Shown here: piece after piece, positions 1 to 64,000 of the stretch
How the letters are laid out: each line of letters starts with the position of its first letter
Numbering within the stretch: the stretch's first letter is position 1
Source of the DNA: Sphingobium sp. Z007
Lineage (GTDB): Bacteria > Pseudomonadota > Alphaproteobacteria > Sphingomonadales > Sphingomonadaceae
Direction of reading: 5' to 3'
NCBI RefSeq assembly: GCF_900013425.1
Contig: NZ_FBXK01000001.1
Span: forward strand, 594,001-658,000
DNA length: 64,000 nt
Made by a program: the position numbers and the translations under genes
The notes under the pieces: generated by a model
Told to the model about the DNA's origin: nothing
Database searches by the model: none
What the model saw: only the letters and a program-made list of their open reading frames with translations

Positions 1-612
1 AACAGCAGCTATGCGAGCAGCAACGAATTCTGCCAACTGGTCGAACGTGACCCGACCGGCCAGCTCGTCGCTATCGCCCAGCCTTATCTGAACCTCGGCG
101 CACTAGACACCGACGGCGTCGATGTGCAGGTCAACTGGTCGCTGCGCCTGTCGGAAGCCGGCATTGGCGACGGATCGGGCAAAATCTACGCCTCGTCCGC
201 CATCGGCTGGCTGAACCATTATAAGGTTCAGACGCTGCCCGGTTCGGCGTCGCAGGATTTTGTCGGCACCAGCACGCCGGGCCGTCCGCTGCCCAAGTGG
301 AAGGCGTTGACGACCCTTGGCTACAGTTCCGACGTGTTCGGCATCGGTCTGCGCTGGCGCTATCAGGGCAAGCTGCGCGACATCAGCGCCATCACCTCGC
401 CCGCCACGGAACAGGTGGGGGTGAAGCCCTACAATCTGTTCGATGTCTTCTCGACCGTCGACATCAACGACAATCTGCAACTGCGCGGCGGCGTCACCAA
501 CCTGTTCGACAAGGCCATTCCCTTCGTCGCCAGTTCGCAGAACGGCACGGATGCCGGCACTTACGACATGGTCGGCCGCTCCTTCTATGTCGGCGCGAAG
601 TTCAAATTCTGA
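1..612 (+). CDS. TonB-dependent receptor, C-terminal fragment (cut by window edge)
   Basis: The frame is open from base 1 and ends at a TGA at 610-612, so only the last ~203 residues of the protein are present. The translation has the alternating pattern of outer-membrane beta-strands (for example RGGVTNLFDKAIP, a typical last-barrel-strand region of sphingomonad receptors) and ends in the aromatic terminus KFKF expected for an outer-membrane beta-barrel. The plug domain and TonB box lie outside the window. It is followed closely by shikimate dehydrogenase and dehydroshikimate dehydratase genes on the same strand. I therefore infer uptake of shikimate, quinate or a plant ester of them, but the substrate cannot be read from this fragment. 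Confidence 0.85.
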   Translation, partial: NSSYASSNEFCQLVERDPTGQLVAIAQPYLNLGALDTDGVDVQVNWSLRLSEAGIGDGSGKIYASSAIGWLNHYKVQTLPGSASQDFVGTSTPGRPLPKWKALTTLGYSSDVFGIGLRWRYQGKLRDISAITSPATEQVGVKPYNLFDVFSTVDINDNLQLRGGVTNLFDKAIPFVASSQNGTDAGTYDMVGRSFYVGAKFKF

Positions 613-673
613 TCGCTCCCCGGTCCCTGTCGTACCGCGATGGGGACCACTCCTTCTCATTGGATCGTCACCC

Positions 674-1543
674 TTGACCCAATCCCGCTCCGTCCCGCGC
701 TATCTTACCGGCCTGATCGGCCGCGACATCCAGGCGTCGATTACCCCGCGCCTGCACGAAAGCGAAGCGGATGCGCAGGGCGTCCGCCTCATCTACCGCC
801 TGTTCGATTTCGCGGCCGACGATATGGACGAAAGCGACCTGCCGGGCCTGCTCAATGCGCTGCAACGCGCCGGTTTTGCCGGCGTCAACGTCACCCACCC
901 TTATAAGCAGGCGGTCATCGCCCATCTTGACGATCTGTCCCCGCAAGCCGCGCAGATCGGTTCGGTCAACACCGTCGTCTTCCGCGATGGCCGCCGCATC
1001 GGCTACAATACCGACGTCACCGGCTTTGCCGAAAATCTCCGCACCGGCCTGCCGCAGGACGCCGCCATGACCCGCGTCGTCCAAATGGGCGCCGGCGGGG
1101 CAGGGGCCGCCACCGCCCATGCGCTGATGGACCTGGGCGTGGCGCAGCTTACCTTGTTCGATTCCGATGCGACGCGCGCCGCGACGCTCTGCAACGCGCT
1201 ATGCGCCGTGCATGGCGCTGGCCGCGCGATCGTGGGCGACGATCTCGCCGCATCGGTCGCCCAGGCCGACGGCATCGTCAACGCTACGCCCATGGGCATG
1301 GCCGTGCATCCCGGCTCGGCGATCCCGCGCGACCTGCTCGAACCCCGGCTGTGGGTCACCGACATCGTCTATTTCCCGCTCGAAACCCAGCTGTTGCGCG
1401 AGGCCCGGGCGGCAGGTTGCACCACCCTCGACGGCAGCGGCATGACCATCTTCCAGGCCGTCGGCGCGTTCCATCATTTCACGGGTCGCACCGCCGATCC
1501 GGCGCGCATGGGCGTCAATTTCCGCGCTGCACTAGAAAGCTGA
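674..1543 (+). CDS. Shikimate (quinate/shikimate) 5-dehydrogenase, probably catabolic and NAD-dependent
   Basis: About 289 residues, the usual AroE/YdiB size. The substrate-binding motif NVTHPYKQAV (catalytic Lys), SVNTVV and YNTDVTGF (catalytic Asp) are present, followed by the dinucleotide motif GAGGAGAA. The second beta-strand ends in LFDSD, with an acidic residue where NADP-using AroE proteins carry an NRT/R motif. This favours NAD and a catabolic role. The start is taken as TTG at 674 because the homologous part begins just after it; the frame is open upstream but that stretch is unrelated to the family. It lies between a TonB receptor and a 3-dehydroshikimate dehydratase, so the likely reaction is shikimate (or quinate) to the 3-dehydro compound. 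Confidence 0.85.
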   Translation: MTQSRSVPRYLTGLIGRDIQASITPRLHESEADAQGVRLIYRLFDFAADDMDESDLPGLLNALQRAGFAGVNVTHPYKQAVIAHLDDLSPQAAQIGSVNTVVFRDGRRIGYNTDVTGFAENLRTGLPQDAAMTRVVQMGAGGAGAATAHALMDLGVAQLTLFDSDATRAATLCNALCAVHGAGRAIVGDDLAASVAQADGIVNATPMGMAVHPGSAIPRDLLEPRLWVTDIVYFPLETQLLREARAAGCTTLDGSGMTIFQAVGAFHHFTGRTADPARMGVNFRAALES

Positions 1544-1565
1544 CCGAAATGGAGGAACGCCAATC

Positions 1566-3434
1566 ATGACCCTGCTATTCGGCATCGCCACCGTCTCGCT
1601 CAGCGGCACGCTGGAGGAAAAACTCCGCGCCGCGTCCGCCGCAGGCTTCGATGGCGTGGAGATTTTCGAAAACGACCTGATCGCCTCGCCGCTGCGCCCG
1701 CGCGACGTCCGCACGATGCTCGATGATCTTGGCCTGTCCTGCATGCTCTACCAGCCGTTCCGCGATTTCGAAGGGATGCCCGGCGCCATGCGCCAGCGCG
1801 CCTTCGACCGCGCAGCGGCAAAATTCGACTTGATGGGCGAGCTAGGCACGCGCCACATCCTGCTCTGCTCCAACTGCTCGCCCCATGCCCTGGGCGAACG
1901 CAACCGCATCGTCGCCGACTTCCAGCAACTGGGCGAACTCGCCGCCAGCTACGATATCATCGTTGGCTATGAAGCGCTCGCCTGGGGCCGCCATGTGTTC
2001 GACCATCGCGACGCCTGGGCGATCGTGGAGGCGGTCGATCATCCCCATGTCGGCATCATCCTCGACAGTTTCCATTCCTTGTCGCGGGGTATCCCCAGCG
2101 ACAGCATCCGCGCCATCCCCGGCGATAAGATCGCGTTCGTCCAGCTCGCCGACGCCCCGAAACTGGACATGGACCTCCTCTATTGGAGCCGCCACTTCCG
2201 CAACTTCCCTGGCCAAGGGGGCCTGCCGGTCGAAGCCTATGTCGCCGAAATATTGGCGACCGGCTATACAGGCCCGCTCAGCCTCGAAATCTTCAACGAC
2301 CGTTTCCGCGGCTGGTCCGCCGACCTGATCGCCGCCGACGGCCTGCGCTCGCTGCGCCATGTCGAGGATGCCGCGCTGCGCCTGCTCGATCGCCCGACCG
2401 CCGCGCCCGCGCCACCGCCCCATGTCCGGCCGGAATTTGTCGAATTTGCCGTCAGCGACGCGGACGTTCCGGCGCTCGAAGCGATGTTCGGCTCGCTCGG
2501 CTTCATCCGCACCGGCATCCACCCGGCCAAGGCGGTCAGCCGCTGGCAGGCCGGGTCGGTCAACCTCGTCATCAACGCCGAACCGCACGGCTTCGGCCAT
2601 AATTTCCACCAGACCCACGGCCCGTCCATCTGCGCCGTCGGCCTGGTCGTGCCGGACCGCGATGCCGTCGCCGCCCGCGCAGCACATCTGGGCATCCGCA
2701 CCGTCGATGACCAGGACGCACCCGGCAACCTCGCCTTCCCGGCACTGCGCGGCATCGGCGGCAGCCTCGTCTATCTGATCGGGGAAGGGGAGGCGAACGC
2801 CATGTGGGACGGCGAATTTGCCCCCACCGGCGCGGTCCATGACGACGCGCCGCTCGCCATCGATCATCTAGCCGCCGTCGTCCAGATCGAGGAATATCTA
2901 TCCTGGCAACTCTATTGGCGCTCGCTCTTCGGCTTGCAGCAAAGTTTCCAGGCCGACGTCATCGACCCGTCCGGCCTCGTCCTCAGCCAACCGCTCCAGT
3001 CCGCCGACGGTGCCCTGCGCGTCACCCTCAACGCCTCCGAAGCACTCGGCACATTGTCGTCGCGTTTCGTCGAACATAATCTGGGCGGCGGCTATCAGCA
3101 TATCGCCCTGTCCACGCCAGACCTGCTGGCAACCGCCGACCATATGGCGGGCAAGGGCGCCGACATCCTGCCGATCCCACCCAATTACCATGACGACATC
3201 GCCGCCCGCTTCGGTCTGGATCACCAGCGCGTTGCTGCCCTGACGGAGGCGCATATATTGTACGACGCCGACGGCTCCGGCGAATATTTACAACTCTACA
3301 GCCGCGCCTTCCGCAAGCGCTTCTTCTTCGAATTTGTCGAGCGCGACCATTATCAAGGCTATGGCGCGCCCAACGCCAGCATCCGCCTCGCCGCGCAGGA
3401 ACGCTATAAAAGCGCTGCTAACGATGTGGAATAA
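1566..3434 (+). CDS. 3-dehydroshikimate dehydratase, two-domain (QsuB/QuiC type)
   Basis: 622 residues, preceded by a good ribosome site (GGAGG, 1552-1556). Residues 1 to about 275 form a xylose-isomerase-like TIM barrel with candidate metal ligands in GYEALAWG, ILDSFHS and LEIFND. The rest resembles 4-hydroxyphenylpyruvate dioxygenase (two VOC repeats; late motifs GGGYQHIAL and GEYLQLYSR). This fusion is characteristic of bacterial dehydroshikimate dehydratases that make protocatechuate. The gene follows the shikimate dehydrogenase by 22 bp and is probably co-transcribed. Databases often label such proteins bifunctional isomerase/HPPD; the context favours the dehydratase call. The function of the C-terminal half is not shown by sequence alone. 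Confidence 0.85.
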   Translation: MTLLFGIATVSLSGTLEEKLRAASAAGFDGVEIFENDLIASPLRPRDVRTMLDDLGLSCMLYQPFRDFEGMPGAMRQRAFDRAAAKFDLMGELGTRHILLCSNCSPHALGERNRIVADFQQLGELAASYDIIVGYEALAWGRHVFDHRDAWAIVEAVDHPHVGIILDSFHSLSRGIPSDSIRAIPGDKIAFVQLADAPKLDMDLLYWSRHFRNFPGQGGLPVEAYVAEILATGYTGPLSLEIFNDRFRGWSADLIAADGLRSLRHVEDAALRLLDRPTAAPAPPPHVRPEFVEFAVSDADVPALEAMFGSLGFIRTGIHPAKAVSRWQAGSVNLVINAEPHGFGHNFHQTHGPSICAVGLVVPDRDAVAARAAHLGIRTVDDQDAPGNLAFPALRGIGGSLVYLIGEGEANAMWDGEFAPTGAVHDDAPLAIDHLAAVVQIEEYLSWQLYWRSLFGLQQSFQADVIDPSGLVLSQPLQSADGALRVTLNASEALGTLSSRFVEHNLGGGYQHIALSTPDLLATADHMAGKGADILPIPPNYHDDIAARFGLDHQRVAALTEAHILYDADGSGEYLQLYSRAFRKRFFFEFVERDHYQGYGAPNASIRLAAQERYKSAANDVE

Positions 3435-3512
3435 TGGCGGACCATAATGAGATCATGCCTCATTTTAGAGCATGATGACCTTACTGTGATCCGCTCGTCC
3501 TGAGTAGCCATT

Positions 3513-3582
3513 GAGCCTGTCGAAATGGCGTATCGAAGGATCGCGCGCGCGTGATGTTTCGATATTGGTCTTCGACAAGCTC
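3513..3582. repeat. Intergenic inverted repeat (CTGTCGAA / TTCGACAAG family)
   Basis: GAGCCTGTCGAA (3513-3524) pairs with TTCGACAAGCTC (3571-3582) with one mismatch, enclosing a 46-base loop. The element lies between two convergent genes. A related element is found at 56971-57030. Such sequences occur in intergenic regions of sphingomonads; a terminator or REP-like role is inference. Confidence 0.6.
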
Positions 3583-3636
3583 AGACCATACTCAACATGA
3601 ACGGGTTGGGTTACGTTAAAGTCATCAGACTCCAAT

Positions 3637-3727
3637 CGTCATTGCGAGCGTAGCGAACCAATCCAATGGCACGTCCTTGGATTGGTTGGGCGTCGCCCGC
3701 CTTCGGCCCGCTACGCTCGCTATGACG
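3637..3727. repeat. Nested intergenic inverted repeat (CGTCATTGCGAGCGTAGCG family)
   Basis: The outer arms, 19 nt at 3637-3655 and 3709-3727, match 18 of 19. The inner arms AACCAATCCAA (3656-3666) and TTGGATTGGTT (3677-3687) match perfectly. The result is a long cruciform or hairpin of about 90 nt. No coding capacity was seen. With the previous element it fills most of the 378-bp gap between the dehydratase and the MucR gene. Confidence 0.7.
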
Positions 3728-3812
3728 AGGCTAGACAACGTAAAGTCAGGCGTCGCTAGACACATGCTGACCGCAACGCGCCGCCCATCAGAACGGCGCG
3801 TCGCCCATAGCG

Positions 3813-4589
3813 TCAGGAAGTCGCGTCGGCCGTCCCGGTCTTGGCCGCCTTGATGCCCAGCTTCTTGCGCGGCGTCTTGGCCGGGCTTTTTGCCTTGACA
3901 GGTTCAGACGCCACAGCCGTGTCGACCGTGGGAGTGGGCGCCGCCGTCGCCGCCGTCGCCGCCTTGGGCTTGCGACCGGGCCTCTTAGCCGCGGGCTTTG
4001 GCGCCGCCTCCGCCTGCGCGTCCGCCTCGGCCGGATCGCTGGCGGGCTTGGGCGCAACCTTCCGCTTGGGGGCCGCAGCACCGGTCGGCGTCTTGCGGCT
4101 CACTTTAGGTTTCGGCGCAGCCGCTTCAGGCTTCGGCGCTGGCGCAACCGGCGGCGCTTCCGCCGCGGCCGCCGCTGCGGCGCGCGCCTGCGTCCCACGC
4201 TGGCCCAATCCCAGCTTCTGCGCCACTTCCCGGCGCTGTTCGGAATAGGCCTGCGCCACCATCGGATAGGACGCGGGCAATCCATAGCGTTCGCGATACT
4301 CGGCCGGGGTCAGGCCGTGCGTGGCCAAGTGCCGTTTCAGCGTCTTGTACGGCCGCCCGTCGATCAGGCTCAATATATGCTCACGCGACGCGATGCTCTT
4401 GCGCACGCTCACCGCCGGCACATGCTCGACCGTTTCGACTGGCTCAGGCGCAGTCTCAGCGATCAACGCGGCCCGCGTCGACTGGATCAACCCGGCCAAG
4501 TCTTCGCTGGAGACTGTGTTGTTGGCGACATAAGCGCTTAATAACTGGACGGTCAGGCTCGTATAATCGGGCTGTTCGGTATCGGCCAT
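3813..4589 (-). CDS. MucR/Ros-family regulator lacking zinc cysteines, with basic Ala/Pro/Lys tail
   Basis: 258 residues. The N-terminal ~140 match MucR/Ros: a helix-rich start (LLSAYVANNTVSSEDLAGLI), then DGRPYKTLKRHLATHGLTPAEYRERYGLP and YPMVAQAYSEQRREVAQKLGLG. In Ros the finger begins with C-x2-C (VCLECG); here the equivalent is LSLIDG, so both cysteines are absent although the KRHL core is kept. The remaining ~115 residues are low-complexity Ala/Pro/Lys with AT-hook-like RPGRKPK and histone-H1-like KSPAKTPRKK. Members of this family bind AT-rich promoters and act as global regulators. The gene is alone, convergent with the shikimate unit. The zinc-free finger is seen directly; DNA binding through the tail is inference. 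Confidence 0.85.
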   Translation of the reverse strand: MADTEQPDYTSLTVQLLSAYVANNTVSSEDLAGLIQSTRAALIAETAPEPVETVEHVPAVSVRKSIASREHILSLIDGRPYKTLKRHLATHGLTPAEYRERYGLPASYPMVAQAYSEQRREVAQKLGLGQRGTQARAAAAAAAEAPPVAPAPKPEAAAPKPKVSRKTPTGAAAPKRKVAPKPASDPAEADAQAEAAPKPAAKRPGRKPKAATAATAAPTPTVDTAVASEPVKAKSPAKTPRKKLGIKAAKTGTADATS

Positions 4590-4807
4590 GGAAACATCCT
4601 ATCCAGATAAGGTCGGGTCGCAGGCTTGGGATCGGCTGGCCCGATGGACCTTGTGCCCTCGTCCGGCGCTTTTGTCAAAATGCAGGTGACGGCATAGTCT
4701 ATCGGGCACCAATTCACGGATGAAGACTGATCCACATCATCTTCGGATACAGTCCCCAACTCGACATTGTTGACCCGATCAGACTTGGTCGCCAACATGT
4801 CCGGCCA

Positions 4808-6238
4808 TCAGGCCGCACCCGGCGATCCGCCCAGCGCCCTGACCAATGCGATGCTGGCGCGCATCCGTTCGATCTCGGCGCTGAGCAGCGCGCTCTGCGC
4901 ATCCAGCGCATCGGTCTGGGCAGTGACCACCTCCAGATAATCGGACGCGCCGTCGCGATAGCGGGTGAAGGCCAGGTCGCTGGTCCGCTGCGCCGCCTGC
5001 GCCGCATCGCGCTGATCCACCAACTGCAACGACAGATGGCGCAGCGCGGCGATGCCATCCTCCACCTGCCGGAACGCGCCCAGCACCGTATCGCGATACA
5101 GCGCCGCCTGCTCCTCATACTCCGCGCGAGACAGCGCAACCTGCGCCCGCCGCCGACCGCCATCGAAGACGGTCAACGCCGCCGCCAGCGGACCCAGCCC
5201 CCACACGCTGTTGGGCGTCGTCAGCAATGATCCATGCGTGGCTTGCCACCCACCACTCAACCCCAGCGTGAGCGAGGGGAAGAACGCCGCGCGCGCCACG
5301 CCGATCCGCGCATTATTGGCGAACATCCGCCGCTCGGCCGCCGCCACATCCGGCCGCCGCTGCAACAGGGTGGACGGCGCGCCGGTCGGAATGGCGGGCG
5401 CACCCAGCGTCTGCACCCGCGCAGGAATCGAAAAGTCGGACGCCACCGCCCCGGTCAGCGCCGCCAGTTCATGCTCGGTCGCGGCGCGATCATTGGCCAC
5501 CGCCGAAATCCGCGCCTTGGCGTTGCTCAACGTCGTGCGCGCGCGATTGACGTCGATGCCCGACGCGATCCCGCCCTCATGCCGCGTATCGGTCAATTGA
5601 TAGGCGCGCTCGAACGCCGCTACCGACCGGTGCAGCAGGTCCGCCTGCGCATCCAGCCCACGCAGCCGCGCATAGGCGTCCGCCACCGCCGCCTGCAAAC
5701 TCAGCCGCGCCGCCGCCAGATCGGCCTCGCTCGCCTGAGCATCCGCCCGCGCGGCCTTCACGCTGCTGCGGATGCGGCCCCACAGGTCCAATTCATAGTC
5801 GATCGCCCCGCCGATCGAAAAATCATTATAGGTCTGCGCGTCGCCATTGCCCTGGAACCGGTTGCCCGACACGCGCTGGCGCGCCGCATCGCCGCCCACG
5901 CGCACGGTCGGAATCAGGTCCGACCCCTCGACCCGCGCCACCGCCCGCGCCTGGTCATAGCGCGCCAGCGCCGCCGCCAGCGTAGGACTGGCCGCCTCCG
6001 CCCGCGCCTCCAGATCGTTCAACACCGGATCGCCAAACGCTTCCCACCACGGCCCGCGCGGGGCGGTGTCCATCGGCGTGGCGTCGGTCCAACCGGCCAT
6101 CTCCTTATAGGCTTGCGGCGCAGCGATCTGCGGCGGCTGATAGTCGGGCGCCATCGAACAGCCGCCCAGCAGCGCCAGCCCAAGACAGGCACCCGCGCGC
6201 CGCACCGACCTACGCACCCTTGCCACCGCTCTGCACAT
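4808..6238 (-). CDS. RND efflux outer-membrane lipoprotein, NodT/OprM family
   Basis: 476 residues. The N-terminus has a signal peptide and lipobox (LALLGGC), followed by the family signature SMAPDYQPPQ. It carries two outer-membrane-efflux repeats of long alpha-helical segments, for example LRGLDAQADLLHRSV and PTGAPSTLLQRRPDVAAAERRM, the latter a hallmark of OprM-type factors. It forms the outer-membrane channel of a tripartite pump. Its start overlaps the end of the adaptor gene by 29 bp, so the two are surely co-transcribed. Substrate range is not predictable from sequence. Confidence 0.93.
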   Translation of the reverse strand: MCRAVARVRRSVRRAGACLGLALLGGCSMAPDYQPPQIAAPQAYKEMAGWTDATPMDTAPRGPWWEAFGDPVLNDLEARAEAASPTLAAALARYDQARAVARVEGSDLIPTVRVGGDAARQRVSGNRFQGNGDAQTYNDFSIGGAIDYELDLWGRIRSSVKAARADAQASEADLAAARLSLQAAVADAYARLRGLDAQADLLHRSVAAFERAYQLTDTRHEGGIASGIDVNRARTTLSNAKARISAVANDRAATEHELAALTGAVASDFSIPARVQTLGAPAIPTGAPSTLLQRRPDVAAAERRMFANNARIGVARAAFFPSLTLGLSGGWQATHGSLLTTPNSVWGLGPLAAALTVFDGGRRRAQVALSRAEYEEQAALYRDTVLGAFRQVEDGIAALRHLSLQLVDQRDAAQAAQRTSDLAFTRYRDGASDYLEVVTAQTDALDAQSALLSAEIERMRASIALVRALGGSPGAA

Positions 6239-7391
6239 TCACCCTGTCGCCCGACCGGATCGAATCCGGCGGGGAATCGATCACCCGCTCGCCGGGCCTG
6301 ATCCCGCTCGCTACCAGCACCGTCGCGCCCTCGTCGCGGCCGATGGTGATAGGCCGCACGGTCACGCGGCTGTCGCGCCCGACCACCGCAACGGTCGGCC
6401 CGTCATTGCCATACAGGATCGCGCTGCCCGGTAGGCTGAGGCCGTTTCCGCCCCCTTGGCCGACATCGAAGCGCACTTGCGCGAACGCCCCCGGCTTCAA
6501 CGCCCGGTCGGGATTAGCCGCCTGCAACTCCACCAGCACCGCGCCCGATTGCGCATCAACCGCGCCTGCGCTGCGCGTCATCGTCGCGGTAAAGCTGCGG
6601 CCGGGAAACTCCGGCAGCGTCAGCATGGCCGGCATCCCCACCTTCACCTGCGCCGAATAGCCCTGCGGCACGCGCACATAGATGCGCATCCGGTGGATGT
6701 CGGACACGGTGAACAAAGGCTGCGACGCGGCATTGCCCGCCACCACCAGCGCGCCGATCTGCGCCGCCCGGCTCGTCACCACCCCGTCGAAGGGCGCGGC
6801 GAGCCGGGTGAAGCCCTGCAGCGCACGCAACCGCTTCACATTGGCCAGCGCCGCATTGGACAGCGCCGACTTCGCCGCCAGGTCGCCCGCCTTCTCGTCC
6901 GATTCCTGCTGCGACACGGCGTCCTTGGCCAGCATCACGCTCCACCGCTTGGCCGTCGTCCCCGCCAGCCGCTGGTTGGCCAGCGCCGTCTGATAATCCG
7001 CCTGCGCCTGCGCCAATTGCTGGTCGATCTCCGGCGCGTCCAGCACCGCGAGCGACTGGCCCGCCCGCACATTGTCGCCGATATCGGCCAGCCAGCGGCT
7101 GACATAGCCATTGGTCCGCGCATAAATGGCCGCGCTGTTATAGGCTTGGACATTGCCCGGCAGCACCAGCGCCCCGCCCTTGGCATCGCTCTGCGGCGAC
7201 ACGACAGCGACCGACGGGATCGCCGCCTTCTGCGCCGTATCGCGCAACTCATTGGTCGCGCTGATCCGGGTCGCCGCGCCGATCGCCACCGCCGCCAAAG
7301 CAATGACGCCCGCGCCGATCCCTACGCGCTTCAGCATCCGGCTGTCGGGACCGGTCGCGGTCATGTCTGGGGCGGGCTGATTATCCTGCAT
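6210..7391 (-). CDS. RND efflux periplasmic adaptor (membrane fusion protein)
   Basis: 393 residues: a short cytoplasmic start, one N-terminal membrane anchor (about residues 22-43), then the biotinyl-lipoyl halves (VQAYNSAAIYARTNGYVSRW and RLAAPFDGVVTSR) separated by an alpha-hairpin, and the beta-barrel domain (VPQGYSAQVKVGMPAMLTLP). It links the inner-membrane permease to the outer-membrane factor. It starts within the last 11 bp of the permease gene and overlaps the outer-membrane gene at its 3' end, giving the order permease-adaptor-channel rather than the common adaptor-permease order. Confidence 0.93.
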   Translation of the reverse strand: MQDNQPAPDMTATGPDSRMLKRVGIGAGVIALAAVAIGAATRISATNELRDTAQKAAIPSVAVVSPQSDAKGGALVLPGNVQAYNSAAIYARTNGYVSRWLADIGDNVRAGQSLAVLDAPEIDQQLAQAQADYQTALANQRLAGTTAKRWSVMLAKDAVSQQESDEKAGDLAAKSALSNAALANVKRLRALQGFTRLAAPFDGVVTSRAAQIGALVVAGNAASQPLFTVSDIHRMRIYVRVPQGYSAQVKVGMPAMLTLPEFPGRSFTATMTRSAGAVDAQSGAVLVELQAANPDRALKPGAFAQVRFDVGQGGGNGLSLPGSAILYGNDGPTVAVVGRDSRVTVRPITIGRDEGATVLVASGIRPGERVIDSPPDSIRSGDRVNVQSGGKGA

Positions 7392-10300
7392 GGCTGGGCT
7401 GCATTTCCATCTGGGGGTCGGTGGCCTTGTGGCGGCGGTGGACGAAGGCGAAGATGACGGGCACGAAGAAGAGCGTGGCGATCGTGGCGCAGACCAGCCC
7501 GCCGATCACGGCCCGGCCCAGTGGCGCATTCTGCTCGCCGCCTTCGCCCAGGCCCAGCGCCATCGGCCCCATGCCGATGATCATGGCGAGCGCGGTCATC
7601 AGCACCGGGCGGAACCGCACCAGCCCCGCCTCCATCGCCGCCTTGGTCGCGTCGCCAAACTCGGCCAGCTTCTCGCGCGCGAAACTGACGACCAGGATCG
7701 AGTTGGCGGTGGCGACGCCCATGCACATGATCGCGCCGGTCAGCGCCGGGACCGACAGGGTGGTGCCGGTGATGAACAGAATCCACACGATCCCGGCCAG
7801 CGCGGCGGGCAGGGCGGTGATGATGACGAACGGATCGACCCAACTCTGGAAATTGACCACGATCAACAGGTAGATCAGCACGATCGCGCCCGCCAGACCA
7901 AAGCCCAGCCCGGAGAAAGCGGTGTTCATCGTCGCATATTGGCCGCGCATCGTCACGGTCGCGCCCTTGGGCACGTCGCCCTCCAGCGCCTTGGTCGCGG
8001 CATTGATGTCGCCCGCCACCGCGCCCAGGTCGCGGCCCTGCACCGTCGCATAAATGTCCAGCACCGGCGCTATATTATAATGCGACACCACCGGCACCGT
8101 GCTCGACCGTTCGATCGTGGCGAGGCCGCCGAGCGGCTGCACCGCGCCATTGCTGCCCGCGGCGGCCGACACCGGGACATTGGACAGGTCGCTGATCGAT
8201 CCCATCAGATATTCGGGCGCCTGCGCCACGACCGGGTAGGACACCCCGCTCTTGGGATCGACGAAGAATACGGGCGCCGTCTGCGCCGTCCCCGCCAGCG
8301 AACTGGCCAGGCTGGTCGTCACGTCCCGCTCGGTCAGCCCATATTGCCCCGCGCGCGACCGATCCACATCGACATTCAACTGCGGCGACCTCCCCGGCTG
8401 CTGAATGCGGGCATCGGCCAGGCCAGGAATGAGCGCGACCTTGGCCAGCAGCTTCTGCGCATAAGCGCGATTGGCCTCTGCATTCTTGCCCGCTATCTGG
8501 ATGTCGATCGGGGCAGGGGCGCCGAAGTTCAGAATCTGGCTGGTGATGTCGGCCGGCAGGAAGGCGAAGCTGGTGCCGGGGAAGCGGCGCGGCAATTCCT
8601 CGCGCAACTGGCCGACGATCGCATCAGTCGGGCGATGGCCATGTTTCAGCGTGACCATCATGTCGCCATCCTGCGGGCCGATCGTGCCGCTATTATTATA
8701 GACGGTGTTGATGGAACTGACCGGCAGGCCGATATTGTCGGTGATCGCGTCCAGCTCGCTCGCCGGCACCATCTCCTTCACCGCCGCAGCGATCCGCTCG
8801 AACCGCGCGGCCGTATCCTCGATCCGGCTGCCCACCGGCACGCGGATATGCATGGCGATCTGCCCTGAATCCACCGCCGGGAAGAAATTGCTGCCCAGCA
8901 TCGGCAACAGCCCAAAGGAGAGGATCACGATCCCCATGAAGCCCAGCAGGAAGGGCCTCCGCGCAGTCAGCGCCCGACGCAGCAACCCCAGATAGCCATG
9001 CCGGATCGCCTCGAACCGCGTCTCGAACCCGCGCTGGAACCGCACGAAGACGTTCCGCGACTTGGCGTCGCCTGCCATATGCCCATGCGCCACATGAGGC
9101 CTGAGCAGATACATCGCCATCGTCGGCACCAATGTCCGCGACAGGATGAAGGACGCGATCATCGCGAACACCACCGCCAGCGCCATCGGCACGAACAGGA
9201 AGCCCGCGACGCCGGGCAGGAAGAACATCGGCACGAACACGATACAGATGCACAGTAACGACACAAACGCCGGCGTCACGATCTGCGCCGCGCCGTCCAA
9301 TATCGACTCCACGACTCCCTTGCCCTGTTCCAGATGCCAGTTGATATTCTCGATCGTCACCGTGGCGTCGTCGACCAAAATGCCGACCGCCAGCGCCAGC
9401 CCGCCCAGCGTCATGACGTTCAGCGTCTGACCGAACATCGCCAGCGCCGCGACCGCCGCCAGAATCGCCAGCGGGATCGACAAGGCGATGATGACCGTAG
9501 ATCGCCACGATCCCAGGAACAGCAATATCATCAGCGACGTCAGCGCCGCGGCCAGCGCGCCTTCATGGATCACGCCCTGGACCGCCGCCTTCACGAAGAT
9601 CGACTGGTCGCCGATCACCAATATCTTCAAACTGTCGGGCAGCGTCGCGCTGATCTTGGGCAGCGCCTCCTTCACCCCGTCCACGATCGCCAGCGTCGAC
9701 GTCGCGCCATTCTTCAGCGCGGTCAGCAGCACCGATCGCCGACCCTCGACATGCACGACATTCGTCTGCGGCCCATTGCCGTCGCGGACATAGGCGATGT
9801 CGCGCATATATATGGTCGCGCCGTTCACCACCTTCACCGGCAGGTCATTGAGCGCCTCGATCGTGCCCGGCGCATTGTTCAACCGCACGCTATATTGGGT
9901 CGCGCCGATCTTGACGAAACCGGCCGGATTGATCTGGTTCTGCGCCGCGATCGCCGTGCCGACATCCTGCGCGGTCAGCCCCTTGGACTGGAGCGCGACG
10001 GGATTAAGGTCGATCTGGATCTGCCGCTGCTTGCCTCCCGACGGAAAGGGCATGGCAAGGCCGGGAATAGTGATAAGCGGCGGCCGGATCTGGTTTTGGC
10101 CCAGGTCGAACAATTGCTGTTCGGACAATCCCTTGCCCGACAGCGCCAGTTGCAGGATCGGCACGGTCGATGCGCTGTAATTCAGGATCAGCGGCGGCGT
10201 GATCCCCGGCGGCATCTGGCGCAGCACCGTCTGCGACACCGACGTCACCTGCGCGGTGGCGGTGCGGATGTCGGCACCCGGCTGGAAATAGATTTTCACG

Positions 10301-10575
10301 ATGCCGATGCCCTGCATCGACTGGCTTTCGATATGTTCGATATCGTTGACCGTCGTCGTCAGCACCCGCTCATAGGGGCTGATGATGCGGTTGCTCATAT
10401 CTTCGGGCGGCAGGCCGGAATATTGCCAGGCGACGGCGATCACCGGAATGCGAATATTGGGAAAGATGTCGACCGGGGTGCGCAGCGCCGCCAACAGGCC
10501 GACGATCGCGATCAATATCGCCATAACAATGAAGGTCAGCGGCCGATGCAGCGCAACCTTGACGATATCGATCAA
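7381..10575 (-). CDS. RND efflux inner-membrane permease (AcrB/MdtB-like)
   Basis: 1064 residues from a TTG at 10575 preceded by GGGAG at a suitable distance. The frame extends 35 codons upstream, but that stretch is unlike the family, whereas LIDIVKVALHRPLTF is a normal RND N-terminus. Family features: RTPVDIFPNIRIPVIAVAWQY, two large periplasmic loops, and 12 membrane segments including GILVDDATVTIENINWHLE (TM4 with the paired Asp used for proton relay) and the late GVATANSILVVSFAREKL. It is a proton-driven exporter; the substrate is unknown. A LysR gene diverges 248 bp away and is the likely regulator. Confidence 0.92.
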   Translation of the reverse strand: MIDIVKVALHRPLTFIVMAILIAIVGLLAALRTPVDIFPNIRIPVIAVAWQYSGLPPEDMSNRIISPYERVLTTTVNDIEHIESQSMQGIGIVKIYFQPGADIRTATAQVTSVSQTVLRQMPPGITPPLILNYSASTVPILQLALSGKGLSEQQLFDLGQNQIRPPLITIPGLAMPFPSGGKQRQIQIDLNPVALQSKGLTAQDVGTAIAAQNQINPAGFVKIGATQYSVRLNNAPGTIEALNDLPVKVVNGATIYMRDIAYVRDGNGPQTNVVHVEGRRSVLLTALKNGATSTLAIVDGVKEALPKISATLPDSLKILVIGDQSIFVKAAVQGVIHEGALAAALTSLMILLFLGSWRSTVIIALSIPLAILAAVAALAMFGQTLNVMTLGGLALAVGILVDDATVTIENINWHLEQGKGVVESILDGAAQIVTPAFVSLLCICIVFVPMFFLPGVAGFLFVPMALAVVFAMIASFILSRTLVPTMAMYLLRPHVAHGHMAGDAKSRNVFVRFQRGFETRFEAIRHGYLGLLRRALTARRPFLLGFMGIVILSFGLLPMLGSNFFPAVDSGQIAMHIRVPVGSRIEDTAARFERIAAAVKEMVPASELDAITDNIGLPVSSINTVYNNSGTIGPQDGDMMVTLKHGHRPTDAIVGQLREELPRRFPGTSFAFLPADITSQILNFGAPAPIDIQIAGKNAEANRAYAQKLLAKVALIPGLADARIQQPGRSPQLNVDVDRSRAGQYGLTERDVTTSLASSLAGTAQTAPVFFVDPKSGVSYPVVAQAPEYLMGSISDLSNVPVSAAAGSNGAVQPLGGLATIERSSTVPVVSHYNIAPVLDIYATVQGRDLGAVAGDINAATKALEGDVPKGATVTMRGQYATMNTAFSGLGFGLAGAIVLIYLLIVVNFQSWVDPFVIITALPAALAGIVWILFITGTTLSVPALTGAIMCMGVATANSILVVSFAREKLAEFGDATKAAMEAGLVRFRPVLMTALAMIIGMGPMALGLGEGGEQNAPLGRAVIGGLVCATIATLFFVPVIFAFVHRRHKATDPQMEMQPSHAG

Positions 10576-10823
10576 ACCAGAACTCCCGCCTTCATCACGC
10601 CGACCCCTGTCGCCGGATGCTCGATGCCGTGCCTCTCCGTTATACATCGCCTGCAAGGCACAACGGGAAGCGGCGGCCAACCCGCCATGCCGTCCTGTCC
10701 CGCATTGCCGCAGCGCCGGATTTTAGTTTCGAAACGCTACGCTTGGTCCGGCCTATGCGCAGTTGTCTGTTTTGTGTCCAATATCTAAACAGGCATGATC
10801 GATATCTATAAAGACCTGATCCG

Positions 10824-11741
10824 ATGGACCTGAGACATTTACGCTATTTCCTGTGCGTCGCCGACGAGATGCATTTCGGCCGCGCCGCCCAGCGGCTGGG
10901 CATGTCGCAACCGCCACTTAGCCAGCAGATCCGGGCGCTGGAGCAGGAACTCGGCGTCCGCCTGTTCGACCGAACCAGCCGCCGCGTCGCCCTGACCGAG
11001 GCAGGCCGCTTGTTCCTGCCCGAAGCGCGCAAGACCCTGATCCAGGCCGACCGGGCGGCGCAGGTCGCGCGTCAGACGCAAGATGGCCATCTAGGGCGGC
11101 TCGCCATGGGCTTTACCGCGTCGGCCCCCTTCGTACCGCAAATCGCCGACGCCCTTTACGACTTCCGCCAGAGCTACCCCCAGGTCGATCTAAAGCTCCA
11201 CGAACTCGGCCGCGACGATCAGGTCACCTGGATCGAGCGCGGCGATCTCGACATCGGCATCATGCGCGGCGTCCAACCGCCGTCGCTCCCGCCCGGCCTC
11301 CAGGCCTGCTGGTTGCTGGAGGAAGACATGCTGCTTGCCCTGCGACAGGACCATGCACTGGCCCGGCGCGATGCCGATCCCGGCATCGCCGATCTCGCCG
11401 GCGTCCCCTTCGTCCTCTACGGCACCACCAGCAGCGCCGACTTCAACGACCATTTCTTCGCTCTATGCGATCAGGCCGGGTTCAAGCCCCACATCACGCT
11501 GGAAGTCGGCAGCTTCGCGACCCTATTGGGCCTGGTCGCCGCGGGCTTCGGCGTCACTATCCTCGCCAGATCGCTCTCCCGCCTGCATGTCGACAAACTG
11601 GTCCTGCGCCCGCTCTTCCCGCCGGTCAGGACGCGTCTGTGGATGATCCACAAGGACGACCTGCCGCCCACCGCCCAGGCCTTCCGCGCGGTGATCCTCC
11701 AGGCCATATCGGGGCATGACGCCGGAGCGAAAGACGCGTAA
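10824..11741 (+). CDS. LysR-family transcriptional regulator beside the RND operon
   Basis: 305 residues. The N-terminal winged helix MDLRHLRYFLCVADEMHFGRAAQRLG...SQPPLSQQIRALE is a textbook LysR start, and the rest is the periplasmic-binding-protein-like effector domain. It is divergent from the RND efflux operon, the normal arrangement for a LysR protein controlling its neighbour. The 248-bp intergenic region holds an AT-rich stretch (ATATCTATAAAG, 10802-10813) just before the gene that could serve as a promoter. The effector is unknown; the BenM/CatM-like N-terminus hints at an aromatic ligand, which is only inference. Confidence 0.9.
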   Translation: MDLRHLRYFLCVADEMHFGRAAQRLGMSQPPLSQQIRALEQELGVRLFDRTSRRVALTEAGRLFLPEARKTLIQADRAAQVARQTQDGHLGRLAMGFTASAPFVPQIADALYDFRQSYPQVDLKLHELGRDDQVTWIERGDLDIGIMRGVQPPSLPPGLQACWLLEEDMLLALRQDHALARRDADPGIADLAGVPFVLYGTTSSADFNDHFFALCDQAGFKPHITLEVGSFATLLGLVAAGFGVTILARSLSRLHVDKLVLRPLFPPVRTRLWMIHKDDLPPTAQAFRAVILQAISGHDAGAKDA

Positions 11742-11750
11742 GTCCTTGAA

Positions 11751-11766
11751 CCTAATATATAATAGG
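11751..11766. other. AT-rich near-palindrome between convergent genes
   Basis: CCTAATATATAATAGG is palindromic except for one mismatched pair on each side of the centre. It lies in a 152-bp gap (11742-11893) between the convergent LysR and fructokinase genes. That gap also holds a run of AAAAAATATTATTAATTAT, strikingly AT-rich for this window. No gene was seen in the gap. Confidence 0.4.
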
Positions 11767-11893
11767 ATCGATGCCGAACAAAGCCGTCAAAGCGCCCAAA
11801 AAATATTATTAATTATCAATGGCTTAATATCATTCACCCCTTCGAAGACACGCTACAACTGTCCAACTCGCTGTCGCCCGATCAGGCAGCACC

Positions 11894-12814
11894 TCAGCCC
11901 CTATCGACATCCGCCAGCGCATCCATCGCCAGCGCCACCGCCCCCAACGGCCCGGCCAGGTCGCCCAGCGCCGGCCGGCGCACGATCGCGCCGATCGTCT
12001 CGTCCGTGACGAACGGCAGATAGCCCGCCAGCTGCGCCACCACCCTGGCCCGCACCCGGTCCAGCAGGTCGGCGCGTCCCATGCCCACGCCCCCGCCGAT
12101 CAGCACCTGCCGCGCCGCCGTCGTCAGCAATGTGGTGCCGATCATCTGCGCCATATCATGGGCGACATGGTCCCAACGCGGATCGTCCGCTGCGATCTCT
12201 TGCCCCGGCACCCCGAACCGCTGCGCCAGCGCCGGCCCGGCCACCAGCCCCTCGATACAATCGCCATGAAAGGGGCAGGCTCCCGGAAATGCATCGCCCG
12301 GCGCCCGGCGCGTCAGGATATGCCCCAGTTCCGGGTGCATCGCCCCATGCAATGGCCGCCCATGCAGCGCAAAACCCGCGCCCAGCCCGGTCCCGATCGT
12401 GATATAGCACAGGCAATCGGACGGCGCGTCGTTTTCCGCTCCAGCCCCCCAACGCACTTCCGCCAACGCCGCGCCATTGACGTCGGTATCGATCGCGGCG
12501 GGGCAGGGCAGCACGCCCGCCAGCGCGCCATAGATATCCGCACCGCTCCATCCCGGCTTGGGCGTCGGCAACATATGGCCGAAATCCGCCGCCGTCCGGT
12601 CCAGCCGCAACGGCCCGAACGATCCGATGCCCAGCGCCGCGAACGGTTCGTCCTCATGCCAGCGCCGCAGCAACGCCGCCCCCGCGCCCAGCGTCTCGGC
12701 GGGCGTCGTGGTCGCGATCGATACCCGCTCGACAATCTCCCGCCCCCGCGCCCGCAGCACGAACATCTTGGTCCCGCCCAGTTCGACACCGGCCAGATAG
12801 GGCAGGGCGCTCAT
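11894..12814 (-). CDS. ROK-family fructokinase/glucokinase-type sugar kinase
   Basis: 306 residues. It begins with the ATP-binding motif GVELGGTK and has the sugar-binding ITIGTGLGAGF, the ROK signature HPELGH, and the zinc motif CPFHGDC, followed by GLVAGPAL. These are the marks of the ROK fructokinase (Mak) subgroup, which phosphorylates fructose and to some extent mannose or glucose at C6. The gene stands alone between a convergent LysR gene and a second LysR gene on the same strand, so context gives no pathway. Sugar specificity is inferred from the subgroup. Confidence 0.88.
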   Translation of the reverse strand: MSALPYLAGVELGGTKMFVLRARGREIVERVSIATTTPAETLGAGAALLRRWHEDEPFAALGIGSFGPLRLDRTAADFGHMLPTPKPGWSGADIYGALAGVLPCPAAIDTDVNGAALAEVRWGAGAENDAPSDCLCYITIGTGLGAGFALHGRPLHGAMHPELGHILTRRAPGDAFPGACPFHGDCIEGLVAGPALAQRFGVPGQEIAADDPRWDHVAHDMAQMIGTTLLTTAARQVLIGGGVGMGRADLLDRVRARVVAQLAGYLPFVTDETIGAIVRRPALGDLAGPLGAVALAMDALADVDRG

Positions 12815-12958
12815 AGGATGGTGCCTGGGGACATGAGAAGGGAAGACATGATGGACCGCGCCTCGGAAAGGAAAATCCTGCCCGTCATAGGCAAGCCGGC
12901 GCCATCCTTCCAGTTCCTATAGGCCAATGCCCCATCAACTGCCGATCGGCACAGCCTG

Positions 12959-13828
12959 TCACGCCCGTTCCCCGAACGCCGCCGCCAGCGCCTGCAACAG
13001 CCCATGCTCCGCCACCCCCTCATCCGCCAGCACGAAACCTAAGGTCCGCCGATGGTCGAATCCGGCCATCGGCACATGCACCACATCGGTGCTGCGATAG
13101 CAGTCGGGCATCACCGTCACCCCCATGCCTGCGCCCACCATCTGCAACGCCCGCTCGTCATTGGTTGTGCGCAGCGAAAAATGCGGCCGCACCCCGCGCT
13201 CCAGAAAGTGCCGGCTGGTCTGCGACAGCAATTCGCAATGCCGTCGCACGATCATCGTCTCGTCACGCAGGTCGTCCGCGTCGATCTGCGCCCGCCCGGC
13301 CAGCGGATGATCGGTGGCCATCACCATCGCATAGCCTTCCTCACCCACCACCTGCTGCGCCAGCGGCTGCGCGCCCGGCCGCAACAGAGTGAAGGCCGCA
13401 TCCAGCCGATCGCGCGCCAGCATCGCGGTCAATTCCCGCTCGCTGGCGAAGGCGATCTCCACCGGCCCGCCGCCGCCCGCGCGATAGGCCCGCGCCGCCC
13501 GCGCCACCAGGGCGCCCGCAATGCTGCTCAGCACCCCGACCCGCACCGGCCGTTCCTGCGCGGTATCGGCCATCGCCCCCAGCGCGATATTGAACTCTCG
13601 CTCGATCCGCCGGGCATGGGTCAGGAATCGCGTGCCGGACTCGGTCAATTGCACACGCTGGTTCGTCCGGCTGAACAGTTGCCGTTGCAACGCATTCTCC
13701 AGCTTGGCGATCCCCGCCGACAAAGTGGGTTGCGACACGTTGCAATGCACCGCCGCGCGCGAAAAATTGCCCTGGTCCACCACCGCCAGGAAATAGCGGA
13801 GAAGATAGCGTTCGATCATAGTTTCCAT
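12959..13828 (-). CDS. LysR-family transcriptional regulator divergent from the isovalerate operon
   Basis: 289 residues. The DNA-binding domain MIERYLLRYFLAVVDQGNFSRAA...VSQPTLSAGIAKLEN is a clear LysR helix-turn-helix; the rest is the LysR substrate domain. ATG at 13828 and ATG at 13819 are both possible starts; the second has GGAA just upstream. The gene diverges from the isovaleryl-CoA dehydrogenase gene with a 77-bp gap, so it probably controls the leucine/isovalerate operon. That would differ from the MerR-type LiuR found in many other proteobacteria. The link is positional only. Confidence 0.88.
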   Translation of the reverse strand: METMIERYLLRYFLAVVDQGNFSRAAVHCNVSQPTLSAGIAKLENALQRQLFSRTNQRVQLTESGTRFLTHARRIEREFNIALGAMADTAQERPVRVGVLSSIAGALVARAARAYRAGGGGPVEIAFASERELTAMLARDRLDAAFTLLRPGAQPLAQQVVGEEGYAMVMATDHPLAGRAQIDADDLRDETMIVRRHCELLSQTSRHFLERGVRPHFSLRTTNDERALQMVGAGMGVTVMPDCYRSTDVVHVPMAGFDHRRTLGFVLADEGVAEHGLLQALAAAFGERA

Positions 13829-13905
13829 CTATACACTGATATGCCACTGTCAATTTTCCAGCTGCATCGGACTGCGCTATGATCGGGCCATAGGAGAGAG
13901 ACGCA

Positions 13906-15051
13906 ATGACCGATTTCGATTTTGCGCTGGGCGACAATGCCGACATGATCCGCGACAGCGCGGCCCGTTTCTGCGCCGACCGCATCGCCCCGATCGCCGC
14001 CGAAATCGACGCGAAGGATTGGTTTCCGCGCGAATTATGGCCTGCCATGGGCGACCTTGGCCTGCACGGCATCACGGTCGAGGAACAATGGGGCGGCCTG
14101 GGCCTGGGCTATCTCGAACATGTCGTCGCGCAGGAGGAAGTCGCCCGCGCCTCCGCCTCTATAGGCCTCAGCTATGGCGCCCACTCCAACCTGTGCGTCA
14201 ACCAGATCCGCCGCTGGGGCAATGACGCGCAAAAGGCGAAATATCTCCCCAAGCTCATCTCCGGCGAGCATGTCGGCTCCCTCGCCATGTCAGAAGCGGG
14301 CGCCGGCTCCGATGTCGTCTCGATGAAGTTGAAAGCCGAAAAGCAGGGAGATCGCTACGTCCTCAACGGCACGAAATATTGGATCACCAATGCGACTTAT
14401 GCCGATACGCTCGTCGTCTATGCCAAGACCGGGGAGGGTTCCAAAGGCATCACCACCTTCCTGATAGAAAAGGACATGAAGGGCTTCTCCATCGGTCAGA
14501 AGATCGACAAGATGGGGATGCGCGGCTCCCCCACCGCCGAACTGGTGTTCGACGATTGCGAAGTGCCGGAGGAGAATATCATGGGTCCGCTCAACGGCGG
14601 CGTCGGCATATTGATGTCGGGCCTCGACTATGAACGCACAGTGCTAGCGGGCATCCAGCTTGGCATCATGCAGGCCTGCCTCGACACCGTCATACCCTAT
14701 GTCCGTGAGCGCCAGCAATTCGGGCGCCCCATCGGCGCCTTCCAGCTGATGCAGGCCAAAGTCGCCGACATGTATGTCGCGCTCAACTCGGCCCGCGCCT
14801 ATGTCTATGCCGTCGCCAGGGCCTGCGATTCGGGCAAGACGACGCGCTTCGACGCGGCGGGCGCAATCCTGCTAGCGTCGGAAAACGCTATGAAGGTGGC
14901 GCTGGAGGCTGTGCAGGCGTTGGGCGGCGCGGGTTATACGAAGGACTGGCCGGTCGAACGCTATATGCGCGACGCCAAGCTGCTGGACATTGGCGCCGGC
15001 ACCAACGAAATCCGCCGGATGCTCATCGGCCGCGAGTTGATCGGCGCATGA
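13906..15051 (+). CDS. liuA: Isovaleryl-CoA dehydrogenase
   Basis: 381 residues, full length, with ribosome site GGAGAGAG. It has the acyl-CoA dehydrogenase signatures [13 protein letters not shown] and [22 protein letters not shown], plus [16 protein letters not shown] at the end. The catalytic Glu is expected in [10 protein letters not shown], the position used by isovaleryl-CoA dehydrogenases rather than the late position of short-chain enzymes. It oxidises isovaleryl-CoA to 3-methylcrotonyl-CoA in leucine breakdown, passing electrons to ETF. The next gene, methylcrotonyl-CoA carboxylase beta, starts inside its stop codon (ATGA), which supports the call. Confidence 0.93.
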
Positions 15052-16649
15052 CCGCCCCCATCCTCGACACCAAGCTGGCCGCCGACAGCGAAGCCTTCCG
15101 CGCCAACACCGCGCACAACCGCGCGCTCGCCGAAGACCTGCGCGCCAAAGTCGCCACCGCCGCCCAGGGCGGCTCCGCCTCCGCCCGCGACAAGCACGTT
15201 GCCCGCGGCAAACTCCTCCCCCGCGACCGCGTCGAACGGCTGCTCGACCCCGGCTCACCCTTCCTCGAAATCGGCCAGCTCGCCGCCAACGGCCTTTATG
15301 GCGACGAAGTCCCCGGCGCGGGCCTCATCGCCGGCATCGGCCGCGTCTCCGGCCGTCAGGTGATGATCGGCTGCAACGACGCCACGGTGAAGGGCGGCAC
15401 CTATTACCCCCTGACCGTCAAAAAGCATCTGCGCGCGCAGGAAATCGCGCTCGAAAATAATCTCCCCTGCATCTATCTGGTCGACAGCGGCGGCGCGAAC
15501 CTGCCCAACCAGGCGGAGGTCTTTCCCGACCGCGACCATTTCGGCCGCATCTTCTATAATCAGGCGAACCTGTCCGCGCGCGGCATCCCCCAGATCGCCT
15601 GCGTCATGGGCAGCTGCACCGCAGGCGGCGCCTATGTCCCTGCCATGTCCGACGAAACCGTGATCGTCCGCAACCAGGGCACCATCTTCCTCGCCGGCCC
15701 GCCGCTGGTGCAGGCGGCGACGGGCGAAGTAATCAGCGCCGAGGATCTGGGCGGCGGCGACCTGCACGGCCGCAAGTCGGGCGTGGTCGATCATGTCGCG
15801 ACAAGTGACGACCATGCCCTCACCATCGTCCGCGACATCGTCTCCACCCTCCAGCCCGATCGCCAGCCCGACCTCAACCTGCGCGATCCCCGCCCGCCGA
15901 AATTCGACGCCACCGACCTCTACGGCATCATCCCGGACGACGTTCGCGCGCCCTATGACGTGCGCGAAATCATCGCCCGCCTTGTCGACGGCAGCGAGTT
16001 CCACGAGTTCAAAGCGCTCTACGGCACCACGCTGGTCTGCGGTTTCGCCCATATCTGGGGGATGCCGGTCGCGATCCTGGCGAATAATGGCGTCCTCTTC
16101 AGCGAAAGCGCCCTAAAAGGCGCGCACTTCATCGAACTCGCCTGCCAGCGCCGTATCCCGCTACTCTTCCTCCAGAATATCTCGGGCTTCATGGTCGGCG
16201 GCAAATATGAGGCGGAGGGGATAGCGAAAAACGGCGCGAAACTCGTCACCGCCGTCGCCACCGCGCAGGTGCCCAAGATCACCGTCCTGATCGGCGGCAG
16301 CTTCGGCGCAGGTAATTACGGCATGTGCGGCAGAGCCTATGGCCCGCGGTTCCTTTTCACCTGGCCCAATGCCCGCATCAGCGTGATGGGCGGCGAGCAG
16401 GCCGCATCCGTGCTGGCCACCGTCCATCGCGACGCGAGCCAATGGACCCCGGACGAAGCCGAAGCCTTCAAAGCCCCGATCCGCCAGCGCTTCGAAGAAG
16501 AAGGCAACCCCTATTACGCGACGGCGCGCCTGTGGGACGACGGCGTCATTGACCCCGCCCAGACCCGCGACGTCCTCGGTCTCGCCTTCGCCGCCACGCT
16601 GAACGCCCCGGTCCCCGACCGCGCGCAGTTCGGCATTTTCAGGATGTGA
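15048..16649 (+). CDS. liuB: Methylcrotonyl-CoA carboxylase, carboxyltransferase (beta) subunit
   Basis: 533 residues, the normal length for MCC beta. Carboxyltransferase motifs include [63 protein letters not shown] and [17 protein letters not shown]. The long lysine-rich [13 protein letters not shown] segment distinguishes MCC and geranyl-CoA carboxylases from propionyl-CoA carboxylase. With the biotin subunit it carboxylates 3-methylcrotonyl-CoA to 3-methylglutaconyl-CoA. It overlaps both neighbours by 4 bp (ATGA before, GTGA after), indicating translational coupling. Confidence 0.93.
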
Positions 16650-18562
16650 TGCGGATGATCCAATCCCTCCTCATCGCCAATCGCGGCGAAATCGCCTGCC
16701 GCATCATCCGCACTGCACGGGCGATGGGCATCCGCACTGTCGCGGTCTATTCGGACGCGGACGCGAACGCCCTCCATGTCCGCGATGCTGACGAAGCCGT
16801 CCATATCGGCCCGTCCCCTGCGCGCGAAAGCTACCTTGTCGGTGAAAAGATCATTGCCGCCGCCCACGCCACCGGTGCGCAGGCAATCCATCCGGGCTAC
16901 GGCTTCCTCTCCGAAAACGCCGCCTTCGCCCAATCGGTGATCGACGCCGGCCTCATCTGGGTCGGCCCCAACCCGTCCAGCATCACCGCCATGGGCCTCA
17001 AGGACGCCGCGAAGACCCTCATGCAGGCAGCCGGCGTGCCCACCACGCCCGGCTATCTGGGCGACGACCAGAGCCTCGAACGCCTCTCCGCCGAAGCCGA
17101 CGCCATCGGCTACCCCATCCTCATCAAGGCGGTCGCCGGCGGCGGCGGCAAGGGGATGCGCAAGGTGGACATCCCCGCCGACTTCGCCGACGCGCTGGCC
17201 TCATGCCGCCGCGAAGCCGCGTCCAGCTTCGGCAACGACAGCGTGCTGCTGGAAAAGTGGATCACCAACCCGCGCCATATCGAAGTCCAGGTGTTCGGCG
17301 ACACCCACGGTAATGTCGTCCACCTGTTCGAACGCGACTGCTCGCTCCAGCGTCGCCACCAGAAAGTGATCGAGGAAGCCCCCGCGCCGGGGATGGACGA
17401 AGCCACCCGCGCCGCCATCTGCGACGCCGCCGTCCGCGCCGCCAAGGCGGTCGACTATGTCGGCGCCGGCACGATCGAATTCATCGCCGACGGGTCTGAA
17501 GGCCTGCGCGCGGACCGCATCTGGTTCATGGAAATGAACACGCGGCTCCAGGTCGAACATCCGGTAACCGAGGAGATCACCGGCGTCGATCTGGTCGAAT
17601 GGCAATTGCGCGTCGCATCGGGCGAACCGCTGCCGAAAAAGCAGCATGAACTGTCGATCAATGGCTGGGCCATGGAAGCGCGGCTTTATGCCGAAAATCC
17701 TGCCACCGGTTTTATGCCCTCGACCGGGCGGCTCGATCATCTGACATTGCCTTCGAACGAGCGTATCGAAACCGGCGTGGAGGAGGGCGATGTCATCTCG
17801 CCCTTCTACGATCCGATGATCGCCAAGATCGTTAGCTGGGGCACAGACAGACGCGAAGCGCTCACCGACCTTCAAACTGCCTGTGCGGCTGTCGAATGCG
17901 AGCCTGTTAAGACGAATGCCTGGTTTCTTCGGCGGTTGCTGGCGGAACCAGATTTCGAAGCTGGCACAGTGACAACGGCTTTTATTGGCGACAAGATTGA
18001 CACGCTTTGCGCACCGCCTGTGCCGTCCAAAGCCCTCCTGCAATATGCGGCTGACGATCTTGCTTTTAGTAGCGCCCATATGCCCAGTTCATATGGAAGC
18101 GCGAAATATGAACTGACAAAAACCTGTTTCGGCTTTCGTCTGAATGCGCCTGCAAATCCCTTGGTGCGCCTGCTGGTGGACGGGGCCGCTACCGACATTT
18201 CGGTGGGCGAAAAAGCGTTGTGGAATGATTATGCGCGAACAAGTGTCAGTGATGGCCGCGAAACCACCTATTTTGAAGATGGGGCCAGCTTCGTCATCGC
18301 GGCTTGCCGCTATGATGGCGCAGGAGGCACGGCGGCTTCCGACGGCGCAATCCTCTCCCCCATGCCTGGCCGCATCATCGCCGTTACAGTCGCGGCCGGC
18401 GAGGCCGTGACCAAAGGGCAGAAGCTGCTGACATTGGAAGCGATGAAGATGGAACATAGCCTCGTCGCGCCCTTCGACGGGATAGTAGCGGAACTCAACG
18501 CAGCCGAAGGTGGGCAGGTCAGTGAAGGCGCGCGGCTTGTCCAGATCGTTCAGGACGAATGA
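16646..18562 (+). CDS. liuD: Methylcrotonyl-CoA carboxylase, biotin carboxylase/carrier (alpha) subunit
   Basis: 638 residues. Biotin carboxylase domain: [64 protein letters not shown] and [18 protein letters not shown]. It then has a linker (BT) domain and a C-terminal biotinyl domain with the acceptor lysine in EAMKMEHS. The start may be the GTG at 16646, overlapping the previous stop, or the ATG at 16649 or 16655. From about 17840 to the end the wobble positions change visibly: many T- and A-ending codons replace the GCC/GTC/CTC bias of the first 1.2 kb. The 3' third may therefore have a different history, although the reading frame and motifs are intact. Confidence 0.93.
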
Positions 18563-18704
18563 CCCTGTCCTACAAGTGGGCAGCTGTTCTAGACTGGCGC
18601 GTCGCTGGTTTGGGCTGCTGACCGACAGACTTTATAAAAATTTCCTACTCTTGACATGAAATGTCGAAATCGGCGGGAAATATGCGAAACTAAGGGACTC
18701 TATC

Positions 18705-19157
18705 ATGGCGGGCAGATATTTCGACCAGTGGACCATCGGCGACACGATCGCCCATGACATCCGCCGCACCGTGACGGAAACGGACAATCTCCTCTTCACG
18801 ACGATGACCCACAATCCCCAGCCGCTCCATCTCGACGTCGAAGCGGCCAAAGCCAGCGAGTTCGGCCAGATCCTCGTCAACGGCACCTTCACCTTTGCGC
18901 TGATGATCGGCCTGTCGGTGGGCGACACGACGCTCGGCACGCTGGTCGCCAATCTGGGATATGACAAGCTGGTCATGCCCCATCCGGTGTTCATCGGCGA
19001 CACGATGCGCTGCGAAAGTGAAGTGACCGACCTCAAGCCCAGCCGATCCCGCCCCGGCGCGGGCATCGTCACCTTCACCCACCGCCTGCTTAACCAGCGT
19101 GACCAGATCGTCTGCCAATGCCTGCGGATGGCGTTGCTCAAACGGTCCGACGCATGA
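18705..19157 (+). CDS. MaoC-family (hot-dog) hydratase/dehydratase
   Basis: 150 residues with a single hot-dog domain. It starts AGRYFDQWTIGDTIAHDIRRTVTETDN and has the active-site segment MTHNPQPLHLD followed by ILVNGTFTFALMIGLS, the normal MaoC pattern. It hydrates or dehydrates an acyl-CoA. It lies 142 bp after the carboxylase alpha gene and its stop overlaps the start of a CitE-like lyase (ATGA). The pair resembles the mesaconyl-CoA/malyl-CoA hydratase plus lyase pairs of other pathways. Here it might handle 3-methylglutaconyl-CoA or an unrelated C4/C5 substrate. A TTGACA box at 18651 suggests a separate promoter, but no convincing -10 follows. Confidence 0.85.
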   Translation: MAGRYFDQWTIGDTIAHDIRRTVTETDNLLFTTMTHNPQPLHLDVEAAKASEFGQILVNGTFTFALMIGLSVGDTTLGTLVANLGYDKLVMPHPVFIGDTMRCESEVTDLKPSRSRPGAGIVTFTHRLLNQRDQIVCQCLRMALLKRSDA

Positions 19158-19993
19158 AGCTCCGCTCGCTCCTTTTCGTGCCGGGCGACCGGCCTGACCG
19201 CTTCGTCAAGGCCGCCGCCAGCGGTGCCGACGCGCTGATCCTCGACCTGGAGGATTCGGTCGCGCCGGAACGCAAGGGGGAGGCCCGCGCGGCAGTCGCG
19301 GCCTGGCTGGCGGAATACCGAACCATCCCCAGCTTCGTGCGCATCAATCCGCTCGATGGCGACCAGACCCTCGCTGACCTAGCCGCGGTCCTGCCCGGCC
19401 GCCCAGACGGCATCGTCCTGCCCAAAGCGGAAGGCGCGGCCAGTGTCGCCGCGCTGCTGGCTCTGATCGGCGAGAACTCGCCGCCGATCCTCCCCATCGC
19501 CACCGAAACACCCGCCGCGATCTTCCAGCTGGGCAGCTATGCCGCTGTGTCCGACCGTCTCGCCGGCCTCACCTGGGGCGCGGAAGACCTGCCCGCCGCG
19601 ATCGGCGCGACGACCTCGCGGGAAGATGACGGCCGCTACACCCCGCCTTATGAAATGGTCCGCTCGCTCACCCTTTTTGCCGCCCATGCCGCCCACACGC
19701 CTGCGATCGAAACCGTCTTTCCCCGCATCGACGCGCCCGACGCCCTGGCCGATTATGTCGCCCGCGCGCGCCGCGATGGCTTCACCGGCATGATGGCGAT
19801 CCACCCGGCCCAGGTCGCCACGATCAACACGGGCTTCACCCCGACGCCCGAAGAACTGGCCCATGCCCGCGCGATCGTCGCCGCTTTCTACGCCCATCCA
19901 GGCGCAGGCGCGCTGAAGCTGGATGGGAAGATGATCGACCGGCCGCACCTCAAACAAGCGCAGCAGCTTCTGGACCGCGCGGCAGATATCTGA
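19154..19993 (+). CDS. CitE-like CoA-ester lyase (HpcH/HpaI aldolase family)
   Basis: 279 residues from the ATG that overlaps the previous stop. The frame extends further upstream but only as a shadow of the MaoC gene. It begins RSLLFVPGDRPDRFVKAAASGADALILDLEDSVAPERK, the classic CitE/malyl-CoA lyase start; a Glu (IATETPAAIFQL) and an Asp (TWGAEDLPAAIG) provide the Mg site. The C-terminus GFTGMMAIHPAQVATINTGFTP is also typical. The family cleaves or hydrolyses beta-hydroxyacyl-CoA esters by retro-Claisen chemistry (malyl-CoA, citramalyl-CoA). The substrate here is unknown; coupling with MaoC implies hydration followed by cleavage. Confidence 0.87.
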   Translation: MKLRSLLFVPGDRPDRFVKAAASGADALILDLEDSVAPERKGEARAAVAAWLAEYRTIPSFVRINPLDGDQTLADLAAVLPGRPDGIVLPKAEGAASVAALLALIGENSPPILPIATETPAAIFQLGSYAAVSDRLAGLTWGAEDLPAAIGATTSREDDGRYTPPYEMVRSLTLFAAHAAHTPAIETVFPRIDAPDALADYVARARRDGFTGMMAIHPAQVATINTGFTPTPEELAHARAIVAAFYAHPGAGALKLDGKMIDRPHLKQAQQLLDRAADI

Positions 19994-20026
19994 CGTCTGA
20001 TGACGTGTCATATCTGAAAGCGATTT

Positions 20027-20100
20027 CCGTTCGTTTCGAGCGAAGTCGAGAAACATAGGCACGGCGCTATCGGCTTCTCGACTGCGCTCGAAGCGAACGG
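20027..20100. repeat. Intergenic inverted repeat (TTCGAGCGAAGTCGAGAA family)
   Basis: Arms of 26 nt at 20027-20052 and 20075-20100 pair with two mismatches around a 22-nt loop, in the 129-bp gap between two convergent genes. A close relative lies at 44139-44203, also between convergent genes. No T-tract follows, so a Rho-independent terminator is not certain. Confidence 0.7.
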
Positions 20101-20122
20101 GTCAAGATAAAGTCATGTCGCT

Positions 20123-20473
20123 CTATGTCTTGCGAACGACAACCTCCACCCCGGCCAGCCCGCGCGTCAGGGCAAAGGGCTTATCGACATTGACGCAGGC
20201 CTCGACCACGCCGGGCCAACTCAGACATGCCTCACCCAACCGATGGGCAAACGTCTCGATCAGCGGGATATGCACTTCCGACAGCGCTTCGGCCGCGCGC
20301 ACGATCCGGCGATAATCGATCGTCTCGCCGATCCCCTCGACCGCCCCGCCGTCGAGCAGCAGCTGGACGGTGATGACCAGCGGCTGGCGACGGCCGATCT
20401 CATCAGGGTTGATGCCGATATCGGCCAGCAGCGGCAGGTCCTTGACCCGGACCTTGGTCGTGACGGATGCCAT
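20123..20473 (-). CDS. folB: Dihydroneopterin aldolase-family protein
   Basis: 116 residues, the normal FolB length. TTKVRVKDLPLLADIGINPDEIGRRQPLVITVQL has the KV-x2-L-x9-G-x3-E-x2-RQ pattern of the family, and ETIDYRRIV and ETFAHRLGEACL complete it. FolB makes 6-hydroxymethyl-dihydropterin for folate synthesis. It is the last gene of a four-gene C1 operon and starts one base beyond the folD stop. Its presence among folate oxidation genes suggests it supports the THF pool for demethylation, though this copy might have drifted to another pterin role. Confidence 0.85.
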   Translation of the reverse strand: MASVTTKVRVKDLPLLADIGINPDEIGRRQPLVITVQLLLDGGAVEGIGETIDYRRIVRAAEALSEVHIPLIETFAHRLGEACLSWPGVVEACVNVDKPFALTRGLAGVEVVVRKT

Positions 20474-20474
20474 A

Positions 20475-21332
20475 TCAGGCGATGCTCCTCTGTGCGGCCA
20501 ACACCGTATTGCTCAACAGGCAGGCGATGGTCATCGGCCCGACCCCGCCCGGCACCGGCGTCACCGCCTTGGCATGGTCCAGTTCATGGGTGGCGCAATC
20601 GCCCACGATCCGGCTGGCCCCATCATGGTCCACGACCCGCGTGATGCCGACGTCGATGACGACCGCGCCAGGCTTGACCCAATAGCCGCGCACCAGATGC
20701 GGTGCGCCCGCCGCCGCCACGATCACGTCGGCGGCGCGGGCGATATCGGGCAGGTTGCGCGTTTCGATATGCGTCACCGTCACCGTCGCCTCCCGCTCCA
20801 GCAGCAGCATCGCCACCGGCTTGCCCACGATGTTGGACTTGCCGATCACCACGACGTTGAGGCCCCGATAATCCTCGATCACGCTGTCGAGCAGCATCAT
20901 GATGCCGAGCGGCGTGCAGGGCACCAGCCCCTGCGACCCGGTCGATAGTCGACCGACATTGACGGGATGGAAGCCATCGACGTCCTTGGCCGGCGCAATG
21001 CTATCCAGCACTCGCCCGGCCTCAATGTCCGGCGGCAGTGGCAGCTGGACCAATATGCCATGCACCGCCGGATCACCGTTCAGCGTATCGATCAGGTCGA
21101 GCAAGGCCTGCTCACCGCAATCCGCATCCATGCGCCGCTCGATCGATCCCATGCCGACCCTGCGACATTCGCTGATCTTGCGCCGCACATACATATCGCT
21201 GGCGGGATCGGCGCCCACCAGCACGACCGCTAGTGTCGGATCGATCCCGCCTGCCTTCAACTGCGCGACGTCCTGCGCCGTCCGTTCCGACAGCGCGCGC
21301 GCCATCGCCCGCCCATCGATGATGGCACTCAT
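20475..21332 (-). CDS. folD: Methylene-THF dehydrogenase / methenyl-THF cyclohydrolase
   Basis: 285 residues. The active-site Y-x3-K motif lies in SDMYVRRKISECRRVGM; substrate motifs are GILVQLPLPPDIEAGRVLDSIAPAKDVDGFHP, and the NADP site is VVIGKSNIVGKPVAMLLLEREATVTVTH. The end, VTPVPGGVGPMTIACLL, is family-typical. It interconverts methylene-THF and 10-formyl-THF. It lies three bases after purU and one base before folB in the same operon. Placement between metF and purU homologues argues for the oxidative direction, from methyl groups to formate. Confidence 0.95.
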   Translation of the reverse strand: MSAIIDGRAMARALSERTAQDVAQLKAGGIDPTLAVVLVGADPASDMYVRRKISECRRVGMGSIERRMDADCGEQALLDLIDTLNGDPAVHGILVQLPLPPDIEAGRVLDSIAPAKDVDGFHPVNVGRLSTGSQGLVPCTPLGIMMLLDSVIEDYRGLNVVVIGKSNIVGKPVAMLLLEREATVTVTHIETRNLPDIARAADVIVAAAGAPHLVRGYWVKPGAVVIDVGITRVVDHDGASRIVGDCATHELDHAKAVTPVPGGVGPMTIACLLSNTVLAAQRSIA

Positions 21333-21335
21333 GGT

Positions 21336-22193
21336 TCAGCCCCGGAAGACGACGGTGCGCGCCTTGTTCATGAACACCCGGTCCTGCAGATGCAGCCGCA
21401 CGCCTTCCGCCAGCACCCGCCGTTCGATGTCGCGGCCGCGACGGACCAGTTCGTCGGGCACGTCGGCATGGCCGATCATCTCGACATCCTGATGAATGAT
21501 GGGGCCTTCGTCGAGATCGGCGGTCACATAATGGGCGGTCGCACCGATCATCTTGACGCCGCGCTCATAGGCCTGGTGATAGGGCTTGGCGCCCTTGAAG
21601 CCGGGCAGGAAACTGTGATGAATGTTGATGCAGCGCCCCGACAGGAACCCGGCCAGATCGTCGCTCAAAATCTGCATATAGCGCGCCAGCACCACCAGGT
21701 CCGCGCCGGTGTCGGTCACGACCTGCTTGATCTGCGCTTCCTGGGCGGATTTTGTGTCCTTGGTCACCGGGAAGTGGAAAAAGGGCATGTCGCCGATCAG
21801 CGAGGTGTGCAGCACTTCGCGCGGATGGTTGGAGATGATCCCCACCACATCCATCGGCAATTCGCCGATCCGCTGGCGATAGAGCAGGTCGCCCAGGCAA
21901 TGATCCCATTTGGACACCATCAGCACGACCTTCTTGGGCGTGGCCTGGTCCGCCATCGACCAGTCCATGCCCGCTTCGGCGGCGATCGGAGCGAAACCGT
22001 CGCGCAGCGCGTCCAGCGTCTCACCCGCGCCAGGCTTGAACGCGACACGCATGAAGAAGGTGTTGTTCATCGCATCGTCGAACTGCTGGGCATCGACGAT
22101 GTTGCAGCCATGGGCGGCCAGATAGCCGGCGACCTTCGCCACCAGGCCTGGCTTGTCGTCGCATTGCAATCGCAGCGTATAGATAGTCGTCAC
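21336..22193 (-). CDS. purU: Formyltetrahydrofolate deformylase
   Basis: 285 residues. An N-terminal ACT domain (YTLRLQCDDKPGLVAKVAGYLAAHGCNI, about residues 5-80) is followed by the formyl-transferase domain. This has the catalytic Asn-His-Asp set in CINIHHSFLPGFKGAKPYHQA and ADLDEGPIIHQDVE. It hydrolyses 10-formyl-THF to formate and THF. It follows metF by 27 bp. Deformylase next to metF and folD gives a complete path from methyl-THF to formate, regenerating free THF for a methyl-accepting demethylase. Confidence 0.95.
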   Translation of the reverse strand: MTTIYTLRLQCDDKPGLVAKVAGYLAAHGCNIVDAQQFDDAMNNTFFMRVAFKPGAGETLDALRDGFAPIAAEAGMDWSMADQATPKKVVLMVSKWDHCLGDLLYRQRIGELPMDVVGIISNHPREVLHTSLIGDMPFFHFPVTKDTKSAQEAQIKQVVTDTGADLVVLARYMQILSDDLAGFLSGRCINIHHSFLPGFKGAKPYHQAYERGVKMIGATAHYVTADLDEGPIIHQDVEMIGHADVPDELVRRGRDIERRVLAEGVRLHLQDRVFMNKARTVVFRG

Positions 22194-22220
22194 GTCAATC
22201 CTCCCACTTGTCCGTCTGCG

Positions 22221-23084
22221 TCAATGCGCGCGGGCATAGTCGTTGATCCAGGCGACCGTCTTTTCCAGGCCGCCAAAGGGGTAAAAATGCAGTCTTACGC
22301 GCCCATGCTCCTCGCCCAGCGACCGTTCGAATGTCTCGACCAGCTTGTCGGGACCGGCAGTGCCGAGCAGCTTCGTAATCGAAATACCATATTTTGCGAG
22401 CACGGAAGCGGACGCGCCGACGCCACAGCGGGCGGCAAAGCGCATCAGCGTCTTGATGCCCGCGGGACCGGGCACGCCGATGCGCACCGGGGCGTTGATG
22501 CCCTTGGCACGTAATTCGGACAGCCAGGACAGGACCGCATCGGCGTCGAACACGAATTGCGTCACGATCAGCGGCGCCATGCCGCGCCTTTCGATCTCGG
22601 CGCATTTGTCGAGCAGGACCGACCAGCATTGGTCCGGCGTCATGTTGGGATGCCCTTCGGGATGGCCGCCAATGCCGATGGCGCGGATGCCCGCGCGTTC
22701 GAACGCGCCGCTAGCGATCAGGGCGCTGCTGTCGGCATAGGGGCCTTCGGGTTCGGACGGGTCGCCCGCGATCACGAAACAGCGCCGCACGTCAGCTTCG
22801 GCGACGGCCGCCGCCAGATAATCCTCAAACTCGGTCGTTGATGTGATCCGGCGCGCGGAGAAATGCGGCATCGGTTCAAAGCCCAGGCTGCGGACCAGCT
22901 TGGTCGCCGCGATCCGGGCGGCGAAATCCTCGCCGGGCAGAAAGGTGACCGCAACGGGCGTCTCCGGCGCGATGGACGGGGCTGCCTCACGCAGCGATTC
23001 TACGTCCTTCGCCGTCATTTCCAGCGAATAGCCATCGACCATGTTGACGGGTGGCCGTTCCCAGTTCGGATGAATGACCGGCAT
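22221..23084 (-). CDS. metF: Methylenetetrahydrofolate reductase (MetF family)
   Basis: 287 residues in a single TIM-barrel domain. MetF-type motifs include VTFLPGEDFAARIAATKLVRSLGFEPMPHFSARRI, CFVIAGDPSEPEGPY, GIGGHPEGHPNMT, IVTQFVFDADAVLSWLSELRAKGI and PVRIGVPGPAGIKTLMRFA. The N-terminal start resembles the variants associated with THF-dependent O-demethylation in sphingomonads more than the housekeeping enzyme. In the catabolic direction it would oxidise methyl-THF. It is the first gene of the operon, with ribosome site GAAGGGG. No ligM-type demethylase is in the window. Confidence 0.88.
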   Translation of the reverse strand: MPVIHPNWERPPVNMVDGYSLEMTAKDVESLREAAPSIAPETPVAVTFLPGEDFAARIAATKLVRSLGFEPMPHFSARRITSTTEFEDYLAAAVAEADVRRCFVIAGDPSEPEGPYADSSALIASGAFERAGIRAIGIGGHPEGHPNMTPDQCWSVLLDKCAEIERRGMAPLIVTQFVFDADAVLSWLSELRAKGINAPVRIGVPGPAGIKTLMRFAARCGVGASASVLAKYGISITKLLGTAGPDKLVETFERSLGEEHGRVRLHFYPFGGLEKTVAWINDYARAH

Positions 23085-23139
23085 ATCCTATCCCCTTCAA
23101 CCTTGCCTCTCCCGACTCCTCCTAACGCATCAGGCTAAA

Positions 23140-23170
23140 TTCGCATAGATGAAATATTCATAGATACGAA
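23140..23170 (-). promoter_or_regulatory. Imperfect 31-bp palindrome upstream of metF, candidate operator
   Basis: The arms 23140-23153 and 23157-23170 match 11 of 14 positions and begin and end with TTCG/CGAA. CATAGAT occurs twice within it (23144-23150 and 23159-23165). It lies 55-86 bp upstream of the metF start in a 182-bp intergenic region that is otherwise without a gene. Its position and AT-rich symmetry suit a dimeric repressor; which one is unknown. Confidence 0.45.
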
Positions 23171-23266
23171 ATTCTATCAGTGCGAGATCTGAACCGGCGA
23201 GACCATGCATGACAAGGGGTGCCGCCACAAAATTGCGGCAGCACCAAGCAAACAGTTGGATGACGG

Positions 23267-24673
23267 TCAGGGTGTGACAGTGACGATGGCGCGCCGATAA
23301 CTGGTCAGCGCAGGCTTGCCCACGTCCTGCGCCTCCAGAATAACGTGGAAGCGCGTCTCTTCCTCGACCGGCGGCGCAACAAAACGGGTATCTAGCGGGT
23401 CGCCGCGCTGCAATTCGATGCGGGGGTTGCGATTGACCGCTTCGGCTTCGCGATATTGCCACCAGCTATAAACGACCTGGTCGCCATCGGGATCGCGCGA
23501 TCCGGCGGCGGACAGATGCACGATGTTACCGGCTTTGGCGGTCATCTCGACCGGCGCATTCCCCGCGGTGCCGTTAAGCACCAACTGCGGAGTGTGATTG
23601 GCCCCCTTATAATGTGCCTGAAGCGACCATTGGATGCGCGCGGCGAAATCATGCTGGAACGCCTCGCGCCAGCGCCAGATGGTCGCCTTGTTGGTCTGAC
23701 GGGTTCTGCGGTCCGCGCCGATCACCAGATCGCTGGTGTCGGTCCAGATCCCGTCCCACTCAGACACTTTGCCGTAACGGCCGCCCCAACTGCCATAGTC
23801 AGGATGTTCGGGGTGGCCCAGACCATTGGGGACCAGATACAGGAAACTGGGCGTGTCGCCTTCCATGATGAACTGATAATCGGGATAGAGCGACCCCAGC
23901 GGCCCGATCTGCACATTTTCGCGCAGCCATTCCTTCGATACGGTGGTGAAATCCGGTCCGTCGAAATAGTACATGCGGTCGCCCGATATCCCGCCCCATG
24001 TGGACAGATTATAATGGCGGTGCGCGGTCAGGCTGACGATCCAGAACAGGTCGGGGAACATGCGCCGGACCCAGGGACCGGCATTGTCCTGATCGGAAAT
24101 GGAATAGACGCGCAGCTTCGCAACGAACTTGGCCACATCGTCGGGCGTGCGGGTTTCGCGGACCTTCCACAATGCCTGCGCCAGATCGACCGCGCCGCCC
24201 CAGATCGTGATCCAGACCGGACGAGCATCCGGTTTGTCGACTGCGGCGATAATCGCTTCTGAACCGGCCGTATCCTTGCCCGCACCGACGCCCGCCATGC
24301 CATATTCCGGGCGGCCCGGCTTGACCGCGGCGCGCAGTGCGTCGGCGCTCGGCCAACCATCGGCATGGACCTTGAGATTGGGCAGCACCTGCGCATAGGC
24401 GTCGATACGGCGCAATATCTGTTCGGGATGGACGCTATCCTTCAGGTGCCGTGAGGTTGATGGCACTAACGCCTCTATGTCGAAAGCATTGGCGTAGAGT
24501 AGAAATCGGACCATCGACTCCATGTCGTCGGGGTCCGACCCGACATCGGTCAGTACGATGACGCGGGAGCGGGGAAGGCTATGGTCCGCCTTACTGTTGC
24601 GGCTGGGCGCGGCCGTAGTCGGCAACGCCGCCAGCGCCAGAACGCACAGCGCCGCGATCAACCCTAGCTTCAT
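23267..24673 (-). CDS. Sde182/DUF1593 nucleoside-hydrolase-like secreted protein
   Basis: 468 residues from ATG 24673 (MKLGLIAALCVLALAALPTTAA), a clear signal peptide; an upstream ATG adds 13 residues that spoil it. The N-terminal domain RVIVLTDVGSDPDDMESMVRFLLYA resembles the Ca-binding DxD motif of inosine/uridine nucleoside hydrolases. The end (about residues 365-468) is an Ig/PKD-like beta-domain with AAGSRDPDGDQVVYSWWQY. The family includes Saccharophagus Sde182, described as cellulose-binding; the catalytic activity is not established to my knowledge. It lies 55 bp after a TonB receptor in the same operon, under the predicted sugar-acid operator, so a role in processing the polymer is inferred. 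Confidence 0.85.
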   Translation of the reverse strand: MKLGLIAALCVLALAALPTTAAPSRNSKADHSLPRSRVIVLTDVGSDPDDMESMVRFLLYANAFDIEALVPSTSRHLKDSVHPEQILRRIDAYAQVLPNLKVHADGWPSADALRAAVKPGRPEYGMAGVGAGKDTAGSEAIIAAVDKPDARPVWITIWGGAVDLAQALWKVRETRTPDDVAKFVAKLRVYSISDQDNAGPWVRRMFPDLFWIVSLTAHRHYNLSTWGGISGDRMYYFDGPDFTTVSKEWLRENVQIGPLGSLYPDYQFIMEGDTPSFLYLVPNGLGHPEHPDYGSWGGRYGKVSEWDGIWTDTSDLVIGADRRTRQTNKATIWRWREAFQHDFAARIQWSLQAHYKGANHTPQLVLNGTAGNAPVEMTAKAGNIVHLSAAGSRDPDGDQVVYSWWQYREAEAVNRNPRIELQRGDPLDTRFVAPPVEEETRFHVILEAQDVGKPALTSYRRAIVTVTP

Positions 24674-24728
24674 CAATGACCGTTCCCACCTGTAAAATGG
24701 GGCGAGGCCCAAGCCCCGCCCTGAAAGA

Positions 24729-27479
24729 TCAGAAACGAACCCTGACGCCCCCGGAAAGGCGGCGACCGGTCTTACGATATTCCTTCGTCCGATCCGCGCT
24801 GACGGAGTAGATGAACTCCTTGGCGTCGTTGAGGTTGAGCGCGTCTGCGAACACGGTGAAGTTCGGCGTTACCTCATAGGACAGACCGGCATCGAGTTGG
24901 CCATAGGCGTCGAAATATTCCGGCTCGCCATTGCGGCCCACCGCCACCTGCAGGAACTTGTCGCGCCAGGTATAGGCAACCCGCGCCTGCACGCCATATT
25001 TTTCGTAGAAGCCCACCAGACTATAGCTATATTTAGACAAGCCTTCCAAACCATAGGAAACATTGGCGACCGCATTGGTGTAGTTGGCGTTGGACTGGGT
25101 ATAGTTGAAGCTGGTCTGCACGCCCAGACCATCGAACGGCGCGGGCAGGGTGGTGAAGGCCTGGCGGTAACCGACTTCAAAGCCCTTGACCGTCGCGCCC
25201 TTGCCATTGCCCGGCACCGTCACTTGGAACGTCACCTGATCGACCGTCTGGGGCGTGGTGAAGAGGGCCACGAAGGAGTCGATCTTCTTATAGAAAGCAG
25301 CGAAGGACAGCAGCGAGGAGTCGGCGAAATACCATTCGACCCCGGCCTCGATCTGCTTGGCGCGGAACGGCTGCAAATCCGGGTTGCCGCGGCTGATCGT
25401 TTCATTGCCCGGATTGGTCTGGATCGATTGACGCGGCGACAGGTCGGTCAGGGTCGGGCGGGTCATCACCTTCGATGCGGACAGGCGCAGGATCAGGTCA
25501 TCGGCCGCCTCCAGCTTGATATTCAGCGACGGCAGCCAATCGTCATATTTGCCACGGAAGCTGACCGGGACCACGCCGGATACCACGATGTCGTTCTGGC
25601 CGGTGGGGTTGCCGTTGGCGTCCACGCGGGGCTTGGCGCTCAGGATCGTGCGGGATGCGCCGGACGAGGTATAGTCGGTATTTTCGTAGCGCAGGCCGGC
25701 ATTGATCGTCAGCGGCATGGATCCCAACGTCGTTTCGAAATTGGCCATGACATAGCCGATCTTCACCTTCTCATCGATCACTGACGAGGCCGACGGCGAG
25801 AAGACCGCGGGGTTGAACGCCTTGCCATCTTGCGTCGCAAACTGGTCGATCACGCCGACCAGTTGCTGCGGATTGTAGATCACCCAGTCGCGGATAATAT
25901 TGTCCGGCCCCGCGCCCTGGAAGAAATTGCGGTTGGTCGAACTGAACAAGGATGTCGGCAGCACGCGATCGGAGCCGCAATAGGCGCATTGTTCGCCAAA
26001 GGGCATCTCATCCGATGTCAGCCGCTTGTTGCGGTTCGCGATCATGCCGCCGGTGAACAGCGTCAGGTTCGATGTCGCCTTCCATTCGGTATCGGCGCGA
26101 TATTCATTGATCTTATCGTCGACGTCGGTGCCACCGCCCCAGATATAATAATGGGCGGTGATTCCCTGCGGATTGGTCGCGGCATTGGGATAGGTGGGGC
26201 TGGTGAAGCCATAATCATAGATCGGGCTATCACCGCGACGGTCGAACCACAGGTCGATATTCTTGCGGCGGATGGTAGTGAAAAGGTTATTCTCCTTGCC
26301 CCGCCGTTCCGCCTTGGAGCGGGAAGCGTCCAGCTTCAGCTTGAAGTTATCGACCGGCTTCCATTCGACATTGACGCCGAACTGGTCGGTCGTGACGTTG
26401 CGCTGGTCATATTGCAGGATCTGATCGACAAAGCCGCCCTGGTAGCGCTGATAGACCGCCTCGCCATCCTCGACCACCTGTTCGACCAACGTGCCACCGG
26501 AAAAATCATAGGCCAGCCCCGTCTGCTGCTCGGTGAACTTCGCCTTGGAATAGAGCCCGTCCAGCGTAACGGTCAGCGTGTCGGTGGGGCGGACCTGCAA
26601 TGCGCCGGAAAAGCCATAGCGCTCCAGCCCGCGTTCGAAGAAGAAGGGTGACAGGTTGGACGGCATGGAGACATTGGCGAAGGGTGCCACATCCGGCCCG
26701 ATGCGGCCGCCGTTGACGCCATTGGCGCGATAATAGGAATCGCCGCTCGACCGACGGACATGGCCCGCCCCGATCGTGAATTCGTCGTTGCGCGTCTTTC
26801 GCTTGGTATAGACGCCCGACAGCGAAATACCGAAGGTTCGGTCGGCATTGCGCCAGGACGCGACGCCGGAGACTTCCGGGTTGAACTTGTCGGCCAGCTC
26901 GGCCCACATCTGTCCGGCTGATCCGCTGAACGCGAACTGCTCCTTCTGGTCGATCGGCCGCAGCGTATGAACGTCCACGGTCGCGCCGATCGATGACCCG
27001 TTCAGGTTCGCCTGGGGCGATTTATATACGTCGGCGCCCGCGATGATTTCGGACGGCAGCACGTCGAAGGAAAATTCGCGGCCATTATTGTCGGTGGCGA
27101 GCGTGCGGCCGTTGACGGTGACGGCGTTGAACTTGGGTCCGAAGCCGCGGACGGTGATGTAGCGGCCCTCGCCGCGGTTCCGCTCGATCGTCACGCCGGC
27201 GACGCGCTGCAGGGATTCGGCGACATTCTGGTCGGGCAGCTTGCCCAGATCCTCCGCCACGATCGAATCGACCACGCCGATCGAGTCGCGCTTGATGTCG
27301 ATCGACGCCTTCTGGCTGGCGCGGATGCCGGTGACGATGATGTCTTCGCTCGTTGCCGGATCGCTAGCCTGCGGCGCCGCCGCGGCCTGCGCAAAGGCTG
27401 CGCTGCCGATCGTCAGCGCCAGCCCCGATGCCGCAGCCATGCTTGCGAGACGGACTTTACCCACCTTCGTCATCTTCAA
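24729..27479 (-). CDS. TonB-dependent receptor (carbohydrate-type)
   Basis: 916 residues with a signal peptide (about residues 1-31). The TonB-box-like EDIIVTGIRAS is followed by the plug domain (SIGVVDSIVAEDLGKLPDQNVAESLQRVAGVTIERN, then GFGPKFNAVTVNGRTLAT) and a 22-strand-type barrel ending in GGVRVRF. This type of receptor (long extracellular loops, no CarboxypepD-like N-domain) commonly imports oligosaccharides in sphingomonads and Caulobacter. It heads an operon with the Sde182-like protein; its promoter region carries the operator at 27530-27545. Substrate inferred from context: pectin-like oligosaccharides. Confidence 0.93.
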   Translation of the reverse strand: MKMTKVGKVRLASMAAASGLALTIGSAAFAQAAAAPQASDPATSEDIIVTGIRASQKASIDIKRDSIGVVDSIVAEDLGKLPDQNVAESLQRVAGVTIERNRGEGRYITVRGFGPKFNAVTVNGRTLATDNNGREFSFDVLPSEIIAGADVYKSPQANLNGSSIGATVDVHTLRPIDQKEQFAFSGSAGQMWAELADKFNPEVSGVASWRNADRTFGISLSGVYTKRKTRNDEFTIGAGHVRRSSGDSYYRANGVNGGRIGPDVAPFANVSMPSNLSPFFFERGLERYGFSGALQVRPTDTLTVTLDGLYSKAKFTEQQTGLAYDFSGGTLVEQVVEDGEAVYQRYQGGFVDQILQYDQRNVTTDQFGVNVEWKPVDNFKLKLDASRSKAERRGKENNLFTTIRRKNIDLWFDRRGDSPIYDYGFTSPTYPNAATNPQGITAHYYIWGGGTDVDDKINEYRADTEWKATSNLTLFTGGMIANRNKRLTSDEMPFGEQCAYCGSDRVLPTSLFSSTNRNFFQGAGPDNIIRDWVIYNPQQLVGVIDQFATQDGKAFNPAVFSPSASSVIDEKVKIGYVMANFETTLGSMPLTINAGLRYENTDYTSSGASRTILSAKPRVDANGNPTGQNDIVVSGVVPVSFRGKYDDWLPSLNIKLEAADDLILRLSASKVMTRPTLTDLSPRQSIQTNPGNETISRGNPDLQPFRAKQIEAGVEWYFADSSLLSFAAFYKKIDSFVALFTTPQTVDQVTFQVTVPGNGKGATVKGFEVGYRQAFTTLPAPFDGLGVQTSFNYTQSNANYTNAVANVSYGLEGLSKYSYSLVGFYEKYGVQARVAYTWRDKFLQVAVGRNGEPEYFDAYGQLDAGLSYEVTPNFTVFADALNLNDAKEFIYSVSADRTKEYRKTGRRLSGGVRVRF

Positions 27480-27529
27480 CTCTCCCTATGTTTATTGTTG
27501 GCGTTTATGACGCGCCGCATCGCATATGT

Positions 27530-27545
27530 CAAATGACGTAATACA
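27530..27545 (-). promoter_or_regulatory. Operator site A, GntR-regulon motif upstream of the TonB receptor
   Basis: On the minus strand it reads TGTATTACGTCATTTG, 51 bp before the receptor start. With its flank it shares the 15-mer TCATATTATGTATTA exactly with site B upstream of the enolase-superfamily gene. Consensus of all six sites: TGTATKAYGTCWTAYG. Confidence 0.65.
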
Positions 27546-27555
27546 TAATATGAAT

Positions 27556-28827
27556 TTAGCGCACCGAGCGGATCGGCAGCACGCACAGCGCCGATCCGAA
27601 CACGAACAGCAGCGCCGCGATGAAGATCGCGCGATAGTCATTGTCGAAAACGCCAAGCAGGATGGCGGCCATCACCGGGCTGAGAATCTGGGGAATGTTG
27701 ACCGCCGTGGTCAGCACGCCCAGATCCTTGCCCTCGTCACCCAAAGCGCTTTTGGGCAGCACCTGCGTCATCAGCGCCATGTCGATCGACATGAACATGC
27801 CGTAGCCGATGCCGATCACCCCGGCATAAATCCACATGCCGGTCATGGATGGCGCGAGCAGCGGGGCCGTCATAGCCACGCCCATGATGAGGCTTCCCAG
27901 AACGACGAAGGGCTTGCGGCGTTGCCACCGGTCGGACAGCCAGCCTGAGATCAACGAGGACAAGACCAGGCATATCAGCGTCAGCAGCGCCATATTGGCG
28001 ATGGCGATGTTCGACGCGCCGTCGGCCAGGCCGATATAGTCGCGCAATATATAGAGAAGATAGGCGGCGACCGCCTGATAGCCCATATAGATGGTAAAGC
28101 GGCTGGCAAAGGCCCAGGCGAAATCGGGATGTTCGCGCGGACTGATCCAGAAGCTCTTGAAGAAACTGCCCCAGTGGATCGGACGTCGGGGCATCGCATC
28201 GCTCGGCGGCTCGCGATTGAGCGCGACGAATGCGAGGCACGAGGCGGCGATCGCGGCTGCGAACAGGCCATAGGCCAGCACCCGCTCCCCGGCCAGATAG
28301 CCGGCGACCACCGTGCCCGCCGTCAGCCCCGCGGTCATGCCCGCGCCGACGACGCCCGATACGCCACCGCGCGATACCGGTGAGAAGCGATCGGCGATCA
28401 GTGTCGTCATCGCCGGCTGCATGGCGTTATAGGCGATGGCGGCCATGACCCAGAGGATCATCAGTGACCAGAAACTGGTCATCAACGACACGCCGAACAG
28501 GCAGAGCGAGCCGATAAGCGATGCAATGGCGATCCAGGGCGTGCGCCGGCCCCAGCGGCTGCGCGTTCGATCCGACAGGGCGCCTGCGATCGGCGTCGCC
28601 AGGGTCGAGAAAACGGAGGTAATGGCGAACAGCAGCGCCAGATTGTTCTCCTTGGCTCCAGGCGACAGTTCGGCGATCTGGTTGGGCAGGAGCACACCCA
28701 ACACGCCGCTGTAGAGCGCCATCAGCAGGAAGAAATTGACCATTAGCGACAGTTGCAGCCGGATGCGCGCTGCGCCGGTCACCCAGGCTGGCGAGTCATC
28801 GTCGCTAGGGACGGGGATGCTGTGCAT
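27556..28827 (-). CDS. MFS transporter, probable sugar or sugar-acid importer
   Basis: 423 residues, about 12 predicted membrane segments. The MFS loop 2-3 motif is GALSDRTRSRWGRRTPWI, and a matching GWLSDRWQRRKPFVVLG lies between segments 8 and 9. Its start codon overlaps the stop of the preceding enolase-superfamily gene by one base (TGATG), so the two are coupled. It presumably moves a mono- or disaccharide released in the periplasm across the inner membrane. It is distinct from the ACS-type transporter at 53168. Confidence 0.88.
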   Translation of the reverse strand: MHSIPVPSDDDSPAWVTGAARIRLQLSLMVNFFLLMALYSGVLGVLLPNQIAELSPGAKENNLALLFAITSVFSTLATPIAGALSDRTRSRWGRRTPWIAIASLIGSLCLFGVSLMTSFWSLMILWVMAAIAYNAMQPAMTTLIADRFSPVSRGGVSGVVGAGMTAGLTAGTVVAGYLAGERVLAYGLFAAAIAASCLAFVALNREPPSDAMPRRPIHWGSFFKSFWISPREHPDFAWAFASRFTIYMGYQAVAAYLLYILRDYIGLADGASNIAIANMALLTLICLVLSSLISGWLSDRWQRRKPFVVLGSLIMGVAMTAPLLAPSMTGMWIYAGVIGIGYGMFMSIDMALMTQVLPKSALGDEGKDLGVLTTAVNIPQILSPVMAAILLGVFDNDYRAIFIAALLFVFGSALCVLPIRSVR

Positions 28828-29978
28828 CAGTCGGCCGCCCCGCCCTCAGGGACCAGGCGCAGTCCGGCATTACGCGGTCGGCGATGCGGCCCGCCGCGCA
28901 CGTTCCAGCCATTGCCCGCAACGCTTCGCGCGATCGCCGCTTCGTCGATGATGATGCCCAATCCGGGCCGGTCACCCAGCACGATGCCGCCATCGGCAAT
29001 TTGCTGATCGACGTCAAAGCCGGTGGGAAAGGCGAAATCCTGCACCTCGATGCCGATCATGTTCGGCACCGCGGCGGCGGCATGGGCGACCGGATTGGCG
29101 TTATAGGCGACCGGTGATACAGGCAGCCCGCGGGCATGGGCCGCCATGGCGACGCGGTGGAAATGGGTGATGCCCCACACGCTGCCGGTCTGCACGATGT
29201 CCACGGCGCAGGCATCGAACAAGGGCGCATATTGTTCCAGGCCGGTGAGATTTTCGCCTGTCGCCACCGCCGTTTTGACGGCGCGCGCTATGGCGGCATG
29301 GCCCGCCGCGTCCCAGCGACGCACCGGCTCCTCGATCCAGGTCAGGTCGATCTTCTTCTCGATCTCGGTCAGGTGCCGGATCGCCTGCTTGCAGTTCCAC
29401 GCTTCGTTGACGTCCAGCATCAGCGCAGGCCGACTGCTGTTGCGCGACAGGATGTCACGCACTGTTTCCAGTCGGGCGATGTCGCGGTCCAGATCGCGGC
29501 CGCCCTTGATCTTGGCTGCGGTGAACCCGCGATCGGCCCAGGCGTCATAATGGCTGGCGAACGCCGCCTCATCCAAGCCGTAGCATAGGCCGGATGCATA
29601 GCCCGGTACAAACCTGTCGCCCGCGCCCAAAGTGCGCCACAGCGGCTCCTCGGCCATCTTCGCCTTCAAATCCCAAAGCGCCATGTCGATTGCCGCTATC
29701 GTTCCGAAGGTGGCGCCGGCATGACCGCTTTTGAACACATGGGCGAGCATGGAGTCATACAGGCTTGATACCGCCCGTGGGTCTGCGCCCTCGACCGCGG
29801 GGAACAGCCGGCCGATCTCGCCATGCTGGCCAAGCCCGATGCCGGCCAGCCCGCCATCGGTTTCCAGCAGCAGGACCGGGACTTCGGTCACGCCCGCTTC
29901 CACGACGCCGTTGACGTCGCCGACCGGGCGGCGCCAGTCATGATAGGCGGTAAGGCTGCGATAGCCTGTAATCTTCAT
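28827..29978 (-). CDS. Enolase-superfamily sugar-acid dehydratase (mandelate racemase/MLE family)
   Basis: 383 residues from ATG 29978 (MKITGYRSL); the frame extends 20 codons upstream but that part is unlike the family. Barrel motifs: the K-x-K pair in AAKIKGGRDLD, and metal ligands in LMLDVNEAW, LTWIEEP and VATGENL. The region that should carry the catalytic His of the MR subgroup reads GLPVSPVAYNANP, with no His at the expected place, so mechanism or specificity may differ. By context it would dehydrate L-fuconate, L-rhamnonate or a related aldonate to the 2-keto-3-deoxy acid. It is first in its operon, with operator site B upstream. Confidence 0.82.
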   Translation of the reverse strand: MKITGYRSLTAYHDWRRPVGDVNGVVEAGVTEVPVLLLETDGGLAGIGLGQHGEIGRLFPAVEGADPRAVSSLYDSMLAHVFKSGHAGATFGTIAAIDMALWDLKAKMAEEPLWRTLGAGDRFVPGYASGLCYGLDEAAFASHYDAWADRGFTAAKIKGGRDLDRDIARLETVRDILSRNSSRPALMLDVNEAWNCKQAIRHLTEIEKKIDLTWIEEPVRRWDAAGHAAIARAVKTAVATGENLTGLEQYAPLFDACAVDIVQTGSVWGITHFHRVAMAAHARGLPVSPVAYNANPVAHAAAAVPNMIGIEVQDFAFPTGFDVDQQIADGGIVLGDRPGLGIIIDEAAIARSVAGNGWNVRGGPHRRPRNAGLRLVPEGGAAD

Positions 29979-30042
29979 CGGCGTGTAATCCTCATCGGGA
30001 TGTCCTCTACCCTTCCGGTCTAGCCGGCTCTGAGTCATATTA

Positions 30043-30058
30043 TGTATTATCTATCTCG
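30043..30058 (+). promoter_or_regulatory. Operator site B between the dehydratase and gntR genes
   Basis: TGTATTATCTATCTCG, preceded by TCATATTA. It lies 65 bp upstream of the dehydratase start (minus strand) and 92 bp upstream of the divergent gntR gene, so it may control both. The left half matches site A exactly; the right half is the weakest of the six. Confidence 0.55.
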
Positions 30059-30059
30059 T

Positions 30060-30086
30060 TTGACAAGTCTTGACGGCGCTTGTCAA
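30060..30086. promoter_or_regulatory. Perfect 8-bp inverted repeat upstream of gntR
   Basis: TTGACAAG (30060-30067) and CTTGTCAA (30079-30086) are exact inverted repeats separated by 11 bases, immediately after operator B and 64 bp before the gntR start. The left arm contains a TTGACA -35-like box. It may be an autoregulatory site or a second operator. Confidence 0.4.
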
Positions 30087-30149
30087 TCGGGTCCACGCTG
30101 GAAATTAGCGTCATGCAGGGCGCAGGCATGACAAAGGGCGTGACGATAC

Positions 30150-30899
30150 ATGCAGGATAGACTGGCCGGCGGGGCTTTGGCGGCAACGCAAAGGGTGCGG
30201 CGGCGTCCCCGCCTGGCCGAAGCGGTGGTCGAGGATCTGGTCAATGCGATCGTGACCGAAATGTACCCTGCCGGCACCGCGCTGCCGCCCGAAAACATGC
30301 TGTGCGACCTATATGGCGTCAGTCGGACCGTGGTGCGCGAAGCGACGACGGCACTGACCGAGAAGGGCCTGGTGGTATCGCAACAGGGGCGCGGGACGAT
30401 CGTGCGCGATTCGCGCGACTGGAACCTGCTGGACCCGATGATCCTGGCCGCCCTGTTCCGGCGGGAGGATGGCCTGTCTTATCTCGATAATCTCTCCGAG
30501 ATCCGTTCTTCGCTGGAAGCGTCGATGGCGGCCAAGGCAGCGAAGAATGCGACGTCTGAAAACATCGCTGAACTGACGGCGCAGATCGACAAGCTGGAAG
30601 GGCTGGTGGAAATGCCGGCCGCTTATGTGCTGGAGGATGTGCATTTCCACGACATCATCATGCGCATATCGGGCGACCGGCTGAGCAAGGCGATCATCGA
30701 CGGCATCCAGGGCAAGGCGCTCAACACGCATGGCTATGCCGGCAAGCTGAGCGTCGCGCATGTGCGGGACACCCAGGCGGCGCATCGGCGCGTCCACGAC
30801 GCGATCGTCGCAGGCGATCCAGAGGCGGCCGGCCGCGCGATGCGCGAACATATCGAATCCTCCTGGGCGAAGCGGCGCAGTTCCCGCGCTCAGGCCTAG
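30150..30899 (+). CDS. GntR-family regulator, FadR subfamily with FCD domain
   Basis: 249 residues. The N-terminal winged helix (about residues 22-88) reads VVEDLVNAIVTEMYPAGTALPPENMLCDLYGVSRTVVREATTAL. The all-helical FCD ligand-binding domain follows, with metal-ligand candidates in EDVHFHDIIMR, AHRRVHDAI and MREHIESSW. FadR-type regulators of this kind respond to sugar acids or 2-keto-3-deoxy acids, usually as repressors released by ligand. It sits in the centre of the region whose promoters share a GTATKAYGTC-containing operator, a sequence style fitting FadR-type proteins. It is therefore the likely regional repressor; the ligand is not known. Confidence 0.92.
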   Translation: MQDRLAGGALAATQRVRRRPRLAEAVVEDLVNAIVTEMYPAGTALPPENMLCDLYGVSRTVVREATTALTEKGLVVSQQGRGTIVRDSRDWNLLDPMILAALFRREDGLSYLDNLSEIRSSLEASMAAKAAKNATSENIAELTAQIDKLEGLVEMPAAYVLEDVHFHDIIMRISGDRLSKAIIDGIQGKALNTHGYAGKLSVAHVRDTQAAHRRVHDAIVAGDPEAAGRAMREHIESSWAKRRSSRAQA

Positions 30900-30907
30900 C
30901 GCGCTTC

Positions 30908-31273
30908 TCAGGGCTGTTGATCCAGCCCGTAAATCTGCTCCATTTCGGCCCAGGTGATGTCCGGCGCGAAGGGCAAGGGGCGTTGAAATGTCCGCATCAG
31001 CGCGTCCCAGGCCTGCACGTCCGGGTTGGCGGCGTCCCGCGCCGCCTTGGCAGCGCCGTTCGGCGCAAGAGCATTGTCCTGCTCCAGGAGCATGACGATC
31101 CGATCGCCTACAATCCATATCTGCAAATCCGTCACGCCATCGGCGCGGATCGCATCGGTCACTGCCTGCGGTGGGCCGCCGGGTTTGTGCCACTCGCGGT
31201 AACGCGCGATCGACTCCGGTTCGTCCACCAGATCGACCACGAAGCAGCGTCGCACAATCTCACCCAATGTCAT
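30908..31273 (-). CDS. L-rhamnose mutarotase family protein
   Basis: 121 residues from ATG 31273; an ATG 7 codons upstream is possible. The sequence RRCFVVDLVDEPESIARYREWHKPGGPPQAV...GVTDLQIWIVGDRIVMLLE follows the RhaM ferredoxin-like fold, including the early His of the H-x-P stretch and a late Trp-rich end. It interconverts alpha and beta anomers of L-rhamnose or L-fucose. It is convergent with gntR and divergent from the DUF4432 gene, with operator C between them. Confidence 0.82.
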   Translation of the reverse strand: MTLGEIVRRCFVVDLVDEPESIARYREWHKPGGPPQAVTDAIRADGVTDLQIWIVGDRIVMLLEQDNALAPNGAAKAARDAANPDVQAWDALMRTFQRPLPFAPDITWAEMEQIYGLDQQP

Positions 31274-31308
31274 TCTCCCGGTTGACGGTAGCACACAGCC
31301 TATATATT

Positions 31309-31324
31309 CATAATACGTCGTACA
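31309..31324 (-). promoter_or_regulatory. Operator site C between the mutarotase and DUF4432 genes
   Basis: The minus strand reads TGTACGACGTATTATG. The site ends 17 bp before the plus-strand gene at 31341 and lies 36 bp before the minus-strand mutarotase start. It is in position to control both divergent units, including the long operon to 40370. Confidence 0.62.
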
Positions 31325-31340
31325 AGATGGAGAGGCTAAA

Positions 31341-32519
31341 ATGGCCCGGCTTTATGGCGGCGACGTGTCGAAACGGCACATCGCCGAACGATCCGGCGCG
31401 CTATCGCAATTTGCAGGCGTGCGATTGATGACCTTGGCGGACGGGGTGGAGCGCGGCGTGCGGATGCTGCAATTCCGCACTGGTTCTGGCCTTGCCTTCA
31501 CCGTGCTGGTGGACCGCGCCATGGACATCGCCGAATGTGACCATGCCGGGCGCGCGGTCGGCTGGCATTCGCCATCGGGCTTCCGCCATCCTGGCCTGCA
31601 CGACTATGAAGGCGAGGGCGGCCTTGGCTGGTTCCGCTCCATGTCCGGCCTCAACATCACCTGCGGCCTCGACCATATCCTGTTCATGCATGACGATCCG
31701 GCCGGCCATTATCATTATGGCCCGCGCGAGAAGGTGTCTTCTTCGCTGCACGGCCGGGTCGGCACCATCCCAGCGCAACTCACCGGCTATGGCGAGCAAT
31801 GGGATGGCGACGCCTGCACCTTTTGGGCCGAAGGCATCGTCCGCCAATCTACGGTGTTTGGCGAGGACTTGCACCTCATCCGCCGGATCGAGGCCGATCT
31901 GGGCGGTGATGAAATCCGCCTGACCGACCGCGTGGTCAATCATGGCTTCTACCGCACGCCGCATATGTTCTGTTATCATATCAATGTCGGCCATCCGGTC
32001 GTGGCGGAGGGCGCGCGCTATGTCGCGCCGATCCGCGACGTGCTGTGGGCCGCCCACGCCGATGACTATCAGGCGCAGGGCGTGGGCTATCGCACTTTGC
32101 CAGCGCCGATCGTCAACTTCCATGAGCAGGTGTGGCAGCATGACATGGCGCCCGACGCAGATGGACGCGTCGAAGTCGCCATAGTCAACGAAGCGCTGGG
32201 CTTCGGCTTCTCGGTCCTCACCCGCAAGGATCAATTTCCCGCCATGTTCGAATGGCAGAATCTCCATGCCGGCCATTATGCGGTGGGGATCGAACCATCG
32301 ACCAACCATGTGCTAGGCAAGGATTTCGCACGCGACCGGGGCGAACTGATCGAACTGGAGCATGGCGAGGAACGCCGCTACGACACGATCCTGCGCGTCC
32401 TGCCCGATGCCGGTGCGGTGGTGGCGGCGGTGGCCCGGATCGAGGGTGTCCAGCGTCAGCCGGACGAGGATTATCCCATGCCTTCCGGCGACTATCCCCG
32501 GATCGGGGGCGCAGCATGA
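31341..32519 (+). CDS. DUF4432 aldose-1-epimerase-like protein
   Basis: 392 residues. It belongs to the galactose-mutarotase-like beta-sandwich superfamily by the runs FTVLVDRAMDIAECDHAGRAVGWHSPSGFRHP, GLNITCGLDHI, HGRVGTIPAQL and the late WQNLHAGHYAVGIEPSTNHV. These are the conserved stretches of DUF4432 proteins, which accompany sugar-acid operons. Probable role: epimerisation at the anomeric or an adjacent carbon of a free sugar. First gene of a tightly packed operon; ribosome site GGAGAGG. The next gene starts within its stop codon. Confidence 0.82.
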   Translation: MARLYGGDVSKRHIAERSGALSQFAGVRLMTLADGVERGVRMLQFRTGSGLAFTVLVDRAMDIAECDHAGRAVGWHSPSGFRHPGLHDYEGEGGLGWFRSMSGLNITCGLDHILFMHDDPAGHYHYGPREKVSSSLHGRVGTIPAQLTGYGEQWDGDACTFWAEGIVRQSTVFGEDLHLIRRIEADLGGDEIRLTDRVVNHGFYRTPHMFCYHINVGHPVVAEGARYVAPIRDVLWAAHADDYQAQGVGYRTLPAPIVNFHEQVWQHDMAPDADGRVEVAIVNEALGFGFSVLTRKDQFPAMFEWQNLHAGHYAVGIEPSTNHVLGKDFARDRGELIELEHGEERRYDTILRVLPDAGAVVAAVARIEGVQRQPDEDYPMPSGDYPRIGGAA

Positions 32520-33262
32520 AGGGTCGGACGGTCCTCTACACCGGCGCGGCCGGGGGCCTGGGTCTCGACACGACGCTGCTGCTGATCGAAGGCGGGGCGA
32601 CCGTGATCGCGATCGACAATGATCCGGCCAAGGTGGCGCGGCTCACCAAAGCGGCGGCAGGCAAGGGACCGGGGCGACTGGTCGTATCGACCGCCGATCT
32701 CTCCGACCTCGCCAGCTTTCGCGCAACGCTCGACACGCTCCTTGTCGACCATGGCGGCTTCGACATCGTCATTAACAATGCCGCCATCTACCCGTCCAAG
32801 CCGTTCGAGGATTTTTCGATCGAGGAGCATCAACTGGTCCAGCGGATCAATGTCGATGCCGGGATCGTCGCGGTGCAGGCGGCGCTGCCGGGGATGCGCG
32901 CCAGAGGCTTCGGGCGCATCATCAATATCGCCAGCATCACCCTGTCGGGCGGCTGGGCGAACCTGTCGCCCTATGTCGCGTCGAAGGGTGCGCTGGTCGG
33001 CCTGACCCGCGCCTGGGCGCGCGAATTCGGCCCCCATGGGGTCACCGTCAACGCGATCGCACCGGGCGCCTTCCCGACCGACGCAGAAAAAATCCACCCC
33101 GATCCGCTAGGCTATAACCGCATGGTGTTGGATGCGCAGGCGGTCAAGCGCCGCGGCGTCGCTGCCGATATCGCCTATGCCATCGCCTTTTTCGCCGCCG
33201 AGGAAGCGGGCTTCATCACTGGCCAGACGCTGCACGTCAACGGCGGCTGGGTCATGGCCTGA
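32516..33262 (+). CDS. SDR-family sugar or sugar-acid dehydrogenase
   Basis: 248 residues from the ATG that overlaps the previous stop (ATGA). The Rossmann motif is TGAAGGLG; the strand-2 end VIAIDND has Asp, so NAD is expected. NNAAIYPS, the active-site Ser in NIASITLSGG and Tyr/Lys in YVASKGAL follow, and the end is GFITGQTLHVNGGW. A classical SDR that in this setting would oxidise an aldose at C1 or a keto-deoxy acid at C4. A second SDR lies at 49491. Specificity is unresolved. Confidence 0.88.
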   Translation: MKGRTVLYTGAAGGLGLDTTLLLIEGGATVIAIDNDPAKVARLTKAAAGKGPGRLVVSTADLSDLASFRATLDTLLVDHGGFDIVINNAAIYPSKPFEDFSIEEHQLVQRINVDAGIVAVQAALPGMRARGFGRIINIASITLSGGWANLSPYVASKGALVGLTRAWAREFGPHGVTVNAIAPGAFPTDAEKIHPDPLGYNRMVLDAQAVKRRGVAADIAYAIAFFAAEEAGFITGQTLHVNGGWVMA

Positions 33263-33272
33263 AGGACCATCA

Positions 33273-34463
33273 ATGACCATTCTCAAGGATATTCGCGTTC
33301 TCGACTGCTCGATCGCCATGGCCGGGCCGTTCGCGGCGCAGCGGTTGGGCGATATGGGCGCCGACGTCGTCAAGGTCGAACCGACTAGCGGCGAATGGCA
33401 GCGCCACGCCTCGGCCGGCGGCGCGACCGGCAACAGCATCAACGTCTCCTTCCTCTCGCTCAACCGCAACAAGCGGTCGCTGGCGATCGATCTGAAATCG
33501 CCCGAAGGCAAGGCGGTGCTGCTCGACCTCGTGAAGGACGCCGACATCTTCCTCCAGAACTACCGCCCCGGCGTCGCCGAACGGCTTGGCGTCGATTATG
33601 CGACCCTGTCTGCGATCAACCCGCGCCTCATCTATGTGTCCATGTCCGGCTATGGCGAGGATGGACCCTATCGCCTTTATCCGGGGCAGGATCTGCTGCT
33701 CCAGGGCATGTCGGGCGCCATGCTGTCGGCCGGGGCGGAAGGCGCGCCGCCATCGCCCGCCGGCCAATATCTGGTCGATGCGGTGACCGCCTATACCGCC
33801 TTCGAAGGCGCGCTCGCCGCGCTCTTCCACCGCGAACGGACCGGGGAGGGGCAGCTGGTGCAGGTCAATATGCTCGACGCCATAACGACCCTCCAGATGC
33901 AGGAATTGTCGGTCTTCACCGTTGGCGGCAAAGCGCAGACGCGCTCTGCCGAACCCCACGCCCACAGCTATATCCGCGCGCCCTATGGCGTGTTCGCGAC
34001 GGCCGACGGCTATATGACGCTGGCCATGGCGTCGCTCAAAACATTGGGGCAGGTGCTGGACGATCCCTTCTTTGCCGAACTGGATGAAGAACGGGACGGC
34101 TGGACCCAGCGCGACGCCATCTTCGCCCAGGTGAAGACGCATCTCGTCACCCGTGATACCGCCTATTGGCTGGAGACGTTCCGCGCCGTCGATATCTGGT
34201 GCGGGCCGGTCTATGGCTATGCCGACTTGGTCGACGATCCACAGATCCAGCACAACGGCACTTTCGTCGAATATGACCATGCGACCGAAGGCCGGGTCAA
34301 GGTGCCGGGCTTCCCCATCCGCTTCTCCAAGACGCCGTCCGCCATTACCCGCGGCGCGCCGCTGGTCGGCGAACATAGCCGCGATGTGCTGGGGGAAATC
34401 GGTCGCAGCGAAGAGCAAATCGCGCAGCTGATCGAATCCGGCGTGGTGCGCCAGCACGCATGA
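33273..34463 (+). CDS. Type III CoA-transferase (CaiB/BaiF family)
   Basis: 396 residues from ATG 33273. The frame is open further upstream but only as a shadow of the SDR. It starts LKDIRVLDCSIAMAGPFAAQRLGDMGADVVKVEPTSGE, the classic CaiB/BaiF start, with NKRSLAIDLKSPEGK, and the catalytic Asp expected in GQYLVDAVTAY. The C-terminal region has PFFAELDEERDGWTQRD and TYGY-like substrate-loop features. It transfers CoA between carboxylic acids. Its presence in a sugar operon, directly followed by a solute-binding-like protein and an enoyl-CoA hydratase, is unusual and suggests that an organic acid made from the sugar is handled as a CoA ester. Confidence 0.9.
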   Translation: MTILKDIRVLDCSIAMAGPFAAQRLGDMGADVVKVEPTSGEWQRHASAGGATGNSINVSFLSLNRNKRSLAIDLKSPEGKAVLLDLVKDADIFLQNYRPGVAERLGVDYATLSAINPRLIYVSMSGYGEDGPYRLYPGQDLLLQGMSGAMLSAGAEGAPPSPAGQYLVDAVTAYTAFEGALAALFHRERTGEGQLVQVNMLDAITTLQMQELSVFTVGGKAQTRSAEPHAHSYIRAPYGVFATADGYMTLAMASLKTLGQVLDDPFFAELDEERDGWTQRDAIFAQVKTHLVTRDTAYWLETFRAVDIWCGPVYGYADLVDDPQIQHNGTFVEYDHATEGRVKVPGFPIRFSKTPSAITRGAPLVGEHSRDVLGEIGRSEEQIAQLIESGVVRQHA

Positions 34464-35581
34464 GCCTGCCCCATTATCGCGGCCTGACCTGGGATCATCC
34501 GCGCGGCTATCGCGCGCTGGAGGCGGCGGCGCGCGATATCGCGCCGGAGCAGGGGCTGACCATCGCCTGGGACCGCCATGCGCTGGAGGGGTTCGAAGCT
34601 GCGCCGATCGCCGATCTGGCCGCGCGCTACGACCTGATCGTGCTCGACCATCCGCATGTCGGCGAAGCGGTGGCGCAGGACTGCCTGCTGCCGATGGAAA
34701 GCCTGTTCGATGCCATCATGCTGGCGGAGTTGGAGAGGGCGGCGATCGGCCGTTCGCTCGTCAGTTATCGTTATGCCGATGCGCATTGGGCGCTGCCGCT
34801 CGACGCCGCGACGCAGGTCATGGCCCATGCCCGCGACCGGATCGATATACCACCCTCGACCTGGGATGCCGTGATCGCACTCGCCGCCAGCCAGCCCGTC
34901 GCGCTGTCGCTTGCCGGGCCGCACGCCATCCTCTCCTTCCAATCGATCGTTGCTGCACTGGGCGCGGTTCGTCCGGTAGACGGATTTGTCGATCGGCAGG
35001 CGGGCCGCGACGCCTATGCGATCATGGCGGCGCTGACAGGGGCGACCAGCCGCGCTTTTGTAGAGTCCAATCCTATCGCGCTGCTCGAAGCGATGGCGGC
35101 GGGTAAGGATATTGCCCTTGTGCCGCTCATTTACGGATATGTGAATTATGCCGCCGCAGGGCGCGTGAGTTTCGCTGATGCGCCGCGCGGGTCATCGGGC
35201 ATCGGATCGATCCTGGGCGGCACCGGCATCGCCGTGTCGAAACGCTGCGCCATGACCCCGGCGCTCAAAACGCACCTCCTTTGGCTGATGAGCGAGGAGG
35301 CCCAGCGCGACTTCATTCCCGCGCAGGACGGCCAGCCCTCGCTGCGCACCGCCTGGGCCGACCCGCAGGTCGATGCCCGCTGGGGCGGCTTCTACAGCGG
35401 GACGCGCGCCACGCTGGAGGCGGCCAGCCTGCGTCCGCGCCATGATGGCGCCATTCCCTTTCAGACCGAAGCCTCCGCCCGGCTCCGCGCCGCCCTGATC
35501 GACGGCGAGCCTGCCGATCCGGTGCTGGATACTATCGAAGCGGCTTTCCACCGCCATCATCGCAAAGGAACCGAGCTATGA
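34460..35581 (+). CDS. Solute-binding-protein-like fold without signal peptide (family 1 SBP-like)
   Basis: 373 residues; the start overlaps the CoA-transferase stop (ATGA). It begins MSLPHYRGLTWDHPRGYRALEAAARD, with no hydrophobic leader or lipobox. Inside it shows the pattern of extracellular solute-binding proteins: RYDLIVLDHPHVGEAV, WALPLDAATQVMAHARDRIDIPPSTWDAVIALA, GKDIALVPLIYGYVNYA and ILGGTGIAVSKRCAMTPALKTHLLWLMSEEAQRDF. No ABC permease or ATPase is nearby. The stop overlaps the next gene. It is therefore probably a cytoplasmic protein that binds, or has evolved to act on, a metabolite of this operon. I do not recognise a characterised relative. Confidence 0.75.
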   Translation: MSLPHYRGLTWDHPRGYRALEAAARDIAPEQGLTIAWDRHALEGFEAAPIADLAARYDLIVLDHPHVGEAVAQDCLLPMESLFDAIMLAELERAAIGRSLVSYRYADAHWALPLDAATQVMAHARDRIDIPPSTWDAVIALAASQPVALSLAGPHAILSFQSIVAALGAVRPVDGFVDRQAGRDAYAIMAALTGATSRAFVESNPIALLEAMAAGKDIALVPLIYGYVNYAAAGRVSFADAPRGSSGIGSILGGTGIAVSKRCAMTPALKTHLLWLMSEEAQRDFIPAQDGQPSLRTAWADPQVDARWGGFYSGTRATLEAASLRPRHDGAIPFQTEASARLRAALIDGEPADPVLDTIEAAFHRHHRKGTEL

Positions 35582-36348
35582 GCGCCCAACTGCGCTTCGA
35601 CATCGCCGATCGCATCGCCACTATCACGCTCAACCGCCCGGAAAAGCTCAACGCGATGACGCCGGAGATGGCGGCGGCGCTGGTCGATTCGGTCAGCGAG
35701 TGCAACAGTTCCGACGCGGTGCGCGTGCTGATCGTGACGGGTGCGGGGAAGAAGGCTTTCTCGGCCGGTTCCGATATTGCGACGCTGGACGCCTATGCGA
35801 CCCCCTGGGACTTTCGCAACCGGCAGGATTATTGCGATGCGCTGCGCGCCTGCCGCAAGCCGGTAATCGCGGCGATCAACGGCTATGCCCTGGGCGGGGG
35901 GCTGGAAACCGCCATGGCCTGCGACATCCGCATCGCGTCGAGCAACGCCCGCTTTGCCGCGCCGGAAATCAAGCTGGGCTGGATCGGCGGCGGCGGCATG
36001 GCGGTGGGGCTGGCCCATTCGATCGGCATGTCGAACGCGGCGCTAATGCTCTACACCGGCGATATGGTTAGCGCCGAGCAGGCCTTGGCTTGGGGGCTGA
36101 TCAGCGAAGTGACCGCGCCCGACCAGTTGCTGGCGCGCGCGCAGGCTATCGCCGCCACCATTGCGGAGCGCGCCCCGATCGCCGCGGAAACCGCCAAGCT
36201 CAACCTGCGCGCCGCGCACCAGATGCCTTATGACAAGGCGATCGACTATGAGCGCGATCTGCAAGCGATCTGCTTCGCCACAGCCGACGCCGCCGAGGGT
36301 CGCGCCGCCTTTGCCGAGCGGCGCGCGCCCGATTTCCACCGGCGCTGA
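35578..36348 (+). CDS. Enoyl-CoA hydratase/isomerase family protein
   Basis: 256 residues, ATGA overlap with the previous gene. Crotonase signatures: ATITLNRPEKLNAMTPEM, AFSAGSDIATLDAY (oxyanion hole), VIAAINGYALGGGLETAMACDIRIAS and FAAPEIKLGWIGGGG. Both candidate catalytic Glu positions (GGGLETAM and APEIKLG) are acidic, so hydratase or dehydratase chemistry is possible. It is co-translated with the CoA-transferase and the SBP-like protein, which implies a shared CoA-linked substrate. The oxyanion-hole sequence GSDIATL is close to that of carnitinyl-CoA dehydratases, but I would not transfer that specificity. Confidence 0.9.
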   Translation: MSAQLRFDIADRIATITLNRPEKLNAMTPEMAAALVDSVSECNSSDAVRVLIVTGAGKKAFSAGSDIATLDAYATPWDFRNRQDYCDALRACRKPVIAAINGYALGGGLETAMACDIRIASSNARFAAPEIKLGWIGGGGMAVGLAHSIGMSNAALMLYTGDMVSAEQALAWGLISEVTAPDQLLARAQAIAATIAERAPIAAETAKLNLRAAHQMPYDKAIDYERDLQAICFATADAAEGRAAFAERRAPDFHRR

Positions 36349-36351
36349 CCC

Positions 36352-37518
36352 ATGGACCTGACCCCAGCCGCGATCCTGCCGACCGATCCCCAAGCCCTCT
36401 TGTTCGGTCGCGTCTGGCGGCCCGATCGCGACGGGCCGTCGCTGGTGCGGGTCGATGGCGATCGACTGACCGATATCTCCATCTGCTTCGCGACCGCGCG
36501 CGACCTGTGCGAAGCCGCCTCCCCGGCGCAGGCGCTGCGCGACGCGAAGGGCGAGGATGCCGGCTCCCTTGCCGACATCCTCGCCAACACCCCGCCGGAG
36601 CGCCGCGATCCGACGCAGCCCTGGCTGCTGTCCCCCATCGACCTGCAAGCCGTGAAGGCGGCAGGCGTGACCTTCGTCACATCTATGCTGGAACGGGTGA
36701 TCGAGGAGAAAGCGCGGGGCGACCGGCAAGCCGCCGTCCAGATTCGCGAGCAGGTGCGCGCGCTGGTCGGTAACGATCTGCGCGACCTCAAGCCAGGGTC
36801 GCCGCAGGCCGCGCAACTCAAGCAGACGCTGATCGACGCAGGCGCATGGAGCCAATATCTGGAGGTCGGCATCGGCCCCGACGCCGAAATCTTCACCAAG
36901 GCGCAGCCGATGGCGACGGTTGGCGCGGGCAGCGCCATCGGCGTCCATCCCGCGTCGGTCTGGAACAATCCAGAACCCGAAGTGGTGCTGGTGATCGCAT
37001 CGGACGGGCGGATTGTCGGCGCGACGCTGGGCAATGACGTCAATCTGCGCGATGTCGAGGGGCGCTCTGCGCTGCTGCTGGGCAAGGCCAAGGACAATAT
37101 GGCCGCGGCGGCGGTCGGCCCCTTCGTGCGGTTGTTCGACGGCGGCTTCGACCTCAAGGCGGTGGAGGCGATCACCGTCTCCCTGTCCGTCCATGGTCGG
37201 GACGGCTTCGTCATGGAAGGGCGATCGGCGATGGCGCAGATCAGCCGTTCCCCCGCAGAGCTTGCGGCGCAGGCGGTGAACGCCCATCATCCCTATCCCG
37301 ATGGCCTCATCCTCTATCTCGGCACGCTCTTCGCGCCAACACAGGACCGGGGCGAGCCGGGACGGGGTTTCACCCATGCGGAAGGAGACGAGGTGCGGAT
37401 TGGCTGTGATGAGTTGGGGACTTTGGTGAATCGGGTGACGGCCACCGATCGGGTCGAACCATGGACCTTTGGCGTCGGCGCGCTAATGCGCAACCTGGCC
37501 CGGCGAGGCCTGTTGTGA
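36352..37518 (+). CDS. FAH-superfamily 2-keto-3-deoxy-pentonate dehydratase-like protein (XylX type)
   Basis: 388 residues, longer than ordinary FAH hydrolases. The middle and C-terminal parts, LERVIEEKARGD, SQYLEVGIGPDAEIFTKAQP, WNNPEPEVVLVI, LGNDVNLRDVEGRSALLLGKAKDN and the end PWTFGVGALMRNLARRGLL, match what I know of Caulobacter XylX and related 2-keto-3-deoxy-pentonate dehydratases. Acidic metal ligands lie in NPEPEVV and GNDVNLRD. It would convert a 2-keto-3-deoxy-pentonate (from arabinose or xylose) to alpha-ketoglutarate semialdehyde, but a semialdehyde dehydrogenase is not in the window. Other keto-acid substrates remain possible. Three-base gap after the hydratase gene; the next gene overlaps its stop. 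Confidence 0.8.
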   Translation: MDLTPAAILPTDPQALLFGRVWRPDRDGPSLVRVDGDRLTDISICFATARDLCEAASPAQALRDAKGEDAGSLADILANTPPERRDPTQPWLLSPIDLQAVKAAGVTFVTSMLERVIEEKARGDRQAAVQIREQVRALVGNDLRDLKPGSPQAAQLKQTLIDAGAWSQYLEVGIGPDAEIFTKAQPMATVGAGSAIGVHPASVWNNPEPEVVLVIASDGRIVGATLGNDVNLRDVEGRSALLLGKAKDNMAAAAVGPFVRLFDGGFDLKAVEAITVSLSVHGRDGFVMEGRSAMAQISRSPAELAAQAVNAHHPYPDGLILYLGTLFAPTQDRGEPGRGFTHAEGDEVRIGCDELGTLVNRVTATDRVEPWTFGVGALMRNLARRGLL

Positions 37519-38474
37519 GCGCGCGCCCCCGCATCCTTCTCACCCGGCGCTGGCCGGAGGAGGTCGAACAACGGTTGATAGCGTCCTATGACGTGACCCT
37601 AAACGAAAGTGACCGGCCGATGGACGCGGCGTCGCTGGCCCAGGCGATGCGCGATCATGATGCGCTCTGCCCGACCGTCACCGATCGGCTGACGCGCGAC
37701 ATCGTGCTGGCCCAAGGGCGCCGGGCGCGGATCATTGCCAATTATGGCGCGGGCTATGAGCATATCGATCTCGACGCCGCGCGCGAAGCGGGGCTGGCCG
37801 TCACCAACACGCCCGATGTGCTGACGGAGGCGACCGCCGACATCGCCATGACCCTGATGCTGATGGCGATGCGCCGGGCAAGCGAGGGTGAGCGCGAGTT
37901 GCGGGCCGGCGACTGGGCCGGCTGGCGGCCGACCCATATGATCGGCCAGTCGCTCGACGGCAAGCTGCTGGGGCTGGTCGGCTTCGGCCGGATCGCGCGC
38001 GCAGTGGCCAAGCGTGCGGCGGCCTTCGGGATGCGCATCGCCTATCATAGTCGGCGGCCAGCCGACGATATGCCGGCCGATGCCTATTTTGCCGATCTTG
38101 GCGCGCTGGCGCAGCAGGCGGATGTCCTGTCGCTCCATGCGCCGGGCGGCGCGGAGACGCGGCACATGGTCGATGCGGCGTTGCTGGCGCGGATGCCGGT
38201 CCATGGCGTGCTGGTAAATACCGGGCGGGGATCGCTGGTCGATGAAGCCGCGCTGGCGCAGTCCCTGGCGGAGCAACGGATCGCAGCCGCCGGGCTTGAC
38301 GTCTATGAAAGCGAACCGCAGGTGCATCCCACTCTGATTGCCCTGCGCAATGTCGTGCTGCTCCCGCATCTGGGCAGTGCGACGATCGAGGCGCGCACCG
38401 CCATGGGGATGAAGGTCGCGGACAATCTCGACCGTTTCTTTGCCGGCGAGCCGCTGCATGACCCCGTCGCTTGA
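37515..38474 (+). CDS. D-2-hydroxyacid dehydrogenase (glyoxylate/hydroxypyruvate reductase type)
   Basis: 319 residues from a GTG that overlaps the previous stop (GTGA). Motifs: IANYGAGYEHIDLDAAREAGLAVTNTP, the NAD site LGLVGFGRIARAVAKRAAAFG, then LSLHAPGGAETRHM, VLVNTGRGSLVDEAAL with the catalytic Arg region, GLDVYESEPQ and the active-site His in LLPHLGSATIEAR. It belongs to the GyaR/GhrB group that reduces glyoxylate or hydroxypyruvate. The following gene is a D-glycerate kinase, so hydroxypyruvate (or tartronate semialdehyde isomer) to D-glycerate is the natural reading. Confidence 0.88.
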   Translation: MSARPRILLTRRWPEEVEQRLIASYDVTLNESDRPMDAASLAQAMRDHDALCPTVTDRLTRDIVLAQGRRARIIANYGAGYEHIDLDAAREAGLAVTNTPDVLTEATADIAMTLMLMAMRRASEGERELRAGDWAGWRPTHMIGQSLDGKLLGLVGFGRIARAVAKRAAAFGMRIAYHSRRPADDMPADAYFADLGALAQQADVLSLHAPGGAETRHMVDAALLARMPVHGVLVNTGRGSLVDEAALAQSLAEQRIAAAGLDVYESEPQVHPTLIALRNVVLLPHLGSATIEARTAMGMKVADNLDRFFAGEPLHDPVA

Positions 38475-39243
38475 CCGGATCGCCGCGGCGACGCGGACAT
38501 GGCTTGCGGCGACCGACCGGCCGCTGATCCTGGGCCTGTGCGGCGCGCAGGGATCGGGCAAATCGACGATCGCGGCCGGATTGCAAACGCAGATGGAGGC
38601 GGAAGGACGGCGGACCGCGATCCTGTCGCTAGACGACCTCTATCTGAGCGGCGCGGCGCGGGCGCGACTGGCGCAAGCGGTGCATCCGCTCTTTCGCACG
38701 CGCGGGGTGCCGGGCACCCATGATGCAGTGCGCGGCATCGCCATTCTGGATGTGGCCAAGGGCGGTGAGGCGCTGCTGCTGCCGCGTTTCGACAAGGGAC
38801 GGGACGAACCGTTCGCGCAGGATGAAGCGGCCGGGCCGGTCGATCTGCTGATCTTCGAGGGCTGGTGCGTCGGTGCGCGGCCGCAGGCGGAAACGGCGCT
38901 CGCCGCGCCGGTCAATGCGCTGGAGCGGCGCGAAGACCCGGACGCGGTCTGGCGGCGGCATGTCAACCGCCAGCTCTGGGGCATCTATGCCGAATTGTTC
39001 GCCCGCATCGACCGGCTGGTCCTGCTCGCCGCGCCTGACTTTGCCGTAGTGCGCGACTGGCGCGGGCAGCAGGAGGAGGCTTTGTGGGCCAGCAAGGCCA
39101 GCGGGGCGATGGACGCCGCGCAACTCGACCGCTTCGTGCAGCATTATGAGCGGCTGACCCGGCATATATTGGCGGAAATGCCGGGCCGCGCTGATCTCAC
39201 ACTATCCCTCGACCATAACCGCCAGCCAAGGGCCGCAGCATGA
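38458..39243 (+). CDS. D-glycerate 3-kinase-like P-loop kinase
   Basis: 261 residues from ATG 38458; an ATG at 38440 would add six residues. Walker A is [11 protein letters not shown] at about residues 27-37; [32 protein letters not shown] and [13 protein letters not shown] are the hallmarks of the GLYK family (plant-type glycerate 3-kinase and yeast Tda10 relatives). It phosphorylates D-glycerate to 3-phosphoglycerate for entry to glycolysis. It overlaps the hydroxyacid dehydrogenase gene by 17 bp and the lactate dehydrogenase gene by 4 bp (ATGA). Confidence 0.87.
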
Positions 39244-40370
39244 TTATTTCCTCTCCGCTCGACTATCGCGAAGCGGCGCGACGGCGGCTGCCGTGCTTCC
39301 TGTTCGACTATGTCGATGGTGGCGCCTTTGGCGAAGAGACGATGGCGGCCAATCGCGCCGACCTGGCCGATATAAAGCTGCGTCAGCGGGTGCTGCGCGA
39401 TGTGTCGGCGCTCAGCCTGGAAACCACGCTGTTCGGCGAAAAGATGGCGATGCCGCTGCTGCTCGCCCCGATCGGTCTGGGCGGCATGATGCGGCGGCGC
39501 GGCGAGTTGCAGGTGGCGCGCGCCGCCTGTCGCGCCTCCATTCCCTATATCCTGTCGACCGTCAGCGTCTGTTCGGTGACCGAAGTGATCGAGGATTGCG
39601 GAAGGCCGGTCTGGTTCCAGCTTTATGTGCTCAAGGATCGCGGCTTCATGCGTCATGCGCTGGAGCGGGCGCAGGCGCTGGGCGTGACCAAGCTGGTCTT
39701 CACCGTCGATATGCCTTTGCCCGGCGCGCGCTATCGCGACGCCCATTCGGGGATGAGCGGCCCCCATGCGCCGCTGCGCCGGATGATTCAGGCGATGGGG
39801 CGGCCCGGTTGGGCGTGGGACGTGGGTTTGCGAGGGCGGCCCCATGACCTGGGCAACGTCTCCGCCTATCGCGGCCAGCCCACCGATCTGGCCGATTATA
39901 TCGGCTGGCTGGGCGCCAATTTCGATCCGTCCATCACCTGGGCCGACCTGGAATGGATACGCGACGCATGGAAGGGCGAGATGATCGTCAAGGGCATATT
40001 GGACCCGGACGATGCGCGCGATGCCGTGCGTTTCGGCGCGGACGGCGTTATCGTGTCCAACCATGGCGGGCGGCAATTGGACGGCGCGCTATCGACTGCA
40101 CGCGCCCTGCCGGCCATCGCCGATGCGGTGGGCGACGACTTGACCGTGCTGGTGGATGGCGGGGTGCGGACCGGATTGGACGTGGTGCGGATGCTGGCTT
40201 TGGGCGCGCGCGGCGTTCTGCTGGGCCGCGCCTATATCTACGCGCTGGCGGCGCAGGGGGAGCCGGGCGTGACCCATCTTCTGGACCTGATTGCGCAGGG
40301 GATGAAGCTATCGATGGCGCTCAGCGGCGCGAAAAGCGTCAACGAGTTGGACAGTTCTACGCTGGTTTAG
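39240..40370 (+). CDS. lldD: FMN-dependent L-lactate dehydrogenase / L-2-hydroxyacid oxidase
   Basis: 376 residues. FMN-binding TIM barrel with [78 protein letters not shown], and the catalytic His/Arg in [10 protein letters not shown] (about residue 273), then [27 protein letters not shown]. It oxidises L-lactate to pyruvate, donating electrons to the membrane chain. Last gene of the operon. It suits the L-lactate expected from cleavage of 2,4-diketo-3-deoxy-fuconate or -rhamnonate by the hydrolase at 50278. Glycolate oxidase activity is the main alternative. Confidence 0.9.
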
Positions 40371-40383
40371 GGTTGGCACACCA

Positions 40384-40420
40384 CTCTCATTATGTAATAC
40401 GTCATACAACATAATGAGAG
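40384..40420. promoter_or_regulatory. Operator site D with perfect 12-bp flanking inverted repeat, upstream of GH28
   Basis: CTCTCATTATGT (40384-40395) and ACATAATGAGAG (40409-40420) are perfect inverted repeats. Between and partly within them lies the core TGTAATACGTCATACA (40393-40408), which reads as TGTATGACGTATTACA on the other strand, so it is the most symmetrical of the six operators. It ends 9 bp before the GH28 start codon, spanning the ribosome-site region. Confidence 0.68.
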
Positions 40421-40429
40421 GATCGCAGC

Positions 40430-42055
40430 ATGAGCAGCGTGATAGAGCGCGCGATGTTCAGCCGTCGCGCCATGACGGCGGGTTTGGGCGTGGCTTTCGC
40501 ACTGGCGGCATCGCCGGTCCGCGCCACCGGCTCGCTGAGCGGCTTCCACAATGTTCGCGACCATGGCGCGCGCGGTGACGGCATCGCGATCGATTCCGAC
40601 TCCATCAACCGCGCGATCGAGGCCGCCAGCGCGGCGGGGGGCGGGACGGTGGTCGTGCCGCCGGGCCATTATCTGTGCTTCTCGATCCGCCTGAAAAGCT
40701 ACATCACGCTGCTTCTGATGCCCGGCAGCATCATCGAGGCGGCCGATCCTCGCCGGCACAAGGGCCGCTATGACCTGCCCGAAGGCGTGTATGACGAACA
40801 ATATGTCGATTATGGCGTCGCCCATTTCCACAACGCCCTGATCTATGGCGATGGCGTCACCGATGTCGCGATCGTGGGACGCGGGCTGATCCACGGCATC
40901 GGCCTGGACCGCGAAGGGCCGACCCCACGCTGGCACGGCATGGCCGGGTGGAAGTCGCCCAAGGAGCAGGGGCTGTCCGCCGATGCCGCGCGCCGGGCGA
41001 TCCCGCGCGAAATGGCTTATGAAGGGCGCGGCAATAAAGCGGTGGCGCTGCGCCGCTGCCGCAATGTGCTGCTGCGCGACTTCACCATCCTGCAGGGCGG
41101 GCATTTCGCCTGCTATGTGCTGGGATCGACCAACGTGACGATCGACAATCTGACGGTCGATACCGATCGCGACGGCATAGACATTGATTGTTGCCGCGAC
41201 GTGCGGATCAACAACTGCATCGTCAACGCGCCCAAGGACGACGCGATCGTCCTCAAAAGCAGTTATGCGCTGAACGAGCCGGTCTTTTGCGAGGATGTGA
41301 CCGTCATCGGTTGCAAGACCAGTGGCTATGACTTGGGATCGCTGGTCGGCGGCAGCTATCGCCCGTCGCCCTATCGTTCAGTGGATGACGTCGGCGTTCT
41401 GGGACGGATCAAACTCGGCACCGATTCCGCCACGGGCTTCCGCAATATCCTGATCTCTGGTTGCACCTGCGAACATACGCGGGGATTGCAACTGGGCGCG
41501 ATCGATGGGGGCGTGCTGGAGGACGTGACCTTCAGCGACATCAACCTGCGCAACCCGGTCAACCATCCTATTTTCGTTCGGCTGGCGGCGCGCAACCGGT
41601 CCCCGCGCGGCACTGGTCCCTCGCGGGTGCGGCGGGTGCGTTTTTCCGACATCAATGTGTCGGGCGCGCCCGGTCCCTATGCCTGTGGCATCATCGGCAA
41701 TCCCGGTGAACCGATCGAGGATGTGAGCTTCTCCAACGTCCATGTCCGCTCGGCCGGCGGCGGCAGCGAAGCCGATGCGCGCCGCGCCATTCCCGAACGG
41801 CCCGCCAGCAGTCTGGAGCCGAGCTTCATGGGCGCGTTTCCGTCCCATGGCCTCTATGTCCGCCACGCCCGCAACATCAGCCTGCGCGACGTCAGTTTCG
41901 ATGTGGATGCGGCGGATGCCCGCCCGGCGATAATGTTCGACGATGTGCAGGGCGCGGCGGTGGATGGTTTGCGCTCCCGCCATGCGCGCGATGCCGCGAT
42001 CCGATCGGTCGCGAGCAGCGGCATCCAGATCGGCGATGTCCAGACATTGGTTTGA
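40430..42055 (+). CDS. GH28-family glycoside hydrolase (polygalacturonase-like), secreted
   Basis: 541 residues. The N-terminus MFSRRAMTAGLGVAFALAASPVRA looks like a Tat-type signal. The mature part starts FHNVRDHGARGDGIAIDSDSINRAIEAA, the usual start of GH28 beta-helices. Catalytic motifs are DTDRDGIDID (for NTDGID), PKDDAIVLKS and GRIKLGT, each matching a GH28 active-site block at about residues 244, 270 and 325. It should hydrolyse galacturonide or rhamnogalacturonan linkages in the periplasm. It is followed by a GH2 gene 10 bp later and is preceded by operator D. Confidence 0.9.
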   Translation: MSSVIERAMFSRRAMTAGLGVAFALAASPVRATGSLSGFHNVRDHGARGDGIAIDSDSINRAIEAASAAGGGTVVVPPGHYLCFSIRLKSYITLLLMPGSIIEAADPRRHKGRYDLPEGVYDEQYVDYGVAHFHNALIYGDGVTDVAIVGRGLIHGIGLDREGPTPRWHGMAGWKSPKEQGLSADAARRAIPREMAYEGRGNKAVALRRCRNVLLRDFTILQGGHFACYVLGSTNVTIDNLTVDTDRDGIDIDCCRDVRINNCIVNAPKDDAIVLKSSYALNEPVFCEDVTVIGCKTSGYDLGSLVGGSYRPSPYRSVDDVGVLGRIKLGTDSATGFRNILISGCTCEHTRGLQLGAIDGGVLEDVTFSDINLRNPVNHPIFVRLAARNRSPRGTGPSRVRRVRFSDINVSGAPGPYACGIIGNPGEPIEDVSFSNVHVRSAGGGSEADARRAIPERPASSLEPSFMGAFPSHGLYVRHARNISLRDVSFDVDAADARPAIMFDDVQGAAVDGLRSRHARDAAIRSVASSGIQIGDVQTLV

Positions 42056-42065
42056 AGGAATGACG

Positions 42066-44123
42066 ATGCGCTATGGTTTCGCCCTTGCCCTGCTGCTGCC
42101 CGGTCTTGCCCAGGCGGCGACGGAAACGCCGCTCGCCAATGGATGGCGCTTCGTGAAGGCGGATGCGACCGGAGCGGGGGCGTCTGATTTCGATGATCGC
42201 GTCTGGACACCGGTCAGCGTGCCGCACACCTACAACGCCGAAGACTCCGGCATCGGCGGGGCCAAGGCGCGGGGCGAGCCGGAGGGCGTCTATTATCGCG
42301 GGCCTGCCTGGTATCGGCTGGCGATCGACCATAAGCCGGAACCGGGGAAACGCTATGCGCTGCATTTGGGCGGCGCGACGCTGAAGGCCGATATCTGGCT
42401 CAACGGCCTGAAGCTGGGCGCGCATCAGGGCGGCTATGGCGCATTCCGCCTGGACGCGACCGATGCCCTCAAACCGGGGCGCAATATACTGGCGGTGCGG
42501 GTCGACAACAGCCGCGACACTCATATCGCGCCGCTCAACGGCGACTTCAACGTCTTTGGCGGCCTCTATCGCAGCGTGTCGCTCATCACGACGAACGCGC
42601 TGGCAATCGACCGGCTCGACCATGCCGGGCCGGGGGTTCAGGTGCGGACGGTCGCATTGCAGTCGCGCCGCGCGACGATCGATGTCGCCGTGGCGGTGCG
42701 CAACGATCGCGCCACGCCTGCGCGGTTCACCATTGCCAGCCGGATCGTGGACGCGACCGGCAAGATCGTGGCCCGGCATGTCGCGCCTGCGACCCTGACC
42801 GCTGGTGCGCGGGAGTCGGTGAAGCAGACTATCGCCCTGCCTAACCCGCATCTTTGGGAAGGGCGCAAGTCGCCCTATCTCTACCATGTCGTGACCGACG
42901 TGGTGGAGGGCGGCCAGGTCATCGACAGCCAGAGCGTGCCGCTGGGCGTCCGCACCATCGCTGTAAAACCCGACGGCACGGTGCTGCTCAACGGCGCGCC
43001 CTACCGGCTCCATGGCGTCAACCTCCAGCATCCCACGCGCTTTGGCCGTGGGCCGATCGTCACCGATGCTGAGATCGACGAGGATCTGGGTATATTCGCT
43101 GACATGGGCGCAACCGCGCTGCGCCTAGCGCATATGCAGCATCCCGCGCGCGTCTATGAGCGGGCGGACGAACTGGGCCTGCTGCTGCTGACCGAAGTGC
43201 CGCTGATCGACGATCATGACCCCTCGGACGCCTTTCGCGACAATCTGGTCGATCAGATGCGTGAACTGATCGCGCAGACGGGCAATCATCCCTCGGTCGC
43301 GCTATGGGGCATCGGCAATGAAATCCGCAAGTCGGATGCCGCTTCCAACCGCATCCTCGCCGAATTGCAGGCGACGGCCAGAGCGCTCGATCCGACCCGG
43401 CCGACCACCTATGCCCATTGCTGCCTGGAGGATAGCGATCCGATCGCCCAGCATAGCGATACGGTGTCCTATAACCGCTATTTCGGCTGGTACTGGACCA
43501 AGTCGGAAGACATTGGGCCGTGGGCCGACGCACTCCACGCCAAGCTGCCAGGGCGCCCGATCGGGGTGAGCGAATATGGCGCGGGGGCGAGCATCCTGCA
43601 TCAGGAAGATCCGGTGGTGAAGCGGCCGGAATCCAACGGCTATTGGCATCCCGAACAATATCAGACCGATTTCCACATCAAACATTGGCGCGAAATGAAA
43701 AAGCGGCCCTTCCTGTGGTCGACTTTCGTCTGGGTCGGGATCGACTTCCCCTCCTTCAAGCGCAACGAAGGCGACCGGCCGGCGATCAACGACAAGGGGC
43801 TGGTGAGCGAGGATCGCAAGGTCCGCAAGGACGCCTATTATTGGTATCAGGCCAATTGGTCGGACGTGCCGATGCTCCACATCGCCAGCCGCCGCGATGT
43901 TATGAAGCGCACGCAGCGGGTGAAGGTGCAGGTTTTTTCCAACCAGCCTGCGGTGGACTTGCGCCTGAACGGCGGGGCGTGGACACGCGTGCCGGTGGAG
44001 GATCATATCGCCACATGGGATATCGATCTTGCCAAGGGCGACAATGTGGTTGAGGCCAAAGCGCAGGCGGGCGTCAAGGCGTTGACCGATGCAGTGCGCT
44101 GGACCTGGACGACGCGGCCTTAG
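42066..44123 (+). CDS. GH2-family glycoside hydrolase (beta-galactosidase/glucuronidase type), secreted
   Basis: About 685 residues. ATG 42066 is chosen because GAAGGA sits at proper distance; ATG 42060 is too close to it. Signal peptide MRYGFALALLLPGLAQA. GH2 domains: jelly-roll (ANGWRFVKADATGAGASDFDDRVWTPVSVPHTY), Ig-like middle, and TIM barrel with acid/base Glu in WGIGNEIRKSD (about residue 419) and nucleophile Glu in GVSEYGAGAS (about residue 503). It likely removes beta-linked galactose or glucuronate from side chains. Co-transcribed with GH28. Confidence 0.9.
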   Translation: MRYGFALALLLPGLAQAATETPLANGWRFVKADATGAGASDFDDRVWTPVSVPHTYNAEDSGIGGAKARGEPEGVYYRGPAWYRLAIDHKPEPGKRYALHLGGATLKADIWLNGLKLGAHQGGYGAFRLDATDALKPGRNILAVRVDNSRDTHIAPLNGDFNVFGGLYRSVSLITTNALAIDRLDHAGPGVQVRTVALQSRRATIDVAVAVRNDRATPARFTIASRIVDATGKIVARHVAPATLTAGARESVKQTIALPNPHLWEGRKSPYLYHVVTDVVEGGQVIDSQSVPLGVRTIAVKPDGTVLLNGAPYRLHGVNLQHPTRFGRGPIVTDAEIDEDLGIFADMGATALRLAHMQHPARVYERADELGLLLLTEVPLIDDHDPSDAFRDNLVDQMRELIAQTGNHPSVALWGIGNEIRKSDAASNRILAELQATARALDPTRPTTYAHCCLEDSDPIAQHSDTVSYNRYFGWYWTKSEDIGPWADALHAKLPGRPIGVSEYGAGASILHQEDPVVKRPESNGYWHPEQYQTDFHIKHWREMKKRPFLWSTFVWVGIDFPSFKRNEGDRPAINDKGLVSEDRKVRKDAYYWYQANWSDVPMLHIASRRDVMKRTQRVKVQVFSNQPAVDLRLNGGAWTRVPVEDHIATWDIDLAKGDNVVEAKAQAGVKALTDAVRWTWTTRP

Positions 44124-44138
44124 TCGTCCCTGACACCT

Positions 44139-44203
44139 GTTCGTTTCGAGCGAAGTCGAGAAACGTCGAGCACCCGCTTCTCGACTGCGCTCGAAGCGTA
44201 CGG
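44139..44203. repeat. Intergenic inverted repeat (TTCGAGCGAAGTCGAGAA family)
   Basis: The left arm 44139-44162 and right arm 44178-44203 pair with few mismatches and are nearly identical to the element at 20027-20100. It lies between the convergent GH2 and GH78 genes. Confidence 0.7.
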
Positions 44204-44212
44204 AAGGCAGGC

Positions 44213-44243
44213 AAAAAAATAGCCGCCCGGCGAACCGGGCGGC
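44213..44243 (-). terminator. Rho-independent terminator of the GH78 operon
   Basis: The stem GCCGCCCGG/CCGGGCGGC (44222-44230 with 44235-44243) has loop CGAA and is followed, on the minus strand, by a T run (A tract at 44213-44219 on plus). It lies 16 bp beyond the GH78 stop and is the clearest intrinsic terminator in the window. Confidence 0.85.
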
Positions 44244-44259
44244 CAGTGGGGGGATGGAT

Positions 44260-47200
44260 TCAGCGCGCGACAGTGAAGCGATAGTCGCCCGATCCGGCCT
44301 CCAGCACGAAGCGGTCGCCGCGCACGCCGATCGGGCGAAGCCATGCTACCGCGCCGATCCCTTGCCCGCCTTCGCGGATCGCATCGATGGAGGCGGCTGG
44401 CAGATGGATTTCTGCGCGACTGTTGGCCGGCACGCTGATGTCCGCCGTGAAACCGTCCGCCCGATTATGCCAGTCGGTGCGGATCGGCCCCAACACGCTG
44501 TCATAACTGGCCCCGCCGCGTTCCAGCCTTTTGTCCAGCACAGGATTGAAGCGCCAGGTCAGGAAACCCGCCGAAGTCGGATCGATCCCCGCGACGCGGC
44601 GGAAGATGAAGCCCGCCACCGCGCCCAGCGCATAATGATTATAGCTGTTCATCGCGGAATCGACCATGTCGGCATTCCACCGCTCCCAGATGGTGGTCGC
44701 GCCCTTGGCGATCATATAGCCCCAGGACGGAAAGGCGGTGCGCAGCAGCAGGTCATAGACCAGCGCTTCCTGCCCCGCATCCGCCAGCGCGTCGAGGCTG
44801 TAGGGCGTGCCGAGGAAGCCGGTAGAGATCAGCGTGCCCCGCCGGCGAATATCGGCCGCCAGCTTCGCGGTGGCTGCGGCGCGCAGCGGTTCGGGCACCA
44901 GGCCAAAGCGCAGGGCGAGGATATAGCCGCAATGCGACCCATTGCCGACGCTGCCTTCCGCTTTCACGAAAGCCTTGGCGAAAGCGGCGGCGATGTCGCG
45001 CGACAATTGACGGTAGCGTTCGCCCTCCGGCTGGCGACGCGACCCGAACGCCATATCGGCCATGGCGTCGGCCGAATGTTTCCACATGGCGGTCGCGATC
45101 AGATCCTTGGGCGTCGTTTCGTCGCTCGGCTTCTTGGCGTCCAGCGCGACCCAATCGCCATAGTCATAGCCACGCAGATTGCGCCAGATATGGTCGGTAT
45201 TATGCTCGACGAGAAACCGCATATAGCGCGTCATCGACGCCCAGTTGCGGTCCACGATGGCGGTGTCGCCATAGCGCTGCCACACCGTCCAGGGCAGGAT
45301 GACGCCCGCGTCCGCCCAGCCGGGCGACGCGCCCAGCGCCAGATCGCGCCAGCCCGTCGGCGCATAATCGGGATATTCCCCGCGCGGCCCCTGCGCATCG
45401 CGCACATCGCCCATGAAACGATGGGTGAAGGGGCCGACGTCCATGGTGAAAGCCGCCGCATCCCAGAAGACATTCGCGTCGCCGGTCCAGCCCAGCCGCT
45501 CGTCACGCTGCGGGCAGTCGGTCGGCACGCCAAAGAAGTTGGACCGCTGGCTCCAACGGCTATTCTGCCACAACCCCTGGATGATGCGGTTTTCGACCAG
45601 CAGCCTGCCGGTTTCGGGCAGGGCGCTCGACAGGACGATGCCGGTGACTTCATCGGCCGTCGGCGCACGGCCAAGGCCGCTGACCTCGACATAGCGGAAG
45701 CCGAAATAGGTGAAATGCGGCTGATAGCTCTCACCCGCCGGGTCGCCGCGGAAGGTGTAGAGGCAGGACGCGCGCGCCGCGCGCAGGTTGGCGACATCGA
45801 CCGTGCCGTCGGGATGCAATATTTCCGCAAAGCGCAGCGACACGGTCTGCCCGGCCGCGCCCTTCGCTTTCAGTTCGGCCCAACCGGCGAAATTCTGGCC
45901 GAAGTCGATGACATGCCGGTCACCGTCAAAGCTGCGGATGGTGACGGGCTGCCGCCGTTCGATCGCGCGGATCGGCGGGGCGACATGGGCGCGCAGGCGG
46001 CAGGGTGGCGTCTGGCCGATGCGCGCGGGCGTCCAGCCCCTCGCCCGATAGCCGGGGCTGGACCAGCCGGGTTGTTCGCGCCGGGCGTCATAATCCTCGC
46101 CATAATAGATTTCCGCCTGGGTGATCGGCGTGTCGGTCTGGAGCTGCCATTTGTCGTCGGTGGTGACGATCGACAGGCTGCCATCGTCATGTTCGACCTC
46201 CAGCTGCGCGAACAGGCGCAGCGGCGGGTCGCCAAAGGCGTAGCGGCCGGCCGGCGCATGATAGCTGCCATACCAGCCCTCGCCCAGCAGCGCGCCGATG
46301 GCATTATTACCGGGACGAAGCAGGGCGGTCACGTCGTAGGTCCGTACCAGCACCGTCTCGCGAAAATCGCTGCTTTCCGGCGCGAGATGGGCATCGCCGA
46401 CGCGCTGGCCGTTAATCTCCGTCACATAGGCGCCCAGCGCCGTGACGCGCAGCCGCGCCTGCCGGATCGGGCGTTTCAGGTCGAAGTCGCGCCGCAGCAT
46501 ATAGGCGCCCGCCCGCGGCCAGGCCTGGGGCTGATGGACGGACCGCTCTGCCTGCGCCCAGCCCGCGTCGTTGAACGCCACGGCCTGCCAGCCAACGGGC
46601 GCGTGGGTGGCGGTACGCATCGCCTGGCTGGTGATGCGCCGCTCGCCTGCACGGATCATCAGCGCGGCGGCGATCTCATGCATTTTGGGTTCGTCGAATC
46701 CTTCGGGATCGGTCACCTCGATCGCCACGACATGGCGGCCGGAAGCCAGCTTATGCTGCGTCTCCGCGATCGGCTCTGCGCCGAAGCGGTGGGGACCGCG
46801 CGGGGGCAGGGCGACCGGCTCGCCATCCATCCAGACCAGCGGCGCGCGGAAATTGCCGATCGAAAACAGGGTGACATCGCCCGCCTTCTCCAGGTCGAAG
46901 GCGAAGCGGAACTGCCGGGGCGCTTTATCCTTCGGCCGATCGCCGCGCATCCACCGCAGCCCGGCGGCGCGGTCTGCGCGCTCCAGGTCGGTTTGCGCCT
47001 CGATCCATTGCGCTTTCCAATCGGCGCTATCGAGCAATCCCATCTCGAAGATGGCGACCGGGCTGGTCGCGCGCACGCCGCGATCGTCGCGCACCAGCAC
47101 GCGCCAGAACACGCGCTGGCGCGACCTGAGCGGCGCACCCAGCCAGCCCATGTCCATGCTCTTGTCGGTCAGCACTTCGCCCGCATGCCACAGGTCGGGC

Positions 47201-47451
47201 GTGCCCCCCTCCAGCAGGGCGCGGCTGCTCGCCGCCTGCACTTCGCACCGGGCCTGGCGCACGGCGCGGTCGCGGCTTTCCAATCGCCAGGACAGGCGGA
47301 CATCCTGCTGGTCCAGGCCGATAGGATCGACCAGCCCCTCGGCGCGCAGATCGACGATGCGCAGGTCGTCAGCCTCCTGCGCTTTCGCTGCAAAAGCGGG
47401 CAGGCCAGCGAGCGCGCCCGCGCCCTTGAGCAACGTCCGACGTTCGATCAT
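44260..47451 (-). CDS. GH78 alpha-L-rhamnosidase, Tat-exported
   Basis: 1063 residues. Tat signal MIERRTLLKGAGALAGLPAFAAKAQ. It then has the N-terminal beta-sandwich domains and the (alpha/alpha)6 barrel. The general acid is expected in CPQRDERLGWTGDANVFWD (about residue 650) and the base in TTIWERWN (about residue 922), both conserved GH78 blocks. It releases terminal alpha-L-rhamnose, which feeds the 6-deoxyhexose pathway encoded nearby. Its start overlaps the stop of the beta-helix gene by 4 bp. A long open frame on the opposite strand is a GC-bias artefact. Confidence 0.93.
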   Translation of the reverse strand: MIERRTLLKGAGALAGLPAFAAKAQEADDLRIVDLRAEGLVDPIGLDQQDVRLSWRLESRDRAVRQARCEVQAASSRALLEGGTPDLWHAGEVLTDKSMDMGWLGAPLRSRQRVFWRVLVRDDRGVRATSPVAIFEMGLLDSADWKAQWIEAQTDLERADRAAGLRWMRGDRPKDKAPRQFRFAFDLEKAGDVTLFSIGNFRAPLVWMDGEPVALPPRGPHRFGAEPIAETQHKLASGRHVVAIEVTDPEGFDEPKMHEIAAALMIRAGERRITSQAMRTATHAPVGWQAVAFNDAGWAQAERSVHQPQAWPRAGAYMLRRDFDLKRPIRQARLRVTALGAYVTEINGQRVGDAHLAPESSDFRETVLVRTYDVTALLRPGNNAIGALLGEGWYGSYHAPAGRYAFGDPPLRLFAQLEVEHDDGSLSIVTTDDKWQLQTDTPITQAEIYYGEDYDARREQPGWSSPGYRARGWTPARIGQTPPCRLRAHVAPPIRAIERRQPVTIRSFDGDRHVIDFGQNFAGWAELKAKGAAGQTVSLRFAEILHPDGTVDVANLRAARASCLYTFRGDPAGESYQPHFTYFGFRYVEVSGLGRAPTADEVTGIVLSSALPETGRLLVENRIIQGLWQNSRWSQRSNFFGVPTDCPQRDERLGWTGDANVFWDAAAFTMDVGPFTHRFMGDVRDAQGPRGEYPDYAPTGWRDLALGASPGWADAGVILPWTVWQRYGDTAIVDRNWASMTRYMRFLVEHNTDHIWRNLRGYDYGDWVALDAKKPSDETTPKDLIATAMWKHSADAMADMAFGSRRQPEGERYRQLSRDIAAAFAKAFVKAEGSVGNGSHCGYILALRFGLVPEPLRAAATAKLAADIRRRGTLISTGFLGTPYSLDALADAGQEALVYDLLLRTAFPSWGYMIAKGATTIWERWNADMVDSAMNSYNHYALGAVAGFIFRRVAGIDPTSAGFLTWRFNPVLDKRLERGGASYDSVLGPIRTDWHNRADGFTADISVPANSRAEIHLPAASIDAIREGGQGIGAVAWLRPIGVRGDRFVLEAGSGDYRFTVAR

Positions 47452-49448
47452 GGCCGCACCCCCGCTTCATCGATCACCCTTTGCGCATCGGCCGGCCAGT
47501 CCCGATTGGGCAAGAGTATATTGTCGCGCGCGACATTGCCGATCTCCTCTAGCCAGCGGCCGCCGGTGCTGTTGGCAATATGCCAGTTGCCGGTCGCGAT
47601 ATTGTCGGTGGAGATGCGCCGTTGATACATTTTACCGGCGGTGTTGATGTTCAGCCATTTGCCGCGCGTCTCGATCACATTGCCGGTGACGCGGAAATGT
47701 TTCGACCCTTCGTCCAGATACAGGCCGATCTTGTCGCCAATGTCGAAAATATGGTTGCCGCGCACGATCGCATTGGGGTTGGCCGACAGATTATAGATCG
47801 CGCCGCCATCCATGAACCAGCTTTTCACGCCATGGATGCGGTTGCCCTCGATCAGCGTGTCGCGCAGCGTCGTGGGCGTCCTATATTTGATATTATGGAC
47901 GTATCCCTTGGCATTTTCGTCATAATTGGCATTGCCGCCCGCATCATTATAGCCCCAGCCCCACCCGACGGCGATGCCGTCATAGGGCGCATCGCTGATG
48001 TCGTTATGGGCGATGCGGGCGCCGCTGATGTATGTTGTCAGGATCGCGGCATTATCCTTATAATCCTGCGAGACGGTGGCGACGACATTATCCTCGATCG
48101 CGATGTCGCGGTTGATGCGGTTGGCATTGCCCGGATGATGCGCCTCTACCCGGATGCCGCCCGCCATGATCGCACTGCCCGACAGGACCGTGAAGCGGTT
48201 GCGCGTCACGCGGATGTTGCTGGTGGCGAGGCCCACGCCCGACAGGTTGGCATTGGCGTCATTGCCGATGCCAAGCCCGATCTGCCCCAGTTGCGAAAAC
48301 TGGTTGCGTTCGAAGACGACATCGCGCGCTGACGACACCTGCACCGCGGCGGGCATCTGGTTCCATTTTTGGCGCATCGATTCAAATTCGACACAGCCCC
48401 AGCCGCATGTCTTCCATGCGTCGGCTGGCCGGATCGGCGAGGTTTCGGCCAGGAACGATCCGCTCTGCTGGTTGGCGTAGCCGGTGGCGCGCGATGCGCC
48501 GAGCCAGCTGCTATGGGAAAAGCGCAGCCCTTCGAACCGCAGCCGCTCGACCGGCGCGTCGGGCGTGCCGCTGATCGACACCAATGTCTCCAGCCGGGGC
48601 AAGACGACGCGGCGCTTGGCGATATCCTCGTCCAATCCCATGCGCAGATACAGCTTGCCCGCTTGCGGATCGATCACCCACTGATAGGGCTTGCTGTGCC
48701 ATTCGTTGGTCTTGCCCACAAACTCCAGCGCATTGACCAGGAACAGGCGGCTGTCCTCCGGGAAAATCGGCTTGGTGATCGTGTCATAGCCCCAGCTATT
48801 ATTGTCCCAGGCGGGCTGCGCCATGGTGACCTGCGCGCCCTCGATCGCCTGCACCGGCGACACGCGATCGGTGAAGAAACCGGTCGCCTCCAGCTCCATC
48901 CGATCAGGGCGCTTGACCTGTGAAATCCATTGAAGATCGGGATTGATAATGTCGAAACCGGTGGCGTTGAACGTCACGTCAGAAGGGCGAATCTCGATCC
49001 AGGGCCGTTCCGCCAGCGTGTCGTCCACCCAAAGCTGACGCGCATCGATGCCCTTGGGCACGTCGGCGACGTAAAGGCGGCGTTCGGCATCGAAGGGTTT
49101 GAAGCCGTTCACGACTTGGCCGCCCGACAGCATCGGATGGGCCCCTTCGGCTGCGCGCCAGGTGACGCTATGGCCATTCAACCCGCCATCGGCCCGGTGA
49201 AAGAGCAGGGGGGCGTCGAGCGTGTAGGTGCCATCCGCCAGAATGACCGCGATGTCGCGCTGCGCATTGCTTTGCCGCACCAACACTTGCGCGTGGGTCA
49301 GCGAACGCACCGGACGCGCCTGCGTGCCGGGCGCGTGATCGTCGCCAGCGGGGGAGACATGGACCAGCAGCGGCCCCTCCTGCGCCGCGGCCGTCAGCGG
49401 CATTGTCGCTGCTAAAGCCGCGCCGATTATCAGGCTGCGCTTCATCAT
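47448..49448 (-). CDS. Secreted right-handed beta-helix protein, possible glycoside hydrolase (GH141-like) or lyase
   Basis: 666 residues with signal peptide MMKRSLIIGAALAATMPLTAAAQ. The mature start LLVHVSPAGDDHAPGTQARPVRSL and then VTWRAAEGAHPMLSGGQVVNGFKPF are typical of long beta-helix carbohydrate-active proteins. Repeats such as VFERNQFSQLGQIGLGIGNDANANL follow, with an insert of about residues 150-270. The layout recalls GH141 (alpha-L-fucosidase/xylanase) and its unclassified neighbours, but I cannot place catalytic residues. It sits in an operon between the SDR gene (42-bp gap) and GH78. Confidence 0.78.
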   Translation of the reverse strand: MMKRSLIIGAALAATMPLTAAAQEGPLLVHVSPAGDDHAPGTQARPVRSLTHAQVLVRQSNAQRDIAVILADGTYTLDAPLLFHRADGGLNGHSVTWRAAEGAHPMLSGGQVVNGFKPFDAERRLYVADVPKGIDARQLWVDDTLAERPWIEIRPSDVTFNATGFDIINPDLQWISQVKRPDRMELEATGFFTDRVSPVQAIEGAQVTMAQPAWDNNSWGYDTITKPIFPEDSRLFLVNALEFVGKTNEWHSKPYQWVIDPQAGKLYLRMGLDEDIAKRRVVLPRLETLVSISGTPDAPVERLRFEGLRFSHSSWLGASRATGYANQQSGSFLAETSPIRPADAWKTCGWGCVEFESMRQKWNQMPAAVQVSSARDVVFERNQFSQLGQIGLGIGNDANANLSGVGLATSNIRVTRNRFTVLSGSAIMAGGIRVEAHHPGNANRINRDIAIEDNVVATVSQDYKDNAAILTTYISGARIAHNDISDAPYDGIAVGWGWGYNDAGGNANYDENAKGYVHNIKYRTPTTLRDTLIEGNRIHGVKSWFMDGGAIYNLSANPNAIVRGNHIFDIGDKIGLYLDEGSKHFRVTGNVIETRGKWLNINTAGKMYQRRISTDNIATGNWHIANSTGGRWLEEIGNVARDNILLPNRDWPADAQRVIDEAGVRP

Positions 49449-49490
49449 CGTCTCTCCATGGTTGCGCTCTTGTATCGGCGCTTATGCGTG

Positions 49491-50219
49491 TCAGTTGACC
49501 CAGCCGCCGTCGATCACATTGACCGTGCCGGTGGTGAAGGCGGATTCATCCGAGGCGAGATAGACCGCCAGCGCCGCCAGTTCCCCGACCCGGCCGAACC
49601 GGCCCATCGCCTGGCGCGCGGTAAACTCGGCATAGGCCCTGTCGAAATCGCCGGTGTCGTGCAGCCGCTGGATCAGCGAGGGGGTTTCCACCGTGCCGGG
49701 GCAAATCGCGTTGCAGCGTATCCCCTTGGTCACGAAATCGATCGCCACCGATTTGGTCAGGCCGATCACCGCCGCCTTGGTCGCGCCATAGGCGAAGCGG
49801 TTGGGCACCGCCTTGATGCTGGAGCAGATGGACGACATGTTGATGATCGACCCGCCGCCGCGCGCGATCATGTTGGGCAACACGGCGCGGATCATGCGAT
49901 ATTGGGCGGTGACGTTCAGACTGTTGGAGAAGGTCCATTCCGCTTCGTCACAGTCCAATATGGTCCCGGCATGGACCCGGCCGGCGCAATTATAAAGGAT
50001 GTCGATGTCGGGGTGCGTCGCCGCGATCGCCTGCACCGCCGCCGGATCGGTGACGTCCAGCGCCTGTGCCTCCACCCCGTCGATGTCGGCCAGCGCCTCG
50101 GCGCGCACATCGGTCGCAATGACGCGCGCGCCTTCGCGGACGAAGGCCTCTACCGTCGCGCGGCCGATCCCCTGGCCCGCCGCCGTCACCAGCGCGGTCT
50201 TGCCTGCCAGACGTCCCAT
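49491..50219 (-). CDS. SDR dehydrogenase, 2-keto-3-deoxy-L-fuconate / L-rhamnonate 4-dehydrogenase type
   Basis: 242 residues, start MGRLAGKTALVTAAGQGIGRATVEAFVREGARVIATDV. The motif TAAGQGIG with Asp after strand 2 (NAD) and YGATKAAVIGLTKSVA is the BDH2/LRA5-like subgroup that acts on 2-keto-3-deoxy-fuconate or -rhamnonate. Ser and Tyr of the active site lie in NMSSICSS and RFAYGATK. Its product, 2,4-diketo-3-deoxy acid, is the substrate of the hydrolase encoded just upstream (50278-51126), which supports the call. Operator E lies 26 bp upstream. Confidence 0.87.
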   Translation of the reverse strand: MGRLAGKTALVTAAGQGIGRATVEAFVREGARVIATDVRAEALADIDGVEAQALDVTDPAAVQAIAATHPDIDILYNCAGRVHAGTILDCDEAEWTFSNSLNVTAQYRMIRAVLPNMIARGGGSIINMSSICSSIKAVPNRFAYGATKAAVIGLTKSVAIDFVTKGIRCNAICPGTVETPSLIQRLHDTGDFDRAYAEFTARQAMGRFGRVGELAALAVYLASDESAFTTGTVNVIDGGWVN

Positions 50220-50244
50220 TGTCCTGCTCCATATTTAGATAATA

Positions 50245-50260
50245 TGTATGATGTTTAAGC
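50245..50260 (+). promoter_or_regulatory. Operator site E upstream of the SDR-betahelix-GH78 operon
   Basis: TGTATGATGTTTAAGC, in the 58-bp gap between the hydrolase stop and the SDR start. Sites E and F share TGTATGATGT exactly. It implies an internal promoter for the SDR, beta-helix and GH78 genes. Confidence 0.6.
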
Positions 50261-50277
50261 AGGATGAAGAAGGGCTG

Positions 50278-51126
50278 TCAATCGGCGGCGACGAAGCTCT
50301 GTTGCTGTGCGCCCAGCTTCTCGATGCCCAGGGTCACGACATCGCCGGCTTTCAGATACCATGGCTCCGGCTTCTGCCCCAGGCCAACGCCCGGCGGGGT
50401 GCCGGTGGTGATGATATCGCCGGGCAGCAGCGTCATGAACTGGCTGAGATAGGCGACGATCTGCGCCACGGTGAAGATCATCGTCTGCGTGTTGCCGTCC
50501 TGCTTGCGCACATCATTGACGTCCAGCCACATGGACAGCGCCTGCGGATCGCCCACTTCGTCGGCGGTCACCAGCCAGGGACCGATTGGGCCAAAGGTGG
50601 GAAAACCCTTGCCCTTGTCCCATGTCGCGCCGCGCTCTGTCTGCCATTCGCGTTCCGACACGTCGTTGATGACGCAATAACCCGCGACATGGGCCAGCGC
50701 GTTGGCTTCGGTGACACGATGCGCGGTGGTGCCGATGATGACACCCAGTTCGACTTCCCAATCGGTCTTGCGCGACTCCATGGGGATGGTGACGGGATCG
50801 TTCGGCCCCTGGATGCAACTGACCCATTTGCTGAAGACGACCGGTTCTTCCGGGATCGGCAAATTTGATTCGGCGGCATGATCGGCATAGTTCAGCCCGA
50901 TCGCGACGAACTGACGGGTGCCGGCGACGGGAGGGCCATAGCGAACCGGGCCTTCGACCAGCGGCAGGGTGGCGACGTCAATCGCCGCCAGTCGCGCTAG
51001 CCCGTCCGGTCCGATCGCCGCGCTGTCCAGGTCGGCGATATAGGCCGACAGATCGCGCAGGCGGCCGTCGGCATCGACCAGCGCGGGGCTTTCCTGCCCG
51101 GCTTCCCCGATACGGCATAATTTCAT
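50278..51126 (-). CDS. 2,4-diketo-3-deoxy-L-fuconate / L-rhamnonate hydrolase (FAH family)
   Basis: 282 residues. Short N-terminal domain MKLCRIGEAGQESPALVDADG, then the FAH fold: FVAIGLNYADHAAESN, PVVFSKWVSCIQGPNDPVTIP, metal ligands in KTDWEVELGVIIG and INDVSEREWQTERGATWDKGKGFPTFGPIGPWLV, and IITTGTPPGVGLGQKPEPWYLKAGD. This is the family of LRA6 from Sphingomonas and of the fuconate-pathway hydrolases, which cleave the diketo acid to pyruvate and L-lactate. The adjacent SDR supplies the substrate, and LldD at 39240 consumes the lactate. Confidence 0.9.
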   Translation of the reverse strand: MKLCRIGEAGQESPALVDADGRLRDLSAYIADLDSAAIGPDGLARLAAIDVATLPLVEGPVRYGPPVAGTRQFVAIGLNYADHAAESNLPIPEEPVVFSKWVSCIQGPNDPVTIPMESRKTDWEVELGVIIGTTAHRVTEANALAHVAGYCVINDVSEREWQTERGATWDKGKGFPTFGPIGPWLVTADEVGDPQALSMWLDVNDVRKQDGNTQTMIFTVAQIVAYLSQFMTLLPGDIITTGTPPGVGLGQKPEPWYLKAGDVVTLGIEKLGAQQQSFVAAD

Positions 51127-51184
51127 GATGAACGTCCTTTCTTATGGCATGGCGTCAAGCGGCATGGACAGCCGCGCATCTTAT

Positions 51185-51200
51185 TGTATGATGTCTTATG
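51185..51200 (+). promoter_or_regulatory. Operator site F between the hydrolase and lactonase units
   Basis: TGTATGATGTCTTATG, with a further TTTGTATGAA just after it. It lies 58 bp upstream of the hydrolase start (minus strand) and 23 bp upstream of the leader ATG at 51224, so it can control both divergent units. Confidence 0.65.
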
Positions 51201-51223
51201 TTTGTATGAAAAACAAGGTGAGG

Positions 51224-51268
51224 ATGATGGAAGCGACGCGTACCGACATGCACGAGGTCACGCCGTGA
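51224..51268 (+). CDS. Short leader ORF (14 codons) coupled to the lactonase gene
   Basis: ATG-ATG at 51224-51229 is preceded by a strong ribosome site (AAGGTGAGG) and encodes MMEATRTDMHEVTP. Its stop TGA overlaps the GTG start of the lactonase gene (GTGA at 51265-51268). The best ribosome site upstream of the lactonase therefore serves this mini-ORF. It would act as a translational coupler; no attenuator hairpin or biased codon run was seen. Confidence 0.5.
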   Translation: MMEATRTDMHEVTP

Positions 51269-52104
51269 CGCGACCCCGCATAGTGGATTCGCACCAGCAT
51301 TTCTGGCGCATAGGTGGGCCGGGGCAGGCGTGGCCGGACGCCGACTGGCCCCTCATCCATCGCGATTTCCTGCCCGACGATCTGCGCGCGGCGACCGCGG
51401 GACTCGATCTGGCGGGCACCATATTGGTCCAGTCGCAGCCGGACGATCGCGATACCGACTGGATGCTCGATCTGGTGGCAGACGATCCACTGGTGCTGGG
51501 CGTGGTCGGCTGGGTCGCGATGGAGGCGGCCGATGCGCCGGCGCGGATCGCCCAGCTTGCCGCCCGGCCCAAATGCATCGGGTTGCGTCCCATGCTCCAG
51601 AGCATCGAAGCGAGCGACTGGATCTTGCGGGCCGATCTTGCCCCTGCGATTGAGGCGATGCTGGCGCATGGCCTGCGGTTCGACGCGCTGGTCCAGCCGC
51701 GCCATCTGCCGGTCCTCGCCCGCTTCGCCCAGCGCTGGCCCGATCTGCCGATCGTGATCGACCATGGTGCCAAGCCGCCCGCGGCGGACCAACTTCTCGA
51801 TCCTTGGCGGGACGATCTGGCCGCGCTCGCCCGCTGTCCCAATATCTGGTGTAAGCTGTCGGGCCTGCGCACCGAACAGGCGCCGGGGCAGGCGGCGGAT
51901 GCGCTGGCCCCCTATGTCGCGCATATCCTGGCCTGTTTCGGCGACCGGACGATGTGGGGCAGCGACTGGCCTGTGCTGCTGCACGCAGGGGACGCGTATC
52001 GCGACTGGATCGACGATGCGGTGCGGCTGGCGGGCGATCTGGATGCGACACGAAGCGCCCGCCTGTTCGAAGGGGCCGCACGCGCCTTTTACGGCCTCGC
52101 ATGA
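51265..52104 (+). CDS. L-fuconolactonase-type amidohydrolase
   Basis: 279 residues from GTG 51265 (VTRPRIVDSHQHFW), the point where homology begins; an upstream ATG at 51184 lies inside the operator. TIM-barrel metal motif VDSHQHFWRI, then GTILVQSQPDDRDTDWMLDL, GLRPMLQS, the lower motif LPIVIDHGAKPP and MWGSDWPVLLHAG. This is the COG3618 group that opens sugar lactones such as L-fucono- or L-rhamnono-1,4-lactone. The next gene, an aldose dehydrogenase, starts inside its stop codon, giving consecutive steps sugar to lactone to aldonate. Confidence 0.88.
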   Translation: MTRPRIVDSHQHFWRIGGPGQAWPDADWPLIHRDFLPDDLRAATAGLDLAGTILVQSQPDDRDTDWMLDLVADDPLVLGVVGWVAMEAADAPARIAQLAARPKCIGLRPMLQSIEASDWILRADLAPAIEAMLAHGLRFDALVQPRHLPVLARFAQRWPDLPIVIDHGAKPPAADQLLDPWRDDLAALARCPNIWCKLSGLRTEQAPGQAADALAPYVAHILACFGDRTMWGSDWPVLLHAGDAYRDWIDDAVRLAGDLDATRSARLFEGAARAFYGLA

Positions 52105-53123
52105 CGGAGAAGACTGTGGCGCTGGATTTCGGCCAACTGGGTTTCGGGGCTGCCGCGATCGGCAATCTCTATCGCGCGATCCCGGACAGTGATGCGCGCG
52201 CGGTGATCGACCAGGCCTGGGTTGCCGGGCTACGCTATTTCGACACCGCCCCCCATTATGGCTTCGGCCTCAGCGAAAAGCGGCTTGGCGCGGCGCTGGC
52301 GGACCTTGATCCGGGCGAAACGGCAATCATTTCGACCAAGGTCGGGCGTCGGCTCGATCCCACCCCGGACGCGGACTTGTCGCAGGTGCGGCAGGGGTTT
52401 GTGTCGCCCGAACCCTATGAAAGTATGTTCGATTATAGCTATGACGCGGTGATGCGTTCCTATGAAGCGAGCCGGGTTCGGCTCAGGCGCGATCGAATCG
52501 ACATCCTCTATGTCCATGATATCGGCCGTTTTGCGCATGGCGACGCACATGAGGCCAGGATGCGTGAATTGCTGAACGGCGGATTTCGCGCGCTGGAGGA
52601 ATTGCGGCGCACCGGCGCGGTGCGGGCAATCGGCTTGGGCGTCAATGAAACCGCCGTCTGCGAAGAGATATTGGCCCATGCCGATATCGACCTCATCCTG
52701 CTGGCTGGGCGCTACACATTGCTGGAGCAGTCGCCGCTGGACAGCCTGTTTCCGCTCTGCGCGGCGCGCGGCGTGCGCATCATAGTGGGTGGCCCCTTCA
52801 ACTCCGGCATATTGGCGCAGGGCGTCCGCCATGGCGGGCCGGTCCATTATGATTATGGCGAACCGCCGGCCCCCATTGTCGATCGCGTCCGCCGGATCGA
52901 GGCGCATTGCGACGCCTTCGGGGTCGCGCTCGGCGCGGCGGCGTTGCAGTTTCCGATCGGCCATCCGCTGGTCGCGACCGTCATCCCCGGCATCGGATCG
53001 ACCCGGCACCTCGATTCCGCCGTCGAGTTGATGGCCCAACCCATTCCCGCAGCCTTCTGGCAGGCGTTGCGGCAGGATGGCCTGATCGATCCGCGCGCGC
53101 CCCTGCCAGCGTCGGCGGCGTAG
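52101..53123 (+). CDS. Aldo/keto reductase, L-fucose dehydrogenase (D-threo-aldose dehydrogenase) type
   Basis: 340 residues from the ATG overlapping the lactonase stop. AKR motifs: LGFGAAAIGNLY, RYFDTAPHYGFGLSEKRLGAAL (catalytic Asp and Tyr), the Lys in IISTKVGRRL, the His in ILYVHDIG, and the NAD(P)-binding GGPFNSGIL and VIPGIGST. The match is to the pyridoxal-4-dehydrogenase/L-fucose dehydrogenase group, which oxidises aldoses at C1 with NAD(P). First step of the non-phosphorylative pathway. L-rhamnose or L-galactose are other possible substrates. Confidence 0.87.
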   Translation: MTEKTVALDFGQLGFGAAAIGNLYRAIPDSDARAVIDQAWVAGLRYFDTAPHYGFGLSEKRLGAALADLDPGETAIISTKVGRRLDPTPDADLSQVRQGFVSPEPYESMFDYSYDAVMRSYEASRVRLRRDRIDILYVHDIGRFAHGDAHEARMRELLNGGFRALEELRRTGAVRAIGLGVNETAVCEEILAHADIDLILLAGRYTLLEQSPLDSLFPLCAARGVRIIVGGPFNSGILAQGVRHGGPVHYDYGEPPAPIVDRVRRIEAHCDAFGVALGAAALQFPIGHPLVATVIPGIGSTRHLDSAVELMAQPIPAAFWQALRQDGLIDPRAPLPASAA

Positions 53124-53167
53124 CTGATGCCGCGTGCAGACAGGCCCAGCGTTGTAACAGGAGCAGC

Positions 53168-54451
53168 ATGATGACCGCCACGCGCATCGACGATCGCCCG
53201 CCTACCCGCTATCGCTGGGTCGTCGTGGCGCTGCTCTTCGCGGCGACCGCGATCAACTATGTCGATCGCCAGATGATCGGCGTGCTCAAGCCGACCCTGT
53301 CGGCCGAAATGGGCTGGTCGGAAACCGACTATGCCAATATCGTCTTTTGGTTCCAGGCCGCTTATGCGGTCGGCTATCTGGGCTTTGGCCGAATCGTGGA
53401 TATGGTGGGCGCGCGCTTTGGCTATGCCATCGCGGTCGTCATCTGGACCATCGCCCATATGGCGCATGGTGGCGTGCATAGCGTCACGCAGTTCGCCATG
53501 GCCCGGTTCGGCCTGGGCGTGGGCGAATCCGGCAATTTCCCCGCGGGCATCAAGGCCGTCACAGAATGGTTCCCGCAAAAGGAACGCGCCTTCGCCATCG
53601 GCCTGTTCAACGCCGGCGCCAATATCGGCGCGATCGTGACGCCGCTGCTGGTGCCATGGCTGACCGTTGCCTATGGCTGGCGCGTCGCCTTTTACGCCAC
53701 CGGCCTTTTCGGGATTGTCTGGCTGATCGCTTGGCTGACCTTCTACCGAAGGCCGGACGATCACCCCCGGATATCGGCGCAAGAACTGGCCTATATCCGG
53801 CAGGACGCGGCCGACCCGGTGGAGCCGATCGGCTGGAGCCGCCTGCTCACCATTCGCGAAACCTGGGCCTATGCGATCGGCAAATTCTGCATCGACCCGA
53901 TCTGGTGGTTCTTCCTCTTCTGGCTGCCCGGCTATCTCGGCACCCGCTACGGCCTGGACCTGCTGAGCTTCGGGCCGCCGCTGGTCGCCATCTATCTGCT
54001 GTCGGACCTGGGCAGCGTTGCGGGCGGTTGGATGTCGGGGCGGCTGATGAAGGCGGGCAAGAGCGTCAATGCCGCGCGCAAGCTGACCATGCTGCTCTGC
54101 GCCTGCGCGGTGCTGCCGGTCTTCTTTGCCCAGTCGATCGACAATCTGTGGCTTGCCGTTCTGGTCATCGGCGTGGCGACCGCGGCGCATCAGGCCTTTT
54201 CCGCCAACCTCTACACCCTGCCGTCGGACCTGTTTCCGCGCGGCGCAGTGGGATCGGTCGTCGGCATCGGCGGTACATTGGGCGCGGTCGGCGGCATGGC
54301 GATGGCCAAATATGCAGGCTATGTCCTTGACGGCATCGGCAGCTACACGCCGCTCTTCGCCGTGGCGGGCAGCGCCTATTTCATCGCGCTCGCTGCCGTT
54401 CACCTCCTGTCGCCGCGGCTTGTGCGCGTCAGCATAGCGTCGACCGAATAA
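53168..54451 (+). CDS. MFS transporter, ACS family (hexuronate/sugar-acid type)
   Basis: 427 residues from ATG 53168 with ribosome site AGGAG. Membrane segments 1-12 include RWVVVALLFAATAINYVDRQMIGVLKPTL, the segment-1 signature of ExuT/GudP-type anion:cation symporters; GFGRIVDMVGARFGYA and LGVGESGNFPAGIKAVTEWFP are also family-typical. It likely imports galacturonate or another sugar acid with protons. It follows the aldose dehydrogenase by 44 bp and closes the sugar region. Confidence 0.9.
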   Translation: MMTATRIDDRPPTRYRWVVVALLFAATAINYVDRQMIGVLKPTLSAEMGWSETDYANIVFWFQAAYAVGYLGFGRIVDMVGARFGYAIAVVIWTIAHMAHGGVHSVTQFAMARFGLGVGESGNFPAGIKAVTEWFPQKERAFAIGLFNAGANIGAIVTPLLVPWLTVAYGWRVAFYATGLFGIVWLIAWLTFYRRPDDHPRISAQELAYIRQDAADPVEPIGWSRLLTIRETWAYAIGKFCIDPIWWFFLFWLPGYLGTRYGLDLLSFGPPLVAIYLLSDLGSVAGGWMSGRLMKAGKSVNAARKLTMLLCACAVLPVFFAQSIDNLWLAVLVIGVATAAHQAFSANLYTLPSDLFPRGAVGSVVGIGGTLGAVGGMAMAKYAGYVLDGIGSYTPLFAVAGSAYFIALAAVHLLSPRLVRVSIASTE

Positions 54452-54474
54452 GGGCTAGCAAGCCCGGCAGGCGG

Positions 54475-54945
54475 CTATAACGGGATGGCCGTCGTATATT
54501 TCGTCATCGACAACGCGAAATGCGACGCCGCGCCGGCGACCGACGCATGGCCCAGCAGGGTCTGCATCAGGAAGCGGTTATAATCCTCCACATCGGCCAC
54601 GACCACCCGGATCAGATAGTCCCACTCCCCCGACATCGAAAAACATTCCACGATTTCCGGCCGCCCATCGACGAAATGTTCGAAGGCGGCGCGCGCTTCG
54701 CGGGCATGGCTGCGCATACGGATGTTGCACAGGACATTGACCCCGCGCCCGACCTGCGCCGGGTCCACCAGCCGCACCGTCCGGGTAAGGACGCCCGCGG
54801 CTTCCAGCGCCTTGATCCGTCGCCAGCAGGATGCGCTGGACGCGCCGACCCGTTCGGCCAGGTCCTGGTGGCTGATCCCGGCATCGTCCTGCAAGGCGGA
54901 GAGGATTTTGCGATCCACCGCGTCAAGTTGACCATCCTGTTTCAT
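54475..54945 (-). CDS. Lrp/AsnC-family regulator divergent from phhA
   Basis: 156 residues from ATG 54945; the frame is open upstream but the domain begins here. Helix-turn-helix DAVDRKILSALQDDAGISHQDLAERVGASSASCWRRIKALEAAGVL, then the AsnC ligand/oligomer domain with SMSGEWDYLIRVVVADVEDYNRFL. It is divergent from the phenylalanine hydroxylase gene with a 94-bp gap, so it probably senses an aromatic amino acid and controls that operon (PhhR in pseudomonads is an unrelated sigma-54 activator). Confidence 0.92.
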   Translation of the reverse strand: MKQDGQLDAVDRKILSALQDDAGISHQDLAERVGASSASCWRRIKALEAAGVLTRTVRLVDPAQVGRGVNVLCNIRMRSHAREARAAFEHFVDGRPEIVECFSMSGEWDYLIRVVVADVEDYNRFLMQTLLGHASVAGAASHFALSMTKYTTAIPL

Positions 54946-55039
54946 ATACCGCCAATATCTGATGAAGTCTAATCGATCATAGGCCATTATCCGGCAAGAT
55001 TGAAACCTGATTTCCATGCGTTCATGGCATGATAGGCAG

Positions 55040-55912
55040 ATGGCGAACATCGACCTTCTTGCGCCCGATGGCGCAGCAGCGGACTGGACCATCCCGCAGG
55101 ACTGGGCGTCCTATACGCGCCAAGACCATGCGATGTGGGATCGCCTGTTCGCGCGCCAGACGCAGATGCTGCCTGGCCGCGCCGTGCACGAATTTCTAGA
55201 AGGGCTGGATTTCTTGCGGATGACGAAGCCGGGCATCCCCGACTTTGCCGAACTGTCCGACCGATTGATGAAACGCACGGGTTGGCAGGTCATCGCCGTG
55301 CCCGGACTGGTGCCGGACAAGGTGTTTTTCGATCATCTCGCCAATCGCCGCTTCGTCGCCGGTCGCTTCATCCGCCAGCCCGACCAGATCGACTATCTCC
55401 AGGAACCGGACGTTTTCCACGACGTGTTCGGCCATGTGCCCCTGCTCGCCAACCCCGTCTTCGCCGATTATATGCAGGCCTATGGCCAGGGCGGTCTGCG
55501 CGCCGATGCGCTGGGGTCGATCGAACGGCTGGCGCGGCTTTACTGGTACACCGTCGAATTCGGCCTGATCCGCCACGATGACGGCCTCAAACTCTATGGC
55601 GCGGGGATTGTGTCATCGCATGGCGAGTCGGAATTCGCCCTGGACGATCCGTCGCCCAATCGCCTGGGTTTCGACCTCCAGCGATTGATGCGGACCCGCT
55701 ATCGCATCGACGATTATCAGCAAAGCTATTTCGTCATCGACAGTTTCGAACAGCTTTTGCGCATGACCGCCGAAACCGACTTCGCGCCGCTCTACGCGCA
55801 GCTCGACGGCCTGCCCGATATCGACACCGACACCATCCTGGCGACCGACCGCGTCTTCCATCGCGGCACGCAGGATTATGCCAACAGTAAAAAGGAAGAG
55901 GACGACGCATGA
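55040..55912 (+). CDS. phhA: Phenylalanine 4-hydroxylase
   Basis: 290 residues from ATG 55040 (AGGCAG upstream); an ATG at 55016 would add eight residues. Fe ligands are the two His of PDVFHDVFGHVPLLANPVFADY (about residues 127 and 132) and the Glu of WYTVEFGLI (about 172). GLVPDKVFFDHLANRRF, YGAGIVSSHGES and YQQSYFVIDSF are also conserved. It converts Phe to Tyr using tetrahydropterin and O2. First gene of the tyrosine-degradation operon. No pterin-carbinolamine dehydratase (phhB) is adjacent. Confidence 0.95.
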   Translation: MANIDLLAPDGAAADWTIPQDWASYTRQDHAMWDRLFARQTQMLPGRAVHEFLEGLDFLRMTKPGIPDFAELSDRLMKRTGWQVIAVPGLVPDKVFFDHLANRRFVAGRFIRQPDQIDYLQEPDVFHDVFGHVPLLANPVFADYMQAYGQGGLRADALGSIERLARLYWYTVEFGLIRHDDGLKLYGAGIVSSHGESEFALDDPSPNRLGFDLQRLMRTRYRIDDYQQSYFVIDSFEQLLRMTAETDFAPLYAQLDGLPDIDTDTILATDRVFHRGTQDYANSKKEEDDA

Positions 55913-56949
55913 CCGCCACTACCGACAACCCCTTGGGCCTCAATGGCTTCGAATTTGTCGAATTCACCTCGCCCGACCCAGAGGCGATGGCCGCGCAGTT
56001 CGAGCAATTAGGCTTCGTCGCCAGCCATCGCCACCCGCGCAAGAACATCACCCGTTACCGCCAGGGGCGCATCAATCTGATGCTCAACCGCGACGATGCC
56101 GGTCGCGTGGCTGAATTTCGCGGCGTGCATGGCCCGTCGGCCAGCGCCATGGCCTTCCGCGTCGCCGATCCCGCAGCCGCGCTCGAATGGGCGCTGGCCA
56201 ATGGCGGCAAGGCGACGGCGGAGGACGACACGGTCATCGAAGGGATCGGCGGCGCCTATCTCTATTTCATGCCGGCAGACGGCGATCCCTATGCCGACTG
56301 GGCCGAGTTTCCCGGCTGGCAGGAGAAGGCGGCGGAAAACAGCGTCGGCCTCGACCTGCTCGATCATCTCACGCATAATGTCCGGCGCGGACAGATGCGG
56401 GTATGGAGCGAATTTTACCGCACCCTCTTCGGGTTCGAGGAACAGAAATTCTTCGATATCAAGGGCAAGGCCACCGGCCTTACCAGCCAGGCGATGATTG
56501 CGCCGGACAAGGCGATCCGCATCCCGCTCAATGAAAGCCAGGACGACAAGAGCCAGATCGAGGAGTTCATCCGCGATTATCATGGCGAGGGTATCCAGCA
56601 TCTCGCGCTCACCACCGACAATATCTATGACACGGTGGAGAGATTGCGTGCGCGGGGCGTGCGGTTGCAGGACACGATTGAGACCTATTATGAACTGGTC
56701 GACAAGCGCGTACCCGGCCATGGCGAGGATCTGGAGCGGCTGCGCAAGAACCGCATCCTGATCGACGGCGATGTCGAAAGCGAAGGTATATTGCTGCAAA
56801 TCTTCACTGAGAATATGTTCGGCCCGATCTTTTTCGAGATCATCCAACGCAAGGGCAATGAGGGTTTCGGTAACGGCAATTTCCAGGCGCTGTTCGAAAG
56901 CATCGAACTGGACCAGATACGGCGCGGCGTGGTCAGCGTCGACGCGTGA
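55909..56949 (+). CDS. hppD: 4-Hydroxyphenylpyruvate dioxygenase
   Basis: 346 residues; starts inside the phhA stop (ATGA). Two VOC domains. Fe ligands are expected in LDLLDHLTHNV (about residue 150), EGIQHLALTT (about 230) and LLQIFTENMFGPIFFE (about 300). The C-terminal helix QRKGNEGFGNGNFQALFESIE gates the active site in this family. It converts 4-hydroxyphenylpyruvate to homogentisate with O2. The hppD-hmgA gap contains an inverted repeat, so downstream genes might be partly independent. Confidence 0.95.
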   Translation: MTATTDNPLGLNGFEFVEFTSPDPEAMAAQFEQLGFVASHRHPRKNITRYRQGRINLMLNRDDAGRVAEFRGVHGPSASAMAFRVADPAAALEWALANGGKATAEDDTVIEGIGGAYLYFMPADGDPYADWAEFPGWQEKAAENSVGLDLLDHLTHNVRRGQMRVWSEFYRTLFGFEEQKFFDIKGKATGLTSQAMIAPDKAIRIPLNESQDDKSQIEEFIRDYHGEGIQHLALTTDNIYDTVERLRARGVRLQDTIETYYELVDKRVPGHGEDLERLRKNRILIDGDVESEGILLQIFTENMFGPIFFEIIQRKGNEGFGNGNFQALFESIELDQIRRGVVSVDA

Positions 56950-56970
56950 GATAATCTAAAACTGTTCGGG

Positions 56971-57030
56971 CTGAGCCTGTCGAAGCCTGTCCGTCCTTTC
57001 TCATAGGGACGGCCCTTCGACACGCGCAGG
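56971..57030. repeat. Intergenic inverted repeat between hppD and hmgA
   Basis: The inner stem CCGTCC (56991-56996) pairs with GGACGG (57007-57012). The outer CCTGTCGAAG (56976-56985) pairs with CTTCGACACG (57015-57024) imperfectly. The sequence CTGTCGAAG is the same family as the element at 3513-3582. It may act as a processing or partial termination point. Confidence 0.55.
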
Positions 57031-57051
57031 ATGGACGGAGGAGAGCGGCAA

Positions 57052-58353
57052 ATGGATTATCTTTCCGGCTTCGGCAATCATCACGCGACGGAGGCGGTGG
57101 CGGGCGCGCTGCCGGTCGGGCGCAATTCGCCCCAGCGGGTGCCCTATGGCCTCTATGCCGAGCAACTGTCCGCGACCGCCTTCACCGCGCCGCGACAGGA
57201 AAACCGGCGCAGCTGGCTTTACCGGATGCGGCCGAGCGCGATGCACCCGCCGTTCATGCCCTATGCCGGGCAGGCACCGCTGGGCAGACCGGCATTTGAA
57301 GCGGGCGCGCCGACGCCCAACCGGTTGCGCTGGAACTCGTTGCCGCTGCCGCTGGAAGCCGCCGACTTTATCGACGGCCTCGTCACCTATGCCAGTAATG
57401 GCGATTTTGCGGCGGGGGTGGGGTGCAGCCTCCATCTCTATGCGGCCAATCGGTCAATGGTCGATCGCGCCTTCTTCAGCGCCGACGGCGAATGGCTGAT
57501 CGTGCCGCAGCAGGGCCGGTTGCGGATCGTCACGGAGATGGGCGTCATGCTAATCGCGCCGTTGCAGATAGCCCTGATCCCGCGCGGCGTGCGCTTTCGC
57601 GTCGAACTGCTGGACGACGTGGCGCGCGGCTATGCCTGCGAAAATCATGGCGCGCTTTTCAGATTGCCAGATCTGGGACCGATCGGCTCCAATGGCCTCG
57701 CCAATGTCCGCGATTTCGAGGCGCCCGTCGCCGCCTATGAGGATGTCGATCGCCCCTGCGAACTGGTGCAGAAATATCAGGGGCGGCTCTGGTCGACCAT
57801 GCTGGATCACAGCCCCCTCGATGTCGTGGCATGGCATGGCAATGTCGCGCCCTATCTCTATGATCTGTCACGGTTCAATGTCATCGGCACGGTGAGCTAC
57901 GATCATCCCGACCCGTCGATTTTCACCGTGCTGACGTCGCCGAGCGACACCGCCGGAACCGCGAACCTCGACTTCGTCATCTTCCCGCCGCGCTGGATGG
58001 TGGCGGAGGATACGTTTCGCCCGCCCTGGTTCCACCGCAATATCATGAGCGAGTTCATGGGCCTCATCACCGGCGATTACGACGCCAAGGCAGGGGGCTT
58101 CGCGCCGGGCGGGGCGAGCCTGCACAATATGATGTCGGCGCATGGCCCGGACGTGGCGAGCCATGACCGCGCGGTCGCGGCAACACTGACGCCGCACAAG
58201 ATCGAGGATACAATGGCCTTCATGTTCGAAAGTCGCCTGCCCTTCACGCCGACAGGCTGGGCGATGGAAACGCCTTTGTTACAGGGCGATTATGATGCGT
58301 GCTGGACAGGCTTTGCCAAGGCGCAATTACCAACGCAGGGGAGCGACGCATGA
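57052..58353 (+). CDS. hmgA: Homogentisate 1,2-dioxygenase
   Basis: 433 residues from ATG 57052, with GGAGGAGAG upstream; an ATG 7 codons earlier is less likely. Starts [16 protein letters not shown], typical of Hmg[60 protein letters not shown] and the Fe-binding [14 protein letters not shown]...[10 protein letters not shown] are conserved. It opens the homogentisate ring to maleylacetoacetate. The fumarylacetoacetase gene starts in its stop codon (ATGA). Confidence 0.95.
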
Positions 58354-59639
58354 GCTGGTGGACCACCGACGAGACGCATGATCCGGCGCGGACGAGCTGG
58401 GTTGACGGCGCGAATGGCCATGCCGATTTCCCGATCCAGAACCTGCCCTTCGGGGTGTTCTCACCGCCGGACGGAGACGCGAGGATCGGCGTTGCGATCG
58501 GCGACAGCATCCTCGATCTTTCGGCCCTTGCCGATCAACTGCCCGCATCGGATGCCTTGCGGTATAACCGTCTGAATGCGCTGTTCGCCCTGCCCACTGA
58601 ACAGCGTCGCAAGCTGCGCCATGCCATTAGCGGGATGCTGAGCGATCGGGCGATGGCGGATCAGGTGCGCCCTCATCTCCATGCCGCCGCGGACTGCGCG
58701 CTGCACCTGCCGGCCCAAATTGGCGATTATACCGACTTCTATGTCGGCATCCATCACGCCAATAATATCGGTCGGCAATTCCGGCCGGACAATCCCTTGC
58801 TGCCCAATTATAAATATGTGCCGATCGGTTATCATGGCCGGGCGTCGTCGATCCGGCCATCGGGCGTGGCGGTGCGGCGACCGCTGGGGCAGCGCAAACC
58901 GCCCGAAGCGGACACGCCGATCTTCGGTCCATCGACCCGGCTGGACTATGAGCTGGAACTGGGCGTCTGGATCGGGGCCGGCAATGATCTGGGCACCCCG
59001 ATCCCGATCGATCAGGCGGCCGATCATGTCGCGGGCTTCTGCCTGCTCAATGACTGGTCGGCGCGCGATTTCCAGGCCTGGGAATATCAGCCGCTCGGCC
59101 CCTTCCTGGCCAAGAATTTCCAGTCGACCATTTCGCCGTGGGTGGTGACGGCCGAAGCGATGGCGCCCTTCCGCCTGCCCCAACCGCCCCGGCCGCAGGG
59201 CGATCCAGACCCCTTGCCCTATCTTCAGGACGCGGCCGATCGCCAGCATGGCGGGCTGGCCCTGACGCTGGAAGTGTCGATCCTGACCGCGGCGATGCGG
59301 GCGCGGGGCGGTGCGCCCCATCGCCTCAGCACCGGCCCGGCGAGCAACATGTATTGGACCGTGCAGCAGATCGTCGCCCACCACGCCTCCAACGGCTGCA
59401 ATCTCAGTCCGGGCGATCTGCTGGGCACCGGCACGATTTCGGCGCCCGATCGATCGGGCTATGGCAGCCTGATGGAATTGTCGGCGGGCGGCAAAGAACC
59501 GGTGGCCTTGCCCGGCGGCGAAAGCCGCACCTTTCTGGAGGATGGCGACGAGATCATCCTGCGGGCGAGCGCGACGGTGCCCGGCTTTGCACCGATCGGC
59601 TTTGGCGAATGCCGGGCGATGATATGTCCGGCGCCCTAA
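58350..59639 (+). CDS. fahA: Fumarylacetoacetase
   Basis: 429 residues. N-terminal SH3-like domain ([16 protein letters not shown]) and FAH barrel with [77 protein letters not shown] and ISPWVV. Asp, two Glu and Asp metal ligands are in place. It cleaves fumarylacetoacetate to fumarate and acetoacetate. No maleylacetoacetate isomerase lies in the cluster. The last 86 bp overlap the end of a glycosyltransferase gene on the opposite strand. Confidence 0.95.
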
Positions 59640-60780
59640 GCGCCGCGTCATAGGCGGCAACCAGCCGGTCGAAATGCGCATCCTCGTTGAAGCGCGCGAC
59701 GACATCGGCATGGGCCGCCGCGCCCAGCGTGCGGCACAGCCCCGGATCGTCCCACAGCCGCTGCATCTGCCGGGCGAGGTCGGCCGGGTCGCCGGGCGCG
59801 AAATGCAGGCCGGTCCGTCCTTCACGCACTGTGTCGTTCAGCGCGCCGATGCGCGATGCGATGACCGGCACGCCATGCGCCATAGCCTCCGCCGCGACGA
59901 TGGCGAAGGTTTCGAACCAGAGGCTGGGCACCACCAGCGCCCGCGCGCCGCGATAGATGGTCGCCAAGGACTCCGGTCCGCTGGTGATCGTCACCGGCAC
60001 GCCCTTGGACATGAGCGGCGTCGGGTCGCTGCCGGGCGGCCCCGCGACATGGATGGGCAGGTCCGCCATGCGGCTGGCTTCGACCAATATGTCCAGCCCC
60101 TTTTCCGGCACGAAGCGGCCAGCAAAGGCGAAATAGGCGCCATTGGCTGGATCGACAGGATCGGGCGCGGCGGGGATGGCACATTCGTTGACGCTGATCC
60201 GGTCGAGCGGGATGCCGGCCTGGGCATGGAGCCAGTCGCGGCTGAAGTCGGTGAGCACGATGAAGCGGCTGACATGACGGCGGTAGAAATCGCGCCAGCC
60301 CGCCACCGCATGGCGCAGCGCGAAGGCGGCGCTTTCGGGCAGGCTGTCGCGGCAGTTGCGCAGCATCGCCTGATGCGCGCCATGATCGATGCAACGGGTA
60401 CAAACGCCCGCCCCATCATGATGGGTGGCGATGGGGCAGGTGACGCGGAAATCATAGCAGCTATGGACGATCGGGATGCCGACACGGGTGCAATGTTCGA
60501 ACAGCCAGGGGGTCAACAGCGGGTAAAGTTCATGTGTGTGAACGATATCGGGCCGGTCCTGCTCCAGCCGCGCCGCAAAGGCGCGCAACGCGGCGGGAGC
60601 ATAAAGGCCATTGGCAAAGGCGCTGAGCTTGCCTGCCATTCCCGGTGAAAGATTACGGCTATCCCGTTCGAATATGGCGATATTCAGGCCCCGCCGTCGC
60701 GACAGGGCGATGGTCGCGTCCCAGGCGTTGTCGGCCCCGCCGCCGCCACGATGGCGGTTGAAGACATGCAGTATCTTCAC
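59554..60780 (-). CDS. GT4-family glycosyltransferase, exopolysaccharide cluster
   Basis: 408 residues from GTG 60780 (VKILHVFNRHRGGGGADNAW); the stop of the upstream gene overlaps it (GTGA). The frame extends 106 codons further upstream but that is a shadow. GT-B fold: N-terminal acceptor domain, then FAFAGRFVPEKGLDILVEA, the nucleotide-sugar motif VVPSLWFETFAIVAAEAMAHGVPVIAS (E-x7-E pattern) and GLHFAPGDPADLARQM. A Cys-rich insertion TCPIATHHDGAGVCTRCIDHG occurs in the N-domain. It adds a sugar during EPS repeat-unit assembly. Its last ~28 codons lie inside fahA on the other strand. Confidence 0.9.
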   Translation of the reverse strand: MKILHVFNRHRGGGGADNAWDATIALSRRRGLNIAIFERDSRNLSPGMAGKLSAFANGLYAPAALRAFAARLEQDRPDIVHTHELYPLLTPWLFEHCTRVGIPIVHSCYDFRVTCPIATHHDGAGVCTRCIDHGAHQAMLRNCRDSLPESAAFALRHAVAGWRDFYRRHVSRFIVLTDFSRDWLHAQAGIPLDRISVNECAIPAAPDPVDPANGAYFAFAGRFVPEKGLDILVEASRMADLPIHVAGPPGSDPTPLMSKGVPVTITSGPESLATIYRGARALVVPSLWFETFAIVAAEAMAHGVPVIASRIGALNDTVREGRTGLHFAPGDPADLARQMQRLWDDPGLCRTLGAAAHADVVARFNEDAHFDRLVAAYDAALRAPDISSPGIRQSRSVQSRAPSRSPAG

Positions 60781-61979
60781 GCGACCTGCGCGGGCGCGAG
60801 AATATCCGGCCGGTATGTTTCGCCGATCAGCGCCGCGGTCGGTCGCCGCCCCGCCGCCTTGAGTGCGATCAGCCGCCGGAACAGCGCGGCATAGCCGTCG
60901 ATCACCGCGTCCCAGCGGAAGGTGGCGGCGGCATGGGCCTGCGTCGCCCGGCCCAGCGCAGCCCGGCGGGCAGGATCGGCGTCTAGATCGCGCAGGATCG
61001 CCGCCAGATCGCCGCTGGCCTTGCTGAAATAGGGATTGTTCGGCCCGACATTTTCCCGATGAAAGATCACGTCGATCGGCACGCAGGGCGCCCCCCAATG
61101 CATGGCGCGCAGCAGGCTGGGGTTCGTGCCGCCGACCTCATGCCCATGCAGATAGGCCGCGCAATGGCGATAGAGGGCGTTCAAGTCGGCGGAGTCGAAC
61201 ACGCCGCCAACGCAGCGCACCTGCCCGTCATGTTGGGCCGCAACGGCGCGGGCATAAGCGCTCTCATAGGGGACCGATCCGACGACGATCAGCGGCTTTG
61301 CGACACCAGACGCGCGATACTCGCGGATGATATGATCGACATTATTTTCCGGCTCCATTCGCGCGACGACCAGATAATAGTCGCCGGACGTCACGCCATA
61401 GCGAGCCAGAGCCGCGTCGTCGGGCGCATCCCCGACCGCGCCGCTATAGGGAATATAGGTGGAAGCCGCGCCATATTCGCGGTCGTAATAGGCCTGCATC
61501 GCGCGCGAATCCGTGACCAGCCAGGTGGCGAGCCGCGCACTGACGCTTTCAGACCATTTATAATATGTCCGCTGCAACCCGTTCCATTTGCGGCGTTGCC
61601 AGCCCAGCCCGTCGGTATGGATCACCACCGGCACGCCCAGCGCTCGCAGCGGCAGGATGAAGGGGCCATTGCCCGGATCGACCACGAAGACGAGGTCGAA
61701 GCGGCGAAAGGCCGCGTCGAACACGGCCAGGTTGCTATGGACGATGCTCTCGAAACTCTTGCCGCCCGGCGCGGGGAGGTAGCGGCATCGCACCCCCTGC
61801 CAGACCGGGGGCCGCGCGTCATAATATTGGTTCCGGCAATAGACGGTGACGTCCATGCCATGATCGCGCACCAGCCCGACGGCCAGTTCCTCCACCAGCG
61901 TCGAAAAACCGCTATAGCGCGCGGGAATACCGCGATCGCCGATGATGGCGACACGCAACGGGCGGGCGGGGTCAGCCAT
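60777..61979 (-). CDS. DUF1972-type glycosyltransferase (GT4-like)
   Basis: 400 residues from ATG 61979; an ATG eight codons upstream also exists. The N-terminal DUF1972 block RVAIIGDRGIPARYSGFSTLVEELAVGLV...VTVYCRNQYYD is typical of rhamnosyl-type transferases of O-antigen and EPS clusters. TDGLGWQRRKWNGLQRTYYKWSE and the GT1-like LHGHEVGGTNPSLLRAMHWGAP (E-x7-E region) follow. It transfers a sugar to a lipid-linked intermediate. Overlaps the methyltransferase gene by 8 bp and the next GT by 4 bp. Confidence 0.88.
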   Translation of the reverse strand: MADPARPLRVAIIGDRGIPARYSGFSTLVEELAVGLVRDHGMDVTVYCRNQYYDARPPVWQGVRCRYLPAPGGKSFESIVHSNLAVFDAAFRRFDLVFVVDPGNGPFILPLRALGVPVVIHTDGLGWQRRKWNGLQRTYYKWSESVSARLATWLVTDSRAMQAYYDREYGAASTYIPYSGAVGDAPDDAALARYGVTSGDYYLVVARMEPENNVDHIIREYRASGVAKPLIVVGSVPYESAYARAVAAQHDGQVRCVGGVFDSADLNALYRHCAAYLHGHEVGGTNPSLLRAMHWGAPCVPIDVIFHRENVGPNNPYFSKASGDLAAILRDLDADPARRAALGRATQAHAAATFRWDAVIDGYAALFRRLIALKAAGRRPTAALIGETYRPDILAPAQVA

Positions 61980-62787
61980 GCGCCTTGAACCCGATCCAGA
62001 CATCCTGCGTCATGCCCGCATCAGGGCCGGGCGCGACCTGCTCCACCCGTTCGAACGCAGCGAGCAGATGGCAGCGCACCCAGCCGGGCGGATAGACCGC
62101 GAAATACCATTTCTTCCCTTCCTCGAACCGCGCCTGCGTCACCAGTTCGCCGCGATCATAGGCGTCCGTTTCCCGCTTCTGGGTCAGCAGATAGCGATAA
62201 TGGTCGCCATGGGTGGTCGCGATCATCATGCCGCCGGGGCGCAGCACCCGGTGCAGTTCGGCGGTCCAGTCGCGATGCATGTCCGCCGACAAATGGGTGA
62301 AGACCGAGAAATTATAGACCGCGTCGAAACTATCGTCAGGGAAGGGCAAGGGCGGGGCCAGGCCATTCAATGCAAAATCGATGCCCGGCAGATGCGCGCG
62401 GCACCAGTCGATCGTCGCCGGATTATAATCGGTGCCGGTCAGAGCAGGCGACCGTCCGCTCAGAAGAAGGGGCATGTGGCGGATCAGCCGCCCCGGCCCG
62501 CACCCCCACTCCAGCACCCGCAACGGCTGCGCATCAGGCAAATATGTGCGGATCAACCGGGCGAACAGCGCCGCATGGGCCAGTCCGACGTCATGATAGT
62601 CCGCCCAGTCGACCTTGTTATAGGCATCGAACGCCAGATCCTCCGGCGGCACCGCGAAACCGGGATGCCTGGCGATGAAGGCGCGGTTGCTGCGCGCCGC
62701 CCGCGCCCGCTTGCGCAGGAAAGCCATGCGATCGAACATGGGCAGCAGGCCGAGCGATCGCGTAGCGCGCAGGATGTGATATTTCAT
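61972..62787 (-). CDS. SAM-dependent methyltransferase, exopolysaccharide cluster
   Basis: 271 residues from ATG 62787 (MKYHILRATRSLG); the upstream extension of the frame is a shadow of the Wzz-like gene. Class I methyltransferase: motif I LRVLEWGCGPGRLIRHM, then LTGTDYNPATIDWC, LPFPDDSFDAVYNFSVFTHLS and the post-motif LHRVLRPGGMMIATTHG. Embedded between a chain-length determinant and glycosyltransferases, it probably methylates a sugar of the polymer or its end. Confidence 0.87.
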   Translation of the reverse strand: MKYHILRATRSLGLLPMFDRMAFLRKRARAARSNRAFIARHPGFAVPPEDLAFDAYNKVDWADYHDVGLAHAALFARLIRTYLPDAQPLRVLEWGCGPGRLIRHMPLLLSGRSPALTGTDYNPATIDWCRAHLPGIDFALNGLAPPLPFPDDSFDAVYNFSVFTHLSADMHRDWTAELHRVLRPGGMMIATTHGDHYRYLLTQKRETDAYDRGELVTQARFEEGKKWYFAVYPPGWVRCHLLAAFERVEQVAPGPDAGMTQDVWIGFKAHG

Positions 62788-64000
62788 GGCCGGTGCCTTT
62801 CTTGAGGGACGGGGGGCGGAGCGCGATCGAACAGGCGCAGGGCATAGGCCCGGTCCTGTCCGACGATGGCGATCAGGGGAAAAGGCGCGTCCGGCTGGGT
62901 CAGGCGGAAGCGGTTTGCGCGGTTCTGGATGATGTCCAGCAGCACCGCCGCAACCACCCCGGCGCACAGGCCGCCGATCAGCGCGGCGACCAGCAACAGC
63001 TTGGTCTGCGGCGCGTCGGGCTTGTCGGGCAGCGCCGCGCTTTCGACCAGCTGGATCGCCGACGGCGCGGACTGGGCGGTCGCGGCCGTGACCGCGGCGG
63101 TCATCAGCTTGTCCTGCAACGCCAGATAGGTCTTTTCCAGCATGTCGTGGCCGCGGCCGAGATCATGACTGTCCTTCATCTTCTGCGGGATGCGGTCGAT
63201 CGTCGCGCGCCGCGCGCTTACCTCGCCCGACAGGGTGGCCAGCCCCGCGCGATCCCCCGCCAGTTGCGCCTCCAGCGCCGCCCGGCGCGCGCGCAGCGCG
63301 TCATAGCCGCCATTGCGGGCGATGCTGCTCTGCTGCACCCCTCGCTGCGGCTGGGCGGCAAGTTGTCGGCCGATCGCTGCAATCTGGTCATCCATGTCGC
63401 GCACGTCGGGCGAATCCGGGCGATACCGGACCAGCAGCGCATCGCGCGCCGCGACCAGCTTCGCCTGCTCCTGCTTCAGTTGCGCCGCCACCGGATTGTC
63501 CTGCACCAGTCGGCTGGCGAGGATATCGCGCGGCTCGCGCGCCAGTTGCGCAGTGACGGCGGCCAGTGCGCTCTGCGCCGCGGCGATCGCGGTGCGCTTG
63601 GCGTCCAGTTCGGCCTGCTGGCCCAGATATTGGCCGATCTCGACCTTGTCCTTCTCGAACATCAGCAGCATGTCGTTCTGCGTGTAGTAACGCTCCATCC
63701 GGGCTTCGAGCGCGCGCAGATCGGTGCGGGCGCGATCCGCCTCCGTCTGGAGCGCGGCATAGGCCTGCCGCGCTTCGGTGGCGAAGCGGGCGCGGCGCTG
63801 GGCGATATAGGTGGCCGCGACCGCATCGGCGATTTCCGCGACGCGGGGGCTGGGGCCCCGCACCGTCAGCAGCGCGATATGGCTGTCGGGCAACTGGGTC
63901 ATGGCGACCCCGGTGCGAAAATCGTCCAGGGTGCGGGCGCGCTCGATTTGGCTGGCCGTCGCCACATAAGGCGATGGCGCACGCGGAAACAGCGCATCTT
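62784..64000 (-). CDS. Wzz/GumC-type polysaccharide chain-length/export protein (5' end outside window)
   Basis: About 405 residues are visible. The frame is open to the window edge and continues beyond, so the N-terminal membrane segment is missing. It contains IALLTVRGPSPRVAEIADAVAATYIAQR, then ~230 residues of heptad-rich coiled coil, the late PxxP-type ESAALPDKPDAPQTK, and membrane segment LLLVAALIGGLCAGVVAAVLLDII. The C-terminal tail is short with no tyrosine-kinase domain. It controls chain length or export of the exopolysaccharide together with outside genes. Confidence 0.88.
   Translation of the reverse strand, partial: DALFPRAPSPYVATASQIERARTLDDFRTGVAMTQLPDSHIALLTVRGPSPRVAEIADAVAATYIAQRRARFATEARQAYAALQTEADRARTDLRALEARMERYYTQNDMLLMFEKDKVEIGQYLGQQAELDAKRTAIAAAQSALAAVTAQLAREPRDILASRLVQDNPVAAQLKQEQAKLVAARDALLVRYRPDSPDVRDMDDQIAAIGRQLAAQPQRGVQQSSIARNGGYDALRARRAALEAQLAGDRAGLATLSGEVSARRATIDRIPQKMKDSHDLGRGHDMLEKTYLALQDKLMTAAVTAATAQSAPSAIQLVESAALPDKPDAPQTKLLLVAALIGGLCAGVVAAVLLDIIQNRANRFRLTQPDAPFPLIAIVGQDRAYALRLFDRAPPPVPQERHRP

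Follow-up and report, generated by a model that had tools for sequence, protein, structure and literature searches.

The window analysed here, a stretch of 64,000 nucleotides from Sphingobium sp. Z007, carries at 30150–30899 on the plus strand the gene of a regulator with an N-terminal GntR winged helix-turn-helix (wHTH) domain (PF00392, 65.5 bits) and a C-terminal FCD domain (PF07729, 79.9 bits), both above cutoff, which places it in the GntR family and, by domain, in the FadR (FCD) subfamily. On its left, all on the minus strand, are genes for a TonB-dependent receptor (24729–27479), probably co-transcribed with that of a Sde182-like protein (23267–24712), for an MFS transporter (27556–28827) and for an enolase-superfamily sugar-acid dehydratase, MR_MLE (28827–30038), whose start is probably near 29995. 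On its right, the L-rhamnose mutarotase gene rhaM (30908–31294, minus; PF05336, 63.8 bits for a cutoff of 23.4), overlooked in an earlier note on this DNA, is followed on the plus strand by the gene of a DUF4432 protein (31341–32519), which we take to belong to an aldose-epimerase-like family, and by an operon (32516–40370) for an SDR, a CoA-transferase III, a 373-aa protein without family assignment, an enoyl-CoA hydratase, a FAH-domain protein, a 2-hydroxyacid dehydrogenase, a P-loop protein and the L-lactate dehydrogenase LldD. Then come GH28 and GH2 glycoside hydrolases (40430–44123, plus) and, on the minus strand, a GH78-type alpha-L-rhamnosidase with Bac_rhamnosid domains (44260–47451; 382.8 bits), a beta-helix protein (47448–49448), SDR2 (49491–50219), a candidate 2-keto-3-deoxy-rhamnonate dehydrogenase, and FAH2 (50278–51126; 239.6 bits), a candidate diketo-3-deoxy-rhamnonate hydrolase. 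A plus-strand unit (51184–54451) codes for an amidohydrolase-2 lactonase candidate, an aldo-keto reductase and an MFS transporter; the lactonase ORF is called from a TTG at 51184 and probably starts near 51222. An AsnC-type gene is found nearby, at 54475; a tRNA search of the 64-kb window and an Rfam search of 18000–58000 gave no match.

Taken together, rhaM, the alpha-L-rhamnosidase and the candidate enzymes of a non-phosphorylative pathway point to L-rhamnose/rhamnogalacturonan as the substrate, a closer designation than the “polysaccharide/sugar-acid” region of the earlier note. Pathways of this kind have a diketo branch. Watanabe and Makino reportedly described in 2009 a non-phosphorylative L-rhamnose pathway of Sphingomonas sp. 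In common with it, the region encodes a candidate lactonase, a dehydratase, an SDR, a FAH-type hydrolase and a lactate dehydrogenase, with putative roles and a putative order of catabolic steps; in contrast to it, glycosidases and a CoA-transferase/enoyl-CoA hydratase operon share the same putative operator here. The proposed link to rhamnose control makes the pathway of this CoA-dependent operon testable.

The earlier note had listed six 16-bp sequences in intergenic gaps of this region as copies of one motif, and a direct check of the window found each of them in its place, together with the 15-mer TCATATTATGTATTA common to A and B and TGTATGATGT common to E and F. The registers given for A, B and E were off by one 7-bp heptad. 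The corrected operators are A, CATATTATGTATTACG (27537–27552, minus), upstream of the TonB-dependent receptor; B, CATATTATGTATTATC (30036–30051, plus), between MR_MLE (minus) and the GntR gene (plus); C, TGTACGACGTATTATG (31309–31324, minus), between rhaM (minus) and the DUF4432 operon (plus); D, TGTATGACGTATTACA (40393–40408, minus), upstream of GH28 and with inverted arms ATTATGT...ACATAAT; E, GATAATATGTATGATG (50238–50253, plus), upstream of SDR2; and F, TGTATGATGTCTTATG (51185–51200, plus), between FAH2 (minus) and the lactonase (plus). With the MR_MLE and lactonase starts corrected as above, all six are intergenic, as had been claimed. Rhamnose-specific genes, namely those of the alpha-L-rhamnosidase and the L-rhamnose mutarotase, are present among the targets.

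The operator reads CRTATKAYGTATKATG, a pair of abutting heptads each of the form RT-N3-AY, in place of the GT...AC palindrome expected earlier; written by heptad, the consensus is C-RTATKAY-GTATKAT-G, with 16 bp per element. RT-N3-AY fits 100 of 100 heptads (50 sites, 10 genomes), a perfect GT-N3-AC heptad, even one, occurs in just 17 of the 50 sites, and the base flanking the left box is C at most sites, not K. Columns T8, A12, T15 and A19 are invariant in all 50 selected sites of the 10 genomes, an invariance that is partly selection since the windows were picked around matrix matches. A direct step of 7 gives a mean column similarity of 0.651 (nine column pairs), a palindrome centred between the heptads 0.607 (eight pairs), and the left heptad, when folded on its own midpoint, 0.653 (four pairs). 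The direct 7-bp step and the palindromic symmetry are therefore both present and both described here, and a simple, single 16-bp palindrome per site was rejected. The signal at lag 7 stands 11.7 standard deviations above shuffles; lag 14 gave none, which leaves a third heptad unsupported, and within a site the left and right heptads agree no better than in chance pairing (mean matches 4.80 vs. 4.78).

Sites B, C, D, E and F each overlap or adjoin a -10-like box: B spans the -10 element of the top promoter-like match there (TTGTCA-16-CATAAT, 30066–30039) and F overlaps a TATGAT box at 51187, while at A a TTGACA box (27532) comes directly downstream of the site. These boxes are consensus look-alikes, a promoter scan of 27300–31500 giving 3 promoter-like sites for 1.2 expected. 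One could wonder whether the motif, rather than being an operator, belongs to the core promoter and is conserved as such, as TATKAT resembles TATAAT and overlaps -10-like boxes at several promoters; but the two heptads are kept at a fixed 7-bp step and in both orientations, site A falls outside the promoter hexamers, and in two Sphingobium genomes devoid of the GntR gene (G029 and G070), which keep FAH2, the lactonase and their promoter, the element is lost or altered. We deem a core-promoter origin extremely improbable.

With the consensus of the earlier note, TGTATKAYGTCWTAYG, and up to three mismatches, the window gives 7 matches for 1.5 expected, a number reached by 1 of 100 shuffles, and B and E are absent from these 7. 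Such a modest excess could be taken as chance similarity among A+T-rich intergenic stretches; it is no larger because A, B and E had been read one 7-bp unit out of step with what is a tandem heptad. A foreign matrix, whose 39 source sites all belong to other genera, places the six sites at ranks 1, 2, 3, 4, 5 and 7 in the window, rank 6 being a stray at 19987 (score 17.1). A, B, C, E and F score 20.6–27.7; over 200 block-shuffled windows, the top score per window has a 95th percentile of 17.6 and an overall maximum of 21.7. D scores 15.2, within the shuffled range and under the stray, so that the argument for it is its nearly identical sequence in 7 of the 8 Sphingobium promoters aligned (the diverged G005 copy is still recognisable). 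Across the whole 4.94-Mb genome, YRTAWKAYGTATKATG with at most one mismatch matches at five places, none of them outside the region (A, B, C, E and F), and the reversed control has no match; with at most two mismatches there are 22 match rows, of which the region holds 7, vs. 8 control rows. A first pattern gave 5 rows in this genome and its reversed control also 5, so raw counts are no proof there, and location and GntR-less genomes serve as controls; its fourth place, C5:984239, was taken as chance, as it falls inside a 469-aa ORF. Given the five regional genome-wide matches, the four columns constant in the 50 selected sites and the orthologue-locus counts below, the probability of mere coincidence is practically negligible.

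The comparison of related promoters, as suggested earlier, showed the sites to recur in aligned Sphingobium promoters and in orthologous promoters of other genera, with site-bearing promoters in eight genomes of the latter. The tblastn rows for the P-loop protein, its query having been out of frame, do not enter into these comparisons. Operator A is found in 7 of 7 aligned Sphingobium promoters (G081 differs by one base, G005 by more), C in 5 of 5 genomes with base changes, and E in 7 of 8, SDR2 of G005 carrying an F-type site in its place. The window-derived pattern occurs in 9/9 GntR-positive vs. 6/85 GntR-negative Sphingobium genomes, kinship being left in these counts. In a family-wide draw, all nine of its GntR-positive genomes, from which the pattern used there was in part built, have 3–8 match rows each, and at least three rows are found, by our reading of the table, in 6 of 388 GntR-negative ones.

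Around the regulator itself, a matrix match of at least 20 is found at 31 of 32 GntR orthologue loci (69–92% identity), at 5/5 loci with 53–56% identity, and at 2/43 loci with at most 40% identity (L135 and L146); the lone exception among the 32, in Asticcacaulis tiandongensis (L113), has no such match within 10 kb (best score 16.8). Matches of at least 13 number 118 vs. 6.7 in shuffles for the 32 loci (23 of the 118 come from five loci of training genomes), 14 vs. 1.0 for the five loci at 53–56%, and 5 vs. 8.3 for the 43 loci at 40% or below. None of 15 GntR-less FAH2- or MFS1-type loci reached a score of 15, in a scan that took in 23 of 42 fetched loci.

As regulator and targets are co-inherited, presence and absence cannot fully separate one regulator from another, and the sites might belong to a different regulator inherited with the cluster, for example, the nearby AsnC-type protein, with GntR only travelling along. 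Yet in five genomes (G026, G041, G067, G080 and G081), the sites of GH28 and of the lactonase lie off the contig of the GntR gene or about 50–60 kb from it; G026 has its GntR gene on contig C81 and its sites on C38 and C75, in G080 the sites are at about 50–60 kb, and in G067 the contigs are short and the distance is not proven. Pleomorphomonas, Martelella, Consotaella and one MAG have small loci with GntR and a site between it and MR_MLE, an arrangement seen in four loci at 53–54% identity. The scarcity of matches at 40% identity or below and the operator decay in G029 and G070 speak against such a regulator as well, and we hold this explanation to be very unlikely. In G138, too, sites stand directly upstream of remote targets, namely the DUF4432 operon, some 60 kb away from GntR, and FAH2/GH28, some 170 kb away. 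Outside the 40-kb stretches, GntR-positive genomes of other genera have seven extra pattern places: five are directly upstream of regulon-type genes (a beta-helix/rhamnogalacturonase-type pair twice, the DUF4432 operon, the FAH2/GH28 pair and a TonB receptor), one is upstream of an esterase gene that neighbours a TonB receptor, and one is in no recognised gene. An eighth lies at the edge of a 40-kb stretch (L074).

Co-occurrence, orthologous sites, distant targets and operator decay without GntR thus favour, at the sequence level, the single regulon under the local GntR protein put forward in the earlier note. We consider it highly probable that the six sites are operators of this GntR/FCD protein, which would repress a system for L-rhamnose/rhamnogalacturonan until an acid derived from rhamnose, as is probable, releases it. 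Without inducer, GntR would occupy the sites, most of which cover or adjoin the -10 region, and would repress the receptor, the transporters, the glycoside hydrolases and the catabolic enzymes, perhaps also its own gene, which shares its intergenic region with site B. As rhamnose is metabolised, one of the intermediates would bind the FCD domain and release GntR; the likeliest candidates are acids, for example L-rhamnonate or 2-keto-3-deoxy-L-rhamnonate. The receptor could be controlled differently, since site A is upstream of a -35-like box, a position where activators often bind; GntR might, for that matter, act at all these sites as an activator or a dual regulator, which we find unlikely, as the other five sites overlap or adjoin -10-like boxes, the usual place for repression.

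How does this system compare with known ones? According to PMC4494728, the operators of the FadR subfamily read TKGT-N3-ACMA, the N3 spacing being named for DgoR, FadR, LldR and PdhR. Each heptad here fits the relaxed form RT-N3-AY with the same N3 spacing, and, unlike in those operators, two boxes abut at 7 bp. The operator thus departs from the TKGT-N3 (or N2)-ACMA form, which does not exclude membership by domain because the same source names other exceptions. The best NCBIfam model for the regulator is NanR (NF003011; 123.7 bits, below its 260-bit cutoff), and the NanR structure 6on4 is among the nearest solved structures. According to PMC8012715, E. coli NanR, the GntR/FadR-subfamily regulator of the sialic acid regulon, is likewise of the FCD type here represented and also binds short repeats with a GTAT core (GGTATA) without a single clean palindrome; its three repeats cooperatively hold three dimers about half a turn apart, whereas here two units follow a 7-bp period, and its N-terminal extension counts 32 residues, whereas in the present protein 21 residues lie ahead of the Pfam HTH match. 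NanR has Arg at HTH position 28, where the present regulator has Asn/Gly (residue 49); no sialic acid gene was found among the scanned proteins, the targets being of rhamnose/pectin type, unlike those of NanR. The rhamnose and rhamnogalacturonide regulators covered in PMC3870299, such as RhaR, RhaS, RhiR, RhgR and RhmR, for which AraC, DeoR and LacI types are named, as here mostly govern local regulons for L-rhamnose or rhamnogalacturonides; “GntR” and “FadR” have 0 occurrences in its main text, and the open literature searched gave no rhamnose regulator for this plant- and soil-associated bacterial group. A GntR type would join the three types known for rhamnose, and the use of pectin side chains in plant- and soil-associated bacteria would gain a regulator together with its operator code and its list of targets.

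More tentatively, and as a reading less likely than not, the operator may be two abutting relaxed FadR boxes, 7 bp or about 240 degrees apart around the helix, holding two GntR dimers side by side on different DNA faces. Such a compact tandem-repeat mode would be distinct from the single FadR palindrome and from NanR's three-repeat operator; it would have been conserved between Sphingobium, Pleomorphomonas and Martelella, and would go with the Asn/Gly replacing the usual Arg at HTH position 28. Such a tandem-heptad operator is a test case for direct-repeat reading by FCD-type GntR proteins.

As for GntR-less genomes, three pattern places (L078, L079 and L083) were seen there, and 102 of the 388 of the family draw have at least one one-mismatch match, partly owing to a dif-like element. 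A second regulator was rejected for these genomes, many of which carry a single CATAATATGTATTATC-type match: all eight such loci fetched (L066–L072 and L080) read GATAATAYRTATTATGTWAA, which resembles the chromosomal dif site, and six of the eight have a mazG gene.

The claim in an earlier note that a single 16-bp motif marks six promoters of this region was sound as to the sequences, each of which is found at its place; the register it gave to A, B and E was wrong, in each case by one heptad. The predicted operators lie at 27537-27552 (A, minus strand; receptor), 30036-30051 (B; MR_MLE dehydratase/GntR), 31309-31324 (C, minus; rhaM/DUF4432 operon), 40393-40408 (D, minus; GH28), 50238-50253 (E; SDR2) and 51185-51200 (F; FAH2/lactonase). 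The consensus first proposed does exceed chance modestly (7 matches against 1.5 expected, with at least 7 in 1 of 100 shuffles), and its own sites B and E are missing from those 7. When 50 promoter windows of 10 genomes, picked around earlier matrix hits, were aligned de novo, the consensus was C-RTATKAY-GTATKAT-G, with T8, A12, T15 and A19 invariant in all 50 windows so selected; RT-N3-AY is fitted by all 100 heptads of these sites and a perfect GT-N3-AC is present in 17 of the 50. A matrix built from 39 sites of other genera ranked our six sites 1, 2, 3, 4, 5 and 7; the five other than D score 20.6-27.7, above the 95th percentile of maxima in shuffled windows (17.6; overall maximum 21.7), and D, at 15.2, falls inside the shuffled range. 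A stray match, TATCTGACGTCTGATG, at 19987-20002 in the end of an ORF, outscores D with this matrix and is probably due to chance.

Genome-wide, allowing one mismatch, YRTAWKAYGTATKATG has 5 matches in 4.94 Mb, every one of which falls inside the region (A, B, C, E and F), and its reversed control has none. At up to two mismatches, 22 rows were obtained, 7 of them inside the region, against 8 for the control. The window-derived pattern TGTANNAYGTNNTAYR falls at 4 distinct genomic places, 3 inside the region; since it and its reversed control yield equal row counts (5 and 5), genomes without GntR are the better control.

Of the 94 genomes examined from the genus, 9 carry an orthologue of GntR (30150-30899, plus strand; 83-100% identity). 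The window-derived pattern is found in all 9, versus 6 of the 85 others, where it has a single match per genome. In the family draw (GntR in 9 of 397 genomes), the 1-mismatch pattern, partly built from the nine GntR-bearing genomes, gives 3 to 8 rows in each of them; any match was seen in 102 of the 388 others and, as read from the table, at least 3 in 6 of 388. In five genomes, the GH28 and lactonase sites lie about 50-60 kb from GntR or on separate contigs (those of one, G067, being too short to prove the distance) and still precede the orthologous gene, and in G005, where gene order is altered, a site lies between a GH28 paralogue and SDR2.

The FAH2/lactonase operator is kept in eight aligned genomes with GntR (matrix scores 19.5-23.1). 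Two genomes lacking GntR, G029 and G070, retain FAH2 at 85% with the lactonase (~80%) adjacent; in the aligned promoter, the operator is absent from G029 (4.8) and a near-invariant base is changed in G070 (13.2). Two more, G090 and G069, keep FAH2 with different neighbours and no site (2.6 and 7.3), and none of the 15 GntR-less loci scanned reaches 15 (top 13.7). One GATAATAYRTATTATGTWAA element, which we take to resemble a XerCD dif site, recurs in all 8 GntR-less loci inspected (L066-L072 and L080), with mazG in 6 of them; this dif-like element is a source of false positives for the operator motif.

Among the 80 of 215 GntR relatives kept, those at 69-92% identity come from Sphingobium, Sphingomonas, Croceibacterium, Croceicoccus, Tsuneonella, Asticcacaulis and Brevundimonas, and those at 53-56% from Pleomorphomonas, Martelella, Consotaella, Asticcacaulis benevestitus and a MAG. 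Matrix hits of at least 13 number 118 versus 6.7 in shuffles at the 32 orthologue loci (23 of the 118 from 5 training-genome loci), 14 versus 1.0 at the five loci of 53-56%, and 5 versus 8.3 at the 43 loci of at most 40% identity. A score of at least 20 was reached at 31 of the 32 orthologue loci (L113 being the exception), at all five loci of 53-56% and at 2 of the 43 distant ones. Of the five loci at 53-56%, four have the site between MR_MLE and GntR; in the fifth (L119), of different gene order, sites also precede MR_MLE. Separately, at about 9910 of an Undibacterium squillarum locus (L146), TGTATGATGTCGTATG, a 16-mer identical to site F of several Sphingobium genomes, lies about 75 bp upstream of the matched start of a GntR relative of 32% identity.

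Because the -10 of the top promoter-like match at B lies under the operator, D and F overlap a candidate -10, C and E adjoin one and A lies upstream of the -35, the most likely mode of control would be repression of the target units by the bound regulator. PMC4494728 gives small organic acids as effectors of FadR-type regulators, so that a rhamnose-derived acid would be the likely inducer. It also gives Arg at HTH position 28 in most FadR-type proteins; here the residue is Asn or Gly (position taken from the Pfam match), consistent with an operator that departs from the TKGT box. The top-scoring named model for GntR is NanR, with a score under the model cutoff; NanR binds GGTATA repeats as three cooperating dimers (PMC8012715). 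The rhamnose regulators named in the accessible part of PMC3870299 are of AraC, DeoR and LacI types, whereas the one proposed here is of GntR type, and we found no GntR-type rhamnose or rhamnogalacturonan regulator of sphingomonads in the open literature searched, including the accessible parts of PMC3870299, PMC5343134 and PMC5507952, with RegPrecise and subscription papers outside this scope.

The lactonase candidate, MR_MLE dehydratase, SDR2, FAH2 and LldD, with an L-rhamnose mutarotase (30908-31294) absent from the earlier gene list and an alpha-L-rhamnosidase (44260-47451, minus), fit a non-phosphorylative L-rhamnose pathway of putative steps. In other genera, the pattern has matches at 7 places beyond the 40-kb stretches. 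Five of these immediately precede regulon-type genes, which include two beta-helix/rhamnogalacturonase-type pairs, a TonB receptor and, in G138, both the DUF4432 operon (about 60 kb from GntR) and an FAH2/GH28 pair (about 170 kb); of the other two places, one is upstream of an esterase adjoining a TonB receptor and one in no recognised gene. The operon under C (31341-40370) encodes DUF4432, an SDR, a CoA-transferase III, a 373-aa protein that matches no family above cutoff, an enoyl-CoA hydratase, an FAH-domain protein, a 2-hydroxyacid dehydrogenase and LldD; we know of no CoA-dependent sugar-acid route under rhamnose control. DUF4432, SDR, CoA-transferase and enoyl-CoA hydratase accompany the regulon in all 8 other-genus genomes, near GntR in 7 and about 60 kb from it in G138; DUF4432 and CoA-transferase were not seen in seven Asticcacaulis/Brevundimonas loci (69-75% identity), one of just 4.2 kb. 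Adjoining the receptor unit, at 20475-23084, are genes for FolD and for two further proteins, one formyltetrahydrofolate-deformylase-like and one weakly MTHFR-like, a grouping also seen in one-carbon or O-demethylation gene sets. Just outside the regulon, at 54475-55912, genes for an AsnC/Lrp regulator and a biopterin-dependent aromatic amino acid hydroxylase are divergently oriented.
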